From Camellia lanceoleosa (taxonomy: Eukaryota; Streptophyta; Magnoliopsida; Ericales; Theaceae), in contig CM045758.1 in the NCBI GenBank assembly GCA_025200525.1, forward strand, positions 60,576,649 through 60,640,648: a DNA stretch of 64,000 bases, written 5' to 3'. Positions 1 through 64,000 of the stretch are shown piece by piece. The position numbers and the translations under genes are program-made. The notes beneath the pieces were generated by a model that searched no databases, was not told the origin of the DNA, and saw nothing but the letters and a program-made list of their open reading frames with translations. The stretch's first letter is position 1. Each line of letters opens with the position of its first letter.

Positions 1-350
1 CAATTAGCGACTAAAAAATAGTTAGTTGCTAAAAATCGCCCAATAGGTGACTAAAATACAATTAGTAGCTAAACAGTTACCCAATAGACGACTAAAAAAT
101 GACTTAGTCGCTAAAAAATTACCCAATAGGCGACTTAAAAAAATTTGGTCCCTAAATGTACAATCTTTAAGTACTAAAAATAATTTAGTTGGTATTAATT
201 TACTTTTAGCGACTAAATTTTAGTCACCAATGATAATTAAAAAATTTAAAAATTGGACTTCAAATTTTGGAGGGAAAATTAATTGCCTACTGAAGTATTT
301 ATTGTGAAAAAATGCCTTTATTTATTATTTATTATTGGTGACTAAAAAAG
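1..350. repeat. CACTA subterminal repeats, left side
   Basis: Short degenerate units such as TAGGCGACTAAAAA, TTAGTCGCTAAAAA and TTTTAGTCACCAATG recur every 20-40 bases, in both orientations. They match the units near the right terminus of the element in kind. In CACTA transposons such arrays are transposase binding sites. Confidence 0.65.
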
Positions 351-379
351 TTAGTCGGGAAAGCAAATAAACTAGGTTT

Positions 380-690
380 AAAAAATACCCTACCACACGC
401 TCTAACTCTCTTATACGTCTTTGTCTCTCACTCTATGACTCTCTCTCTTTCTCTTTCTCTCACGCCTCTGCCCTCCTCTAGCTCTCTCTTTCTCTCGTTT
501 TTGTCTCTATCGCCGTCGAGTACAGAAGCATCACCACCATCTCACACGAGCACCACCGTCAATCCACCATTGGAGCATTACCCCAGGTATGTGCTCTCTC
601 TATTTTTCCCTCTCTTTGCCTTTCAGTTTCTCTTCCTCTAATTTCAGCCTCTAAGGTTTTCTTCTTCCATTTGCAGACCTTTACACATAC
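380..690 (+). other. CT-rich exon-like segment with splice-like signals inside the CACTA element
   Basis: A CT-rich stretch resembling a plant 5' untranslated leader (from about 395) runs into a short open frame starting at 435 that is rich in Ser, Leu and Pro. At 585-593 the sequence CCCAG/GTATG looks like a splice donor. At 670-676 a pyrimidine tract followed by TTTGCAG looks like an acceptor. CACTA elements often capture fragments of host genes, so this may be a captured first exon, or the first exon of a degraded element gene. The protein resembles nothing I know. Confidence 0.3.
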
Positions 691-699
691 CCAACCCCA

Positions 700-3095
700 A
701 ATCGATCTACCCATTGCCATTGACGAATGACTGTGATTTTGGTTTTTTTTTTTGGATGATTTGATGATATTGATTCATGATTTATGATAATAATAATAAA
801 AAAAAAAGTTACGAAGATAAAGAAAAGAATTTGTATGCATATGTATATAAAATTTGAATTTGGGCATTGATTTCTATGGGATTGAAGAGGTTTTCCATAG
901 GGAAATTGTTGAGATAGAGTTGAATAATAAATTAAAGTTTAAGAAGAGCAGTCGGCAAAGGAGTTGAAGCTTTACTTGCTGCTCTATTTTGATTTTAGGA
1001 TTGTGGGTTTGATGGCTGCCTTTATTCTTGTTTATCATTTAGATTTTTTTATTTTTTTATTTTTTTTATGCTTCTGTTGTATTTTGATGCTTCTGCTGAA
1101 TTTTGCTACTTCATTTGCTTATTTGTTTGAAAATCTAATCTAAATTTTGGTGCTTCTACTTCTTGTTTATCATTGTTTTGAATTTCAGCATAGAATTAAA
1201 CATAAGTGAAATTAGAGATGATGTGAAACTTATTAAAATAGATGCATATTGGAATTTTTTGGTCTTCATTCTCAATCACTGTGCTTTGTGCTTGATTTGG
1301 AATTTCTTGTTCTTCAATTTGGAGAAGCTTGCTATTACATTCGTTGATGGTTTGAGTTACTTAACTGGATTGTGGAGAACTATAAGGCTACTTGACTTAG
1401 TTACACCTTCTAAATGGGCCTACAAGTAGCAAAATAGTTCTTGGGTTGTATATTTCACTTTATTTGTAACATTGTAAGGAGTTGGAACGAGGTTTGAAGA
1501 ACTCTATATTTGCTGTATGCATAAGATTACTTTTTAGCTCAATATACCTTATCCTTTTTTGTAACCCTGTAAGGGTTGCAGCCAGAAACTTAGCAAATAG
1601 AACCTGGAATAAATTTTGCTACCACCTCTTGAACTTATGGCTGCTTTCATTAAACATGAGGAAGTATATCAAAAAGAGTATGAAAAGCTAGGAAAAGATT
1701 TAATATGGTCTTAAGGCTCTTAATGGATCCCACCACAGTTGCCTTTGTCACTTTTATAATTTCTAGTGACTTTCGTAATTGCCCTTAATCACCATAAACC
1801 AGTTGGCATTCATAGAAGCTTTAACATAGAATGGAAAAATGTTTCAGGGTAATTGATGAAGACAATCCTCCTTCAGTTATTTCTCTCATGTTTTATTTCT
1901 TTATTTATTTTTTTGAATCTCTTGGTTTTCACGTGAGACCTCAAAAATCATGGAATTATAATCCCATGACTTTAGTGGATTTTAGTTTCATGATTTGTCA
2001 AATCATATTACTTCAGAATTCCTTTGAAACGAATAACTTAACCAATTAAATTTTGTACGTATGATTTAAACTAGAATGAAAGAATAATGGGCTTTCATAC
2101 TAAAATGGGCTTTCATATGCAAATGAATCTGAATCTAAACAAATCATATATATATATATATATTTTTTCTTCATGCCTACAATCCAACAGTTTACACTTC
2201 CCTTGTAATTTTCTCTATTCAAATTAACACATTGAATTGTTATATTCTTAGTTGGTGAATTATTTGGTCATGTATGGAAGAGGTAGCCTCGGGCTGACCT
2301 GAAGATTGTCAAGGTAACATTTATGTTTAGTAGTATATATATTTGATATGAAACGTTTTTCTTAGTTTTTAATAGATGATATAATTTCAGAGGCTTATTG
2401 AGGTATTTCAATAATCTTTTTAGTTACACTTCTTTGTTTCTTTTGCAATAGCAACTGGTGTTTCACTGCTAGTTGCTGGCCAACCATATCAGGTATGTCA
2501 TTTGGGTCCTCATTCGGTATTGACCTTAATTGTGTTGGATTTCAATTTGTCTTTATTTTTTTTATCCATATTACTCCTCCATTTGACCCAATGTGCTTGC
2601 GTGACTTGTTCAATGGTCTGTGATTTTAGGCTCAATCCCTATTTTGTGTAACATCTTTAGCTAAAGCTATTACTTTTGTACTCTTGATCTACTACGTAGA
2701 AGATTCATGGAATATATTCACTTTGTGGCCCAAACATTAATAAAATGATTTGATCACGTACATAAATCCTAGCCAATATCATTAGCTTAGCCAACAAACC
2801 ATTATCTCCAAGAAAGCAAGTCAAAGAAAATAACAAGAAAAGAAAATAAAAGTATAAAAAGAAAGCTTAATGACCTAAAAATGCAATTCAGTTTCCTCCC
2901 AACTTGTTTTGAGACTAGGACCTATAAGCATTTATTTAAGTTAATTGACAAAAAATTTAAAATAATCAAACTTAAATAAATGCCCTTTTACCTATAAAGA
3001 GCACATTAAGTTTTAGTTGATGAAAGACTACTTACATAATGTGCTATCATTAAATAAGAAGACAAACCTATGTAGCTTTCTTTATTAAAATTTAT
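700..3095. other. Internal CACTA sequence without recognisable genes
   Basis: AT-rich sequence with only short chance open frames (for example 1163-1429 and 1831-2049), none with a recognisable domain. A TA run is present at about 2148-2162. A few intron-like signals occur, but no exon chain can be supported. It may contain remnants of captured host sequence. Confidence 0.5.
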
Positions 3096-6000
3096 TCAAA
3101 CAAGGGCGTTAAGGAGGCAAAAATACAAAACAGCCCCCGAACCACAGTACGGATATCACAACCAGCTTCCCCATGACAAACAGGACCTGTGACAATCGAT
3201 GGAATGTAATTAGCACGTGTAGGTTGGGAGTTAGAGCCGAAAACACTATAAAGTTAACCGAAAAAGGGCGTTAAGGGGGCAAAAATGCAATCAGCCCCCG
3301 AACCATCGTATGAATGTCATAACAAGCTTTCCCATGGCAATTAGGACCTGTGACAATAGAAGAGATGTAATTAGCACATATAGGTTGGGAGTTAGAGCTG
3401 AAAACGCCATAAACTTAATCGGAAAAGGGCGTTAAGGGGGCAAAAATGCAAAACATCCCACGAACCACCGTATGGATATAACAACTAGCTTCCTCACGAT
3501 AAATAGAACTTGTGACAATAGACAAGATGTAATTATCACGTGTAGGTTGGGAGTTAGAGCCAAAAGCGCCTTAAACTTAACCGAAAAAGGGCGTTAAGGG
3601 GGCAAAAATGCAAAATAGCCCCCAAACCACTATACGGATGTAACAACCAGCTTCCTTATGACAAATAGGACCTATGACAACAGACGGAATGTAATTAGCA
3701 CGTGTAGGTTGGGAGTTAGAGCCGAAAACGCCTTTAACTTAATCGAAAAGGGCGTTAAGGAGGCGAAAATGCAAAACAGCTACCGAGCCACCGTACGAAT
3801 ATCACAACTAGCTTTCTCACGACAAATAGGATCTATAATAATAGATAGAATGTAATTAGCACGTCTAGGTTGGGAGTTAAAGCGGAAAACGCCTTTAACT
3901 TAACTAAAAAAGGATGTTAAGGAGGCGAAAGTGCAAAACAGCTTCTGAACCACTGTACGGATATCACAACCAGCTTCTCCATGAAAAAAAAGACTTCTAA
4001 CAATAGACGGAATGTAATTAGCACGTGTAGATTCGGAGATAGAGTCGAAAACGCCTTAAACTTAACCGAAAAAGGGTATTAAGGGGGTGAAATGCAAAAC
4101 AGCCCCCAAACCACCGTACGGATGTCACAACCAGCTTCCTCACAACAAATAGGGCCTATGCCAATAGAAAGAATGTAATTAGCACGTGTAGGTTTGGAGT
4201 TAGAGCCGAAAATGCCTTTAACTTAACCGAAAAAGGGTGTTAAGGAGGTGAAAATGCAAAACAGTCCCCGGACTACCGTACAGATATCACAACCAGCTTC
4301 CTCAACACAAATAGGATCTGTGACAATAGACAGAATATAATTGGCACGTGTAGATTGGGAGTTAGAGCCGAAAACGCCTTTAACTTAACCAAAAAAGGGC
4401 GTTAAGGAGGTGAAAATACAAAACAGCCCCCGAACCACCATACGAATAACACAACCAGTATCCTCATGAAAAATAGGACCTATGAAAACAAAAAGAATGT
4501 ATTTAGCATGTGTAGGTTGGGAGTTAGAGCATAAAACGCTTTTAACTTAACCGAAAAAGGGCGTTAAGGAGGCGAAAATGCAAAACAACCCCCGAATCAC
4601 CGTACGGATATCACAACCAGCTTTTCCATGGGAAATAAGACCTTTGACAATTGACGGAATGTAATTAGCATGTGTAGGTTCGGAGATAGAGCCGAAAACG
4701 CCTTCAACTTAACCGAAAAAGGGCATTAAGGGGGCAAAAATACAAAACTACCTCCGAACCACCACATGAATGTAACAACCAGCTTCCTCATGAAAAATGG
4801 GACTTGTGACAATAGACAGAATGTAATTAGCACCTGTAGGCTTGGAGTTAGAGCCGAAAATGCCTTTAACTTAACCGAAAAAGGGCGTTAAGGAGGCGAA
4901 AATGCAAAACAGACCTCGAACCACCATACGGATATCATAACCAGCTTTCTCATGACAAGTAGGACCTATGACAATAGACAAAATGTAATTAGCACGTGTA
5001 GGTTCGGAGTTAGAGCCGAAAACGCCTTTAACTTAACCTAAAAAAGGTGTTAAGGAGGCAAAAATGCAAAACAGCCCCTGAACCACCGTACGGATATCAC
5101 AACCAGCTTCTCCATGACAAATAGGACCTGTGACAATAGATGGAATGCAATTAGCACGTGTAGATTGGGAGTTAGAGTCGAAAACGCCTTAAACTTAACC
5201 GAAAAAAGGCATTAAGGGGGTGAAAATGTAAAACAACCCTCGAACCACCGTACGTATGTTACAACCAACTTCCTCATGAAAAATATGACATGTGAGAATA
5301 AACGAAATGTAATTAGCAGATGTAGGTTTGGAGGTAGAGCCAAATGTAGGTTGGGAGTTAGAGTCGAAAACGCTATAAACTTAACCGAAAAAAGGTCGTT
5401 ATGGGGGCGAAAATGCGAATCAGCCCCCGAACCACTGTACGGATGTCACAACCAACTTTCTTACGAAAAATAAGACCTATGACAATAGACGGGATGTAAT
5501 TACCATGTGTAGGTTGGGAGTTAGAGCCGAAAATGCCTTAAATTTAACCGAAAAAGGTCGTTAAGGAGGCAAAAATGCAAAAAAGCCCCTCGAACCACCG
5601 TACGGATGTAACAACCAACTTCCTCGTGACAAATAGGACCTACAAGAATAGAAGAAATTTAATTAGCACGTGTAGATTGGGAGTTAGAGCCGAAAACGCC
5701 TTTAAGTTAACTGAAAAAGGGTGTTAAGGGGGCTAAAATGCAAAACAGCCCCCGAACCACCGTAGGAATGTAACAACCAGCTTCTGCACAAAAAATAGGA
5801 CCTGTGAAAATAGATGGAATGTAATTAGCATGTGTAGTTCGGTGTTAGAGCTGAAAACACCTTTAACTTAATCGAAAAAGGGCGTTAAGGGGGCTAAAAT
5901 GCAAAACAGCCCCTGAACCACTGTACAGATGTAAGAACCAGCTTCCTTACAACAAATAGGACCAATGACAATAGACATAATGTAATTAGCATATGTAGGT

Positions 6001-6265
6001 TCGGAGTTAGGGCTAAAAACGCCTTTAACTTAACCAAAAAAGGGTGTTAAGGAGGCGAAAATGCAAAATAGCCCCCAAACCACCATACAGATGTCACAAC
6101 TAGCTTCCTCATGACAAATAAGACCTGTAACAACAGGCGACAATAGACGGAATGTAATTAGCACGTGTAGGTTGAGAGTTAGAGCCGAAAATGCCTTAAA
6201 CTCAAACGAAAAAGGGCTTTAAGAGGGCAAAAATGTGAATTGGCCCCCGAACCACCGTACGGATG
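3096..6265. repeat. Tandem array of about twenty ~161-bp repeats
   Basis: A unit of about 160-165 bp recurs head to tail. The landmark AAAGGGCGTTAAGG (with variants) appears near 3102, 3268, 3427, 3587, 3751, 3912, 4073, 4233, 4397, 4559, 4720, 4884, 5045, 5206, 5394, 5555, 5719, 5880, 6041 and 6212. Other landmarks are CCGAACCACCGTACGGAT and TTAGCACGTGTAGGTTG. One unit (5206-5394) is longer because of a short internal duplication near 5320-5360. Units differ by scattered substitutions, so the array is not very recent. Most units carry the palindrome CACGTG. It has no convincing coding frame. Confidence 0.9.
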
Positions 6266-6299
6266 TGACAACCAACTTTTGTCAGATAACTTTTTCAAT

Positions 6300-7430
6300 C
6301 CAACTGATAGTTATTGGCGTGGCATATAGATCACCTTTTGTCGTGGTATAAATTATGATGGTAATTTGTACCACGCCAAATGAACATTTCACATGGCATT
6401 AAATATATATATATTGTATATGAACAGTTGGATTTTTGTATGCTTTTCTATTTTGTGTGGATGTATAATTTTAGTTTGGATAATAGTTGGTTTGTATGGA
6501 ATTTGTACATTTACAGTTCTTCATTTTTGGATGGATGGAAATAATTTGGATTGTGAAATGATTGATAAAATATGTATTGTTTTGTTTATATACATACTAC
6601 AGGTTGTAAAGAAATTATAATTTTGTGATAAAACATAAGACCATTTTTTTTGGCAACTCAACAATTCGTACTCAAAACGGAAGTACATATTTCAGTGACT
6701 AAAATGTTATCAACCCTGCCAAACAGTGAACGTCAAATGATGTTTTGGCGATGGAAGAAAATAGAAGCTACTCTAGCCTTGCTGGAGGAAAAGTAATGAG
6801 ACAGAAAATTGTTAAAATAATATCAAATTACGAATGTTAGGATATAGTTCTATTATAGTTACAAGGGGTGTGACATTATGCTCAAATGCTATATATGGAA
6901 CTAATTGGTGTATTTTTTTATTTTTTGTAAATGGCTTTTGGCATGGAGTTGTGGATATTCCATTTTTTGTGAATGAATGACAATTTACACTTTTGTAAAC
7001 TCCTGTATTTTTGTCGTCCTCTACTTTTTGTGTAGGTTTGTATTAATTGTACATAATACTTTTGGCGGGGTATATAATATTTTTGCATTCGAACAGATAA
7101 TTAATGTCGTGATCCATTGATTATCTTTTGTCATGGTACATATTACCATGGTATTTTGTACCATGCTAAATGGTCATTTGGCATAGTAGTAAATATTTTT
7201 GTATACGGAGGATGAAATTTCCCTATGATCATTTATGTTATGTATGGAATTATTATTTTAAATTGGAATTAATGTATTTGATTTGTATGGAATTATTGAC
7301 ATTTGAAGGTATTAATTTTTAGATGGTCGGAAGTCAAATGGATGTAGATTGTTGAATGGGTGATAATATATGTATAAACCAGTTTGTGTATACCGTACAG
7401 GTTGCATGGAATATACACAGGTTGTGGGTG
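6300..7430. repeat. Diverged internal duplication (about 6310-6620 and 7060-7420)
   Basis: Two blocks of about 320 bp share order and wording. Each has an inverted repeat around GTGGTA/TACCAC (first copy) or CATGGTAC/GTACCATG (second copy). Each continues through TTGTATGGAATT, then ATTTTT(A/G)GATG, and ends in ACAGGTTG. They are clearly related but diverged. No protein signal is visible. Confidence 0.6.
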
Positions 7431-7439
7431 TAGACAAAT

Positions 7440-8090
7440 TAAAAAAAAACAAAAAAAACATAAAATGATGTTTTGGCCACTAAAAAATTGGTAGCCAAAA
7501 ATAAAGTCAATAGTTTTGCCAACTAAATAGTTACTAGCTAAAAAAAAGAATTAAATGAAAACAAATCTTTTGGCGACTAAATATTTAGTAGCCATAACAA
7601 ATAAGACTTTAGGTGACTAATGATTTAATAGTAAAAAAAAAGTAAAAACACTTTTGGCAACCAAACTATTAGTAGCCAAAATAGAAAATATTGGACCTTA
7701 GGCGACAAAAGTGTTAGCAGCTAAGCAATTTAAGCTTTTTGGCCACAAAAATATTAGTCGTTGAAAAGTGCTTTAGGCGACTAAAATATTAGTAGCCAAA
7801 CAGAAAATGTTAGACCTTAGGCGACTAAAGTTTTAGTAGCTAAACAGTTTAAGTTTTGGTGACCAAAAATATTAGTCGTTGAAAATGTCATGTTAAATTT
7901 AGTTGAAGCACTTTTGGCGACTAAATTATTAGTCGCCAATTGTGTGCTTTTAGCGACTAAAATTTTTTTAGTTGCCAATTACTTTCCTTGACTATCTTTC
8001 AACGACAAAGGTGACGACCAAAAATATTAGTCGGCAAAAGGTTTTGGCGACCAAAATTGGTCCTTTAGGGACTAAAAAGTTAGTCGCCAA
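7440..8090. repeat. CACTA subterminal repeats, right side
   Basis: About fifteen degenerate copies of TTTTGGCGACTAAAATATTAGTAGCCAA-like units in alternating orientation lead up to the terminal repeat. Their density rises toward the terminus, as usual for CACTA transposase binding regions. No open frame is supported here. Confidence 0.75.
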
Positions 8091-8092
8091 AT

Positions 8093-8110
8093 CTTTCTTT
8101 TGTTGTAGTG
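8093..8110 (-). repeat. CACTA terminal inverted repeat (right end)
   Basis: On the minus strand this reads CACTACAACAAAAGAAAG, starting with the diagnostic CACTA. It marks the outer boundary of the element. The partner repeat lies outside the window. Confidence 0.8.
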
Positions 8111-8594
8111 AGTGAAAAAAAAAAGAACAGAGAGAGAGAGCAGAACAAAAAAGAAAACCCACATTATAGCAAAGGGATTTGCAAGTCTTCATGGATAATC
8201 AACATAATATATACATACAAACAATTTATAGTGACAGAATTAACTAACCTGTTGAGAGTGAGAGAGATTACGTTTGTGAAAAAAGTATATTTATGTTTAT
8301 GGCTTTAAGATATACGGAGAGAAACCACAATTAATGAGAGAAACACACTCAACCAAAGCACAAGACTTGTCCAATGTGTGAAGTCCAAAATCAAGGCTGC
8401 CGTGAACAATAAATTAGAAAGTTGTAATTTAATTTTTTTAATTAGAAAGTTTACAAAATCGTATGTGTTTTCCTCCCAAATAATTGTTATTTCCCTATTT
8501 AATTGTAGGGAATGAAATATTTTAGGTAATGATTTAAAAAGATAGCCCAATGGATTGGTAATTCATTATTTAAAATTAGAAAATGAGTAAAATC

Positions 8595-8632
<38 letters not shown>

Positions 8633-8742
8633 TTGGGAGTATGATTTATTAATTATTTTTTAAAATTGAAAATTCAAGAAATTTAGATTGACCATGTGGA
8701 GCTCTGATAGGCTTTCTCATTAGAAATTCCATTTTTGTTAAT
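8111..8742. other. AT-rich spacer with AT/GT dinucleotide repeat
   Basis: No gene is supported. A microsatellite of alternating AT changing to GT occupies about 8595-8632. Confidence 0.6.
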
Positions 8743-10523
8743 AGCTATCTATCTATCTATCTATTTATAGTCTTAAGGGTTTTTAATCTTAAGGGCTCTA
8801 AGAGCTCCAATGTCTCAAACTAAAATTTCTAATTTTTTAATTTTAAATAATAAAAAAACTTCTATTGGTTAGCTCTCATTTAAAAAAAAAAAAAAAAAGG
8901 AAATAAATAATATCCTTGATTTATGACTTTCAAATGAATAGTAGGTTAATCGATTTCAAAATTTAAATTTCAGGGCCACTAAATATGGAAACTAATCTAT
9001 TAATTTAAAATTAAAATTGGCACAATATAAATTCAAAAATAATGATCTATCCCGTGATTTATAAGTTTTAAATACAAATTTAAATTTTTTATAATTAACT
9101 CATAACTTTTTGTATTAAGCAGTAATAAAAGTGACATTGAGATTAACTTTATAGCTATATATTTTACAAGAGAATACTTTTAAATAGAGATGTTATGAGA
9201 GTTTCAAAATCTCATACAAAATTATTTTTAAAATTAAAACCTCTATTGTCTAGCTTATTTAAGCATCAAATTCATAATTACCACAATACAAATTTAAATT
9301 TGTCATGATTTATTCCATAATTTAAAATTTTTATTTAAATTACCATGATTTATTCCAAAATTGAAGGATTTCAAAAAGGAAAGCTCTCTATCTCAATGCA
9401 AGATTACCACAATATATATACTTACAATTGTCAAGACTTATCTCATACTTTCAGGTTTTCAAAAAACAATTCCATAGCTTTCTGAATTTAAAAGTAAGAA
9501 CATTTTCTTTTTGAATGAAAATTAACTTAATTTAATGGCTTTTTATTTTGATTATAGTAATACTTTGTGAATGTAGGTCTATATCACAATGGAGATCATG
9601 GTGATGGTGATGATGAGTTGCGAGAATTTGTTGTCATACGAATAAGAATACATAGTTAAAGTATGAAATGAGATAACATGTTAACTTTATATATATTTAA
9701 AGTGACTTATATTTTCAGCAAAAAAAAGTTATTAATTGACCCATAGCAAAGTTATATATACTGTATTTTTTATTTATAATTGTCAATTGTGAAAAATATC
9801 AAACTTCGTCATATTTGTATTAATGATAGATAAATGGATATTTATGGCGAAAGATCAAAAACATGCCATTTTTTCTTACTTTCTTTGTGTTTTTGGGAAA
9901 GAAATAAAAAAGAAAATATTTGAATTTAAGCTGGAGAAAGGATTATACATAAATATTTTCTTTATTTTTATTTTATTATTTAAAAGTAATATTTTATAAA
10001 TAGACGGGATGTATCAAAATCCTCTCCGAAGCTCATTCCAATAAAATAATACAAAAAAAGGAAAAATTGTACCAAACACAATACAATAATAAAAAAGTTA
10101 GAAATGTACCAGATAAACTGTTTTTTATATCTTAAGTATGTTATATGCCTAGTTTTAGTCAATAAACGAAATTTTTAGCTAACTTCCAATGGAAATTGTA
10201 TAGTTCCATCATCCAATTATTTTGTAACTAATAGTAGCTAATTGTAAAGAATTACTTATTAATTAATTTTTATTCAATCAAACAAAACATGTCTAAATAT
10301 TCTTAATTTAATTTTTATAATAAAAAATAATTTTAAATTATTTATATTTCAAATAACTTAAGTTACAAAATAATTAAATGTAAGATGCACAATAATTGTT
10401 GAGTCGTTTATACTATAAATGTTAAATGAAGTAAAATGAACTAATTAAATTAAAAAATTGATGTGCTAATTATTTTGACATTTTATTTATAAACTTCCGT
10501 GCATGGCATGGGTATTAGGCTAG
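8743..10523 (+). mobile_element. Non-autonomous Helitron-like element (candidate)
   Basis: The proposed 3' end has the two hallmarks of a Helitron: a short GC-rich hairpin (CCGTGCATGGCATGGG at 10497-10512), then, after a few bases, CTAG at 10520-10523 followed by T. The 5' end is less certain. I place it in the TCTATCTATC stretch near 8743, because the sequence just inside it (TCTAAGAGCTCCAATGTCTC, about 8799) resembles a second presumed 5' end just downstream of 10523. The interior is AT-rich with no helicase, so the element would depend on an autonomous relative. Confidence 0.45.
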
Positions 10524-10524
<1 letters not shown>

Positions 10525-10554
<30 letters not shown>

Positions 10555-10915
10555 ATCTATCTATGTATTATATAAGGAAAATGAGTTTCTAATGAGAAGT
10601 CTCCTAAGAGTTCCAAACTCTCATTCTAAAATTATTGATTTTTCAATTTATAAAATAGAATAAAAAAAATTATTGGCTAATTTATTTATTTAATTATTTT
10701 GGAAATAATAGTTATCCTTTAATTTATAGATTTCAAATGGAAAGATAACAAAACTATTTCATAATATAATATCTCTATCCTAATCTCTGTTATCGATTTC
10801 CAAAAAAATATTAAAACTTGTCTTCCTTTTCTTTCTCTAAAAAAATCAGATAATGTTTTTCATGAGAGTTGTGGGTATCTATCTATATGTTATATATTAT
10901 ATTATAACATAACAA
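10525..10915 (+). mobile_element. Second Helitron-like 5' end, truncated
   Basis: Directly after the first Helitron 3' end comes a TATC-repeat run (10525-10565) and then TCTCCTAAGAGTTCCAAACT (10601-10620) and a TTCTAAAATTATTGATTTTT stretch. This parallels the start of the upstream element (8799-8850). It looks like a second, related 5' end, possibly of a tandem or truncated copy. No matching 3' hairpin was found downstream. Confidence 0.3.
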
Positions 10916-11416
10916 AAAAAAAAATTAAAAATCAGATATACAAACAAATAAAATTAATAAATATAATTTTTATTTATTCAGTTAAAATCTTTATTATGCC
11001 TCTCATTATCCAATTTTAAATTTTAAAATTTTTTAAAATCTATCTAAACAAATCTAATTTGAAAATATCTCACGCCATCATACTTTAAATCAATAAAACT
11101 CACATGTCTATCACATATCTAATTCATATCATAACTTATCGAAATAATAATAATTAAAAACAAATAGAAACTATGGATAAATTAAATTTAAAAAAATAGA
11201 AACCCACAAGTCCATCTTACATAAATTGAAAAAAAATATATATAAAGACCACATAAAAGTAAAGAAGATAAGAATTGAGATATTGATCTCAAAAAGATAT
11301 GACAATATATAAATTTGAATTATGATTTACTAATATAATTATCTATTTTTTTTATTTATGTACATCTATCAAAATTTTAAGTCACTTAATGAAACAAATT
11401 AATCAATTTTCAAGTC
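10916..11416. other. AT-rich spacer, nothing recognised
   Basis: Very AT-rich sequence with A- and T-runs. No open frame of note and no repeat termini were seen. Confidence 0.6.
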
Positions 11417-11419
11417 TTA

Positions 11420-11647
11420 GGCCTCGTTTGGGAACATGCTAATTTAGTAATTTTTTGGCTATTTGGCTAAAATATAAGTTAAAAAAACTAGTATGTTTAT
11501 GATGACTTTTTAACTTTTTACAAAAAGATATGCAAAAAGTAGAGAGAAAAGAGAATATTTGACTTTTTGGTATGGGTTATTGGCTTTTTGGTTTTTTTAG
11601 TGACTTTTTGACTTTTTGGCTAAAAAAGTCACTTGCCAAATGAGGCT
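11420..11647. mobile_element. Tourist-like MITE (PIF/Harbinger-type), 228 bp
   Basis: The left end GGCCTCGTTTGGGAA pairs with the right end TTGCCAAATGAGGCT as an imperfect 15-bp terminal inverted repeat. The element is flanked on both sides by TTA (11417-11419 and 11648-11650), the 3-bp target duplication typical of PIF/Harbinger elements. Its interior is AT-rich and non-coding. Such MITEs are moved by a transposase encoded elsewhere. Confidence 0.75.
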
Positions 11648-11650
11648 TTA

Positions 11651-13108
11651 TTTAAAGAATGGGTCTTGCTACGTCCCCCTAAAAACACCCCCCTAATCCC
11701 CCTAATTTCCATTTCAAGTAAGAAAAAACTTCAAAAAAAAAAAAACAGTTTCCTAAAAAGGAAATTAGGGGGATTAGGGGAGGGTATTTTAGAGCTACCA
11801 AACATTTCCCTTAAAGAATAATCTGATTAGTCAGCATAACTCCTAGACTTCACGGGCACTAGCGGAGAAGCTGACAGATTAGGCGGGGCGAGGTCTAAGT
11901 TGTTGGGGGGTAATATCTTGCCACTCCATAAATTTATTTGTTTTTTTATTTTATTTTTTCTTTGTGAGATTCTCTTTCTCTATTGTTGGTTTGGTTTGGT
12001 TTTGATTTCGGTTTTAGTGAGATTTATGTGTTTGTTTACAGGTTTGCATAGTAGAGAAGAGTTATTGGTGATGATGGTTGCAATCGAAATATCTATGCCC
12101 ATTATGTGTTAAGGATTTTGATCGGATTTTGTTTTCTTCAATGAAGTTCATAAAATTGAAGCCAAAAAAAAAAAAAAAGGTTTCAAATTTGTTATTTTTT
12201 ATTGTCATTTTATTTTATAGAAAATGTGAAAATTTATTAGGAATTCTAGATTTTACTATAACATTAAATTTTTGTATAACTAGGTAAATTTAAAATTTTT
12301 AAATATTATTGTGCTTTTTATTTTTGTCTTCTTTCTATTCTATTATACCATTACTGCTATTTGTTAGTTTGTTAATTACAATTCAATGAATTGAAAATGA
12401 AAGCTTACTATAACTTTTCATATATATATATATATATTAATTTATTACCGCTATAGTTGTATATAATAGTATAATATATATGGACAATTTCTAAATATAA
12501 TTTTTATTTTTTTATGTGATTAAAATAGTCCATCTTAAAATAGTATATAGAGGAGTTAGATGACTTCTTTTATCCCAAAAAAACCTAATCTATTTCTTTT
12601 TATACTTTGTAATTTTTTAAATTGAAACATATTAGTTGTTTATATTCACAAAACAAAATTGGTAAACACATATCCAAAAGCTGCATATATATATTTTTAA
12701 TAGGTAGAATATTTACAAATGAAAAATGTTTGACACTTAAAAAAACTTTCCATAATCTGACTTATAATAATGTGGTTATAAGTGTCAATTTTTATACAAA
12801 TATGAGAAGATAATTAATTAAATTATACATTCAACCAACCATATACTCAAACTTTCACTATTTCAATATGTTATTTCACTATAATTCCAATTAAGAGAAT
12901 TTTCAACTTGTAATATTTTTTTTTTTTATCAAATTATAATTTGATAGAAACTTAAAAAAGATGAAGCGTTGGAAATTATAGTTTTTTTTTTCCCATCAAA
13001 ATTGATGAAAAAAAAAATTGGAATAAGAATGAAAGTTCTTTTAAAAATTGATAAAAATTTAATAAAAAAGTTAAAGTAATTCATGTTAAAATGAATGAGA
13101 GTCAAAAT
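11651..13108. other. AT-rich spacer, no gene supported
   Basis: Contains short chance open frames only (such as 11900-12112 and 12622-12813), a TA run at about 12421-12438, and A/T tracts with small inverted repeats at 12914-13020. A short duplication around AAAATGAATGAGAGTC (about 13088 and 13133) straddles the start of the gypsy LTR homology. I recognise no function. Confidence 0.55.
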
Positions 13109-15872
13109 CTAGCAAATGCAATGTGAAACAGAAAAATGAATGAGAGTCCAGATTCGACAAATCTTAGAAAATCCATTAATTATTAGAGATGTCAAAAATA
13201 GACTGTATTGTCAGATTTCAGAGTCACCACCTAAATATTTTTGAGAAATTTAGGAAACCCGTGACTCGTGCCAAAGGCTACTTGTCCATCATAACTAAAG
13301 TGTCTCGGCTCAGAAACTTAGGTATGAGAGGGGAAAGTCATGAATTGAGCACCCCACTCATCCGATCAAAGATCGGCCTCTGCTAATCATGATGTGATTT
13401 TTATGTACAATATGTGCTCTTGTTCCGATTATTAATATACTAAACATTGCTATGTAAAACAAACAAGTATAGACCACGTCACTTACTTTGGAATGCTTTG
13501 ATTTCATATTTGTTTGAAAAGAATTTTGAATATGTGTTACTTGAAGGAAAAGTGAGCTCACACGTACACTATTAAAGTCATTCCAACGTAAGCGAAATAG
13601 CCTTCATCCAGAGGCATTCAAAGAAGTATTTCAAATAAGCACGTAGCTTCATAGTAGTATGCTTGACATGGAAACATAAACACATATGTAGTATGCTAAA
13701 GCAAAAATGCTCACCTAGTACTCAACGAAGGAAAACCAAAGAGAAGAATACAGTTAGAAAAATGCATGATCATATATGCAAAATGGCTAATGCAACACAT
13801 ACAAAATATAACTATTAAATTCGGCTACTAATGTGATATATTAAGCAACTTAAAGCATGAGGTAGCGTACATAATCAAGTAGGAAATGGTAAGAGTATTA
13901 TATATGATGAGCCGAATTTTAATGTATGCAAAAATAGATGCAAAGCATGGCAATAATATGAAACGAAAACATGACACTATATGCAACCACGGTAAGTATA
14001 TAAATAAAAGGGAGAAAGCAATTGGGTTAGAACACATACAAATATTACAAGTTGACCCTCGAACAAGAGGGTTCGAATAATTATCCTAATTAACTAACTA
14101 TTACAAACACAATTTAATGAACTAATTAATTAACTATTACAAATTTGAATGGAAGTAACTAATTAATTGCAAATGAATCTAATCTAATGGACTTGAATGG
14201 GAGACAAGGAACCGTATGTGCACAACCGAGAACATCCTCCAGAAACCTCTCTGTTTGCTGCCAAAATCTTCTCTATTTACAGTTAGAAATTTGTTTTGTT
14301 TTGGGCTCAAAATTTGTTCTATTCTATTTTGTTGCAAAATTACCACTGCCGTACAAAATGGGTAGCCGAGCAGCCTAATCAGATGGTTAGCTGTACAGAG
14401 GAATGGCTGGCCAGCAACTATTTCTGGGGAATACCCTACTACAACAGAGCTGAAACAGGGCAAGACAAAATGTTTCCAAGAGATGTTTATCCTCTCTACC
14501 CTTCCGTATCATGAAAATAATCAATGGAGGAGTAGATTTGATTCTCAAATCATCAATCATCGCAAATTTGTTGCGTAATGATCTTAGAAACGATAGGACA
14601 AGAGTTAATAAATGCAACAAAAGACAAACGATACCTCCTCCCTATCATGGAGTTACCTCAAAGAGGGGGTAGACTCGCCTCATGAATCATCGAACATCAC
14701 TAAAAGAATATGTGATGATTCTAGAAGTAACAGATTCAATATAACGTCTGACTGAACCTAACCAAATTTCATTACCTTTTTACCTCTTTTTTACCCCAAT
14801 TTTATTAGCCTTTTTACTTTACCTTCCCATTTTCTTTATCTTTTCTTCATTTTTGTCCAAAGGTGATGATTACGTCCACTAAGTCCAAAACAATAAAGAT
14901 TAGCAAGCATGACTTGACCTGAGAAATGAGCTGCTCGAGTCCTTTTCTACGGGGAAAATTATAAAAGAATAATCAAACCCATTTACGAGCGATAATGAAT
15001 TCGGGGTCAAACCCAAAAAGAGCAATAATGACTAGTCAAACCCAAAAAGAGCTATAATGACTCTGAATCCAAACCCAATAATGAATTATAATGAATCTTT
15101 CCTTTACAATTTCCAAGGGTCTAAATAGAAAATTAGTCCCTTAGAAGTGATGCACCCGAAATAAACAGAAGTATCAAACAAGAGATTGCACTTAACATAA
15201 GCAAGACGTGATGCCCAGATAACGAACCTCCGAAGAGATTAAACCATTTAGCATATGGAGCCATTTTCTTATGCCATGAACGAAAACCTTTTGGTTGATA
15301 CAACTCTTAATCAAAGAATCAAATAAAGGAGGGAGGTTGCAGAGTGCAAATGAAAAGTGGATGATTATAATAACATGAATATACATGAAAGCTTTAAATT
15401 AAAAAAAATAAAAAATAAAAAGAAAGAAAAAGACCATCAACTCAAATGGATTGGAAGCTATGGCCTATACACCAAATCTATGAGGACTTACAACAACACA
15501 ACTATAATATTCAAAGCATAAATTAAATAAACACATTAAACAGCCCCTAAACTTAAAAAACAGCAGCCAAAATCAAAAGAACCAAAGTAGAAAAGGTAAA
15601 GCAACAAGCTATAGAACAAGGCCTAAGGAAGGGTGGCTAATCCCTCATCCTTTTATGACTTTAAATCACATATTTCAGGCCTCAAAACACTCTGAAAACA
15701 GCAACTAAATACAAGGAAAAGAGATAGAAAAGATGGTGAAAGAGTTCAAAATTCACCTCTTGAAAGAGATGATGAGCGCCATAGTTTACAAACCACAAAC
15801 TAGGCACTCTCAAGGAGTTGAAATTGTATTCAAAAATCTCAACAAAAGCTTCAAGTTCAAGCTTCAACAAAA
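13109..15872 (-). repeat. Outer element 3' LTR, truncated at both ends
   Basis: This block aligns with the right LTR (52593-53361 joined to 57857-59795). Shared landmarks include AAATTTAGGAAAC, GATCAAAGATCGGCCTCT, ATGAGCCGAATTTTAATG and GATGGTGAAAGAGTTC. About 95 bp that should end the LTR (52499-52592 in the other copy) are missing at the left. At the right, homology stops near 15872, about 470 bp short of the LTR start, where the antisense gene A sequence begins. The promoter part (U3) is therefore lost. This LTR has no solo-LTR insertion, which makes it the reference for the uninterrupted target sequence. Confidence 0.8.
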
Positions 15873-17545
15873 GTTGCGAGTCCGCTTATACAACTGGGGT
15901 GGCACTGGCCTTGCCACTCTATATGGATATATGAGCTTTGGTTCCCGCGAAAAGGGAAACATGGTCGGCGGCTACTGGAGAGCCAGTAAGGTATGTTCTG
16001 CACTTTCATTTTAACTTCTATTGTAATCCATGCTTTTTGCTTTGCATTTTTTGCTTGTATTTTGGTCTCTGTCTATGTTTCTGTCTTTGCCTGTCGACTC
16101 ACAAACTGTCCTCTTCTTGCAGCTCTGGGTATATGCCTACTTCCCCGTTCTTGCCTTTATTCCAAGAGATGAGGTGGAGGCAGCTGCGTCTCACTCCAGG
16201 TGATACGATGACAGGTGCTATCCTCGGCGTCCCAGTGTTACTACCTTTGTCTACCACCGTCGATTCTTCGATACAGTGACAGCGCGCGAGGTAACCTGAA
16301 ACTCATACCCATTCCATTCCATTTCTATTGCTTTCATTTCATTTTTTGACAACTAACAACAACTGACAAATGTCAATTCTCTATTTGCAGGTTACGTGGC
16401 AGCTATGGGTGGTCATGCCCGCCGAGATGAGGAGATGAGTATGCTGGGTCCAGGGATACCTCCCGGTTATGAATCTTGCCGGAGGGTCCCTTTTGCAGAA
16501 CCTGGTACTTGGGAGAGCATTTCATGCGCCAGACCTTGGGCCTACCCTGAGGACCGCCGATAGTCTTCCTGTCGAGGCTATCGTCCAGTTCATGGCGGGA
16601 CAAGACGCTAATCTCTTCTAGGGAATTGGGGACTACACCGATTTCATCTGGACCCACTTCATGCAACTACTGACCAGAGATCGCGTAGGTGGCGCTGGAA
16701 TTATATTCGCTTCTAGAGGTGCTGGTGCGGCTGAGCCTGATGTTGGAGGGGCTGGCCCCACCTTTCATGTAGCCAGTCTTCCCGTAATCCCGACCACAAT
16801 CACTTATTGGCAGCCAAATGGGCCAACCCACTAGATTCCGATTGAGTATCAGGAGGAGTGTTAATACGTCAAGGACCCCGACGTGCAGCAAGTATGCACT
16901 TTGTCTTGCAATTTGTATTTCATATTTCCTTTTCTGTATAGTGATGTTTAAACTCGCTTGTAGGTGACAGTGGGTTACGTGGATGGCCTTCTTTAGTTTG
17001 TCGAATTTTTGGTCCAGATGGTATGGAGGAGGGAGGCCCTGCTTGTCTACCACGGTCATCAAGTACCTTATTTTTCTCATCTAACATGCACTGATTTCCT
17101 TTTTCGATATTCATATTGTTTCTGCACCACACCAAATTGTTCTGATATTCTGTGTCTTGCAAACTCTTTTCAGCTTCCGCTTGCACCAGCGGCACCTGTG
17201 GCACCCCCTCCAGCTGCGAAGAGGGGAGACAGACAGTCTCCTGCACACGGTAGGCGTAAGGACAGATGTAGAGGTAGGGGCAGAGGTGCCTGGAGCCTGA
17301 GTCAGAGTTGAGACAACGAATCTCGAGTGCAGGGGGATTCTTCGTTTGTGGAGAAAACCTTGACTAGCAAGGACACTAAGACCAGAAACACTGAAGAGAT
17401 CGCTAGTAAGCGCTCCAAGTCCGAGAATAGGGATAATGATTCCGGCTCAGAGTCACAATCTTCTAGTGAGAGCGGTACTGATGGTGACAACAATCTTGAG
17501 TCTTGTCCTCGAAAGAGGACGAAGAGGTCTTTCCGATGCACTTGA
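15873..17545 (+). pseudogene. Outer gene A: plant mobile domain (PMD) antisense gene, 5'-truncated
   Basis: The exon order parallels inner gene A. The first remaining exon (to 15990) has the PMD signature WGGTGLATLYGYM and ends in GGYWRASK before a GTATG donor. The next exon, 16123-16290, begins LWVYAYF. Further exons are 16391-16891 (VTWQLW...), one from 16964, and a basic/acidic tail at about 17174-17545. Splice signals (CTTGCAG, TTTGCAG, CTTTTCAG) are kept. Stops interrupt the frames (for example after AEMRR and NLF). The N-terminal exons are gone: the gene starts at a deletion junction with the LTR near 15872. It lies antisense to the retrotransposon genes. Confidence 0.6.
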
Positions 17546-17982
17546 CCTAGCAGATGCTAATTTTGGACTCCTCTTTTTTCTTTTCTTTTGCTTTGTAGTA
17601 CCTAAATTGTATAGCTTCAGACAGGTTCTTTACTTTTTGCTTTTGAAAGCTTGTTTTTCTTTTTTGTAAAAACTATAATCGGGGCCAAACCCTACAGTTT
17701 ATAAAATAAGGAATTTTTGTTTTGTATAGCATCTTGAGAATGGCACAACACTAGCATAAAAAATGATTGTATTGAAATTTGAAATTGAGAATGATCACAA
17801 TTGAATGAGTTCATAATCGGATACTGAGCCTACAATTGACCAAAATACAAACAACGACTCAACAAAGGAAAAACAAAGTAAAAACAACTTAAGTACACCT
17901 ATTCACACTTGCCAAAAACAAAAGACTCAAGATAAAGCTTAAAAGCATAGAGGGTAAACATAACACTATTGCTAAACTATTT
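17546..17982. other. Spacer between outer antisense genes A and B
   Basis: AT-rich sequence after the A gene. It contains no supported open frame and leads into the GGCCGGC promoter cluster of gene B. Confidence 0.5.
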
Positions 17983-18102
17983 GGTCGGCATACTTGGCCG
18001 GATGGCCAATAAAAGGTACGGCCGGCTGGATAGGTGGCTGGCCGGCCAAGACTTGTGGCTAGACAGCTGTCAACCACTCACACAACCTTATCTTCTATAA
18101 AG
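17983..18102 (+). promoter_or_regulatory. Candidate promoter of outer gene B: GGCCGGC cluster plus TATA box
   Basis: Repeated motifs TTGGCCGGATGGCC, TACGGCCGGCTGG and TGGCTGGCCGGCCAAG lie at 17983-18068. A clean TATA box (CTATAAAGG, 18095-18103) follows after about 28 bases, and the gene B frame begins about 110 bases later. The TATA context CTTATCTTCTATA matches the inner gene B copy (CTTATCTTCTATATGAG on its own strand). Promoter activity is inferred from this layout. Confidence 0.5.
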
Positions 18103-18214
18103 GTCTTCTCTTGTTTTTTCTTCGACAAAACCCTATCTTTTCTGCTAGCTTTCCCTGAAAATTGAGATTTTCCTTGTGGAGAAGCTCAACGATTGAACGG
18201 CCATTTTAGACGGC

Positions 18215-19438
18215 ATGAAAAAAATGAATTTCAGTGGTTTCGGCATAAACGCTCTTTTTACTTTGAGCCATACTTCGCTTTATTTTCCATTCCTCCATGC
18301 TGCTGCCCATTGTTGGGACCCAGTTACTCATGTGTTTCCCTTCAGATCACAAGAGATGTATCCCACTCTTGAGGAGTTTCAAGCATTAATGGAGTCTAGG
18401 CATAACGAAGAAATTATGCCTCAACCCCTTTTTGGCCATGCACGAGCTCTTGAATGAATGTGTGGCCTCTCTTTCAATGAGGCCAAGTCTTTGGCTCATG
18501 ATGGGGAGTTAAACATTCTTGGCTTGATTTGCCGTTTCTCCGACATCAGAAATAGGTGCAATCTTCTTTGGCAAGGTTATCGCCAACATGCTCTCTGCAT
18601 ATGCTTGCTTGCCTATTATCTTCTTGCCCTTAGTGGTAGTGGAGTTAGCATCCGACTAATTGAAGTGGCTCAACGCCTCAAGGAGGGCCAAAGCTGTATA
18701 AGCTTGGCACTGGCCGAAACCTTGGTGGGTTTGGATGCTTTCCACGGGCAAGAGACTTCTCAGTTTGAGGGAAGTCCACTACTTCCCCAGGTATCATTTC
18801 CCACCCTTTCTTATTTATGATTTCTCACATCACTGTGGCACTCACTATCTATTTTCTCTTAAAGCCCTTTTCTTACTTTTTCTCTCAACACACATCCTTA
18901 TATTTTTTAATCTCTCTTATTTTTTATCCTTTCCCAGGTGTGGTTGATGGATAAGCTGAAGGTCATGGACCCTTGCCCTGAGTATTCAGCCAGATCCTAC
19001 TTCTTTCGCGCGCAGCTAGTGAGCTTTTCCACAGAGGGATTGTGGTGTGACTGGATGTGCAGCAGATCCGCGACTGACATCGCTTGGCGATGCCCCTGGC
19101 TTAACTTATCTGAGATGAGCTATAGCATGTCCCGCCAGCTGGGGATACAATTGATTGGCCTTACACACTGTGTTTTCTACTTCCCATTCTGGTTCAAACG
19201 CCAGTTTGGACGTGATCAGACTCGTCTAGATGAGGTGGTGGAATATCCAGTTTCATTTCCAGTCTGTGCTTCGCACCTGGCTCGATACGTCGCCACTTGG
19301 AGGATGAGAGAGCTTTTGGCCCCTATTGCCAGCTTCATTTGTGCCCTTTCTGGTGAGTGCTTGGCTTGGCTTGAGGATGAGACACAGGTTAGGCCATCCT
19401 TGGCGGCAGAGAATTTTGCGAGTACAAGCAGGATGTAG
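18215..19438 (+). pseudogene. Outer gene B: PMD-like antisense gene, two exons, one internal stop
   Basis: Exon 1 (about 18215-18789) contains the PMD-like segment CWDPVTHVFPFRSQEM followed by YPTLEEFQALMES. Exon 2 (18938 or 18939-19438) begins with VWLMDKLKVMDPCP and holds the segment WRCPWLNLSEMSYSMSRQ. The intron begins GTATCA and ends TTTCCCAG. Exon 1 has a TGA at 18455-18457, where the inner copy has an Arg codon. Upstream of 18215 the homologous frame is also closed. It parallels inner gene B almost residue for residue, so it is a diverged sibling. It lies antisense to the outer retrotransposon. Confidence 0.65.
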
Positions 19439-20136
19439 AGGACCACTGCCTGACTTATCTGTGCCCCTAGTTTATTGCTTTGACTTTTCTTTTCAAGTTT
19501 TATGATGTAAAAGCAACTTTGATTTAACTTGAGAGTTAGAGGGTGTACTTGTGTTGAAATCATGTAATTAAAGTTGTGAGTACTGAAAATTTCCTTCTTG
19601 GTCCAAAGAATGGTTTGTGTTGCAAAAAGTACAATTTTAACAAAATCAACATCATTAAAATCTTCCAGAAACAAATTTCGTAAACGGTCATTACTTGACA
19701 CATATGGAATCAATCCTCAAGATGTACAGTCCTGAATTAAGAAGATCATAACTGCCCACAAATGTATTCACCTTTACTATTGTTCTGTCCCTTGCTTCAT
19801 CTTACAATTGGATTTTCTGTTAGATGGAGATAAAACAATCAAGCCGACAGATGGTGAGATGGACCAATCAAACAATGGATAGGACAATTGAGTTAAAAAT
19901 GATTATAGCCAAACTTCGAGATGAAGTTACCTACGTATCCCAAATATGGGAATCAGGCCTTACGTAGTTTGGTTAAGGTTCACTCGGGAATTAAAACTCT
20001 CATTTTGCGCTTTAACTTTTGCCAAAACTGCCTTTTGGGTTTCAACTTTGTGAGCTCTATTTTTCTTTATTTCTAATTTTTCATGCTCTAATTTTTGCCT
20101 AGGTCGTCATTTCGGGTTTTTGGCCTAGCGAGCCTC
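19439..20136. other. Outer element spacer between gene B and the end of integrase
   Basis: Non-coding on both strands. On the minus strand 20135-20060 reads GGCTCGCTAGGCC...GACGACCTAGGC, a block conserved after integrase in the inner element (36136-36180), followed by a second related copy. Confidence 0.6.
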
Positions 20137-21480
20137 TCAAGGATAGTATTTCTTCAACTTGTCCATATTGACTGGTTGCGAGAACTCCAAGCCATTTAAA
20201 TCCATGAGGATAATTGCTCCTCCTGACTAGATAGATTTGATGATGTAGGGACCAATCCAATTGGGTCGGAACTTGCCCCTAGGGTCATAAATGGGAGCTC
20301 GGTTGTCTTTAAGCACCATATCTCTTTCTTTCAGGTATCTGGATTTGACTTTCTTGTTGAAGGCCTTGGCGATTCTACGCTGATATCCCTGAATGTGATA
20401 CAATACCTTCAACCTCCTCTTATCAAACAACATCAATTCTTCAAACCTGTTCTGCTGCCAATCCACCTCTGCTATCTAACACTCGGCCATAATTCTCAGC
20501 AACAGTACTTTAATCTCAATCGGCAAAACAACTTCCATCCCATATAACAAAGAGTAGGGGGTTGCCCCTATAGATGTTCGGATTGACATTCTATAACCCT
20601 AGAGTGCAAAAGGCAGTTTATTTGGTTAGTCCTTGTAGGCTTCCACCATTTTTTGTAGAACGTTCTTGATATTCTTGTTTGCAGCCTTAACGGCTCCATT
20701 GGTTTGTGGCCTATATGTTGATGACTTGTGAAAAGCCACGTTGTATTTCTCAAGCAAATCTACCACCTCCTTCTTGAAGTGTGAGCCGTTGTCCAAGATT
20801 ATCTCATTTGGCACTCTATACCTATAGATAATGTTATTCTTGATAAACTTGGCCACATGCGATGCTTTTAACACAAAATCTGACTATGCCTCCACCCACT
20901 TGGTAAAATAGCCAAGCGCCACTAAAATGAACTCATGTTCATTCGAACCCTTTGGTGAGACTTCTCTAATGACGTCGATTCCCCAAATTGAGAAAGGCCA
21001 TGGTGAAGTCATATTGTAAAGCTTTGACAGTGGGATATTCATGCGATTAGCATGGATTTGACATTTGTGGCATCGCCGAACAAAGTTGGTACAATTATCC
21101 TCCATGGTTAGCCAATAATAGCCTTGCATGAGGATTTTCCTGGCTAGCATCACACCATTCATGTGTGCTCCACACTCTCCTCTGTGGATGGCCTCCATGA
21201 GATGTTTTGACTTTTCCTTTTTGACGCAGAGCTTGTGCATTCCCAAATGCCCTCTTTTGTACAACATTCCTCCGCATATGAGGAAGTGGACAGCTAGACG
21301 CCGTATTCCTCGTTTATCCTTGGCACTTGCCCTTGGTGGGTACACATCCTTCTCCATAAAATTCCAAATTTCATAATACCAGGGGCTCTTGTCCTGAACT
21401 TCGTCTATTGCATCTATTATCTCATAAGCAAGCGTATACTTTTGTTCAATGATAATCGGACGCATCTTAACCCTAAGCGG
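20137..21480 (-). pseudogene. pol: Outer integrase
   Basis: The HHCC zinc-binding part is visible (IHRGECGAHMNGV ... CHKCQIHANRMN, about 21200-21050). The core follows with WGIDVIREV (first Asp), IILDNGSHF (second Asp kept) and GAVKAANKN, where the catalytic Glu has become Lys (codon 20688-20686). The C-terminal part ends GPYIIKSI and, after a stop, KYYP-like sequence at 20137. No chromodomain is visible. In-frame stops occur after YFTKWVEA, EAYKD and MAEC. It would not be active. Confidence 0.8.
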
Positions 21481-21870
21481 TATGTCTACCATAGAGGATA
21501 GAGTTGTTAGTGCATCAGCAAACTGATTGTTCTTTCTTAATAAGTATGTGAATGTCAATTTTTCAAACCTTGGAATCAGAATGTCCAGGGTCTGGTGATA
21601 AAATTTCATTTTCTCTTCTTTGACCTTCCAATCTCCATTGGCTTGAGAAACAACCAAGTTTGAGTCTTTGATGACGTCCAACTTTATTGCCCCTAGTTTT
21701 AGGGCAGCTTCTAATCCAGCAATACACGCCTTATACTTTGCTTCGTTGTTGGATACTTTGAACCAGAGTTTGAAAGCTAGGGGTATATGGGACGCATCGG
21801 GTGCAATAAGCAACACGCCTATCCTATAACCATATTGATTAGCTGCTCCATCAAAGTACATTTTCCACAT
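21481..21870 (-). pseudogene. pol: Outer archaeal-type RNase H (second RNase H)
   Basis: The frame MWKMYFDGAANQYGYRIG starts at 21870. The four expected acidic residues can be placed: Asp in YFDGA, Glu in NNEAKY, Asp in KDSNLVV and Asp in QFADAL. This extra RNase H between the standard RNase H and integrase is the hallmark of the Tat lineage. A stop (after KILQVE) separates it from the upstream RNase H, but the frame then runs on through most of integrase to 20884. Confidence 0.75.
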
Positions 21871-21873
21871 ATC

Positions 21874-22330
21874 CTATTCTACTTGCAAAATTTTGTCATC
21901 TGGGAATAAGTACTCTACTACTTCATCTTCTTTCACTAGGTGGCCTGCCAGAAATTCAGCCACAGCTCTCCCTTTAAACGACTTACGAGTGACATACTTA
22001 AGGTTGAATTCGGAGAGAAGAAGCAACCAACGAGCTAGCCTACCTGTAAATGCCAATTTCTTAAAGAGATATTTAATGGGATCAAATCTCGAAACCAGAA
22101 TTACGGAGTGGGCTAACAGGTAGTGTCTCAACATCCTAGTGGTCCAAACCAAAGCTAAGCAAGCCTTCTCCAAAGGAGTGTAACGAGTCTCATAATCCAA
22201 CATCTTCTTGCTCAGATAGTAAATGGTCTTTTCCACCTTAGCTTCTAATTCTTGTGCTAATATGCATCCTATGGTTGGCTCTGTCACTAATACATACATA
22301 ATCAGAAGCGACAATACAGACGGATTCTAA
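21874..22330 (-). pseudogene. pol: Outer reverse-transcriptase-linked RNase H
   Basis: Contains TIYYLSKKMLDYETRY, the typical gypsy RNase H segment, followed by ACLALVWTTRMLRHYL and FDPIKYLFKKLAF. The upstream connection to RT has stops and lost bases (about 22330-22460). No active enzyme can be expected without repair. Confidence 0.75.
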
Positions 22331-23621
22331 AGGTACTACTTGACTTGCTCAAAAGCGAACTGACATCGATCATCCCATCAGAATTTCTTTCCCTTTTTCA
22401 AGAGACCAAATAGTGGTTCACAAGTCAAGGTTAATTTAGAGATAAGTCGTCTTATGAATTACACCTTTCCCAAAAAGCCACGCACTTCATTTTTAGGCCT
22501 TGGTGGTGACATTTCTAACATGGCCTTGATCTTGAATGGATCTACTCCAATTCCCCTCTGTGTAATCTGAAAACCTAACATTTTCCCCGTAGTCACCTGA
22601 AAAGTACATTTATGTGGGTTCAACCTCAGTTTGTGCTCCCTAATTCGTTCGAAGAACTTCTCCAGCGTGATGTAATGGTCTTCTCGCTCTTTGAATTTTA
22701 CAATCATGTCATCCACATAGACCTCGACTTCTTTATGCATCATATTGTGCAGGATTATGGTTGCAGCCCTATGATATGTAGCCCTAGTGTTCTTCAGCCC
22801 AAATGGCATAACCTTGTAACAGTAGGTACCCCACGGCGTGGTGAACGCAGTCTTTTCTCTGTCCTCAAATGCCATCAAGATTTGGTTGTACCCTTAAAAC
22901 CCATCCATGAACGATAACAACGCATGACCAGCGATGAAGTCTACCAATTCATCAATGTGTGGCAACGGAAAGTCGTCCTTCGGACTAGCCTTATTCATAT
23001 CCCTAAAGTCGACACAAACTTTGATTCTGTCGTCTTTCTTCGGAACCGGAACAATGTTGACCAATCAAGTCAGATATTTAGATACCATCAAGAATCCGAC
23101 GTTGATTTGCTTAGTGACTTCCTCTTTAATTTTCAGTGCCCAATCTAGATGAACCCTGCGGAGTTTCTCCTTCACTAGTTGGGCCTCGGGGTTGAGAGGG
23201 ATCCTGTGTTGTACAATCTCAAGATTGATTCCAGGCATGTTTTCATTTGACCACGCAAAAACATCTTTTAATTCTTTTAATAAAGCAATTAAACGCTCGC
23301 GTTCCTCTGAAGACAACGTGGATCCCAATCTAGACTAAGCGTAGATCCTTTTTAGTATCGACATTAATTGCAATGATCTCATATATGTAAGGCTTAGCAT
23401 GCCTCTCCTCCTCTTGGTCAATCAAATTCTTCAAAGCCCAAGAAATTTCTTCCTCTTTGTTTAAGTCAAAATTTTGAAAATCAATATCAACGCAACAAAC
23501 TAAAGGCACAGAGAAGTAAGTGAAGTCTACTGCATTTCCATTAATAAAGTTAAGATCCTCTATTACAGTTGACTCAAAAGAAAAACTAATAGAAGACCTC
23601 GACAGGACTTTGGTACTCGGG
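22331..23621 (-). pseudogene. pol: Outer reverse transcriptase and its N-terminal linker
   Basis: The order is an acidic linker (DFQNFDLNKEEEISWALK), SSEERERLIALLKELKDVFAW, CVDFRDMNKASP, LPHIDELVDF, the active-site motif YVDDMIVK (intact Asp pair, about 22720-22697), and GFQITQRGI with LNPHKC. Stops include a TAA at 22896-22894 inside MDGF*GYNQI, a TAG near 23330, and several after 22460. The reading continues from GDSNP in the protease region, across the point where the inner element inserted (23621/47707). Confidence 0.8.
23617..23621. repeat. Target-site duplication of inner element, left copy (TCGGG)
   Basis: The right copy at 47707-47711 reads TCAAG. The two differ by two G-to-A changes, as expected for an old duplication in methylated DNA. 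Joining the flanks restores the outer pol reading frame (GDSNP followed by STKVLSRS), which independently supports this insertion point. Confidence 0.6.
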
Positions 23622-23815
23622 TGTAGACACCCCATTTTTGACCGTCCTCAAGACTTGGATATGCTTGCAGGAACATCCAGTGACAAGTTCGATTACTCGT
23701 CGAGTACTCAAATTTCACGACAGAACGTCACAGGTTTGAGCTTTCCAAACCCTGTATCCTTTCTGCTCCATTTTTGGACCATGTGTTGGTCCTTTCAGCA
23801 TGCTTATCATGCTGC

Positions 23816-23926
23816 ACTGCCGGCCACTTTTTGGCACTGCCGACCATGCATTTATCCCTACCGACCATTGATGAAGCCTGCCGGCCATCAATAAGGCACT
23901 GTCGGCCACCACTAATGGCCGGCAGA
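23816..23926 (+). promoter_or_regulatory. GGCCGGC motif cluster in U3 of inner 5' LTR, with hairpin
   Basis: Units such as CTGCCGGCCA, CTGTCGGCCA and TGGCCGGCAG are packed here about 110 bases before the TATA box. CTGTCGGCCA (23899-23908) and TGGCCGGCAG (23916-23925) form a 10-bp inverted repeat with a 7-base loop and a single mismatched (G-T) pair. The 3' LTR keeps the arrangement at 43766-43854. A role in transcription is inferred. Confidence 0.5.
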
Positions 23927-24037
23927 ACACCTTGTCTCAGCAGATTTTGTGCTAGATGTTTTGAGCCAGTTGGTTTTCACTATGGAGGGATGAAGCCCAT
24001 TTCAAGCTTGTTTAACAAGATTTGCATTGCATGCCTC

Positions 24038-24044
24038 TATATAA
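24038..24044 (+). promoter_or_regulatory. TATA box of inner 5' LTR
   Basis: CTCTATATAAGGGGAGGC is a strong plant TATA context. It is conserved in the 3' LTR (43986-43992). Transcription would start about 30 bases downstream, near 24075, giving the boundary between U3 and R. Confidence 0.65.
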
Positions 24045-24679
24045 GGGGAGGCTCCTTCCCCTTTACAGAGGTTCAACAACTTTAGAGACAATATATATAT
24101 ATATATATATCTCTATATTTCTCACACTCTCTCTCTATATTGTGTTAGTTTGTGCCTTAAAGTGTAATTTCTCTTCATTTTTGCACTACAACACCTAGTA
24201 AAGCACCATCACTTTGTTACTGAGATTCTTGAGAGGTTTGTTTGGACTCAAAAAGCTGGTTTTAGCGCAGACTCATGGTCCTTTTGCTGTTGTGCTTCAA
24301 GGGTGAGCCTATTCCCTTTTAAAGCTTGTTTTTATACATTGGTTTGGCCATCCTTGCATATTGTTTTAGGCCTTACTTTCAACTACAAAAAGCTTTGATT
24401 TTAAGTGTTTAAGATGGTTGTTTGAGGCCTCTTTGGTGTTGAGGGTGTTCTACCCTCTTGTGTGCCTTATTTGCATAGGCTTGGAGTCATCTCTTAAAAC
24501 CTTTGAGTTCATCTTGGTTTAGCCTTTTAGCCACTGAAATTTAGTGGATTTTCAGTGGTAGAAATGTGGTTTGAGGCCTCAAATGAGAGGGGGTGGTCCC
24601 CTCTCCTCTTGTCTTGTTTGTTTGTGTTATTGGCCTATCAAATGAGCATGTATTTCTATCCTCTTGAGGCTTAGTGTGA

Positions 24680-25780
24680 GCATGTTTTTGTGAGTTCTTA
24701 GGTCTAATATAACTCTGTTCATGGCTGGTTTGGTCACCTCATGTATGCTTTTTACACTTGTAGTGTAAATTTGCCATTTAGCCTTGTGTGTTCAATGCCA
24801 TGATCCATTATGCTAGCCTATTTTGGTTCTATCTCAGCATGTTTTTGGTGTTATTTGGCATGATACAACTCTTTTTTTGGTTGGTTAGAGCATCCCTCAT
24901 TTGCTTCTTACACTTGTAGTGTAAACCTTGCTCACTAGCCTAGTATACTTGGTGTTTTGACCCATTATTCTAGCATGTTTTGGCTCCACTCCAGCAAGTT
25001 TTCACTCATGTTTTAACATTCTTTAGCTCTAGTTTGAGGCTTCTTGGTCGTATGATGCTTGTTATGCATGCTTGTAGTGCAATAGCTTTGACTAGCTTTG
25101 AGTTTTGAGGTATCTTGCATGCTTGACTTGAGGTACTTGCATTTGTTGGCATCATTTGGAATGATATTTCAAAGCATATAGTATTGTTACACTTCCATGT
25201 TTTTCACTCTCTTTAAGTGCTCTTGAGAGTTGTACCTTTATGCCTTATTTGTAAGCCATTGCATGAGCCTCATTTTCTTGCCTTTCAAGCCATCATCTCA
25301 GTCCATTTTGGCTACTATTTTGGCCTGCATAAGGTCTATTTGGGGCTAGTTCATTTGAGCATTGTCTTGCATGCCTCTAGTGTAATGCACTTCACTAACT
25401 TTGACGCTTAAGCCTTGCAACATGCATTACCTGGGTTGTTTGTATGATTTTTAAGTCATTTAGCATGACATTTTAGTGCTGGAACATATTCCATTGTACT
25501 CCATGTTTCACTCTTTCAATGCCTTTGGAGAGTTGTGTCTTGTGCCTTAATATTGGACTAACATGTATGCATGTTTGTCTAGTCCTTTGAGTCTCCATTT
25601 CAGCATGTCTTGCCACTATTTTGGGTATGATGTAACTCTATTTTGAGCTGGTTTGGATGTTTGAGCATTGTGATGCATGCTTATAGTGTTATCCTCTTCA
25701 CTAGCCTTGGAGTTCTTGGCCTCTTAACATGTTGTGCATGAGTGTTTGCATGATAGAGTCTTGCATGCCATCTTAACATG
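24680..25780. repeat. Diverged internal repeats of about 157 bp in the inner LTR
   Basis: Two neighbouring units are clear: TGATATAACTCTGTTCATGG... (from about 24707) and TGATACAACTCTTTTTTTGG... (from about 24863). Both contain TTACACTTGTAGTGTAAA and a GCTAGCCT or CTAGCATG landmark. Weaker units with (T/C)T(A/G)TAGTG(C/T)AAT recur near 25069, 25368 and 25672. The same pattern is present in the 3' LTR. Confidence 0.5.
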
Positions 25781-26172
25781 TCAAGATTAGCATGAGAGTT
25801 TTGCATGTCATGTTGTTTGTGTGCATTGCATTGTGTTCAACCCGGTGTTGTGTTTGAACATAAGGTGGATTAGCTCATTTCATACTTGAAGTGATGAAAT
25901 GAGCCAATCTCCCTTGGTCTCCATTGCCTTTGATTTCTCATGATAAGGAGATGGTCTTGGTGTCTTGTTTGTCATGCGTTTATTGAATTTGTACATGTTG
26001 GATCTTTGGTCATCATGCATTGAGATGCGTGATTGATGCTCTTGGATCCAATGATCCCCCATCCATTGATGTTTTGAAGTGATATGGAGTGGCATAATGT
26101 GTACATACCCTTGGGAGACCCTCCCTTTTCTCTATTTTGTGCTCTGCTGCAGCTTGGTGTCACAGCACACTA

Positions 26173-26266
26173 GTGGCTGGCACCCTCTTATTGTTGGCCG
26201 GCAGTGTACACTCTTGGTCAGTAGGGAGGTCGGCAGTACCTCTTCATGGCCGGCAGGCCACTGGTG
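26173..26266 (+). promoter_or_regulatory. Second GGCCGGC motif cluster in inner 5' LTR
   Basis: GTGGCTGGCACC, TGTTGGCCGGCAG, GGTCGGCAGT and ATGGCCGGCAGG occur within about 95 bases. The 3' LTR repeats it at 46116-46232 with one more unit. Comparable second clusters occur in the solo LTR (55147-55162) and the outer LTR (58306-58368). Confidence 0.4.
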
Positions 26267-27755
26267 CACTCCTCAACACTATTTTGGTAAGATCCAGCAT
26301 CTAGTTCTCAAGGACACCCTGCAGACAGAGCCTCAAGAGACCAACCGGAAAGCTTTCAGGGACGGGAATCGAGCATGCATCTTCAACTTTTTCAAGGCAG
26401 AGCTAAGGCAGCCTAGTTCACATACTTTAACGCTTAGCGTGAATGTGTAATTTAATTAATTCATTTGTTAATTAGTTAAAGTTCTGTAATAATTAGCTTT
26501 GTAGTATCTAGTTATTCAATTTGGTTGTGTAATAATTAGTCTAATTAGATTATTAGATTAGTTACGTAGCTTAGCTTAGATTGGCTAGTTAGCTTATTAT
26601 TCGGACCCTCCGTCGAGAGAACAAATGTTGTAATAAGCGTGCGTGTGTGTGATGCATGTCTTCCAATCCCATTTCTTTCTCCCTTTTACTTACCTGCTTT
26701 CGATGGTTAGTTTTAGGGCATATTTCAGTTAGCATACCCTATGCTTACATGCGTGCATCATTCATTTGTCTTGCATGCGTCAGGCTCGGCGCATCATTCA
26801 AACTGATTGTATTCAATTCCAAATTGAATACATGTTATCAAGTTTCATTCACATGACATCTTAGAATAGCCGAGCCTATCTTAGTTGTATTTTTGCATGT
26901 GTTGCATTATGCATCCTGACATAGCTAGGATCATGCATTGATTACTAATTAGCTTTTGTTTTGGTTCGGAGTACTAGGTAAGCTTTTATGATTTAACATC
27001 CTTGCATGTGTGTAAGTGACTGCCATGATAGCATGCTTGCCATGAGACTAACTGCTTAAGTGCTTAAATGGATGAATGCCTACGGGTGAAGGTTTGATTG
27101 CCCGAATTGGAACAATTCATCAAAATGTGAGTTTTAAGCCCACTTGAAGTGGCAAAATCATGTTTTTCTAAGCCCACTTGAGGGTGGCAAATCCGTGTCT
27201 TACCTATTTACGAGTAGCACTTTCAAATCATTTTCAAAAACAAACATGAGTTGTTTTGTTCCAATCCGTGTGATTGAGTCTATACTTGTATGCTACGCGC
27301 ATCACATAGTAATTCTATATTAATAACCGGAAAAGAACACATGTGTTTTCAAAATAACATATCATTTTTAGTAGAGGCCGATCCTTTGATCGAGCGAGCG
27401 GGGGTGCTCATTTCATGATCTTCCCCCCTCGTACCCAAGTTCCCGAGCTGAGGCAACTTTGGTGATGACGGACACGTGGCCTTAGGCACGAGTTAGGATT
27501 TCCTAAATTTCCCAAAAACAAACATTTAGGTGGCGACTCTGAAATCTAGCAAAGCAGTCCATGTTTGGCGCTTTTCGAATCAAAATTTATTTTTCAAAAC
27601 CAATTGTCGGATTTGGACTCTTTGGTGATTTATCAGTCTTACATTGCACTTTGTGAGATTAGATTCAGAACCATGACAGGAGTCCGAACTGTAATAGCTA
27701 GAACTACAATTCGCGTCCTTGCGCGCAGAGCAGAGTTTGGGCGGTCTACAGTTTC

Positions 27756-27773
27756 TGGCGACTCTGCTGGGGA
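27756..27773 (+). other. Primer binding site of inner element
   Basis: TGGCGACTCTGCTGGGGA starts five bases after the LTR end, the position where a tRNA 3' end primes minus-strand DNA. The same sequence lies at the same distance from the outer 5' LTR (52493-52476). From memory it resembles the tRNA-Arg type of Ogre elements; the tRNA match was not checked. Confidence 0.75.
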
Positions 27774-28730
27774 TTTAGAGAACTTGACTCGAACTCATGA
27801 TATGTTATTTTGCCTACACTTTTGTGTTTCTTTGCATTGCATTTGCATTGGTGCGCCTAGGACACCGTGTTTTCTATCTGCTATTCCTAGATGGTTTGCC
27901 GGAGGCTTGCTTGAAAAAGTGTGCCATAAGGTAGACCGATTATGGGCTTTGCCACGATGGGAACACAAACCTCGGTTTTTACTGAGGCATGCTTTTTGAC
28001 CATTCGACTTATTTGCATATCGGAAGCCAGAGTGACCATTCCAAACTAGGACATGTTGCTTACCCGGTTGTAGGTTGTTTGAACCGTTGCGTGTGTAGTG
28101 AAACCCTAGCTCTTGATCAGATAGGACTGGGAAACCCTACCCCTCCATAGGGGTGTTTTGGCTCTCACTTGCTTGCTATGTGCTTTTAGAGTGTGTTTCT
28201 GCAGGGAATGCATGTATCAGTTTGCAAGTCTAGGTATCAGGCCTGCGGGCATTAGTATTTTGGGGGAATCAGTTTTACCTGAGGGTATCAGATCTGAGGC
28301 AGTGATTTGGGAACAGCGATCAGTATTGAGAACAGTGTGTTCAGCTTACAAATGCCAACTGTGTGTTGTCTTTATTTTAAGCCGAAATGCTGTCCATTTT
28401 TCTGGTTGTTTGTTTCCTTATTATGCTTTATTTATCTTTTTGCAGGGTAGTTTAGCATCACTGCTTCCGAATAGGCAGATATTCCCCAAGCACTTTGGAT
28501 CAAAGGTCAAAGGCTTTATAGATCCGAGGATCTAGTTAACGGACAAGCAGTGTTCCTTTCATTACCCCCGGTTACTAGACGGAGGTTAGTTAGGCGTAGT
28601 TCATCAGTACAGAGGTTACCAGATCAGTGGTCCTCATCCACCCCACCAGTGAGTAGTCAGGTTGAGGTTTACATTTCTACCGCAGAGAGATATACCTGTT
28701 ATTCAGTCAAATCAGCACCTTATAGCCAAT
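27774..28730 (+). other. Inner element leader between PBS and gag
   Basis: No conserved protein is visible; the open frames here (such as 28158-28535) resemble nothing known to me. A block CCCTACCCCTCCATAGGGG then TGTTTTGGCTCTC (28134-28166) is conserved in the outer leader, and CCCCT/AGGGG (28140-28144, 28149-28153) can form a hairpin. A packaging or dimerisation role is a guess based on position. Confidence 0.5.
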
Positions 28731-30551
28731 ATGGAGGACATGATGCGTTAGCTCCAAGAGACTATGCAAGCCATGCAGCGGGATGCTACCCACCAGCCAA
28801 AGTTTGCCGCGCGTCAAGCAGAGGTTGTAGCTCAACAGACAGAGCTGATTGCCAGACTTCAGCAACAGCAGCAACCGCAACAAGCCGGAGCATCTGCTTC
28901 TCATCCACCCCCATCCCCACCTAGAGTTCCAGCACTCGGGGATACTGCAAATGTCTAGGAAGATATGGATGTTCCAACAGGGCCAGTCCCGCCACCAGTT
29001 CTACCGCAAATTTCAAAGACACTGGCCTTTTCAACAGATACACCGTTTGAATCTAAGATGGACCCAACCACTCTGAAGGTCAGTAAGCTTGAAAAGCTAT
29101 TCAAGAGGGCTCAAGGCATTAATTCCATACCAGACATAGAGGATGGATACACCAATTCGGCGGTGACTTTGTCGGACCTGTTCAAGATGCCGCATATAGA
29201 CCATTTTAACGGTTCTGGAGATCCCATGGTACATTTGCGGTTGTTCTCGAATATCCTACGGCCAATGGGCCTTTCTAGATTGCAAAAGTTTTCACTCTTC
29301 AACTGGACCCTGTTGGGTATCGTGACCATCTGGTACGTTAAACTGGAAGATTCTGTCAAAAGAAGTTGGGAGGAGATGGCCAAGGCCTTCGTCGCCCAGT
29401 ATTCATACAATACCCAGATCGATGTCACAACCCGTGATCTTGAGACGACCAGGCAAGAGCCAAAAGAGGGCTTCTTTGACTTTGTAACCAGTTGGAGAGC
29501 CAAAGCTTCTATGATGACCACTAGGCCGGTCGAGAAGGATCAGATACGGATGGTTATGCGCAACCTCTAACCCAAACTGATGCAAAAGATGATCGTCTTA
29601 CCCCTCCCTACCTTTGCGGATTTACACAAGATTGGGGTACAGATTGAGGACGCCATGAAGCAGGGTCTGATTGACCACGAGAGAGAGTAGCCCAAGAGAG
29701 CATTCACCCGCAGTTCGAATGCAGGCACGAGTAATGCTGCAGCTGCCAGAACTTCCGACGTGGGCATGGTCACCACAGCCACATCAACAACAGCCACACC
29801 TTTTACCGGTACGTCTAGTGCCACACTTCAAACAGCAAAATACCCACCCCGGGGCCAGAGGACTTTTACCCCGTTGTATTTGCCTTTGTTCAAGGCCCTG
29901 GGGGTTTTAATCAGAAAAAAGCATCTGAAACCCCTCAAGCCTCGCCCACTGCCAAGTAATCTCCCACCAACCCATAACCCAGCCAAATATTGTGCCTTTT
30001 ACCAACAGCATGGTCACGATACCGACCAGTGCTTCAGACTGCGTCATGAGATCCAGGATCTTATTGACAACAAGGTGATTGGGCCTCTAGAGAAGCCGAA
30101 TGTCACCACCAACCCACTCCCACCACATAACCAAGCTCCACCACCCAAACACATCAACCTAATCCAAACCGCGGCCATTCCATATGACCCAAGCATATAC
30201 ATCACACCATCCCCCCTACCCAAGCCTGAGGTGTTCATCCCGGACAGCACGGACTTGTGCATGTTGAGCACCTCCCTAACCCAACCTGAACTGGTGGTGG
30301 TGACCGTTGAACACAAAATTGGGATGACTTTGGAGGCAGATGGGAATGTTGATTCAGAGCCTGAGGGGTCTGCGAGCTTTGCATACAACCCGAGTGGTTA
30401 TATCACATCAACGGATCAGTTTAAGCCGAGCGTAGAGTTGCCAGTTGGGGCAGAGATTAGTGTGGTTCAGGAGGATGGACCTAGTCGAGGATTGGATGAT
30501 TTGGTAGAGTTGGAGGAAGATATGGCGAATCTACAGTTCTTTGACGAATAG
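28731..30551 (+). pseudogene. gag: Inner gag
   Basis: It starts at the ATG giving MEDMMR. Next come a Gln-rich stretch (LQQQQQPQQ), then KVSKLEKLFKRAQG and HIDHFNGSGDPMVHLRLF. The gag core (WYVKLEDSVKRSWEEMAKAF ... TRQEPKEGFFDFVTSWRAKA) follows, then a Pro/Thr-rich linker and the zinc-knuckle-like YCAFYQQHGHDTDQCF (Cys/His, about 29990-30037). The frame is kept throughout, but stops are at 28749 (TAG), 28956 (TAG), 29568 (TAA) and 29688 (TAG). The last codon, TAG at 30549, is shared with the outer element and may be the natural gag end or an ancestral lesion. Gag forms the virus-like particle. Confidence 0.8.
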
Positions 30552-32645
30552 GACCCAGGGGATGCGAACATCAACTGGTTTGACCTGGATGGATCAACAG
30601 AGGCTACAGGGTGGCTCAGTGACAAGCCAGATGTTGTTGAGGAGTATCAGTCAGAACAGGGGCATTCAGAAACGGGAAGATCTACAGTGGCCGGAATGGC
30701 CAAAAATCAGGAAGCATTGCTAGAGAGCACCGGTGCGAAGAATTTTGCTCGGGATCTGGGCAGTTTGAATACGGTAGATTCTGAACAGGAGGCTACATTG
30801 AAGAGATTTAAGCAAGAAAAGATTGAGAATCTTGAAAGGGCTAGAAAAGCCAAGGCCCCTACGGGGACGGAACGTGTTGTGGGCATAGGAACAGTTGCAA
30901 CGGAACCGGACAGCTGTCTGTCGGTTGCCGATGGTATGTGGTAGGAAGACGACGACTTACGTCTTGCCCACACTGACAAAGATTGGGGGCAGAACCAACT
31001 GGATGATACCTGGTATGTTGAGGAGGTTGACCACATGACCAGGAGTGGGCGGTATTTCATGCCCCCACACTTGGATCAACCAGAGGCGTCCGAAAAGAAC
31101 AAAGAAGCGGAGAGGCAGAAAGAAAAACTGCTCGATGAGGAGGCTGTGCTGAAACAGCTTAAGAAAATCCAAGCAAACATCTCCATCTAGGGACTGCTTA
31201 TGGCCTCAAGAGTTCACAGACAGGCCGTCCTTATAGCCATGGATAGGGCCAAGCTTTCAATCGATACAACTACGGAGCAGTTGGTAAGGCTGGTTTTCCT
31301 GGGAGGAGCTTCCCTGACCTTAACCTTCACCGACAAGGAACTGTCGCCTAAGGGCTCAGATCATAACAAACCGTTTTATATCTCTGTCGAGTGTAGAGAG
31401 AAATGGATACCGGTGGTCCTTGTTGACACAAGGTCCGCAATCAATGTATGTCCGTCGAGAACAGTATATGCTATCGGTTTGAAGCCCACGGATTTTGTGC
31501 CTACGGCCCAAGTGATACGGGCGTATGATAATACCAGTCGAGAGGTGATAGGGACTGTACAGATTCGAACTCAGGTTGGTCCAGGGCGATAGGATATTGA
31601 TTTTCATGTCTTGGATGTCCCAGCCACCTTCAATCGACTCCTAGGGTGGCCGTGGCTGCACCAGGTAAAGGTGGTCTCTTTCATCTTGCACCAAATGCTG
31701 AAGTACCCCCACGAGAAGGGGGTGGCTATCGTTTTTCGGAATGCTTCGATACATCCACCGCCAGAGGTTTCTACACCAGTCTTGGAGATTGAGCATGGCG
31801 CGGAGGATGTATTTCTGTCAGGGTTCACCCTAGCTGAGGCCTAGGTTGTACAGAATATGTTAGCTGTTGATAAGGGGCTATACATTAGCGCACAGTCTGT
31901 CTACCTTATGAACAAGCTTCAACACATGCCCGAGATGGGATTAGGGCGAAGTGGCCGGAAGGGCATTGCAGCATCAGCCGAAGTGCCGCATAACCCATAT
32001 ACCTTTGGATTAGGTTATCTGCCTACCAAAGAGGATTGGGCAAGGAAAGGAAAAGAGATGGCCAGAAGAGCCAGGGCAAAGCAAGCCGGGAAACATTATG
32101 AGTTGGTGCACCGGCCTATCCAGGGGACCCTGAATGGACACTTTGTCCGGGAGGGGGAGGACTTTCTATTCTGCGGCTTTCCGGAGCCATGGCTAAATGC
32201 AAAGAGGCGGCGCTTGCTGGGGTTTGAGATTTTCTTTGACTTGTAATTATTTGGGGATGAAGTTGCCGAAGAGCAGATAGACATACCAGCTGAGAGCAAG
32301 GCGGAGGATTCCGAGAGCACAGAAATTGGGATAGGGGTAGCACTGACTTGTCTCCACTTAGGTCCTCAGATTGTACCAGAGTGCTTGGGGGATAACTTCT
32401 CAGTTTCTATGATCAGGGATGAATCGGCTGTTGGCCCATCTTCAGGCATTCTCGATGCATCCATCGCACCCTCCCTCGTTTGGCAATACAAGGAGGGCTT
32501 TTTATCAAACAGCACCGGGTCAGGTAGTGAGCCGAAATCTGATTCCACTGAGTCTGTAGAGTCGGAATCAGGTTCTAGCTCATATGAGTCTGAGTCTGGT
32601 ATTCTTGGGGGTGATAACCCGGATGCCACTGTCCTGTCTAGGTAG
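30552..32645 (+). pseudogene. pro: Inner protease region
   Basis: It continues in the gag frame. Landmarks are DDTWYVEEVDHMTRSGRYF, GLLMASRVHRQAVL, then the aspartic protease segment KWIPVVLVDTRSAINVCPS, where the active-site Gly of DTG has become Arg (codon 31431-31433). RAYDNTSREVIGTV, HVLDVPATFNRLLG and a Ser/Glu-rich end (about 32530-32645) follow. Stops are TAG at 30942, 31188, 31590, 31842 and 32643, and TAA at 32244. The broken DTG motif means that even without the stops the protease would probably be dead. The outer copy keeps DTG. Confidence 0.8.
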
Positions 32646-32725
32646 TCTTTTTTTTTTTTTCCTTTAAGTCTGTTGTAATAGAGGAATCAGGCGGACTGGA
32701 TGTTATTAATGAGAATGGTACGGCT
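32646..32725 (+). other. Pro-RT junction of inner element (possible short intron remnant)
   Basis: A run of T then CCTTTAAG and TTGTAATAG follows the end of the protease frame, and the RT linker resumes in another frame at 32726. In Ogre elements a spliced intron is known between pro and RT. Here a GGTAGT donor-like site (32641-32646), a pyrimidine tract and a TAATAG/AGG acceptor-like site are present, but the span is very short. The outer element instead reads through this point (GDSNPSTKVLSRSS), so a local T-tract insertion or frameshift is an alternative. Confidence 0.35.
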
Positions 32726-33954
32726 GTGGCTTCCGAGTACTTTTCTGTGCTTTTAATTTATTGCATTAATCAAGACTTTCAAAATTTTGATGAAAACGAC
32801 GAGGAAGAAATTCCTTCAGTTTTACAACGTGTGATTGATCAAGAGCAGGAAAGGTTTGTAAAACCGTTGATTGATGAAATCACCACAATTAATGTTGGTA
32901 TTGAGAAGGATCTGCGGCCGGTCCAGATCGGATCCACGTTGTCTTTTGAGGAGCGTGAGCGCTTAGTCGCTTTATTAAAAGATTTCAAAGATGTTTTCGC
33001 GTGGTCCTACGAAGACATGTTTGGAATCGATCTTAAGATTGTACAGCACTGGATCCCTCTTGACCCAGAGGCCGACCTGTTAAGCAGAAGCTCCGAAGAA
33101 TCCGCCTGGACTGGGCCTTGAAGATCAAAAAAGAGGTCACCAAGCAGAGTGACGCAAGGTTCCTGTTGGTATCTGAATACCCTACTTGGTTGGCCAATAT
33201 AGTTCCGGTGCTGAAGAAGGATGGCAAAATTTGGGTATGTGTGGACTTCAGGGATTTGAACAAAGCCAGTCCGAATGACGATTTTCCTCTGCCGCATATC
33301 GACGAATTAGTGGACTTCACTGCTGGGCATGCGCTGCTCTCGTTCATGGATGGGTTTTGAGGCTACAATCAGATTTTGATGGCACCCGAAGATAGGAAGA
33401 AAACTGTTTTCACCACCCTGTGGGGAACCTATTGTTATAGGGTGATGCCGTTCGGCTTGAAGAACGCTGGGGCTACATATCAATGGGATGCGACCACAAT
33501 TTTGCACGATATGATCCATAAAGAGGTTGAGGTGTATGTGGATGACATGATTGTCAAGTCCAAGAAAAGAGAGGGCCACTACACCGCCTTGCAGAAATTC
33601 TTCCAACAGATCAGAGATCATCGGTTGCGGTTGAATCCTCATAAATGTACATTTGGTGTTACAGTAGGGAAAATACTGGGGTTCTTGATCACACAAAGGG
33701 GTATCGAAGTTGATCTTTCTAAAATCAAGGCCATCTTAGAAATGCCACCACCGAGGACTGAAAAGGATGTGCGAGGCTTTCTGGGGAAAGTGCAATTCAT
33801 AAGATGTTTTATTGCAAAATTAACCTTGACTTGTGAACCACTGTTTGGTCTCCTGAAGAAAGGAAAGAAGTTCCAATGGGATGACCGATGCCAAGTCGCT
33901 TTTGAGCAAATCAAGCAATATTTTACAGAACCCACCTGTGTTGTCACTGCTTGA
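32726..33954 (+). pseudogene. pol: Inner reverse transcriptase with N-terminal linker
   Basis: Landmarks in order are DFQNFDENDEEEIPSVLQRV, SFEERERLVALLKDFKDVFAW, a one-base loss near 33070 that shifts the frame, CVDFRDLNKASPNDDFPLPH, MDGF*GYNQI (TGA at 33358-33360), MPFGLKNAGATYQ, the active-site motif YVDDMIVK (intact, about 33535-33558), LNPHKCTF and RGFLGKVQF. The frame shifts again near 33930. The enzyme copies element RNA into DNA; this copy is broken but its catalytic motif is preserved. Confidence 0.85.
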
Positions 33955-34389
33955 GCCGGGGAAATAGTTGATTCTGTACCTAGCAGTGACTGAAACTACA
34001 ATGGGCTGCATGCTTGCACAGGAGTCTGAGGACAAAGTAGAGAAGGCTATTTACTACCTGAGCAAGAAAATGTTGGATTACGAGACCCGCTACACTCCGC
34101 TGGAGAAGGCTTGTCTAGCCTTGGTATGGGCTACCAGGAAGCTGAGGCACTACCTGTTAGCTCACTCTGTAATACTGGTTTCGAGATTAGATCCCATCAA
34201 ATATCTCTTCGAGAAACCGGCACTTATGAGTAGGCTAGCCCGTTGGTTGCTTTTGTTTTCCGAATTCGATCTGAAATACATGACGTGCAAGTCAATGAAA
34301 GAGAGAGCGGTAGCGGAGTTCCTAGCCGATTACCCAGTTGAAGGGAATGAAGCAGTTGAGTATCTGTTCCCATACGAGGCCATTCTGCA
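33955..34389 (+). pseudogene. pol: Inner RNase H (RT-linked)
   Basis: After the shift, frame 2 carries SLLEPGK*LILYLAVTETT (TAG at about 33967), then AIYYLSKKMLDYETRYTPLE and ACLALVWATRKLRHYL. FDLKYMTCKSMKERAVAEFL follows. This is the standard gypsy RNase H that removes the RNA strand. It is open from 33968 onward. Confidence 0.8.
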
Positions 34390-34875
34390 TGTCGAAGAAG
34401 AGACTTGGATGATGTACTTTGACGAAGCGTCAAACCAATATGCGTATGGGATAGCAATGTTGCTGATAGCACCCAACAATTCCCGCATACCCTTAGCATT
34501 CAAACTCCGGTTCAAAGTGTCGAACAATGAGGCAGAGTATGAGGCATGTATTGCTAGACTAGAAGTCGCCCTGGAACTAGGGGCAAAATGGTTGGATGTC
34601 ATCGGGGACTCGAACCTTGTTGTTTCTCAAGCTAAAGGAGATTGGAAAGTTAAAGAAGAAAAGATGAGAATCTACCACCAGACCTTGGACATTTTGATTC
34701 CTCGGTTTGAGAAACTGAATTTCGCTCATCTGTTAAGAGAGAACAACAGGTTCGCTGATTCATTAGCAACTATATCTTCTATGATAAACATCCTTTTCGG
34801 AGTCCAGATGCGTCCAATCATCATTGAACAGAAATTCGTGCCGGCCTACGAGCTGATTGCTGCCATAGATGAGGT
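34390..34875 (+). pseudogene. pol: Inner archaeal-type RNase H (second RNase H)
   Basis: It lies in the same open frame as the preceding RNase H. All four acidic catalytic positions can be placed: YFDEAS, NNEAEYEA, GDSNLVVS and RFADSLA. A second RNase H of this kind marks the Tat lineage. It is the best preserved catalytic domain of the inner element. The frame is broken just after it, near 34877, by a one-base loss in an A-run (GTACAAATGAG). Confidence 0.8.
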
Positions 34876-36135
34876 ACAAATGAGAATCCCTGGTATTACG
34901 ACATCTGGAACTTCTTGGAAAATGAGGCGTATCCACCAGGGGCAAATGCCAAAGACAAGAGGGCAATTCAAAGAATGGCTGCTCAGTTTATCATCTGTGG
35001 GGGTAAACTGTACAAGCGGGGTCATCTCGAGATGCACAAGCTGTGTGTTGCTGCTGAAGAGTCCAAGCGCCTGACAGAGGCCATCCATGGAGAAGAGTGT
35101 GGAACGCACACGAATGGGGTGATGCTAGCCTGGAAGATCCTTAGACAGGGTTATTATTGGTCAACCATGGAGGAGGATTGTATTGGCCTTGTCCGGCGAT
35201 GCCACAAATGTCAGATCCATGCAAACCGCATGAACATTCCGCCGTCGAAGCTGTACAACATGACTTTGCCATGGCCATTTTCAATCTGGAGGATTGATGT
35301 AATTAGGGCTGTCACTCCGAAAGGGTCCAACGGGCATGAGTACATTCTGGTAGCGATAGACTACTTCACGAAGTGGGTTAAGGCCCAATCCTACGCGGTG
35401 TTGAAGGCTTCGCATGTTGCAAAGTTCATCAGAAACAACATCATCTATTGCTACAGGGTCCCAAATAAGATTATTTCAAATAATGATTCCCACTTCAAGA
35501 AGGAGGTGATCGACTTGTTAGAGAAATACAACGTGGGTTTTCATAAGTCATCTACATATCGGTCGCAAACCAACGGAGCAGTTGAGGCTGCCAACAAGAA
35601 CATCAAGCATATTCTGTAAAAGATAGTGGAAACCTACAGGGACTGGCCAGATAAACTGCCATTTGCTCTTTGGGGCTACCGGACTTCAATTCGAACTTCT
35701 ACTGGGGCAACTCCGTATTCCTTGGTCTATGGGACGGAGGCTGTTCTACCTATCAAAGTTGAGGTTCCGTCATTACGGGTATTGGCTGAGTGTCAGATAA
35801 CCGAGGCAGATTGGCAGCAAAGTAGGTTCGAAGAACTCATGGTCTTTGATGAAAGAAGACTGAAAGCACTGTATCACGTCCAGGGTTATCAACGAAGAAT
35901 TGCCAGGGCTTTCAACAAGAAGGTTAAGTCCAGGAATTTGAAGGAAGGGGATCTAGTGCTCAAAGACAACCGAGCTCCCATCCACGACCCTAGGGGCAAG
36001 TTCAGGCCCAATTGGACTGGCCCTTACATCATCAAGTCTATTTGGTTGGGCGGAGCTGTCGTTCTGATGAACCTAGATGGCCTAGAGTTCTCCCAGCCAA
36101 TCAACATGGACAAGTTGAAGAAATACTATCCCTGA
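34876..36135 (+). pseudogene. pol: Inner integrase
   Basis: After the frameshift the protein resumes with NENPWYYDIWNFLENE. The HHCC part follows (IHGEECGTHTNGV ... RRCHKCQIHANRM), then the core: WRIDVIRAV (first Asp), IISNNDSHFKKE where the second catalytic Asp is Asn (codon 35479-35481), and GAVEAANKN (Glu kept). A TAA at 35617-35619 replaces a Gln codon. The C-terminal part ends MDKLKKYYP with TGA at 36133-36135. No chromodomain is seen. The enzyme would be inactive. Confidence 0.85.
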
Positions 36136-36783
36136 GTGGCTCGCTAGGCCGAAAACCCGAAAGGGCGACCTAGGCAAAAGTTAGAGCACAGAAAATTTGA
36201 AATAATAAAACTGAGCTCGCAAGGTTGAAAACTCGGAAAGAGCGGCTTTAGCAAAAGTTAGAGCGCAAAAAGAGAGTGTTAATATACGAGTGAACCTGAA
36301 CCGAACTACATAAGGCTTGATTCCCATCTTTGGGATACATAGGCAACTTCATTCTAAAGTCTAGCCATAAACACTTCCAAATCAACTATGTCCTTGTGAT
36401 CATGTTGGTCATCTTTGTCTATTCTGCATTCAAGGGCTCGGTTGTGATCTCCAGTGCAGTGCTTTCAGACTAGGGGAACTTTCTAGTTGCTGGATTCGGG
36501 GTTGTACATCTCAGTGATAGATCTTGGGCTTGTCCAGTTGTGATCCATATCGAAAATGGTTTTGAAAAGTTTTAATAAAAGTTGATTTTGCTCAAATTAA
36601 TCTTTTTACAACTTAAAACCATTTTTTGGACCAAACGGAAAATTTTCAGTACCCACAACCTTCAATTACATTGATTTCAGTACAGAGTTCTCCTACTCTT
36701 GAATGCAAATTGAAGTTGTTTTTTATTACATTCATAAAGAAAACTTGAAAGTACTGATTAAAGCAAATAAACTCGGGGCATAG
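36136..36783. other. Inner spacer between integrase and gene B, with two structured repeats
   Basis: Two related units, at about 36141-36200 and 36214-36272, share TCGC(T/A)AGG, GAAAAC(C/T)C and GCAAAAGTTAGAGC. The first can fold as CTAGG/CCTAG closing over CCC-GAAA-GGG (36144-36173). The second has CTC/GAG in place of CCC/GGG (36232-36242). Sense pol and antisense gene B converge on this spacer. Nothing else is recognised. Confidence 0.5.
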
Positions 36784-38078
36784 TCAGGTGTTCTTGCGCC
36801 TCCTCCCAGAGCTTGTGAAAGCCTCTGATGCCAAAGTAGGCCCAACCTGTGCCTCTTCATCAAGCCAAGTAACGCACTTATCAGAGAGGGTGCAACTGAA
36901 AGTGGGAACGGGGGCTAGAAACTCTCTCGTCCTCCATGCTGTGGCATACCGAGCTAGCTGTACACCTCGGACTAGAAATGCGGCAGGGTACTCTATCCCT
37001 TCTTCTGGACAAGTCTGATCATGTCCGAATTGGCACTGAATTCGAAACGGGAAGTAAAAGACATAGTGTGTTAGGCCGATCAATTGAATCCCGGGCTGGC
37101 GAGACATGCTGTAACTCATCGCCGGTAGATTGAGCCAAGGGCAGCGCCAAACAATGCTGACAGCGGACAGATTGCACATCCATTCGGCCCACCATCCCTT
37201 ATCAGGGGCATCGACTAGACGTCGCTGGAAGAAATAGCCGCGAGCTGAATATGCTGGGCATGAGTCCACAACCTTCAACTTATCTATCAACCATATCTGG
37301 AAAGGGATGAAAAATGAGATATTAAAGAATAGAGAGGTGTACGTGGAGAAAAAAGTGAAAAAATTATTTTGAGAGAAAAACCGAGCCTAAGGGTCGAGTG
37401 ATGTGAGAAACATATGTGAGATAGGGTAGGAAACATTACCTGCAGCAGTAGTGGACTCCTCGCGAATCTAGTCGTTTCTCGGCGATGGAAAGCATCCAAA
37501 CCCATCAATGTCTCAGCTAGCGCCATGGCAATGCAGCTCTTGCCCTCTTTTAAGCCTTCGGCAACCTCAATCAAACAGACGCTAGACCCATCGAAGCCTG
37601 GGGCAAGCAAGAAATGGGACAACATGCACAAGCAAAGCGCATGTCGCCAAAAACCCTGCCAGTGATGATCACCGCAGTCACCGGCATCAGAAAACCGACG
37701 AACCAAGCTCAGGATGTCCAGCTCTCCGTCACGGATCAAGGACCGAGCGTCATGCAAAGTGAGCCCGCACATCCGTCCTAAGGCTTGGAAGTAGCCGAAG
37801 CGAAATTGGGGTAAGATCTCTTCATCGCGTTCGGACTCCATCAAAGCTTGGAAGTCTTCGAAAGTGGGACACATCTCTTGTCCGCCAAAGATAAAAACAT
37901 GAGTTACCGGATTCCAACACCTAGCCACGGCATGGAGGAACGGCAAACGCAGCGGGGTTCGGCTCATCGTGAATAGTGCATTTATTCCGAAGCCCCAGAA
38001 ATTTAACTTTTCCGAGCCATCCAAGCTTGCGATCCAATTTGTGAGGTTTTGGACGAGAAATGCCTTCATTTGGTGCAA
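36784..38078 (-). CDS. Inner gene B: antisense PMD-like protein, two exons, apparently intact
   Basis: Exon 1 is 38078-37440 (213 codons) and exon 2 is 37296-36784 (170 codons plus stop), both in phase 0. The intron starts GTAATG and ends CTTTCCAG. The protein (383 residues) has FWGFGINALFTMSRTP, the PMD-type segment WNPVTHVFIFGGQEM with FEDFQALMES, and RCPWLNLPAMSYSMSRQ with YVFYFPFRIQ. It ends in a basic SGRRRKNT. PMD ('aminotransferase-like') domains occur in plant TE-borne genes and in the host proteins MAIN and MAIL1. Function here is unknown. It is the only gene of the element without a stop or frameshift. The start could also be a downstream Met. Its promoter candidate is at 38117-38275. 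Confidence 0.65.
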
Positions 38079-38116
38079 AAAACTGAGTTAAAATGAGGAA
38101 ATCCCAAAGTTGGAAC

Positions 38117-38275
38117 TCATATAGAAGATAAGGCAGTGAGTGGAGGACCGATGTCGACGTTTCGGAGAGTCTGCCATCAATGGCCGGCACCTGCTTATTG
38201 ATGGCCGGCAATGGCTCATCAGTGGCCGGCAATGGCACACTGATGGCTGGTAGGCCATCCTCCATGGCCGACAGC
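38117..38275 (-). promoter_or_regulatory. Candidate promoter of inner gene B: GGCCGGC cluster plus TATA-like box
   Basis: On the minus strand the cluster reads repeated TGCCGGCCA(C/T)(C/T) units (38275-38171), then CTTCTATATGAG (TATA-like, 38123-38117), about 40 bases before the gene B start. The stretch TGCCGGCCATCAATAAG is identical to one in the inner 5' LTR U3 (23879-23895), in the same orientation relative to transcription. Confidence 0.5.
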
Positions 38276-38822
38276 CTCTCCTTCAGACTCTCTGACCTCC
38301 TCGGTGAAGATCCAGTTGTTTGCTGCAGTGGAGTCCTGTTATTCGAGCCCTTTAAGGACTTGTTTTTGTCCTATTGGACTCTGTTGTGTTTTGTTTGGGA
38401 CGTTTTAGTCTTCGTTTTTTTTTATTGAGTTGTAATCATCTTCCTCTCATTTATTGAATTGTCGTAATTTGTTTATCGAGTTGTAAACTTGTTAAGGTCT
38501 TGTTGTTGCTTATTGAGTTGTTTTGTTTATTTCAGTTGTTAGTCGGTTCACTGCCTGATTCAGAAAAATGCATGCATAATTTTCAAACAAAGTTCAAATC
38601 TCATTTACATGATGTGTGATACGATGCGATGTGATGCTTAGAATGTAAAATACAACACTTTTTCAACAAAAAGGCTGCTTTAATTCCATCCTAGTTTTCT
38701 TTTTACAAAAGAGCACAAATTTTAAAGAAAGTAAAACTGCCTGAGCCTGTACAAGGTGCTAAAACTACTAGTAAAAAGAGAAATAAAGCAAAAACAGAAC
38801 ATCTAAATCGGTGCGATCTAGC
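38276..38822. other. Spacer between inner antisense genes B and A
   Basis: T-rich and then A-rich sequence. TATTGAGTTGT-like phrases recur at about 38423, 38453, 38479 and 38510. No supported coding frame is present. Confidence 0.5.
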
Positions 38823-41800
38823 TCAAGATCGAGAAGCCCTCTTCCCCCTCTTCCTCGGCTGAACAGACCCTGCACCGTTGCCGTCAGGTCCACTACCTGA
38901 ATCTGAACTCGAGCCATCTCCAGTCTCCATCCTGAGATGACTCTGACTGTGCACTCGCCGCCTCGACCTTCTCACTCATCTCGTCATCATCATCACTCGG
39001 CACGGGCTCCGAAGGGCCACTCTCGCTGTGGGTGCCTCTGCCTCTACCTCGGCTGTGTGCCTGAGCCTGTCTCTCTCTCTCTCTCCTCTCTGCTGATGAA
39101 GGGGGTGCTGAAGGACCCGCCTCTGCTCCTACTGGGGCATCTGATGGTCCTCGCATCAGAAAGGGAATCTAAAAAGGGTAATTTGCCAAAATGCATTAGT
39201 AATGAAGTGTATCAGATACAAAGAATAATGTGCTGTGAGCAGTGAGTGATCTATAGAGTATGTATGCCATAAGCAATGTATGAGAGCAATGTATCAGATT
39301 AGTGTAGTGTGGAACTGTACAAATGCTAGTATGTCAAGAGAAGACTCTGTGGCATGAAGTGCAATTCGAAAGAACTCACCGGGATCTTGTAGAGGTTAAG
39401 CAGATCCAGACTCGTCTCTATCATCTCTGTCATGGAGGCCACTAGATCAATGGCCTGCCTTGTGTACTCAATGGGCGCCTGCGAGTGCATCAAAAAGATC
39501 AATATCCGATGAAGCATAATTGAAATGAAGTAAATATGCAAAATGTGGGGTTTAGTACATACCAGAGTCAAGCCTCGCATCCCGAAGAGTGCACGTCCAG
39601 CAGATACAGGCGCAATGGGGATCTAATAAGTCTCCCCAGAATGTCTCTCATAAGTCAATGAAGTAGGCAGCTCTGGCCATCCAGTCCCCTGTCTCTCCTC
39701 AAGATCTCTCCTCCTACGAGATCTGGTCGTTCTGCCTCTCCCTCTCGCAACTGGAGCCCTCGCTTCCTCTCCTCCCCGGACACCGGACAAAGGTGGCATC
39801 AGATGCATCTGAATAGAGGTTGCATAGTCACCCTCTGTGCGGAAGTAATCTGTCTCCAGTCCTACCATAAACTGAATCACCTGGTCGGCGGACAGCCTGT
39901 GTGTCTCTCTCATCGATGGTGGAGGTGCTGTCGGTACAAATGGAGCAGGCAATCCCAAGGTCTGGCGTATGAAGCGCTCACTCAAAAACCAGGCACGACA
40001 AATCAGACCCTCGAAGAGGGTGTAGTAGTGGGAGACAGTCTGGGCAATGTTGTACTGATCTCGGAGTCCTGACGGAATCACATCCCACGGCTGCCACGTG
40101 ATCTGAGAAAAGAGAATGAACAAGATGATCAGTCGTCAAATAACTAATGTGGGTGCATCAAGTTAATTGAAATAATTTCGTTGCAGAATTACCTCATGTA
40201 GTGGATCGAGTCAATCTTCCGGAAGAACATAAAGCTCTCTCGAGTCCTACGACGGAGCTGGCCGTCGTATACATCAGAGAATGGGACTGTCGCTGGGGTC
40301 TCCTCCACAGGCTCTAGAGTAAGTGTCGAGAAGTATGCGTACACCCACAGCTGTAAGAAAGATGTGATCAATACAGTGTATGAACAGAGTGCTGAACATG
40401 CAAAAAGCAGAACACAGTACAATACATAAGGAGTGCAGGTCTAGAGCAGATATTAGATTTTGTGTGTGCGGTGTATGGTATGTAGTGTGCAGTATGTATG
40501 GTGTACAGAAAATGCAAAGCAGAAAGCATACAGTGCAAGAGAAGATACAAAGAATGCAGAAAGTACAAGTGTTAAACAAAGTGAAAGCAGAAAATGCTAA
40601 GCAAATAATGAAAGGGGGAAACTAAGCTGTGTACCTTCCAAGCTCGCCAGTAGCCGCCAATCAGGGTTCCGCACATCCAAGCGGTCGAGCTCATGTACCC
40701 ATACAGAGTGGTAAGTCCGGCTGCGCCCTAGTCATAGAAATGGACCCGCTGGAGCACCACCAGGGTGCCCAGGAAGTATAAACCCACGGTATTTTACCTT
40801 GTCGAGAACAAAGTGGTAACGAAAAGGAACAAGAGGAAGCCCCTAGCGTACTGCTCCACCTCCTCATCAGTCTCGGGATCCTCCCCTCTGTAATGCTCCT
40901 TGAACCAGGTATATCTAACCATGCCTGCTCGAAGTGTCGGTGGACGAGCTCCAAGTAAAGTATCCCATGCGGCCACCCACTCTCCCATGTCGGGATCAAG
41001 AGGGCCTCCCACGCCTAGGCCAGTGATCATGGCGAAGTCGAAGGGAGTCATCGTCATCTCTCTCGTCGTGGAGAAGTGGAAAGTGTTGATGGTGTCCCAC
41101 CACCTCTCCACAAGAGCCCCTAGGAGAGGGCGACTCGCTGTGACCCGTGTCAAGCTGGAGCAGAATAGGCCGAAGCCGGTCCCATCGATGATCTGGCGGA
41201 CCCTCACAGGAAGCAAGTCATACCAATCCCGAGCTGTCGTCGCACCATAACCTCTGAAGGAGCGGGATCCGTCCTGTGGCAGTGCATGTGATGAAATCAG
41301 ATCAGTGATGTATTGAAAATACAGATGAAATCAGATCAGTGATGTATTGAAAATACAGTCGAAATCAGATCAGTGATGTATTGAAGATACAATTGAATTC
41401 AGAGTAGTGATGCATGAGGTACAGTCATTATCTGATTACATCTGAGGCGATGATGTGTAGTCTGATTAAATCTTGAGTAATAATGTATGAAATACAGTCA
41501 GATCAAATCATGTGATGCAATCAAATCAAAACAGTGCAAGAAATGCAAATAGTTGAAAGTGATAATGTAGAAAAGTAGAGTTGGTACCTCCACAGCAATG
41601 GCCGACAAATGAGACCTGGGCTCTCTCAGCAAGAGGTTGTCTGGCGCGTCATCATCGAAATCAGTGAAAGCGTGGATGCCTCCTGCCACTGGTATAATGT
41701 GAGTCTCCGGGTGATACCTCGTGGGGTTAAAAGGGCGTACGCTCAGTGCTAAAGGCTGAGGCTCGACCCCCAGCTCAGCCGCAAAGTCCGCGGCAAGCTC

Positions 41801-41851
41801 TACTGGAGGGAGTGCAGGGAAGCCCCCATCATGCAGAATATCGTTAGCCAT
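38823..41851 (-). pseudogene. Inner gene A: antisense PMD protein gene, six exons, broken
   Basis: Proposed exons are 41851-41588 (starts MANDILHDGGFPALPP), 41273-40635, 40350-40193, 40102-39563, 39478-39380 and 39168-38823. All introns are GT..AG. Exon 2 is a clear PMD: RVRQIIDGTGFGLF, TTREMTMTPFDFAMITGLGV, then LYFLGTL and GGYWRAWK. Exon 4 begins ITWQPWDVIPSGLRDQYN. The tail is Arg/Gly- and Asp-rich with a basic PRKRGKRASRS end. Lesions are TAA at 40796-40794, TAG at 40730-40728, TAG near 39621, a likely one-base loss at the end of exon 3, and a frameshift near 38935. It lies antisense to pol. A DNA- or RNA-related role is possible but unproven. Confidence 0.65.
41291..41424. repeat. 34-bp tandem repeat in intron 1 of inner gene A
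   Basis: Four units start at 41291, 41325, 41359 and 41393, with the core GAAATCAGATCAGTGATGTA then TTGAAAATACAG. The first two are identical, the last is diverged. More degenerate GATGTA phrases follow to about 41500. Confidence 0.7.
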
Positions 41852-42200
41852 CTGAAATATATACAAAAATGAGCAAAAATAGGAAGAATGGGGAAGTTTT
41901 GAACAAATCAAACCCTAGGAGAGAGAAAAATTCAAATAAAGTTGAAAACCCGGGAAAAGCGCACAAACCTTGGGAGAAACTCGAGGGAAATGATCCTTGG
42001 ATGGTGGAAATGACAGAAGAGTCGTCGAAATCAAATTCTGATAAGTTCAAATCGAAGAGAATGAAAGGGTTTTCGCGAAGAAAATGTTTTTAGGGTGTTA
42101 GGAAACGCGTAGAACGCGCGAATCTAGAGAGAAGACACACCTAGAGGGCAAGGGAAATGTTTTCTATGTAAGGGTTTGTGAGCAAATGAGGTAATTTTGG

Positions 42201-42314
42201 GTGTATATGAAGACCCACGGCCAAAAAGACCAAATTGCCTGAATCTGCCATCGATGGCCAGCAGTGGCCACTGATGGCCAGCAGGGGACTGGCAGCTTCC
42301 ACTGATGGCCGGTA
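42201..42314 (-). promoter_or_regulatory. Candidate promoter of inner gene A: GGCCGGC-like cluster plus TATA-like box
   Basis: On the minus strand ACCGGCCATCAGTGG, TGCTGGCCATCAGTGG and TGCTGGCCATCGATGG lie at 42314-42246. CATATACAC (42209-42201) follows at a TATA-like distance. The gene A start is about 350 bases further on. The wording GGCCATCAGTGG also occurs around gene B and in the LTR. Confidence 0.4.
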
Positions 42315-42810
42315 AGCCTCCACCAGCTTCCCCTGCCTCTTTTACCTTGGTATGTGTCCTTGGGTTCCAACAATTCCGAGGAGTGTTCAAAATTTAATTC
42401 AAAATGCCTTCGTGGAAGCTCGGAATCATGTTCTCAATGTACGGTGGTCATCGCCCATCAACTCGCACAAGGTGTATCCTTTTAATGTACCGCAATTCTT
42501 CCGGGAGGTAAACCGGAAGTTGCCTTTAAGTTGTCTTTATCAAGCATACTTTTGTTGTCTCGTAGCATTTGTTTGTTGTATTAAACATCCATTCTATATT
42601 CTTGCATTGAATATGTATCATTGATTATCTTACATTGAATTTGCATTGTTAATTATCTCGCATAGAACATGCTTCGATTCCACTTTTTGCATGTTGAGCA
42701 TGGCTTGGCATCGTGTTGCGTTCATTCGTCTCGCATGAGATATGCATTGTATTGCATCATACCTTTCAAGTTTCCCTCTCATACATGTACGATATTGTAT
42801 GTACGGTTCA
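42315..42810. other. Inner spacer upstream of gene A, nothing recognised
   Basis: Mixed-composition sequence with several GCATTG and CATTGA phrases. No conserved coding frame or repeat terminus was found. Confidence 0.45.
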
Positions 42811-42813
42811 TTT

Positions 42814-42978
42814 AGAGGAATTCCGGGTAAAACCATTCCTCTCTTTCACTTTATCAGTTAGAGACATTCGGGCACGCCCGATGTCTACAATGGCATTTCG
42901 TTGGTTAGAGACACCTGGGTACGCTCGGTGTTTACACTAATACCCTTATTAGAAGCATTGGGACGTACTCCAATGTTT
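42814..42978 (+). repeat. Series of four hairpin-forming segments
   Basis: Hairpin 1 pairs AGAGGAAT (42814-42821) with ATTCCTCT (42835-42842). Hairpin 2 pairs AGACAT-CGGGC (42862-42873) with GCCCGATGTCT (42876-42886). Hairpin 3 pairs ACACCTGGG (42911-42919) with CTCGGTGT (42924-42931). Hairpin 4 pairs CATTGG (42956-42961) with CCAATG (42970-42975). Hairpins 2-4 are about 47 bases apart and share TTAGA-GCAT-GGG-ACG-like wording while the paired bases differ, so the pairing looks maintained. Confidence 0.55.
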
Positions 42979-43007
42979 ATACAACTTTTCAGTGCTTGCA
43001 TTGCTTG

Positions 43008-43195
43008 TACCCTTCCCTCTCTCGCGTGTGATACGCTGAGAGGTGTACCCTTCCCTCTCTCACGTGTGATACGCTGAGAGGTGTACCTTTTCCTCTCTTA
43101 CGTGTGATACGCTAAGAGGTGTACCTTTCTCTCTCTCGCGTGTGATACGCTGAGAAGTCATGCCTTCTTCTCTCCTGCGTGTGATACATTGAGAG
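43008..43195. repeat. Minisatellite of about 38-39 bp, five units
   Basis: The unit GTACCCTTCCCTCTCTCGCG then TGTGATACGCTGAGAG is repeated five times, with increasing divergence toward 43195. It lies between the hairpin series and the PPT. Its G+C content is higher than its surroundings. Confidence 0.75.
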
Positions 43196-43553
43196 ATGTT
43201 GTGTTTGAGACTTCGGGTATTCTCGATAGTCGCTTTTTAGCCTTCTCCATGTGAGACTTTGTGAGAATTGTTTAATTTTCTTACATCCTTTCTGTTGAAA
43301 TGTGTGAGACTTCTGCAACTTGTCGATTTGCTTAAATTGTTGTATTTATTTGCATAAATGCTTCATTACAGCTTTCTTTACATAATCATAAGTTATGGTC
43401 TGCATCGTGCATATCATTTGCATTTTGCCACAGCCTAAGGGCGCATCTCTGTATGATTATATTGAATGTTTGCCTGAGTCTTCGGTCTTGTCAAAAATGG
43501 GTCAATTCTGGGCTTTAACATTCACTCCCGTTACTTTGTGACTTTCGAGTTCT
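43196..43553. other. Spacer before the PPT of the inner element
   Basis: Non-coding 3' part of the element. CTTTTTAG, GCATCGTGCATATCATTTGC and similar phrases occur. No gene or repeat is supported. Confidence 0.45.
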
Positions 43554-43569
43554 GTCAAAGAGGGGCAAC
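43554..43569 (+). other. Polypurine tract (PPT) of inner element
   Basis: GTCAAAGAGGGGCAAC lies directly before TGTAGACATC, the 3' LTR start. This purine-rich stretch is where plus-strand DNA synthesis is primed. Confidence 0.75.
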
Positions 43570-46500
43570 TGTAGACATCCTATTTTTGACCGTTCTCAAG
43601 ACTTGGATATACTTGTAGGTACATCCAATGACAAGTTCGATTGCTCGTCGAGTACTCGAATTTCATAGCGGAATGTCACAGGTTTGAGCTTTTCAAACCC
43701 TGTATCCTTTCTGCCCCATTTTTGGACCATGTGTTGGTCCTTTCAGCATGTTTATCATGGTGCACTGTCGGCCATGCATTTATCCCTGCTGACCATTGAT
43801 GAACCCTGCCGGCCATCAATGAGGCACTGCCGGCCACCACTGATGGCTGGCAGAACACCTTGTCTCAGCAAATTTTGTGCTAGATATTTTGAGCCAGCTG
43901 GTTTTCACTAAGCCCTCCTTCATACATGTATGGAGTGATGAAGCCCATTTCAAGCTTGTTTAACAAGCTTTGCATTGCATGCCTCTATATAAGGGAAGGC
44001 CCCTTCCCCTTTACAAAGGTTCAGCAACTTTAGAGACAATATATATATATATATATCTCTATATTTCTCACACTCTCTCTCTATATTGTGTTAGTTTGTG
44101 CCTTAAAGTGTAATTTCTCTTCATTTTTGCACTACAACACCTAGTAAAGCACCTTCACTTTGTTGTTGAGATTCTTGAGAGGTTTGTTTGGACTCAAAAA
44201 GCTAGTTTTAGCCCAGACTCGTGGTCCTTTTGCTGCTGTGCTTCAAGGGTGAGCATATTCCCTTTTAAAGCTTGTTTTTATACATTGGTTTGGCCATCCT
44301 TGGATATTGTTTTAGGCCTTGCTTTCAACTACAAAAAGCTCTGATTTTAAGTGTTTAAGATGGTTGTTTGAGGCCTCTTTGGTGTTGAGGGTGTTCTACC
44401 CTCTTGTGTGCCTTATTTGCTTAGGCTTGGAGTCATCTCTTAAAGCCTTTGAGTTCATCTTGGTTTAGCCTTTTAGCCACTGAAATCCAGTGGATTTTTA
44501 TTGGTAGAAATGTGGTTTTGAAGCCTCAAATGAGAGGGGGTGATCCCATCTCCTCTTGTCTTGTTTGTTTGTGTTTATTGGCCTATCAAATGTGCATGTA
44601 TTTCTATCCTCTTGAGGCTTAGTGTGAGCATGTTTTTGTGAGTTTTTAGGTCTGATATAACTCTGTTCATGGCTGGTTTGGTCACCTCATGTATGCTTTT
44701 TACACTTGTAATGTAAATTTGTCATTTAGCCTTGTGTGTTCAATGCCATGATCCATTATGCTAGCCTATTTTGGTTCTATCTCAGCATGTTTTTGGTGTT
44801 ATTTGGCAAGATACAACTCTTTTTTTGGTTGGTTAGAGCATCCCTCATTTGCTTCTTACACTTGTAGTGTAAACCTTGCTCACTAGCCTAGTATACTTGG
44901 TGTTTTGACCCATTATTCTAGCATGTTTTGGCTCCACTCCAGCAAGTTTTCACTCATGTTTTAACATGCCTTAGCTCTAGTTTGAGGCTTCTTGGTCGTA
45001 TGATGCTTGTTATGCATGCTTGTAGTGCAATAGCTTTGACTAGCTTTGAGTTTTGAGGTATCTTGCATGCTTGACTTGAGGTACTTGCATTTGTTGGCAT
45101 CATTTGGAATGATATTTCAAAGCATATAGTGTTGTTACACTTCCATGTTTTTCACTCTTTAAGTGCTCTTGAGAGTTGTACCTTTATGCCTTATTTGTGA
45201 GCCATTGCATGAGCCTCATTTTCTTGCCTTTCAAGCCATCATCTCAGTCCAATTTGGCTACTGTTTTGGCCTGCATAAGGTATGTTTGGGGCTGGATTGG
45301 CCATTTGAGCATTGTCTTGCATCCCTCTAGTGTAATACACTTCACTAGCTTTGACACTTAAGCCTTGCAACATGCATTACATGGGTTGTTTGCATGATTT
45401 TTAAGTCATTTAGCATGACATTTCAGTGCTGGAACATATTCCACTGTACTCCATGTTTCACTCTTTCAATGCCTTTGGAGAGTTGTGTCTTGTGCCTTAA
45501 TATTGGACTAACATGTATGTATGCTTGTCTAGTCCTTTGAGTCTCCATTTCAATATGTTTTGCCACTATTTTGGGTATGATGTAACTCTATTTTGAGCTG
45601 GTTTGGATGTTTGAGCATTGTGATGCATGCTTATAGTGTTATCCTCTTCCCTAGCATTGGTGTTCTTGGCCCCTTAACATGTTGTGCATGAGTGTTTGCA
45701 TGATAGAGTCTTGCATGCCATCTGAACATGTCAAGATTAGCATAACAGTTTTGCATGTCATGTTGTTTGTGTGCATTGCATTGTGTTCAACCCGGTGTTG
45801 TGTTTGAACACAAGGTGGATTAGCTCATTTCATACTTGAAGTGAGCCAATCTCCCTTGGTCTCCATTGCCTTTGATTTCTCACAATAAGGAGATGGTCTT
45901 GGTGTCTTGTTTGTCATGCATTTATTGAATTTGCACATATTGGATCTTTGGCCGTCATGCATCGAGATGCGTGATTAATGGTCTTGGATCCAATGATCCC
46001 CCCCCCCTCAATTGATGTTTTGAAGTGATATAGAGTGGCATAGTGCATACATACCCTTGGGAGACCCTTCATTTTCTCTATTTTGTGCTTTGCTGCAGCT
46101 TGGTGTCACAGCACACCGGTGGCCGGCACCCTCTTATTGTTGACCGGCAGTTCTTCATTTGTGGCCGGCAGTATACACTCTTGGTCGGCAGAGGGGTCGG
46201 CAGTAGTTCTTCATGGTCGGTAGGCCACTGGTGCACTCCTCAGCACTATTTTGGTAAGATCCAGCAGCTAGTTCTCAAGGACACCTTGCAGACAGAGCCT
46301 CAAGAGACCAACCGGAGAGCTTTCCGGGACGGGAATCGAGCATGCATCTGCAACTTCTTCAAGGCTAAGCTGAGGCAGCCTAGTTCACATACTTTAATGT
46401 TTAGCATGAATGTGTAATTTAATTAATTCATTTGTTAATTAGCTAAAGTTCTGTAATAATTAGCTTAGTATTTGCTAGTTATTCAATTTGGTTGTGTAAT

Positions 46501-47706
46501 AATTAGTCTAATTAGATTATTAGATTAGTTAAGTAGCTTAGCTTAGATTAGCTAGTTAGCTTATTATTCGGACCCTCCGTCGAGAGGGCAAATGTTGTAA
46601 TAAGCGTGCATGTGTGTGATGCATGTCTTCCAACCCCATTTCTTTCTCCCTTTTACTTACCTACTTTTGATGGTTAGTTTTAGGGCATATTTCAGTTAGC
46701 ATACCCTATGCTTGCATGCGTGCATCATTAATTTGTCTTGCATGCATCGGGCTCGGCGCATCATTCAAACTGCGTTGTATTTTAATTCCAAATTGAATAC
46801 ATGTTATCAAGTTGCATTCACGTTACATCTTAGAATAGCCAAGCCTATCTTAATTGCATTTTTGCATGTGTTGCATTAGGCATCTTGACATAGCTAGGAT
46901 CATGCATTGATTACTAACTAGCTTTTATTTTGGCTCGGAGTACTAGGTAAGCTTTTATGCTTTAGCATCCTTGCATGTGTGTAAGTGACTGCCATGATAG
47001 CATGCTTGCCATGAGGCTAACTTCTTAAGTGCTTAAATGCATGAATGCCTGTGGGTGGAGGTTTGATTGCCTAAATTGGAACAATTCATCAAAATGTGAG
47101 TTTTAAGCCCATTTGAAGTGGCAAAATCATGTTTTTCTAAGCCCACTTGAGGGTGGCAAATCCGCGTCTTAGCCTACTTGCAAGTAGCACTTTCAAACCA
47201 TTTTCAAAAACAAACATGAGTTGTTTTGTTCCAATCCGTGTGATTGAGTCTATACTTGTATGTTGTGCACATCACATAGTAATTCTGGATTAATAATCGG
47301 AAAAAGAACGCATGTGTTTTCAAAATAACATATCATTTTTAGTAGAGGCCGATCCTTTGATCGGGCGAGCAAGGGTGCTCATTTCATGACCTTTCCCCCT
47401 CATACCCAAGTTCCCAAGCCGAGGCAACTTTAGTGCTGATGGACACATGGCCTGAGGCACGAATCAGGGTTTTCTAAATTTCCCAAAAACAAAATATTTA
47501 GTTGGCAAAACAGTCTATGTTTGGCGCTTTTCGATTCAAAATTGATTTTTCAAAACCAATTGCCGGATTTGGACTCTTTGGTGATTTATTAGTCTTACAT
47601 TGCACTTTGTGAGATTAAATTCAGAACCGTGACAGGAGTCCAAACTGTAGTAGCTAGAATTACAATTCGCACCCTCGCGCGCGGAGCAGAGTTCAAGCGG
47701 TCTACA
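43570..47706 (+). repeat. Inner element 3' LTR (4137 bp)
   Basis: Aligns along its whole length with 23622-27750. It keeps the GGCCGGC clusters (43766-43854 and 46116-46232), the TATA box (43986-43992) and the AT microsatellite (about 44038-44054). Differences include loss of about 20 bases of one GGCCGGC unit near 43775, an added CCCTCCTTCATACATGTA near 43912-43932, a C-run at 46001-46008, and a small deletion near 47500 (where the 5' LTR reads GTGGCGACTCTGAAATC). It ends CGGTCTACA at 47706. Confidence 0.9.
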
Positions 47707-47711
47707 TCAAG
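47707..47711. repeat. Target-site duplication of inner element, right copy (TCAAG)
   Basis: Partner of TCGGG at 23617-23621. The two differences are both G to A. Confidence 0.55.
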
Positions 47712-49776
47712 TTACTATCCCCGAGAGTGATAGACTCAAACTCCTCAAACTGACTTGAATCTGACTCCTACTCAACAGACTCATTGGAATTAGACTCAAG
47801 CTCATCATCCGATTCAGAGCCTGCAAGAAAACCCTTTTCCAACTACTAAGTGAGGCCTGGCGCCCTCGACGCATCCAAAATGCAACTGGTGGAGTCCACA
47901 ACCGATTCCTCTCCGGTCATAGAAATAGTAGTGGTATCTCCCAAGTTCTCCATACTAGTCTCAGGATTTGTCAAGAGATCAATCAGTGCTGTCCTTACTC
48001 CAGCCTTACTGTTGTCTAAATTGTCCTCTTTACTCTGGCCGACTTTGATGCTTAGGTTAGCCCCCTCTTCATCACTATCTTGAAGTTGGTGGTCAAAGAA
48101 TATTTCAAAACCCGGGAAAAGATTCTTCATTAAAGAATCCACCCAAGGCTCAAGACAGCTGCAGAAAGGGAAATCCTCTCATTTTCTGATGAAGCACCCA
48201 TTCAACATTCCCCAGATTGGCTTGTGAGCCAACTCGTAGTGTTTCCCGGCTCACTTGGCCTTGGACCTTCCACTCATCTCTTCTCTCTTCCTTCTCCAGT
48301 CTTCTTTGGTGGGTACATAGCCTAACCCAAAAGTATGTGGATTGTGTGGCACATTAGCTAGCACCGTAACACCTTTTCTTCCACTCTTTCCAAGTCCCAT
48401 CTCAAGAATGTGCCACAATTTGTTCATGAAATAAATGGACTAAGCACTAACAAACATGCCTTTGTCCTCGGCTAAGATCATCTGTACCACTTGGACTTCT
48501 GCTAGAGTGAAACCCGAAAGAAACACATCGTCATCACCGTGATTGATTTCCAGCATATGTGTAAAAACCTCTAGCGGTGGATGAATAGATGAGTTCCTAA
48601 AAACAGTAGCAACTCCTCCGTCATAAGGATATTTCAGCATTTAATGCATGGTGGAGGACACAGCCTTCATGTAATGCAACCAGGGTCTTTCCAGAAGTAA
48701 GTTGAAGGTAGCCAGCACATCAAGCACATGAAACTCAATCTCATGCTCGGAAGGGCCCACTTGGATTTGTACTTTCATCGTCCCCATAACTTCTCTACTC
48801 GTATTGTCATACGCCCGAATCACCTAAGTTGTGGAAATGAAATCCGCTGGCTTCAGGCCTATTGCATAAGCTGTGCGAGAAAGACAAACATTAATAGCAG
48901 AGCCAGTGTCTACTAGAACCACTAGAACCCATTTTCCTATGCATTCAATAGAGATGTATAGTGGCTTATTGTGAGCTAATCCTTCTAGTGGTAGCTCCTT
49001 ATCAGAAAAGGTGAGCATAGGCTTGGTGCTGCCCAGTAGGATCAGGCTAATAAGCTGCTTTAGTGTAGTATCAATGGATAACTTGGCTTTATTTATTGCC
49101 AACAAAACTGCATGTCGGTGTACTTGTGAAGCCATGAGAAGTCCGCAAATGGGAATATCAACATGGATCTTTTTTAGTTGTTTGAGTACCAGCTTTTCTT
49201 CTAGTCTCTTGTCCTTCTCCTTCTCAATCTCCTTGTCCTTTCCCGAAGGTTCTGCTTGGTCCAAGTGTGGAGGCTTGAAATATCGTCCACTCTTGGCTAG
49301 GAGATCTATCTCTTCAACATACCAAGTCTCATCAAGGATATGATCTCCCATGTCTTCATCTGTGTAAGCAAAATGCAAATCGTTGTCTTCTCACCATTCA
49401 CCTTTACATTCAATTGCTGACAGTCTAGCTCTACTTGAATCACTCCCACAGGACAATTATCTCCCTCAAGGTGGCAAGGTTTTGTAGCCTTCTGACTTTC
49501 TTTAATCCGCTCCTATTCAAACTACCTTAGCAGTGTTTCTAGCTTAACACTATCAATTGTATCAAAACCCAATTCTGGGGTTTGTTTTTCAATACCACTG
49601 CTCTCTGACACTTTGTTTTTCTTTTTGGCTTCTATGGTTGCCACAGCTGCCATAATCTTCTTTTCCTCAGATTTATCTCTTGTTTCCTCTTCTTTGTCTA
49701 ATTCATCACTCAGCCACCCCCGATTATCAGCCTACAGGCTTAGATCAAACCAACCAATCTGCATATTGCCCTGGTC
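47712..49776 (-). pseudogene. pro: Outer protease region
   Basis: Read leftward: DETWYVEEIDLLAKSGRYF, GLLMASQVHRHAVLL, the intact aspartic protease motif VVLVDTGSAINVCLSRT (about 48920-48890), VIRAYDNTSREVMGTM, HVLDVLATFNLLLERPW, then the acidic EESVVDSTSCILDASRAP and Glu/Ser-rich tail ending GDSN at the insertion point. Stops include TGA at 49393-49391 and TAGs after DFISTT, SSTMH and FVSA. It parallels the inner protease. The catalytic DTG is kept here but not in the inner copy. Confidence 0.8.
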
Positions 49777-51435
49777 CTATTCTTCAAAGAATTGGAGGTT
49801 ATCCAAATATTCCTCGAGATCTGCAAGATTGTCCAGTCCTTGGCTTGGGCCGTCTTCTCTGACCACATTGACACCAACTGAACTCGGCAATACTACATTC
49901 GGCTTCGATTGAGAAATAGGAACAATGTATGGACTCGGGTCATATTCCCCCTTAGATATTTTCCCAGGAATTTCTAGCGACAAACTGGCACTTCTTTGCA
50001 AGGTAAAAACCTCCTCTTCTTTGGGTGTTGTCACCACATGTTTATGAGGCTCGGATTATGGATTGGATGTGTTCATCATGTGCAAGTCTGTACCATCAGG
50101 GATGAACAACATCGGCTTTTGTAGATGGGAGAGGGTAATATAGACGCTCGTGTCATAGAAAAAAGGTAGTGTATGGATGAGATTGGTGCATGGTGAGGGT
50201 GGTACCTAGTTATGGTTGGGCAGTGGATTGGTTACAATGTTTGGTCTTTGGGATGAAGCTATAACTTTGTTGTTGATGAGATCTTGGATCTCATGATGTG
50301 GGCGGTAGCACTTATCTATTTCATGGCCATTTTGTTGATGGAAGGCACAGTACTTGGTGGGAGAGGGTCTGGAAGTGGTCGAGGGTCCAGGGGTTTCAGA
50401 TGTCCCTTTTTCATTAACACCTGCATGGCTCGAGATAAAGTCATGTAAAGCTAATTGAATGTCCTTTGGTTTCGGGTAGGATTGGAAGTTTGTGGGCTCA
50501 TATTGGCAAAGGGGTCGGAGATTTTGGTAGTCGTGACAACGCTCATCTTTGAAGGTCTCGCAGTGATGCTACCCCCGGTAGCATTAAAACTGCGAGTAAA
50601 AGGCCTCTTGGCCAACTTTTGGTCATCTACGATGATACCCTGTTTCATAGCGTCTTTAATTTGAACTCCTATTTCATGAAGCTCTTTAAAGGTAAACAAT
50701 GGAAGAATTATCATTTTCTAAAGCAGCTTGCTGTGAAGATTTTGGACAACCATCCGGATTTGGTCCTTTTCTGAGGATCCGGTGGTCATCATCGATGCCT
50801 TGGCCCTTTATCTAGTCACAAACTCTGAGAAGCCCTCTTTTGATTCCTGACGTGTCGCCTCGAGATCACAAGTTGTGAGCTCGATTTGTATGTCATAGGA
50901 ATATTAGGCAATGAAAGATTCGGCCAACTCCTCCTAGCTCTGTTTCACAGAGTCCTCTAATTTAGCATACCAGATAGAAACTATACCAGATATGGTTTGG
51001 CCAAATAGAGATAGCTTTTGAAGTCTAGTCAGACCCATCAATCACAGAATATTAGAAAAAAAGGTGCAGATGCACCGTTGGATCTCCAGAGCCATCGAAA
51101 TGGTCAATATGCGACATCTTGAATCGCTCCAGCAAAGTAACAGTAGACTCTGTATATCTATCCTCAATATCCAGAATAAAGTTAACCCCCTGTGCCTTCT
51201 TGAACAATTTCTCAAGTTTGTTGACTTTGACCAAGGTTGGGTCAAACTCTAACTCAAAAGATGTCTCAGTCTGGTAAACTCGAGCTCTAGACATCTGAAT
51301 TGGAACTGGATCTGCCTGGATAGGAAAAGCTGGAACACTCTCGACTGGTGGATCCTGAACTGCAGCATTATTGGCAGTGGTACCAGGCATAGAAGTAGCC
51401 ACGTTAGGTATATGCGAAGCAGAAGCCACAGCTGG

Positions 51436-51470
<35 letters not shown>

Positions 51471-51588
51471 GCTGTTGCAACCTATTTATGACCTCGACTT
51501 GATAGGCCATGTCATGCTGGAGCGAGTCGACTAATTGCTGAAAACAAATCAGTAATTCCTCCAGGTTTGATGAGGGATATTGTGCCAT
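49777..51588 (-). pseudogene. gag: Outer gag
   Basis: The start gives MAQYPSSNLEELLICFQQLV. A 14-residue Gln run comes next, then KVNKLEKLFKKAQG and HIDHFDGSGDPTVHLHLF. The gag core (WYAKLEDSVKQS ... TRQESKEGFSEFVTR) has several TAG/TAA stops at 50750-51050. The part KRPFTRSFNATGGS and a Cys/His knuckle region near 50340-50270 follow. The frame ends LQFFEE then TAG at 49779-49777, the same place as the inner gag end. Confidence 0.75.
51430..51480 (-). repeat. CAA microsatellite encoding a Gln run in outer gag
   Basis: About 14 CAA/CAG triplets on the minus strand (GTT repeats on the plus strand). The inner gag has only a short QQQQQPQQ at the same place, so the run expanded or shrank since the two subfamilies parted. 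Confidence 0.8.
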
Positions 51589-52475
51589 TATGGGAGTAGA
51601 TGATTGTGCTTGAGGTGGACTGAGTAAAGGTGACCTACGGGGTGATTATTGAAACAACTAAACTGGTAAACTCTGTCTGGCCTTTCTTTACCTTGCAACT
51701 GGTGACAGTGAGGCAAACACTGGCGACAGTAAGACAAACACTAGTTGTCCCCGAATAAGATCTCCAACCTTACACAGTCTTCCGACACAGGTCCAGAGTA
51801 CTTGGAGATATCAGAACTTTCTGAAGTTATGGTTTTAGGACTACCTAGCAAAAGAAATAAAGAAAAGAAAAAAAAAATCAGAAATTGGACAGCACCTCAG
51901 CACAAATTTCATCAGAACATATTTGATCAGAACTGTAAGACTGTACTCCCCACTAAATTCTGCCCCACAAACTGATATTAACTGAACCACTGATATGAAG
52001 CACCCCTTGTACAGTTTCACTGCAGAGAATATACTAAGTAAAGAGAGCCAAAACACCCCTATGAGGGGATAGGGTTACCCTGTTCTAGCTTTGGCATGAA
52101 CTAGAGGTTCACTACTTTAAGCAAGTAGTTTCACAATATCCTGCTTACAAGTGAACATCATGTTCTATGTTGGAATAGTCACTAAAGCTTTACCTCAACA
52201 AAGTTACCTAATATACCTTTCAGACCTAACACTAAAAAGTGAAAGGAGGATCAAACGGTACAACGGCAACCCAGAACCAAGGGTTGTGTTCCCAACTTGA
52301 CATTGCCTACGTCCAACCAGCCTTTTGGCAAGCTTTTGACAAGCCTCCGGCAAGTCATCCAGGATATCAGATGGTAAACCCAATGACTTAAGAGCACCAT
52401 GCAAATGCAAGGCAAAGAATCATATATCTATAAATAAAATGTCACATCATGAAGTTCAAGTTATGTTCTCTAGAT
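51589..52475 (-). other. Outer element leader between PBS and gag
   Basis: No conserved protein was recognised. A CCCCT-ATG-AGGGG hairpin (52056-52068) lies in a block matching the inner leader (TAGGGGTGTTTTGGCTCTC on the minus strand). The rest is AT-rich and diverged. Confidence 0.5.
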
Positions 52476-52493
52476 TCCCCAGCAGAGTCGCCA
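52476..52493 (-). other. Primer binding site of outer element
   Basis: On the minus strand TGGCGACTCTGCTGGGGA lies five bases after the LTR end (52499), identical to the inner PBS. It fixes the orientation of the outer element. Confidence 0.75.
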
Positions 52494-53361
52494 GAAACTG
52501 TAGCTGGTTTTTCACACTCCTCGGAGGGGTTTAGTCTTCTCGGATGCAATAGCCCTATAGTTCAGACTCCCATGGTTCTGAATCTGGTTCTAGAAATGCA
52601 ATGTGAAATAGAAAAATAAATAAGAGTCCAAATCCAACAAATCTTAGAAAATCCATTAATCATCAAAGATTCTAAAGATGGACTGTATTGCCAGATTTCA
52701 AAGTCGCCTTCTAAATATTTTTGAAAAATTTAGGAAACACGTGACTCGTGCCAAAGGCCACTTGTCCATCATAATCAAAGTGTCTCAGCTTGGAAACTTA
52801 GGTATGAGAGGGGAAGGTCATGAATTGAGCACCCCACTCATACGATCAAAGATCGGCCTCTACTAATCATGATATGATTTGTATGTACATTATATACTCT
52901 TGTTTCGATTATTAATATACTAAACATTGCTATGTGAAGCAAACAAGTATAGACCACGTCACTTACTTTGGAATGCTTTGATTTCATGTTTGTTTGAAAA
53001 AAGTTTTGAATATGTGCTACTTAAAGGAAAAGTAAGCTCATATATATACTAATCATAGTCATTCCAACTTAAGTGAAATAGCTTTTATCCACAGGTATTA
53101 CGTGCTTTATGGTAATATGCTTGACATGGCAACATAAACACATATGTAGTATGCTAAAGAAAAAATGCTCACCTAGTATTCAACTGAGGCAAGCCAAAGA
53201 GAAGAATATGGTTAGAAAAATGCATGATCCTATATGCAAAATGGCTAATGCAACACATACAAAATGCAACTATTAAATTTGGCTACTAATGTGATATGTG
53301 AAGCAACTCAAAGCATGAGATAGCTCACATAATCAAGTAGGAAATCGTAAGAGCATTATAC

Positions 53362-53366
53362 ATGAT
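53362..53366. repeat. Target-site duplication of solo LTR, left copy (ATGAT)
   Basis: The right copy at 57857-57861 reads ATAAT. The uninterrupted outer LTR at 13901-13913 reads ATATGATGAGCCG, which confirms the empty site. Confidence 0.65.
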
Positions 53367-53545
53367 TGTAGACACCCTCATTTGTTACCGCCCCTAAGAG
53401 TTAGGCGACTCAAGTCGATCACTCGATGATGAAAAGATATGCTGTACAACCACTCAAGTTCTTCAACAAAAGGCTTTTGTTTTTTAGTTTCTAATTCCAA
53501 CCTTACACCCCATTTTGACCAAAATTATTTTAGACCTTATAAGCA

Positions 53546-53747
53546 CTTGGCTGGCCAGCCGGCCAGATGTCCCGAGAGGTAGATTTTTACAGCCAAGTGT
53601 CCCCACTAATGGCCAGCCAGCTAGAAGAAGTGGATGGTTGGCCCCTTAGTGGCCAGCCGGCCAATTGTGCCAGTAGAACAGATATTTTGCTGCCAACTAT
53701 GCCAACTATCACCATAGGTGTATGCACTGCACCAGCTATCTATATAC
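53546..53747 (+). promoter_or_regulatory. Candidate promoter of solo LTR: GGCCGGC cluster plus TATA box
   Basis: CTGGCCAGCCGGCCAG, ATGGCCAGCCAGC and GTGGCCAGCCGGCCA occur at 53546-53668. TCTATATACAAA (TATA at 53741-53747) follows after about 73 bases. Confidence 0.5.
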
Positions 53748-56148
53748 AAATATTTCTGAATGAGGCACCTATGTTTCTATGTATAGATGACCACTCCTCT
53801 TGAAATTAGGTTAGAAAAAATCCCAAAAGCTCCAATACTTGCATAGCACTCTCTCTCTCTCTCTCTCTACACTTCCTAAACAAAAAATTTAGCTCTTCTT
53901 GTTGAAGTTTTGAGCTCAACTCTTAGCCCTTAAGAGTGAGATCTTGTTAGTTTGTGAACAAAGGAGTTACCTCTCTTCAAGAGGTATAACTTCTAGCATC
54001 TCTACACTACTTCTTCTTTCTTTTTTCTTGCTATTTTTATACTATTTTTGGACTATTTTTATAGGCTGAAACTTGTGGCTTAAAGCTATCAAAGGTAGAG
54101 GGATTAATCACCCTTCTTTGAACCTTGTTCTCTAAGCTTTTGCCCTTATGTTTCCCATTTCTTTCTCAACTTTTTTCCAGCTTTTTACCACTGGTTTTTA
54201 GAGTTTTCAGAGACTAAAAATGTGGTTTTGAAGTCTCAAAAGTTAAGGGGTTAGCCACCCCTTCTTAAGCTTGTTTACTAGCCTCATTTCTCCATTAATT
54301 TAGCTTGATTTTCTAGCATTTTCAACTCAATTCCAGCACTGTTTTAGCTATTTTTAGGGTTGTTTTTAGGTTGTTTATTTGATTTATACTTTGTATAGCA
54401 TGCCTGCAGCATAGTTGTTCTCATAGGTTTGGTGGTTTAAGTCTTAGCCACCAACCTATTTGAGTTTATAGCATTTATTTTATGCTTTTCATATTTTTGT
54501 TCACCTTTAATCACCTCTGCAACCTCTCTCCTTTCTTGGCTTTTTATTTCTCTGAGAGTTGTTTCAACCGAGTGTTGTTTAAGATTGAGAAAGAGACCCT
54601 TCAATGCTAAATGGTTTAATCTCTTCGGAGGTTCATTACCATGGCATTACTTCTCTCTCATGCCCAAAACAACTTCTTGTTTGACACTTCTCTCTATTTA
54701 GTGGACTTAATGCTCATTTTTGGACTAAAATAACTAATTAATGGCAAGGTAATTAAAAGAGGCAACAAAACTTAGACTAAAATAGAACGCGATAATAAAA
54801 TTAAGTTTGGGGTTCAATCAGACGTTAATTGAACCCATTGCGTCTAGAGTCATTTCATACTTTTAATGATGAAAATAGTTCAAGATTCAATGTCAACCAC
54901 CTCCGTTGATCAATTCCGTGATAGAGATGAGGTTTGTGGGTCTTTCATTGTCATTTATTAAGCTTTTGTCCTTTGATTCATAAACCATCACACAATGAGT
55001 TTGTGTCGATTGGTGGTTTGTGAATCATGCGTACCCCTTCTTTGATCTATTTAATGATAAAGAGAGGCAGAGTGGACAAACATCTCCTGAAAATACTCTA
55101 TTTCTGCTCTATTCATTTTCTGTTACAGCGGGGAGAACCCAAAACTAGTGGCCAGCCGGCCACCTCTTTCCAACCAGACAGTGTCATTTTTCTTGCAAAA
55201 TAGAGCAGAGGCTGAGGCAACAACAGTTCACTATTCTAACTGCACAACAGAACCATTTTGGCAGCAGAACAGAGGCATTTTCGGGTAGAAATCCGCAATC
55301 ATGCATGAGTCATTTCTCAATTCTCAGGGCCCATTTAATAGTATTTGTTGTACCTAAAGTAGTGGACTTGTATTATAACTAATTAGTTAGTTTAATTTTA
55401 ATTTGTATTAATTAGTTAGAATAGCTAGTTAATTTTGTGTTGTACTTACTTAATTAGCTGGAGTAGTTAATTAATTTGTGGCGTTGTAATAATTAGCTAG
55501 TATAGTTAATTCATTTTGATTGTGTAATAGTTAGTTAATTTAGCTTAATTAGCTAGGACATTTATTTGGACCCTCCAATGCGAGGGCAAAAATGTGATAA
55601 TGTGTATATCTTCCAACCCCCATTTCTTTCTCTCTTTTATTTACTTATGATGGATAGAACTGAGCATTATGTTTTAATTAGCATTTTCCATGTACAAAGT
55701 ATCGATTTGTCTTGCACGCATAAGTTTCGGTTCATCATTCTAATGGCTTTGTCATTTATTACTTCCTTAAATATGTGCGTCATTGCATGCTATCAAAGTG
55801 ATTTACATGACATATCAGACAACTGAACCTATTAGTTACATTTTTGCATATTTTGCATTAGTCATTTTGCATCATTAGGGTCACGCATTTTTCCTAATTA
55901 TTTTATTCCTTTTGGCTTGCCTTGGAGAACTAGGTGAGCATTTTTTGCTTTAGTATATAGCATGCGTGTAATTGTTGCCATGTTAAGCATAATTACCATA
56001 AAGCTAAGTGCTTAAATGATATTTCTATTGAATGTCTGTGGATGAAGGCTAATTGCTCAAATTGGGATAATTTGATGAATGTACATATAAGATCACTTTT
56101 TCAAGTGGTACATATGCAAAACACCTTTCAAACAAACATAAAATCAAA

Positions 56149-57395
56149 GGTGCCGTTTGGTAACACTTACGTTTTCAGTTTTCTGTTTATATTTACAAAA
56201 AATTTTAAAACCTAAATAAAAACTTGTTTGGTAAAATTTTTGATTTATAAATTAGTGGTCTCAGTTTATAAATTTTGCCAAAAAATGAAAACATAAAAAA
56301 TGTGTTTTTATTTTGAGTTTTCAGTTTTTTTTTTTTTTTTTTTACCACCCAATACTAGCCACCACCCACTACCATTTTCCACCACCGTCTTCCACCACCA
56401 CCACCTACCTCCCACTACCACCCGCCACCACCACTCACCACCCACCTGCTACCACTACCCACCACCCACCACCCACCACAACCCACCTGCTCACCCCTCG
56501 CCACCACCACCACCACCGCCACCACCACCACCACCCACCCGCCACCACCCACCACCCGCCACTACCATCCACCACCCGCCACCTATTTGCCACCACCACT
56601 CACCACCCACCACCCATCTGCCACCACAATCCACCACCTGCCACCACCCACCACCACCACCACCATCACCCACCACCCACCCGCCACTCACCTGCCACCA
56701 CCACCTACCACCACCACCACCCACTTGCTACCACCTACCACCCACCACCGTCACCCACCCACCCACTACCACCACCATCACCCGCCACCTACCCGCAACC
56801 ACCCACCACTACCCGCCATCCGCCACCCACCTGCCACCACCACCCGCCACCACTGCCACCACCCACTCGCTACCACCCGCTACCGTCACCCACTCATCCA
56901 CCATCACCACCCACCTACCACCACTTGCCATCCGCCACCCACCTGCTACCACTACCCCCCCACCACCACCACCCGCCACCGTCACCTACCCACCCACAAC
57001 AACCACCCGCCACCACCACCCACCTGTCACCAGCCACCACCACCCGCTATCCGCCACCCACCTGCCACCACCACCTGCCTGCCGCCACCACCACCACCAC
57101 CACCACTCACTCGCTACCACTCACCACCTGCCACCGTCACTCACCCACCCACCACCATCACTACCCACCCGCCACTACCAGCTACCCACCGTCACCACTT
57201 TTCACCACCGTCTTCCGCCGCCACTTGTCACCACTTGTCATTTCTCACTCTTTTTTATATTTTTAAATTTTTTTTAAACATTTTGTCAATTACCAAACGC
57301 ATTTGTAGTTTATGTTTTTCTAAAAATAAACAAAAACCAGTTTATAAATTTTTTGTAAATATAAACTGAAAACGTAAACGTTACCAAACATATTG
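56149..57395. mobile_element. Long-TIR (foldback/MITE-like) element inside the solo LTR
   Basis: GTTTGGTAACACTTACGTTTTCAG followed by TTTATATTTACAAAAAATTT at the left (from 56155) is repeated in inverted form at the right end (57340-57389), giving a terminal inverted repeat of about 45-50 bases. The outermost bases (GGTGCCG versus ATATTG) do not match well, so the exact ends and target duplication are uncertain. The TIR start resembles hAT-type MITEs. The interior is almost wholly a CCACCACCC-rich minisatellite. Confidence 0.6.
56343..57240. repeat. CCACCACCC-type minisatellite (about 900 bp)
   Basis: Degenerate 3-, 12- and 15-bp units such as CCACCACCCGCCAC and CACCCACCTGCCAC run the length of this region with strong strand asymmetry: C on plus, G on minus. 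The repeats keep all three plus-strand frames open for up to about 325 codons of His, Pro and Thr, which is a by-product of composition and not evidence of a gene. Confidence 0.85.
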
Positions 57396-59980
57396 AAAAT
57401 GTTCTAACTTTTGCAAATTAGTCTATACTTGTATGCATCACATAGTAAAGATAGTCTAACAATCAGAACAAGAGCATATAAGCTACATAAGATTTACATC
57501 ATAATTAGTAAAGGCCGATCTTTGATCAGACGAGTAGGGTGCTCAATTCATGACCTTCAACTCTCGTATCTAAGTTCCCGAGCCGATACACTTTGGTGAT
57601 GACGGATAAGTGACCTTTGGCATGAGTCACAAGTTTCCTAAATTTTTAAAAAACATTTAGGTAGCGACTCTGTAATCTAGTAAAACAGTCCATTTTTGAC
57701 ATTTTGATTCAAAATCGATTTTCCAAAAGAATTGCCGGATTTGGACTCATTTGTGTTTATCTATTTCACATTATACTTGTGAAATCAAATTCAGAATCAT
57801 AGGAGTCCGAACTATAGCGCTATCATATCCGAAAGGAGCATGAAAAGCAAGCTATAATAATGAGCCGAATTTTAATGTATGCAAAAATGGATACAAAGCA
57901 TGGCAATGATATGAAACGAAAACATGACACTATATGCAACCACGATAAGCATATAAATAAAAATGAGAAAGAAATAACAGTTGGAAGACATACAAATATT
58001 ACAAGTTGGCTCTCATACAAAAGGGTCCGAATGATTATCCTAATTAACTAATTATTACAAACACAAATGAATAAACTAATTAATTAACTATTACAAATTC
58101 GAATGAAGTAACTAATTAATTGCAAATCTAATCTAATGGAGTTGAACGGAATGCGAGGAAACGCATATGCATGACTAAGAACATCCTCTGTAAACCTCTC
58201 TGTTTGCTGCCACAATCTGCTCTATTTACAGTCAGAAATTTGTTTTGTTTTGGCCTCAGGATTTGTTCTGTTCTACCGCAAAATTACCACTGTCGTACAA
58301 AATGGGTGGCCGGCCGGCCTGCCTGATCAATTGGTCGGCCGTGCAGAGTAATGGTTGGCCAGCCACTGTTTCTGGGGAATACGCTGCTGAAATAGAGCAA
58401 GACAGAGTGTTTCTAGGAGATGTTTATCCTTTCTTCCCTTCCCTATCATGAAGATGATCAAGGGAGGAGTAGATTCGATTCTCAAATCATCAATCATCAC
58501 AAATTTGTTGCGTGATGATCTTAGAAACGATAGGACAAGAGTTAATAAATGCAACAAAAGACAAACAATACATCCTTCCTATCATGGAGTTACCTCAAGA
58601 AAGGGGGTAGACTCACCTCATGAATCATCGAACATCACTAAAATAGTATGTGATTATCTAGAAGCAATAGATTTAGTATAACGTCTGACTGAACCTAACC
58701 AAATTTCATTACATTTTTACCGCTTTTTTACCCCAATTTTATTAGCCTTTTTACTTTACCTTTTCCATTTTCTTTATCTTTTCTTCTTTTTTGTCCAAAG
58801 GTGATCATTATGTCCACTAAGTCCAAAACAATAAAGATTAGCAAGCATGACTTGACTCGAGAAATGAGCTCTTCGAGCCCTTTTCTATGGGAGAAATTAC
58901 AAAGGAAGAATCAAACCTATTTACAAGCGATAATGACTAGTCAAACCCAAAAAGAGCTATAATGACTCTGAATTCAAACCCAATAATGAACTATAATGAA
59001 TCTTTCCTTTACGATATCCAAGGGTCTAAATAAAAAATTTGTCCCTTAGAAGTGATGCACCGCTGATAAAGGGAAGTATCAAACAAGAGACTGTGCTTAG
59101 CATAAAAAAGACGTGATGCCCTAATAATGAACTCCGAAGAGATTAAATCGATTAGCATATGGAACCCCTTTCTTATGCCATGAATGAAAATCTTTTGGGT
59201 GATATAACTCTTAATCAAAGAATCAAAGAATCAAAGAAAGGATGGAGGTTGTAGAGTGCAAATGAAAAGTAGATGATTACAACAACATGAATATACATGA
59301 AAGCTAAAAAAAAAAAAATTAAAAAAAAAAAGAGAAGAAGAAGAAAGAAAAAGACCATTAACTCAAATGGATTGGAAGCTATGGCCTATACACTAAATCC
59401 ATGAGGCTTTACAACAACACAACTATAATATTCAAAGCATAAATTAAATAAACACATTAAACAACCCCTAAACTCCAAAAAACAGTGGCCAAAATCAAAA
59501 GAAACAAAGTAGAAAAGGTAAAACAACAAGCTATAGAACAAGGCCTAAGGAAGGGTGGCTAACCTCTCCTTCTTTTGTGACTTTAAATCACATATTTCAA
59601 GCCCCAAAACACTCCGAAAACAGCAAGTAAATACATGGAAAAGAGATAGAGAAAAGATGGTGAAAAAGTTCAAAATTCACTTCTTGAAAGAGAGGATGAG
59701 CTTCGTAGTTCACAAACCACAAAGGCACTCTCCAAGAGCTGAAATTGTATTCGAGAATCTTAGCAAAAGCTTTAAGTTCAAGCTTAGAAGTTGTATGTAT
59801 TGTGTATGTATATTGCAAGAGGGTAGAGAAGATGGTTGGTCAAGCTTTGGGCTATTGGGGAATTTTTCTAACCCCGAACCATAAGGACGGTCTTGTAGAA
59901 AAGCAGGTTCTCACGTTGGAAATATCAGCAAAGAGACAATTGGTGCAAAGCATGCACATAGGGACAGTTGGCTGTTGTAA

Positions 59981-60040
59981 AATATATACCTGTGCTAAAC
60001 ATGGCCGACCGGCCGGCCATGAGGATGTACGGCCGACCTT
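59981..60040 (-). promoter_or_regulatory. Candidate promoter of outer 5' LTR: GGCCGGC cluster plus TATA-like box
   Basis: On the minus strand GGTCGGCCGTACATCC and ATGGCCGGCCGGTCGGCCAT (60040-60001) are followed within about 13 bases by GGTATATATT. Confidence 0.45.
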
Positions 60041-60264
60041 CTAAAAATGGCCTTCCATTCATTTGTTTAGCCAGCTCTTCTCTGAGTGGTCAGGCTAGAA
60101 AAAATAAGGTTTTTGTTCAAATGGGGTACGAGGTTTAGTTTTTAAAGCTTGAAACCGTATTATTTTGCTGAAGTTTCGAACGATTGCATAACGTAACATT
60201 TCATCATCGAGTGTTCAGAGTAAGGCACCCAAATCTTAAGGGCGGTCAAAATGGGGTGTCTACA

Positions 60265-60312
60265 AGAAGTATGCCAAGAACCGCATCGAGCACACTTGGG
60301 AGGCATTCACAC
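60265..60312. other. 48-base segment between two retroelements
   Basis: A short stretch between the outer 5' LTR and the next LTR. It can be read on the plus strand as KYAKNRIEHTWEAF, which looks protein-like, but it is too short to identify. It may be a target-site remnant of a further element or gene. Confidence 0.3.
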
Positions 60313-62668
60313 TGGCACGCCCCGGATTTACGAGGTCCGGCCCACGTAAGTAAACTACCCAACGATAGACGATAGCTAACAACACTTATGCAGATGTATA
60401 TAATATAGGCACACAGTACATGTGTTATTCCAATTTTATACATTCTTAGATACAGCATCTGAGTCGAATGGATGCTCTATAATTAAAACATACAAAGATG
60501 TTATAATCAAATTAAAATGCCCAAAGACTTACATCATATACAAAGGTGTAACCTTTATAAGAATGGCACACAGCCAACAGTGACATAAATGGCCCAAGGC
60601 CTACAAATAATGAACCACCCTACATGGTTCTGAACACAACTTCACTGTCTCAGTGCACATCCACATAAGCATACCTAAAAACATTTTTAGCCACGTAAGG
60701 TGAACATAAAGCTCAATAGGAAATATTTCAAAAACTAAATATGTTCCACCAATGCAAATGATCATGAATGCAATACATATGTATATAATATGCCCAAATG
60801 CATTTTCAAATCCACTTGTTTTCTCAATGAAAACCCTTTCTTCCCAATCTTCAAAACCTTTCGTTTATTCAAAACACTTTCTGAATTCAATACATTAGTT
60901 TGATATAAAATCCGTTTCCACAAGTCAATCCAAGTATCTCAATACCAACTAGCAATTTCATTGCCAATTCCAATATGAATACATCGTTAACCAACAATAA
61001 TTACATTGTTAAGACTATTTTAAGATCATTTCTTTCCAAAACCAAAACGATAATAAATAAAATGGGTAAATCTCCAAAACCAATACAACCTTTCACAGAA
61101 ATTTTGTCCGTAGGAAACCGTCAAATGGGACCCATGTAAATGTAGGCTACACAAGCACTACCATTGCCATTTTACGAAAATTTCGTCCGCAAGATCGACA
61201 CCCATGTATACGCACGATTTTTGAGACTTTCACCCTAGACACATAGGCCAACTTAACGAATGTAGCAACAACCTTTTTCCAGATTCACCATTATATTTAT
61301 CCTTTTCAAATAGCACAATACATGTTCAAAATATTATTTTTCCAAAACAATGAAAATGTTCTAAATCCATTACATGCTGCATGATACGCATGATTTATAA
61401 ATAGTTTAGTTTGCCTAGTTCGCATGCAATTTCTACAACAATCATAGCTATCTTCAACCGATAGCCCAAAATAAATATCTCTAAACAGATAAATAAATTT
61501 CATTAAATATACACTTTTTCAAAATCTCAAATGGGAGTGATATTACATATCCAACTCCACCATCATCATTAATCTTCATTTCAATTTCACATTACTCAAC
61601 ATTTATTTCATTTCCTCTTTACAATCTCAACAATTACATTTTAGGACATAATCACTTTCCCCTTTGAAAATCCATTTCAATGCAAGAAATAGCTTATTTC
61701 AACATATATCAACTCTAATTTCATAATCATAACATTTTTCAAGAAAACATTTGGAAACCCCTCTTTTACATTTTGATTTAATAATCCAACAATTTTCTAA
61801 AAGATCAACATTTTAGGGTTTCTCCAAATTAGGGCTTTTTACTTTTAAAAGCTCATATACATTTTTTGTAAGTGGAAAATAAACTTTTTGTAGCTAAACT
61901 ATAGCTCAACAATCCCATTTTGAATATACCCTTACTTACAAAACAAATTTCCAAAAATTAATACAAGAACAATAGAATCTATATATTTAAAATACACCAC
62001 AAATACACTATCGAACTCATATTGAGTTTAAGAAATAGATCCTACCTCTTGAAGCAAGAAGGAAACAAGTCAAAAAAATCACTAGCAGTGAAATGAAGAT
62101 CTGTTGAGATTAAATGGAAGCCCTCATCGTGCTCTATGTTTTGGTATATGGAACTAGAGGTCAAAGATGTATAGAAATAGATGAAATCAATGCTAAAAAA
62201 CTTAAGAAAGCAAAAATGGCGGAAGGAGAGAGACAAAGGAGTGAAAAGTGAAGAGGTTTGACCTAAAAAGTGACTTTCATAGACTTGATTTTGCGCAGTA
62301 TGCTTGAGCGTTGAAAGTTGCGCTCAAGAGCACTATGCTCACAACACAGATTTGCAAATTTCAAACAGGTATAACTCTCATCCGGACTCTATTTAGGGTC
62401 GTTCTTCTGTCCAAATTGAAGCCCCGGAAGTAAGCTTTCCAATGGTTCTTGCCTCACATCAAGATTCAAAGTGTGGAAAGGGAAAATGATAAAATAGTGA
62501 AGACTACTCAATAACAACTATTCAAATTTGGAGTTTTTGATTCAATCTCACCTAACAACTATGGTAACACCTCAACCAAGGCTCAAATATCGACTAAGAA
62601 GGTTCCCACTCAAGATAATCAAAGAGTCAAATATAATTCCATTATAACAAGAAGTACATAGTTCTACA
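60313..62668 (-). repeat. LTR of an unrelated Ty3/gypsy element (Tekay/Del-like candidate), minus strand
   Basis: On the minus strand it starts TGTAGAACTATG (62668) and ends GGGGCGTGCCA (60313), with TG/CA termini and a length of 2356 bp. Directly upstream on that strand is a purine-rich CCTAAGGTGGAGAGG (62684-62670), preceded by GGGGACGAAATTT, a wording familiar from the 3' region of Tekay/Del-type chromoviruses. This makes it the 3' LTR of an element lying to the right. The family label is from memory and was not tested. Confidence 0.5.
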
Positions 62669-64000
62669 ACCTCTCCACCTTAGGAAATTTCGTCCCCAAA
62701 ATTGAAGAAACGCCAACACCCAAAAGCCACTCAATGATTACAAAGGATACAACACCTGCCAATGTTTAGATCCATCGTGGGATAAGTTCCCAAATTATAC
62801 ATTCAACACCTCGGGAACCCAAAAATGCCTGAACAACAAAACACCAAGGAACAAACACAGATGCGTCTTCGACCCACATAACTTGTAGTGGTCTATGAGA
62901 CAAGAAGCAACAACCACCACAACAACAACAATAACCACTCGGACTCAAAGACGTCAACCACGCCTGAATCACCTACAACACCAAAATCACCACTGAGTGC
63001 TCAAACACTTGAACACAGAGAATAAGAGAAGTCCTTTCACACCAGACTCTCGATCAACTCTCGGAACAAGAACACAAGGCAAAATACGGCTAAAGAATAA
63101 CAAATACGGCATAACAAGCCTTGGACAAATTCTAAACCCCCATAAAGTAAACACATAGCACATAACTAGCAACTCAGGCTAGATCACAACGCACTGCACA
63201 ACACAAGGTACCACATCCATGTTAAAGAAAATTCCTTACTTTTCCCATTTGCCTCAAAACACTTTGCTTTTCCAAAAGGTGCCCAAACCGCACCATCACA
63301 ATCCAGATACATATTTTCAACCGTCCACAACAAAACTCAAAGATTTCCAAACTGTTTTTCCTAAAACCATAGATGATATTTATAACACAAAACCATTTTC
63401 ATTTTGTTTCTGATTTCTTGGATTCAACTTTTAGTAAACCGAAAACTTACGTTTTAATTCAAAACTGTTTTAGTTCAAGAAAAATTTTCCCCTCAAAATC
63501 ATTCATTAGCATTCATTTGGTGAACCACAACACGGTCGCCCAACAAAACCCATCACACCCACGATGATGCTACAATACCAAAACCAAATTTCCACGATGA
63601 GAATCCAAAAACTTTCCAAAATGCTAGCAATGCAATAACACAAGAAAAGAAATTTCACACCTACAATCACATAATGGAGCAAAAGCATAGTAAAATCGTA
63701 ACCCCAAACCAGTTACCTCAACCTCAAAATAACTTCCCAACTGTCTATAAGGAACCTACATACCACACAATTACACAGCCTTTAATTCCAATCTATTCCT
63801 GAGATGACTATATGCCAACCAACCCAAGTACCAACCAACCAACTATCCAATACCATTATTCCACACTAGCCTTCAAACGCCAATAAACCATTTAACTCCA
63901 CTTATCTCAACACCACACCAACACATATTGCCTAGCCAAACCAACTCTAGGATGGAGTTCCTCACACAATCTTAAATTCTCATTAAATCACACCGGATTT
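62669..64000. other. PPT and 3' internal region of the minus-strand element; no gene recognised
   Basis: The PPT is at about 62670-62684. Beyond it I find no gypsy protein signature on either strand. The sequence may be an unusually long 3' untranslated region, a non-autonomous (LARD-like) element, or other sequence. CCAAC-type phrases recur near the right edge (63815-63950). Confidence 0.4.

Follow-up and report, generated by a model that had tools for sequence, protein, structure and literature searches.

In a stretch of 64,000 nucleotides of Camellia lanceoleosa DNA (hereafter, the window), arrays of a variable palindromic motif precede TATA-like boxes at both the sense LTR promoters and the antisense gene promoters of retrotransposons. 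The shared cis module is well supported because the layout recurs in independent copies and at gene promoters chosen blind to the motif (by location or gene homology), and because arrays match within an element. The layout claimed in the preliminary description for sense LTR and antisense gene promoters was thus retained, with the amendment that, in some subfamilies, arrays also lie mid-LTR without a TATA. We infer that the module would control transcription, and the layout suggests that one sequence-specific factor acts on sense and antisense promoters. The arrays may be putative platforms for one element-made PMD/DUF7745 protein that drives the LTR and its own genes, a reading to which we assign a little less than an even chance.

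Tat-type elements and their antisense genes

The elements are Tat-type Ty3/gypsy retrotransposons, and their antisense genes encode proteins of the plant-mobile-domain (PMD) superfamily. Dual RNase H, reported for Tat in the cited part of PMC9289625, is present as RT_RNaseH and RVT_3 on 33968-35071. The following LTR and coding parts were located:

23622..27750, + strand: inner element 5' LTR, aligned part (true end approximately 28.0 kb), 92.1% identical to 43570-47706; begins TGTAGACACCCC
28959..29567, + strand: gag fragment (Retrotrans_gag, E 5.6e-06)
33968..35071, + strand: pol fragment with two RNase H domains (RT_RNaseH, E 3.2e-24; RVT_3, E 3.7e-18)
37290..38087, - strand: antisense gene B, N-terminal part (DUF7745 / PMD superfamily; weak, E 0.016, below cut-off)
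40797..41330, - strand: antisense gene A, PMD exon (PF10536, E 4.4e-09; 36.4 bits against a gathering cut-off of 34.9)
43570..47706, + strand: inner element 3' LTR, aligned part, from alignment to the 5' LTR
18206..19680, + strand: outer gene B, antisense to the outer element, 69% identical to inner 38024-36551

The outer gene B has an intron-like gap near 18789-18938 and a DUF7745 match on 18911-19435 that is below cut-off (E 9.3e-4). Among the database homologues of gene B, some carry PF24924, two carry PF10536, and some are named aminotransferase-like plant mobile domain. No PF04195 (TRP28) match was found in the 20 ORF pieces scanned, which cover broken genes partially, and the gene A piece had no PDB sequence match at E <= 1. 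AlphaFold gave poor models for gene A (P0010 with 23 relatives, mean pLDDT 50.5) and gene B (P0119 with 18 relatives, mean pLDDT 36.9).

Arrays, TATA-like boxes and the form of the motif

Seven GGCCGGC-type clusters with downstream TATA-like boxes had been listed in the preliminary description, and reading the sequence at each place confirmed all of them:

23816..23926, + strand: U3 motif array, inner 5' LTR (sequence read and motif scan)
24038..24043, + strand: TATA-like box TATATA, sense LTR promoter, inner 5' LTR
43766..43854, + strand: U3 motif array, inner 3' LTR (sequence read and motif scan)
43986..43991, + strand: TATA-like box TATATA, inner 3' LTR
53546..53668, + strand: U3 motif array, solo LTR
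53741..53746, + strand: TATA-like box TATATA, solo LTR
60001..60040, - strand: U3 motif array, outer LTR
59983..59988, - strand: TATA-like box TATATA, outer LTR
38171..38275, - strand: motif array, inner gene B promoter
38118..38123, - strand: TATA-like box TATATG, inner gene B, at a position recognisable in other copies
17983..18068, + strand: motif array, outer gene B promoter
18096..18101, + strand: TATAAA, outer gene B
42246..42314, - strand: motif array, inner gene A promoter
42202..42209, - strand: TATA-like box CATATACA, inner gene A

A strict TATAWA was found 10-135 bp past five of these seven clusters, against a background of 11% of random spans and 4% of spans inside the inner internal region; the two exceptions are the inner element's genes A and B, which have weaker boxes. 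At a place alignable with the inner gene A box, L039 and L054 carry TTTAAATATA. The objection that the motif might be equally frequent elsewhere in the element holds in the window for one extra kind of place only, mid-LTR:

26174..26260, - strand: mid-LTR motif array without TATA, inner 5' LTR
46120..46190, - strand: mid-LTR motif array without TATA, inner 3' LTR
58307..58365, - strand: mid-LTR motif array, outer LTR
55149..55162, + strand: mid-LTR motif remnant (single site), solo LTR
14404: single-site remnant of an intra-LTR array

TATAWA at 10-135 bp was found at none of the five intra-LTR places (26174-26253, 46120-46182, 58307-58358, 55149 and 14404). Since TATA-less arrays lie inside the LTRs of some subfamilies, the module is not solely promoter-proximal, and such places fit an anti-silencing platform better than a simple upstream element.

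An array followed at short distance by a TATA is also an ordinary promoter layout, and a host transcription factor might use the arrays as enhancers; sense and antisense transcripts would then co-occur because every promoter would answer to one host signal. The core common to the subfamilies agrees with this, as do array forms such as RCCGAC, which we take to resemble DREB/ERF-type sites. However, a host factor alone leaves unexplained the TATA-less mid-LTR arrays, cores as unlike as GGCCGGCC and GGTCGACC in gene B promoters, and arrays that are closer within an element than the same site is across elements. We regard the host factor as a real possibility that leans towards the unlikely.

Chance is excluded as the origin of the arrays, both in the window and in 244,601 fetched bases. 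With up to one mismatch, GCCGGCCA matched the window 71 times, where 20 Markov shuffles gave 12-28 matches each, overlapping palindrome matches being scored more than once; groups of at least three matches numbered 11 (0-1 in the shuffles) and groups of at least five numbered 5 (0 in the shuffles). Counted by separate sites, there are ten true multi-site arrays in the window, namely the seven above and three mid-LTR arrays. A stricter core test (GCCGGC with up to one mismatch, at least five in 130 bp) recovered only three arrays in 13-60.4 kb and was set aside as too blunt.

A better description of the motif is the palindrome TGGYCGRCCA, with a repeat unit of about 21 bp and a form that varies between elements. 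In the window, six arrays of at least four loose matches to it were found, against 0 in 40 shuffles; at that threshold, four arrays go undetected, namely those of outer gene B and inner gene A and two in the mid-LTR. Spacing within arrays has a period of 10.3 bp (bootstrap 9.9-10.5), which was reached by 0 of 1000 jittered sets, the best of them scoring close to the real one (0.265 vs 0.267). Even turns account for 56 of 187 pairs, whereas odd turns account for 27 of 187, barely over the 11% expected if the distribution were flat.

Arrays outside the window

In the masked scan, the 244,601 fetched bases were searched with 27 picked places masked. The scan returned 19 clusters (0-5 in 12 shuffles), of which 13 had at least three sites (0-2 in 12 shuffles). 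By site assignments made by eye from alignments, 17 of the 19 unpicked clusters are at defined sites: six in U3, one of which is the partner LTR of a picked one, five mid-LTR, four at gene A promoters and two at gene B promoters, several of the 19 lying in elements with another site already picked. The remaining clusters are one probable U3 and one at the start of a gene A. Few arrays therefore lie off the defined sites (1 or 2 of the 19 over 245 kb).

A motif-pair search of the 3-Gb genome gave 108 + 111 matches, against 17 + 14 for the reversed pattern, with many places counted on both strands. The 27 picked places, which head the list of distinct places, comprise 21 defined sites (ten U3, eight mid-LTR and three gene A promoters), two in a gene A exon and four with no assigned site. 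Apart from the two in the exon and the unpicked one at a gene A start, the arrays with an assigned site are confined to noncoding parts of the elements.

The gene B promoters changed the wording of the motif. From 5867 first-look candidate copies, 40 were scored. Of 11 gene B promoters from beyond the window, three have strict GCCGGCCA clusters (L049, L055 and L058), and those of L032, L057 and L059-L064 have none. Among eight gene B promoters picked by homology, only one has a cluster of the motif as first described, so GGCCGGC stands as one form of a variable palindrome and was dropped as a universal motif. Each of these eight promoters has 2-4 loose palindrome matches. Together they have 26 matches with up to two mismatches (mean 1.6, maximum 8 in 200 shuffles), in a test that was not blind because TGGYCGRCCA was written after these eight had been seen. 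Seven LTR copies had no cluster where a mid-LTR array was expected (L030, L043, L044, L046, L047, L050 and the second LTR of L056), nor did one appear at two gene B fragments that lack the 5' part (L052 and L053). The elements of L030, L031, L041 and L042 are on the plus strand.

Within-element likeness and the candidate protein

Similarity across sites was compared for 37 hand-chosen clusters trimmed to 120 bp. Arrays of one element resemble each other, with a mean percentile of 0.815 against a null of 0.50 in 11 elements (0 of 2000 permutations), where L039i, L007/L042 and L029/L040 were each treated as one element by position only and L006 and L049 are possibly one element. Nine of the 11 exceeded 0.75; the outer element (0.55) and L039n (0.10) failed. 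With cores masked, the similarity falls to 0.63, a value reached by 53 of 1000 permutations. This comparison superseded a test on 26 hand-cut clusters (0 of 5000) in which a single element supplied 13 of the 24 pairs; without that element, the 11 pairs left averaged 17.7, against 15.4 between elements.

Long runs are common to the arrays of one element; in L049, a 38-bp run recurs between the gene A and gene B arrays with four differences. Such runs would also arise if functionless arrays had been copied within elements through duplication, template switching or gene conversion, since GC-rich palindromes slip and copy easily, and plain duplication of a 21-bp unit would also give the tandem 20-21 bp units with their mostly even-turn spacing. 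Three observations speak against copying, which we consider improbable: the arrays are at the same sites in the three subfamilies of the window, although blastn aligns none of their U3 and promoter stretches with one another; within-element similarity is absent from 120-bp windows lying 150-250 bp away (0.42-0.59, not significant); and arrays off the defined sites are rare.

As the palindromes are CpG-centred, the arrays might instead be targets where a host protein or CpG methylation nucleates and represses both strands. The cited part of PMC10673657 places 175 PHAS loci of tea in PMD genes, which indicates that host repression of such genes exists. Against this, CpG observed/expected is no higher in arrays than in the whole inner element (0.50 vs 0.56), and a repressor site kept at all promoters would not benefit the element. 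We consider host silencing very improbable.

The reading with an element-made protein would work as follows. One sequence-specific, probably dimeric protein would recognise a palindrome close to TGGYCGRCCA, with units spaced by about two helical turns, at up to four kinds of array per element (sense LTR promoter, mid-LTR, and the antisense gene A and gene B promoters). By analogy with VANC in VANDAL transposons, the preferred candidate is a product of the element, most likely encoded by an antisense PMD/DUF7745 gene. Such a protein would activate the LTR promoter and its own genes, or relieve their silencing, giving positive feedback, and protein and arrays may change together, so that element lineages diverge. 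Linked control of the sense and antisense genes of one retroelement is known from LTR control of the HTLV Tax/HBZ type; unlike there, the antisense promoters here lie inside the element and not in the 3' LTR.

VANDALs are Mutator-like DNA transposons of Arabidopsis for which co-evolution of motif and protein has been proposed, in the cited part of Hosaka 2017 (PMC5735166). As there, an accessory gene is on the element, and short noncoding tandem-repeat motifs vary between related elements; here, too, the motif varies between related elements and arrays match inside one element. Within the scope of that account, our case differs in being an LTR retrotransposon, in its antisense PMD-type accessory genes, whose role in binding or hypomethylation is putative, and in its palindromic motif, the VANDAL motif being YAGTATTAY.

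Grande gene23 and other antisense aORFs of plant LTR retrotransposons likewise lie antisense between pol and the 3' LTR; gene23 is transcribed from its own promoter and its protein is nuclear, whereas a cis array common to the LTR is not described in the cited part of that report (PMC7264820). Retand (TRP28) also has antisense genes with a supposed DNA-binding, regulatory role, and tandem repeats before its 3' LTR; its LTRs measure 315-1,194 bp in the cited part of PMC11963269, whereas those here reach about 4 kb, and TRP28 (PF04195) is replaced by PMD among our Pfam matches. MAIN/MAIL1 and Gypsy-borne PMD-A belong to the same protein superfamily. In the portions cited (PMC5418596, PMC7156037, PMC9899485), the host members are tied to transposon silencing and to the promoter motif DOWN, given as CATGCAGTTT for MORC1; this differs from the array motif, and direct DNA binding by PMD is putative in both systems.

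What antisense genes do in plant LTR retrotransposons, and what PMD does in Gypsy elements, is treated as an open question in the cited parts of PMC7264820, PMC11963269 and PMC5418596. An element-specific candidate DNA target at LTR and antisense promoters makes that question testable. If the reading with an element-made protein is true, retrotransposons would have a counterpart to the VANC system. A fuller form, possible yet doubtful, is a self-made circuit, in a family of perhaps tens of thousands of LTR copies, in which the antisense PMD protein binds phased palindrome arrays in the LTR, mid-LTR and its own promoters, the two co-diverging so that a lineage would activate its own copies only. 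Such a circuit would be the first function known to us for Gypsy-borne PMD genes. The 22-base LTR start of the lineage, which related families may share, occurs 37,413 times in the genome (18,608 + 18,805).

Nested elements and their antisense genes

Most of the window between 13 and 60 kb is filled by three nested Tat-type Ty3/gypsy elements of one lineage. The inner element contains gag, a pol piece bearing two RNase H domains, and two antisense genes, A and B, located before the 3' LTR. Gene A carries a plant mobile domain (PMD, E 4.4e-09), and gene B is of the DUF7745/PMD kind, its window pieces scoring below the Pfam cut-off. The outer element, on the minus strand, is split by the insertion of the inner element; its LTRs are about 86% identical where alignable, and its 3' LTR lacks U3, the promoter-bearing part. 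A further LTR, solo and belonging to a third subfamily, probably lies within the outer 5' LTR.

Features of the window
23622-27750 and 43570-47706, plus strand: inner element LTRs, 92.1% identical over the aligned part
26174-26253 and 46120-46182: mid-LTR arrays of the inner element, no TATA box
58307-58358: mid-LTR array of the outer element, no TATA box
55149: single-site mid-LTR remnant of the solo LTR, no TATA box

The antisense genes appear to retain introns, which splicing of the sense transcript would not take out. Their protein relatives numbered 114 and 64, and all source-named ones were from Camellia, save one from Jatropha, which points to tea or a close relation as the host. Genes of this kind are already known: antisense genes with their own promoters are described for Grande in the accessible part of PMC7264820. 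In tea, PMD genes match 175 PHAS loci and show very limited expression, and are therefore transcribed to some extent and targeted by the host (PMC10673657, accessible part). The accessible part of PMC5418596 treats PMD function as undetermined and speculates on anti-silencing for MULE-captured PMD.

Several minor observations were made. Homology of the outer 3' LTR (15864-17560) ends at 15864, adjoining gene A exon-like PMD sequence (exons called by eye), and an intron-like gap with GT...AG was identified by eye in outer gene B (18789-18938). A 38-bp tandem repeat lies directly before the inner 3' LTR (43006-43199; compare the accessible part of PMC11963269), and a satellite array of about 19 copies of a 162-bp unit occupies 3102-6278. 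Within the solo LTR, a low-complexity run of the CCACCACC type spans 56392-57198, and a 325-aa ORF at this place probably arises as an artefact of the run. The 22-base LTR start TGTAGACACCCCATTTTTGACC occurred 18,608 and 18,805 times in the genome, against 0 for the reversed control.

Motif arrays in the window

The preliminary description had placed GGCCGGC-type clusters before TATA-like boxes at seven LTR and antisense-gene promoters, and all seven clusters, with their boxes, were found where it put them. Groups of at least three motifs numbered 11 in the window versus 0-1 across 20 shuffles. A strict TATAWA stood near five of the seven clusters versus none of five other groups, the base rate being 11% (4% within the inner internal region). 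The two non-strict boxes match better in other copies: gene B has TATAAA in the outer element and in L060 (L numbers denote stretches of the same genome outside the window), and gene A has the counterpart TTTAAATATA in L039 and L054.

The proposed layout of array then TATA held at these seven clusters but not at the mid-LTR arrays, absent from that description, which occur without a TATA box, as array or remnant, in every LTR family of the window. Such arrays were also present in L034, L037, L039, L040, and L056, and none was found at the expected place in seven copies (L030, L043, L044, L046, L047, L050, and the second LTR of L056); the mid-LTR array is thus restricted to some subfamilies. 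Searches of an open-access library brought up no report of an array common to LTR and antisense promoters.

Arrays at other copies and across the genome

Among stretches fetched by position, recognised gene A promoters had an array in 4/4 cases (L039, L042, L049, and L054). Gene B arrays were present in L049 and L055; those of L032 have a variant core failing the strict criterion, and gene B fragments without the 5' part (L052 and L053) had none. The start of gene B, used as a homology query, had 5867 first-look candidates; scoring covered 40 of them, and promoters were examined in the best 8 of the 39 scored copies other than the window's own. Only one of these eight promoters had a strict GCCGGCCA cluster. 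Each had two to four units on GGTCGACC, GGTCGGCC, or ATCGGCCA cores before the gene B TATA position, mostly spaced 17-21, 41, or 61 bp; L062 had two units only, 85 bp apart.

The palindrome TGGYCGRCCA is common to old and new cores. Formulated after viewing the eight promoters in which it was counted, it matched 26 times with at most two mismatches (shuffle mean 1.6, maximum 8, 200 shuffles) and 14 times with at most one (shuffle mean 0.135). In the window, six groups of at least four matches (at most two mismatches) were found versus none in 40 shuffles: four in U3, one at gene B, and one mid-LTR. The arrays at outer gene B and at inner gene A, along with two of the mid-LTR ones, escaped detection at this threshold.

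Across the 3.0-Gb genome, GGCCGGC-N9-GCCGGC was matched 108 times on one strand and 111 on the other, with many of the places counted on both, versus 17 and 14 for the reversed control. The first 27 distinct places were used unselected (L001-L004 and L006-L028; L005 duplicates L004). Classed by eye through alignments to the window and among themselves, they comprised 10 U3 arrays, 8 mid-LTR arrays, 3 gene A promoters, 2 places within a gene A exon, and 4 left without an assignment (L003, L022, L023, and L024). TATA[AT][AG] followed within 69-173 bp of the array in nine of the ten U3 cases; L009 had only TATAAC. At L003:1499-1544, a GCCGGC pair with TATAAAA about 23 bp further lies in a repeat that was left unassigned to this lineage.

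With these 27 places masked, neighbouring stretches selected by element position held 19 clusters in 244,601 bases versus 0-5 in 12 shuffles. U3 accounted for 6 of them, including one in the partner LTR of a picked U3, and probably for 1 more; 5 were mid-LTR, promoters of gene A had 4 and those of gene B 2, and the last stood at a gene A start.

Within-element similarity, candidate regulator, and spacing

The structure, sites, enrichment, and within-element similarity of the arrays are established. For the last, 37 clusters were cut to 120 bp and compared between different sites of the same element. The own-element partner had a mean percentile of 0.815 over 11 elements versus 0.50 +/- 0.08 with shuffled labels (0/2000). 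Windows placed 150 or 250 bp away on either side gave 0.42-0.59, none significant. Masking the cores lowered the percentile to 0.63, reached by 53/1000 permutations, so much of the signal lies in or beside the cores. In the inner element, TGCCGGCCATCAATAAG is common to U3 and gene B, with kindred units in mid-LTR and gene A; in L032, CGGCACTATTT is common to U3 and gene B; and in L049, the gene A and B arrays hold a common 38-bp run with 4 differences. The match was absent in the outer element (0.55) and L039n (0.10).

A dimeric sequence-specific protein may act at the arrays. The preferred candidate reader is a PMD or DUF7745 protein encoded by the element itself, for two reasons: a self-encoded factor would predict divergence of target arrays within elements, and the VANC anti-silencing proteins of Arabidopsis VANDAL transposons show this pattern (PMC5735166, accessible part). 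A host factor acting on the arrays and neutral spread of repeats inside elements are both live rivals to this self-encoded reader. A transposon-encoded regulator with motif arrays is a known kind of system, and the regulator here is putative.

The spacing fits sites on one helix face, but unit duplication could yield most of its pattern. For 180 sites in 55 clusters, with the picked clusters included and 14-16 bp pairs dropped outside the window since the search pattern itself fixes 15, the best period was 10.3 bp (bootstrap 9.9-10.5). None of 1000 jittered sets reached its score, the best coming near it (0.265 versus 0.267). Even helical turns predominated (56/187 pairs), and odd turns (27/187) were slightly above the flat expectation of 11%.
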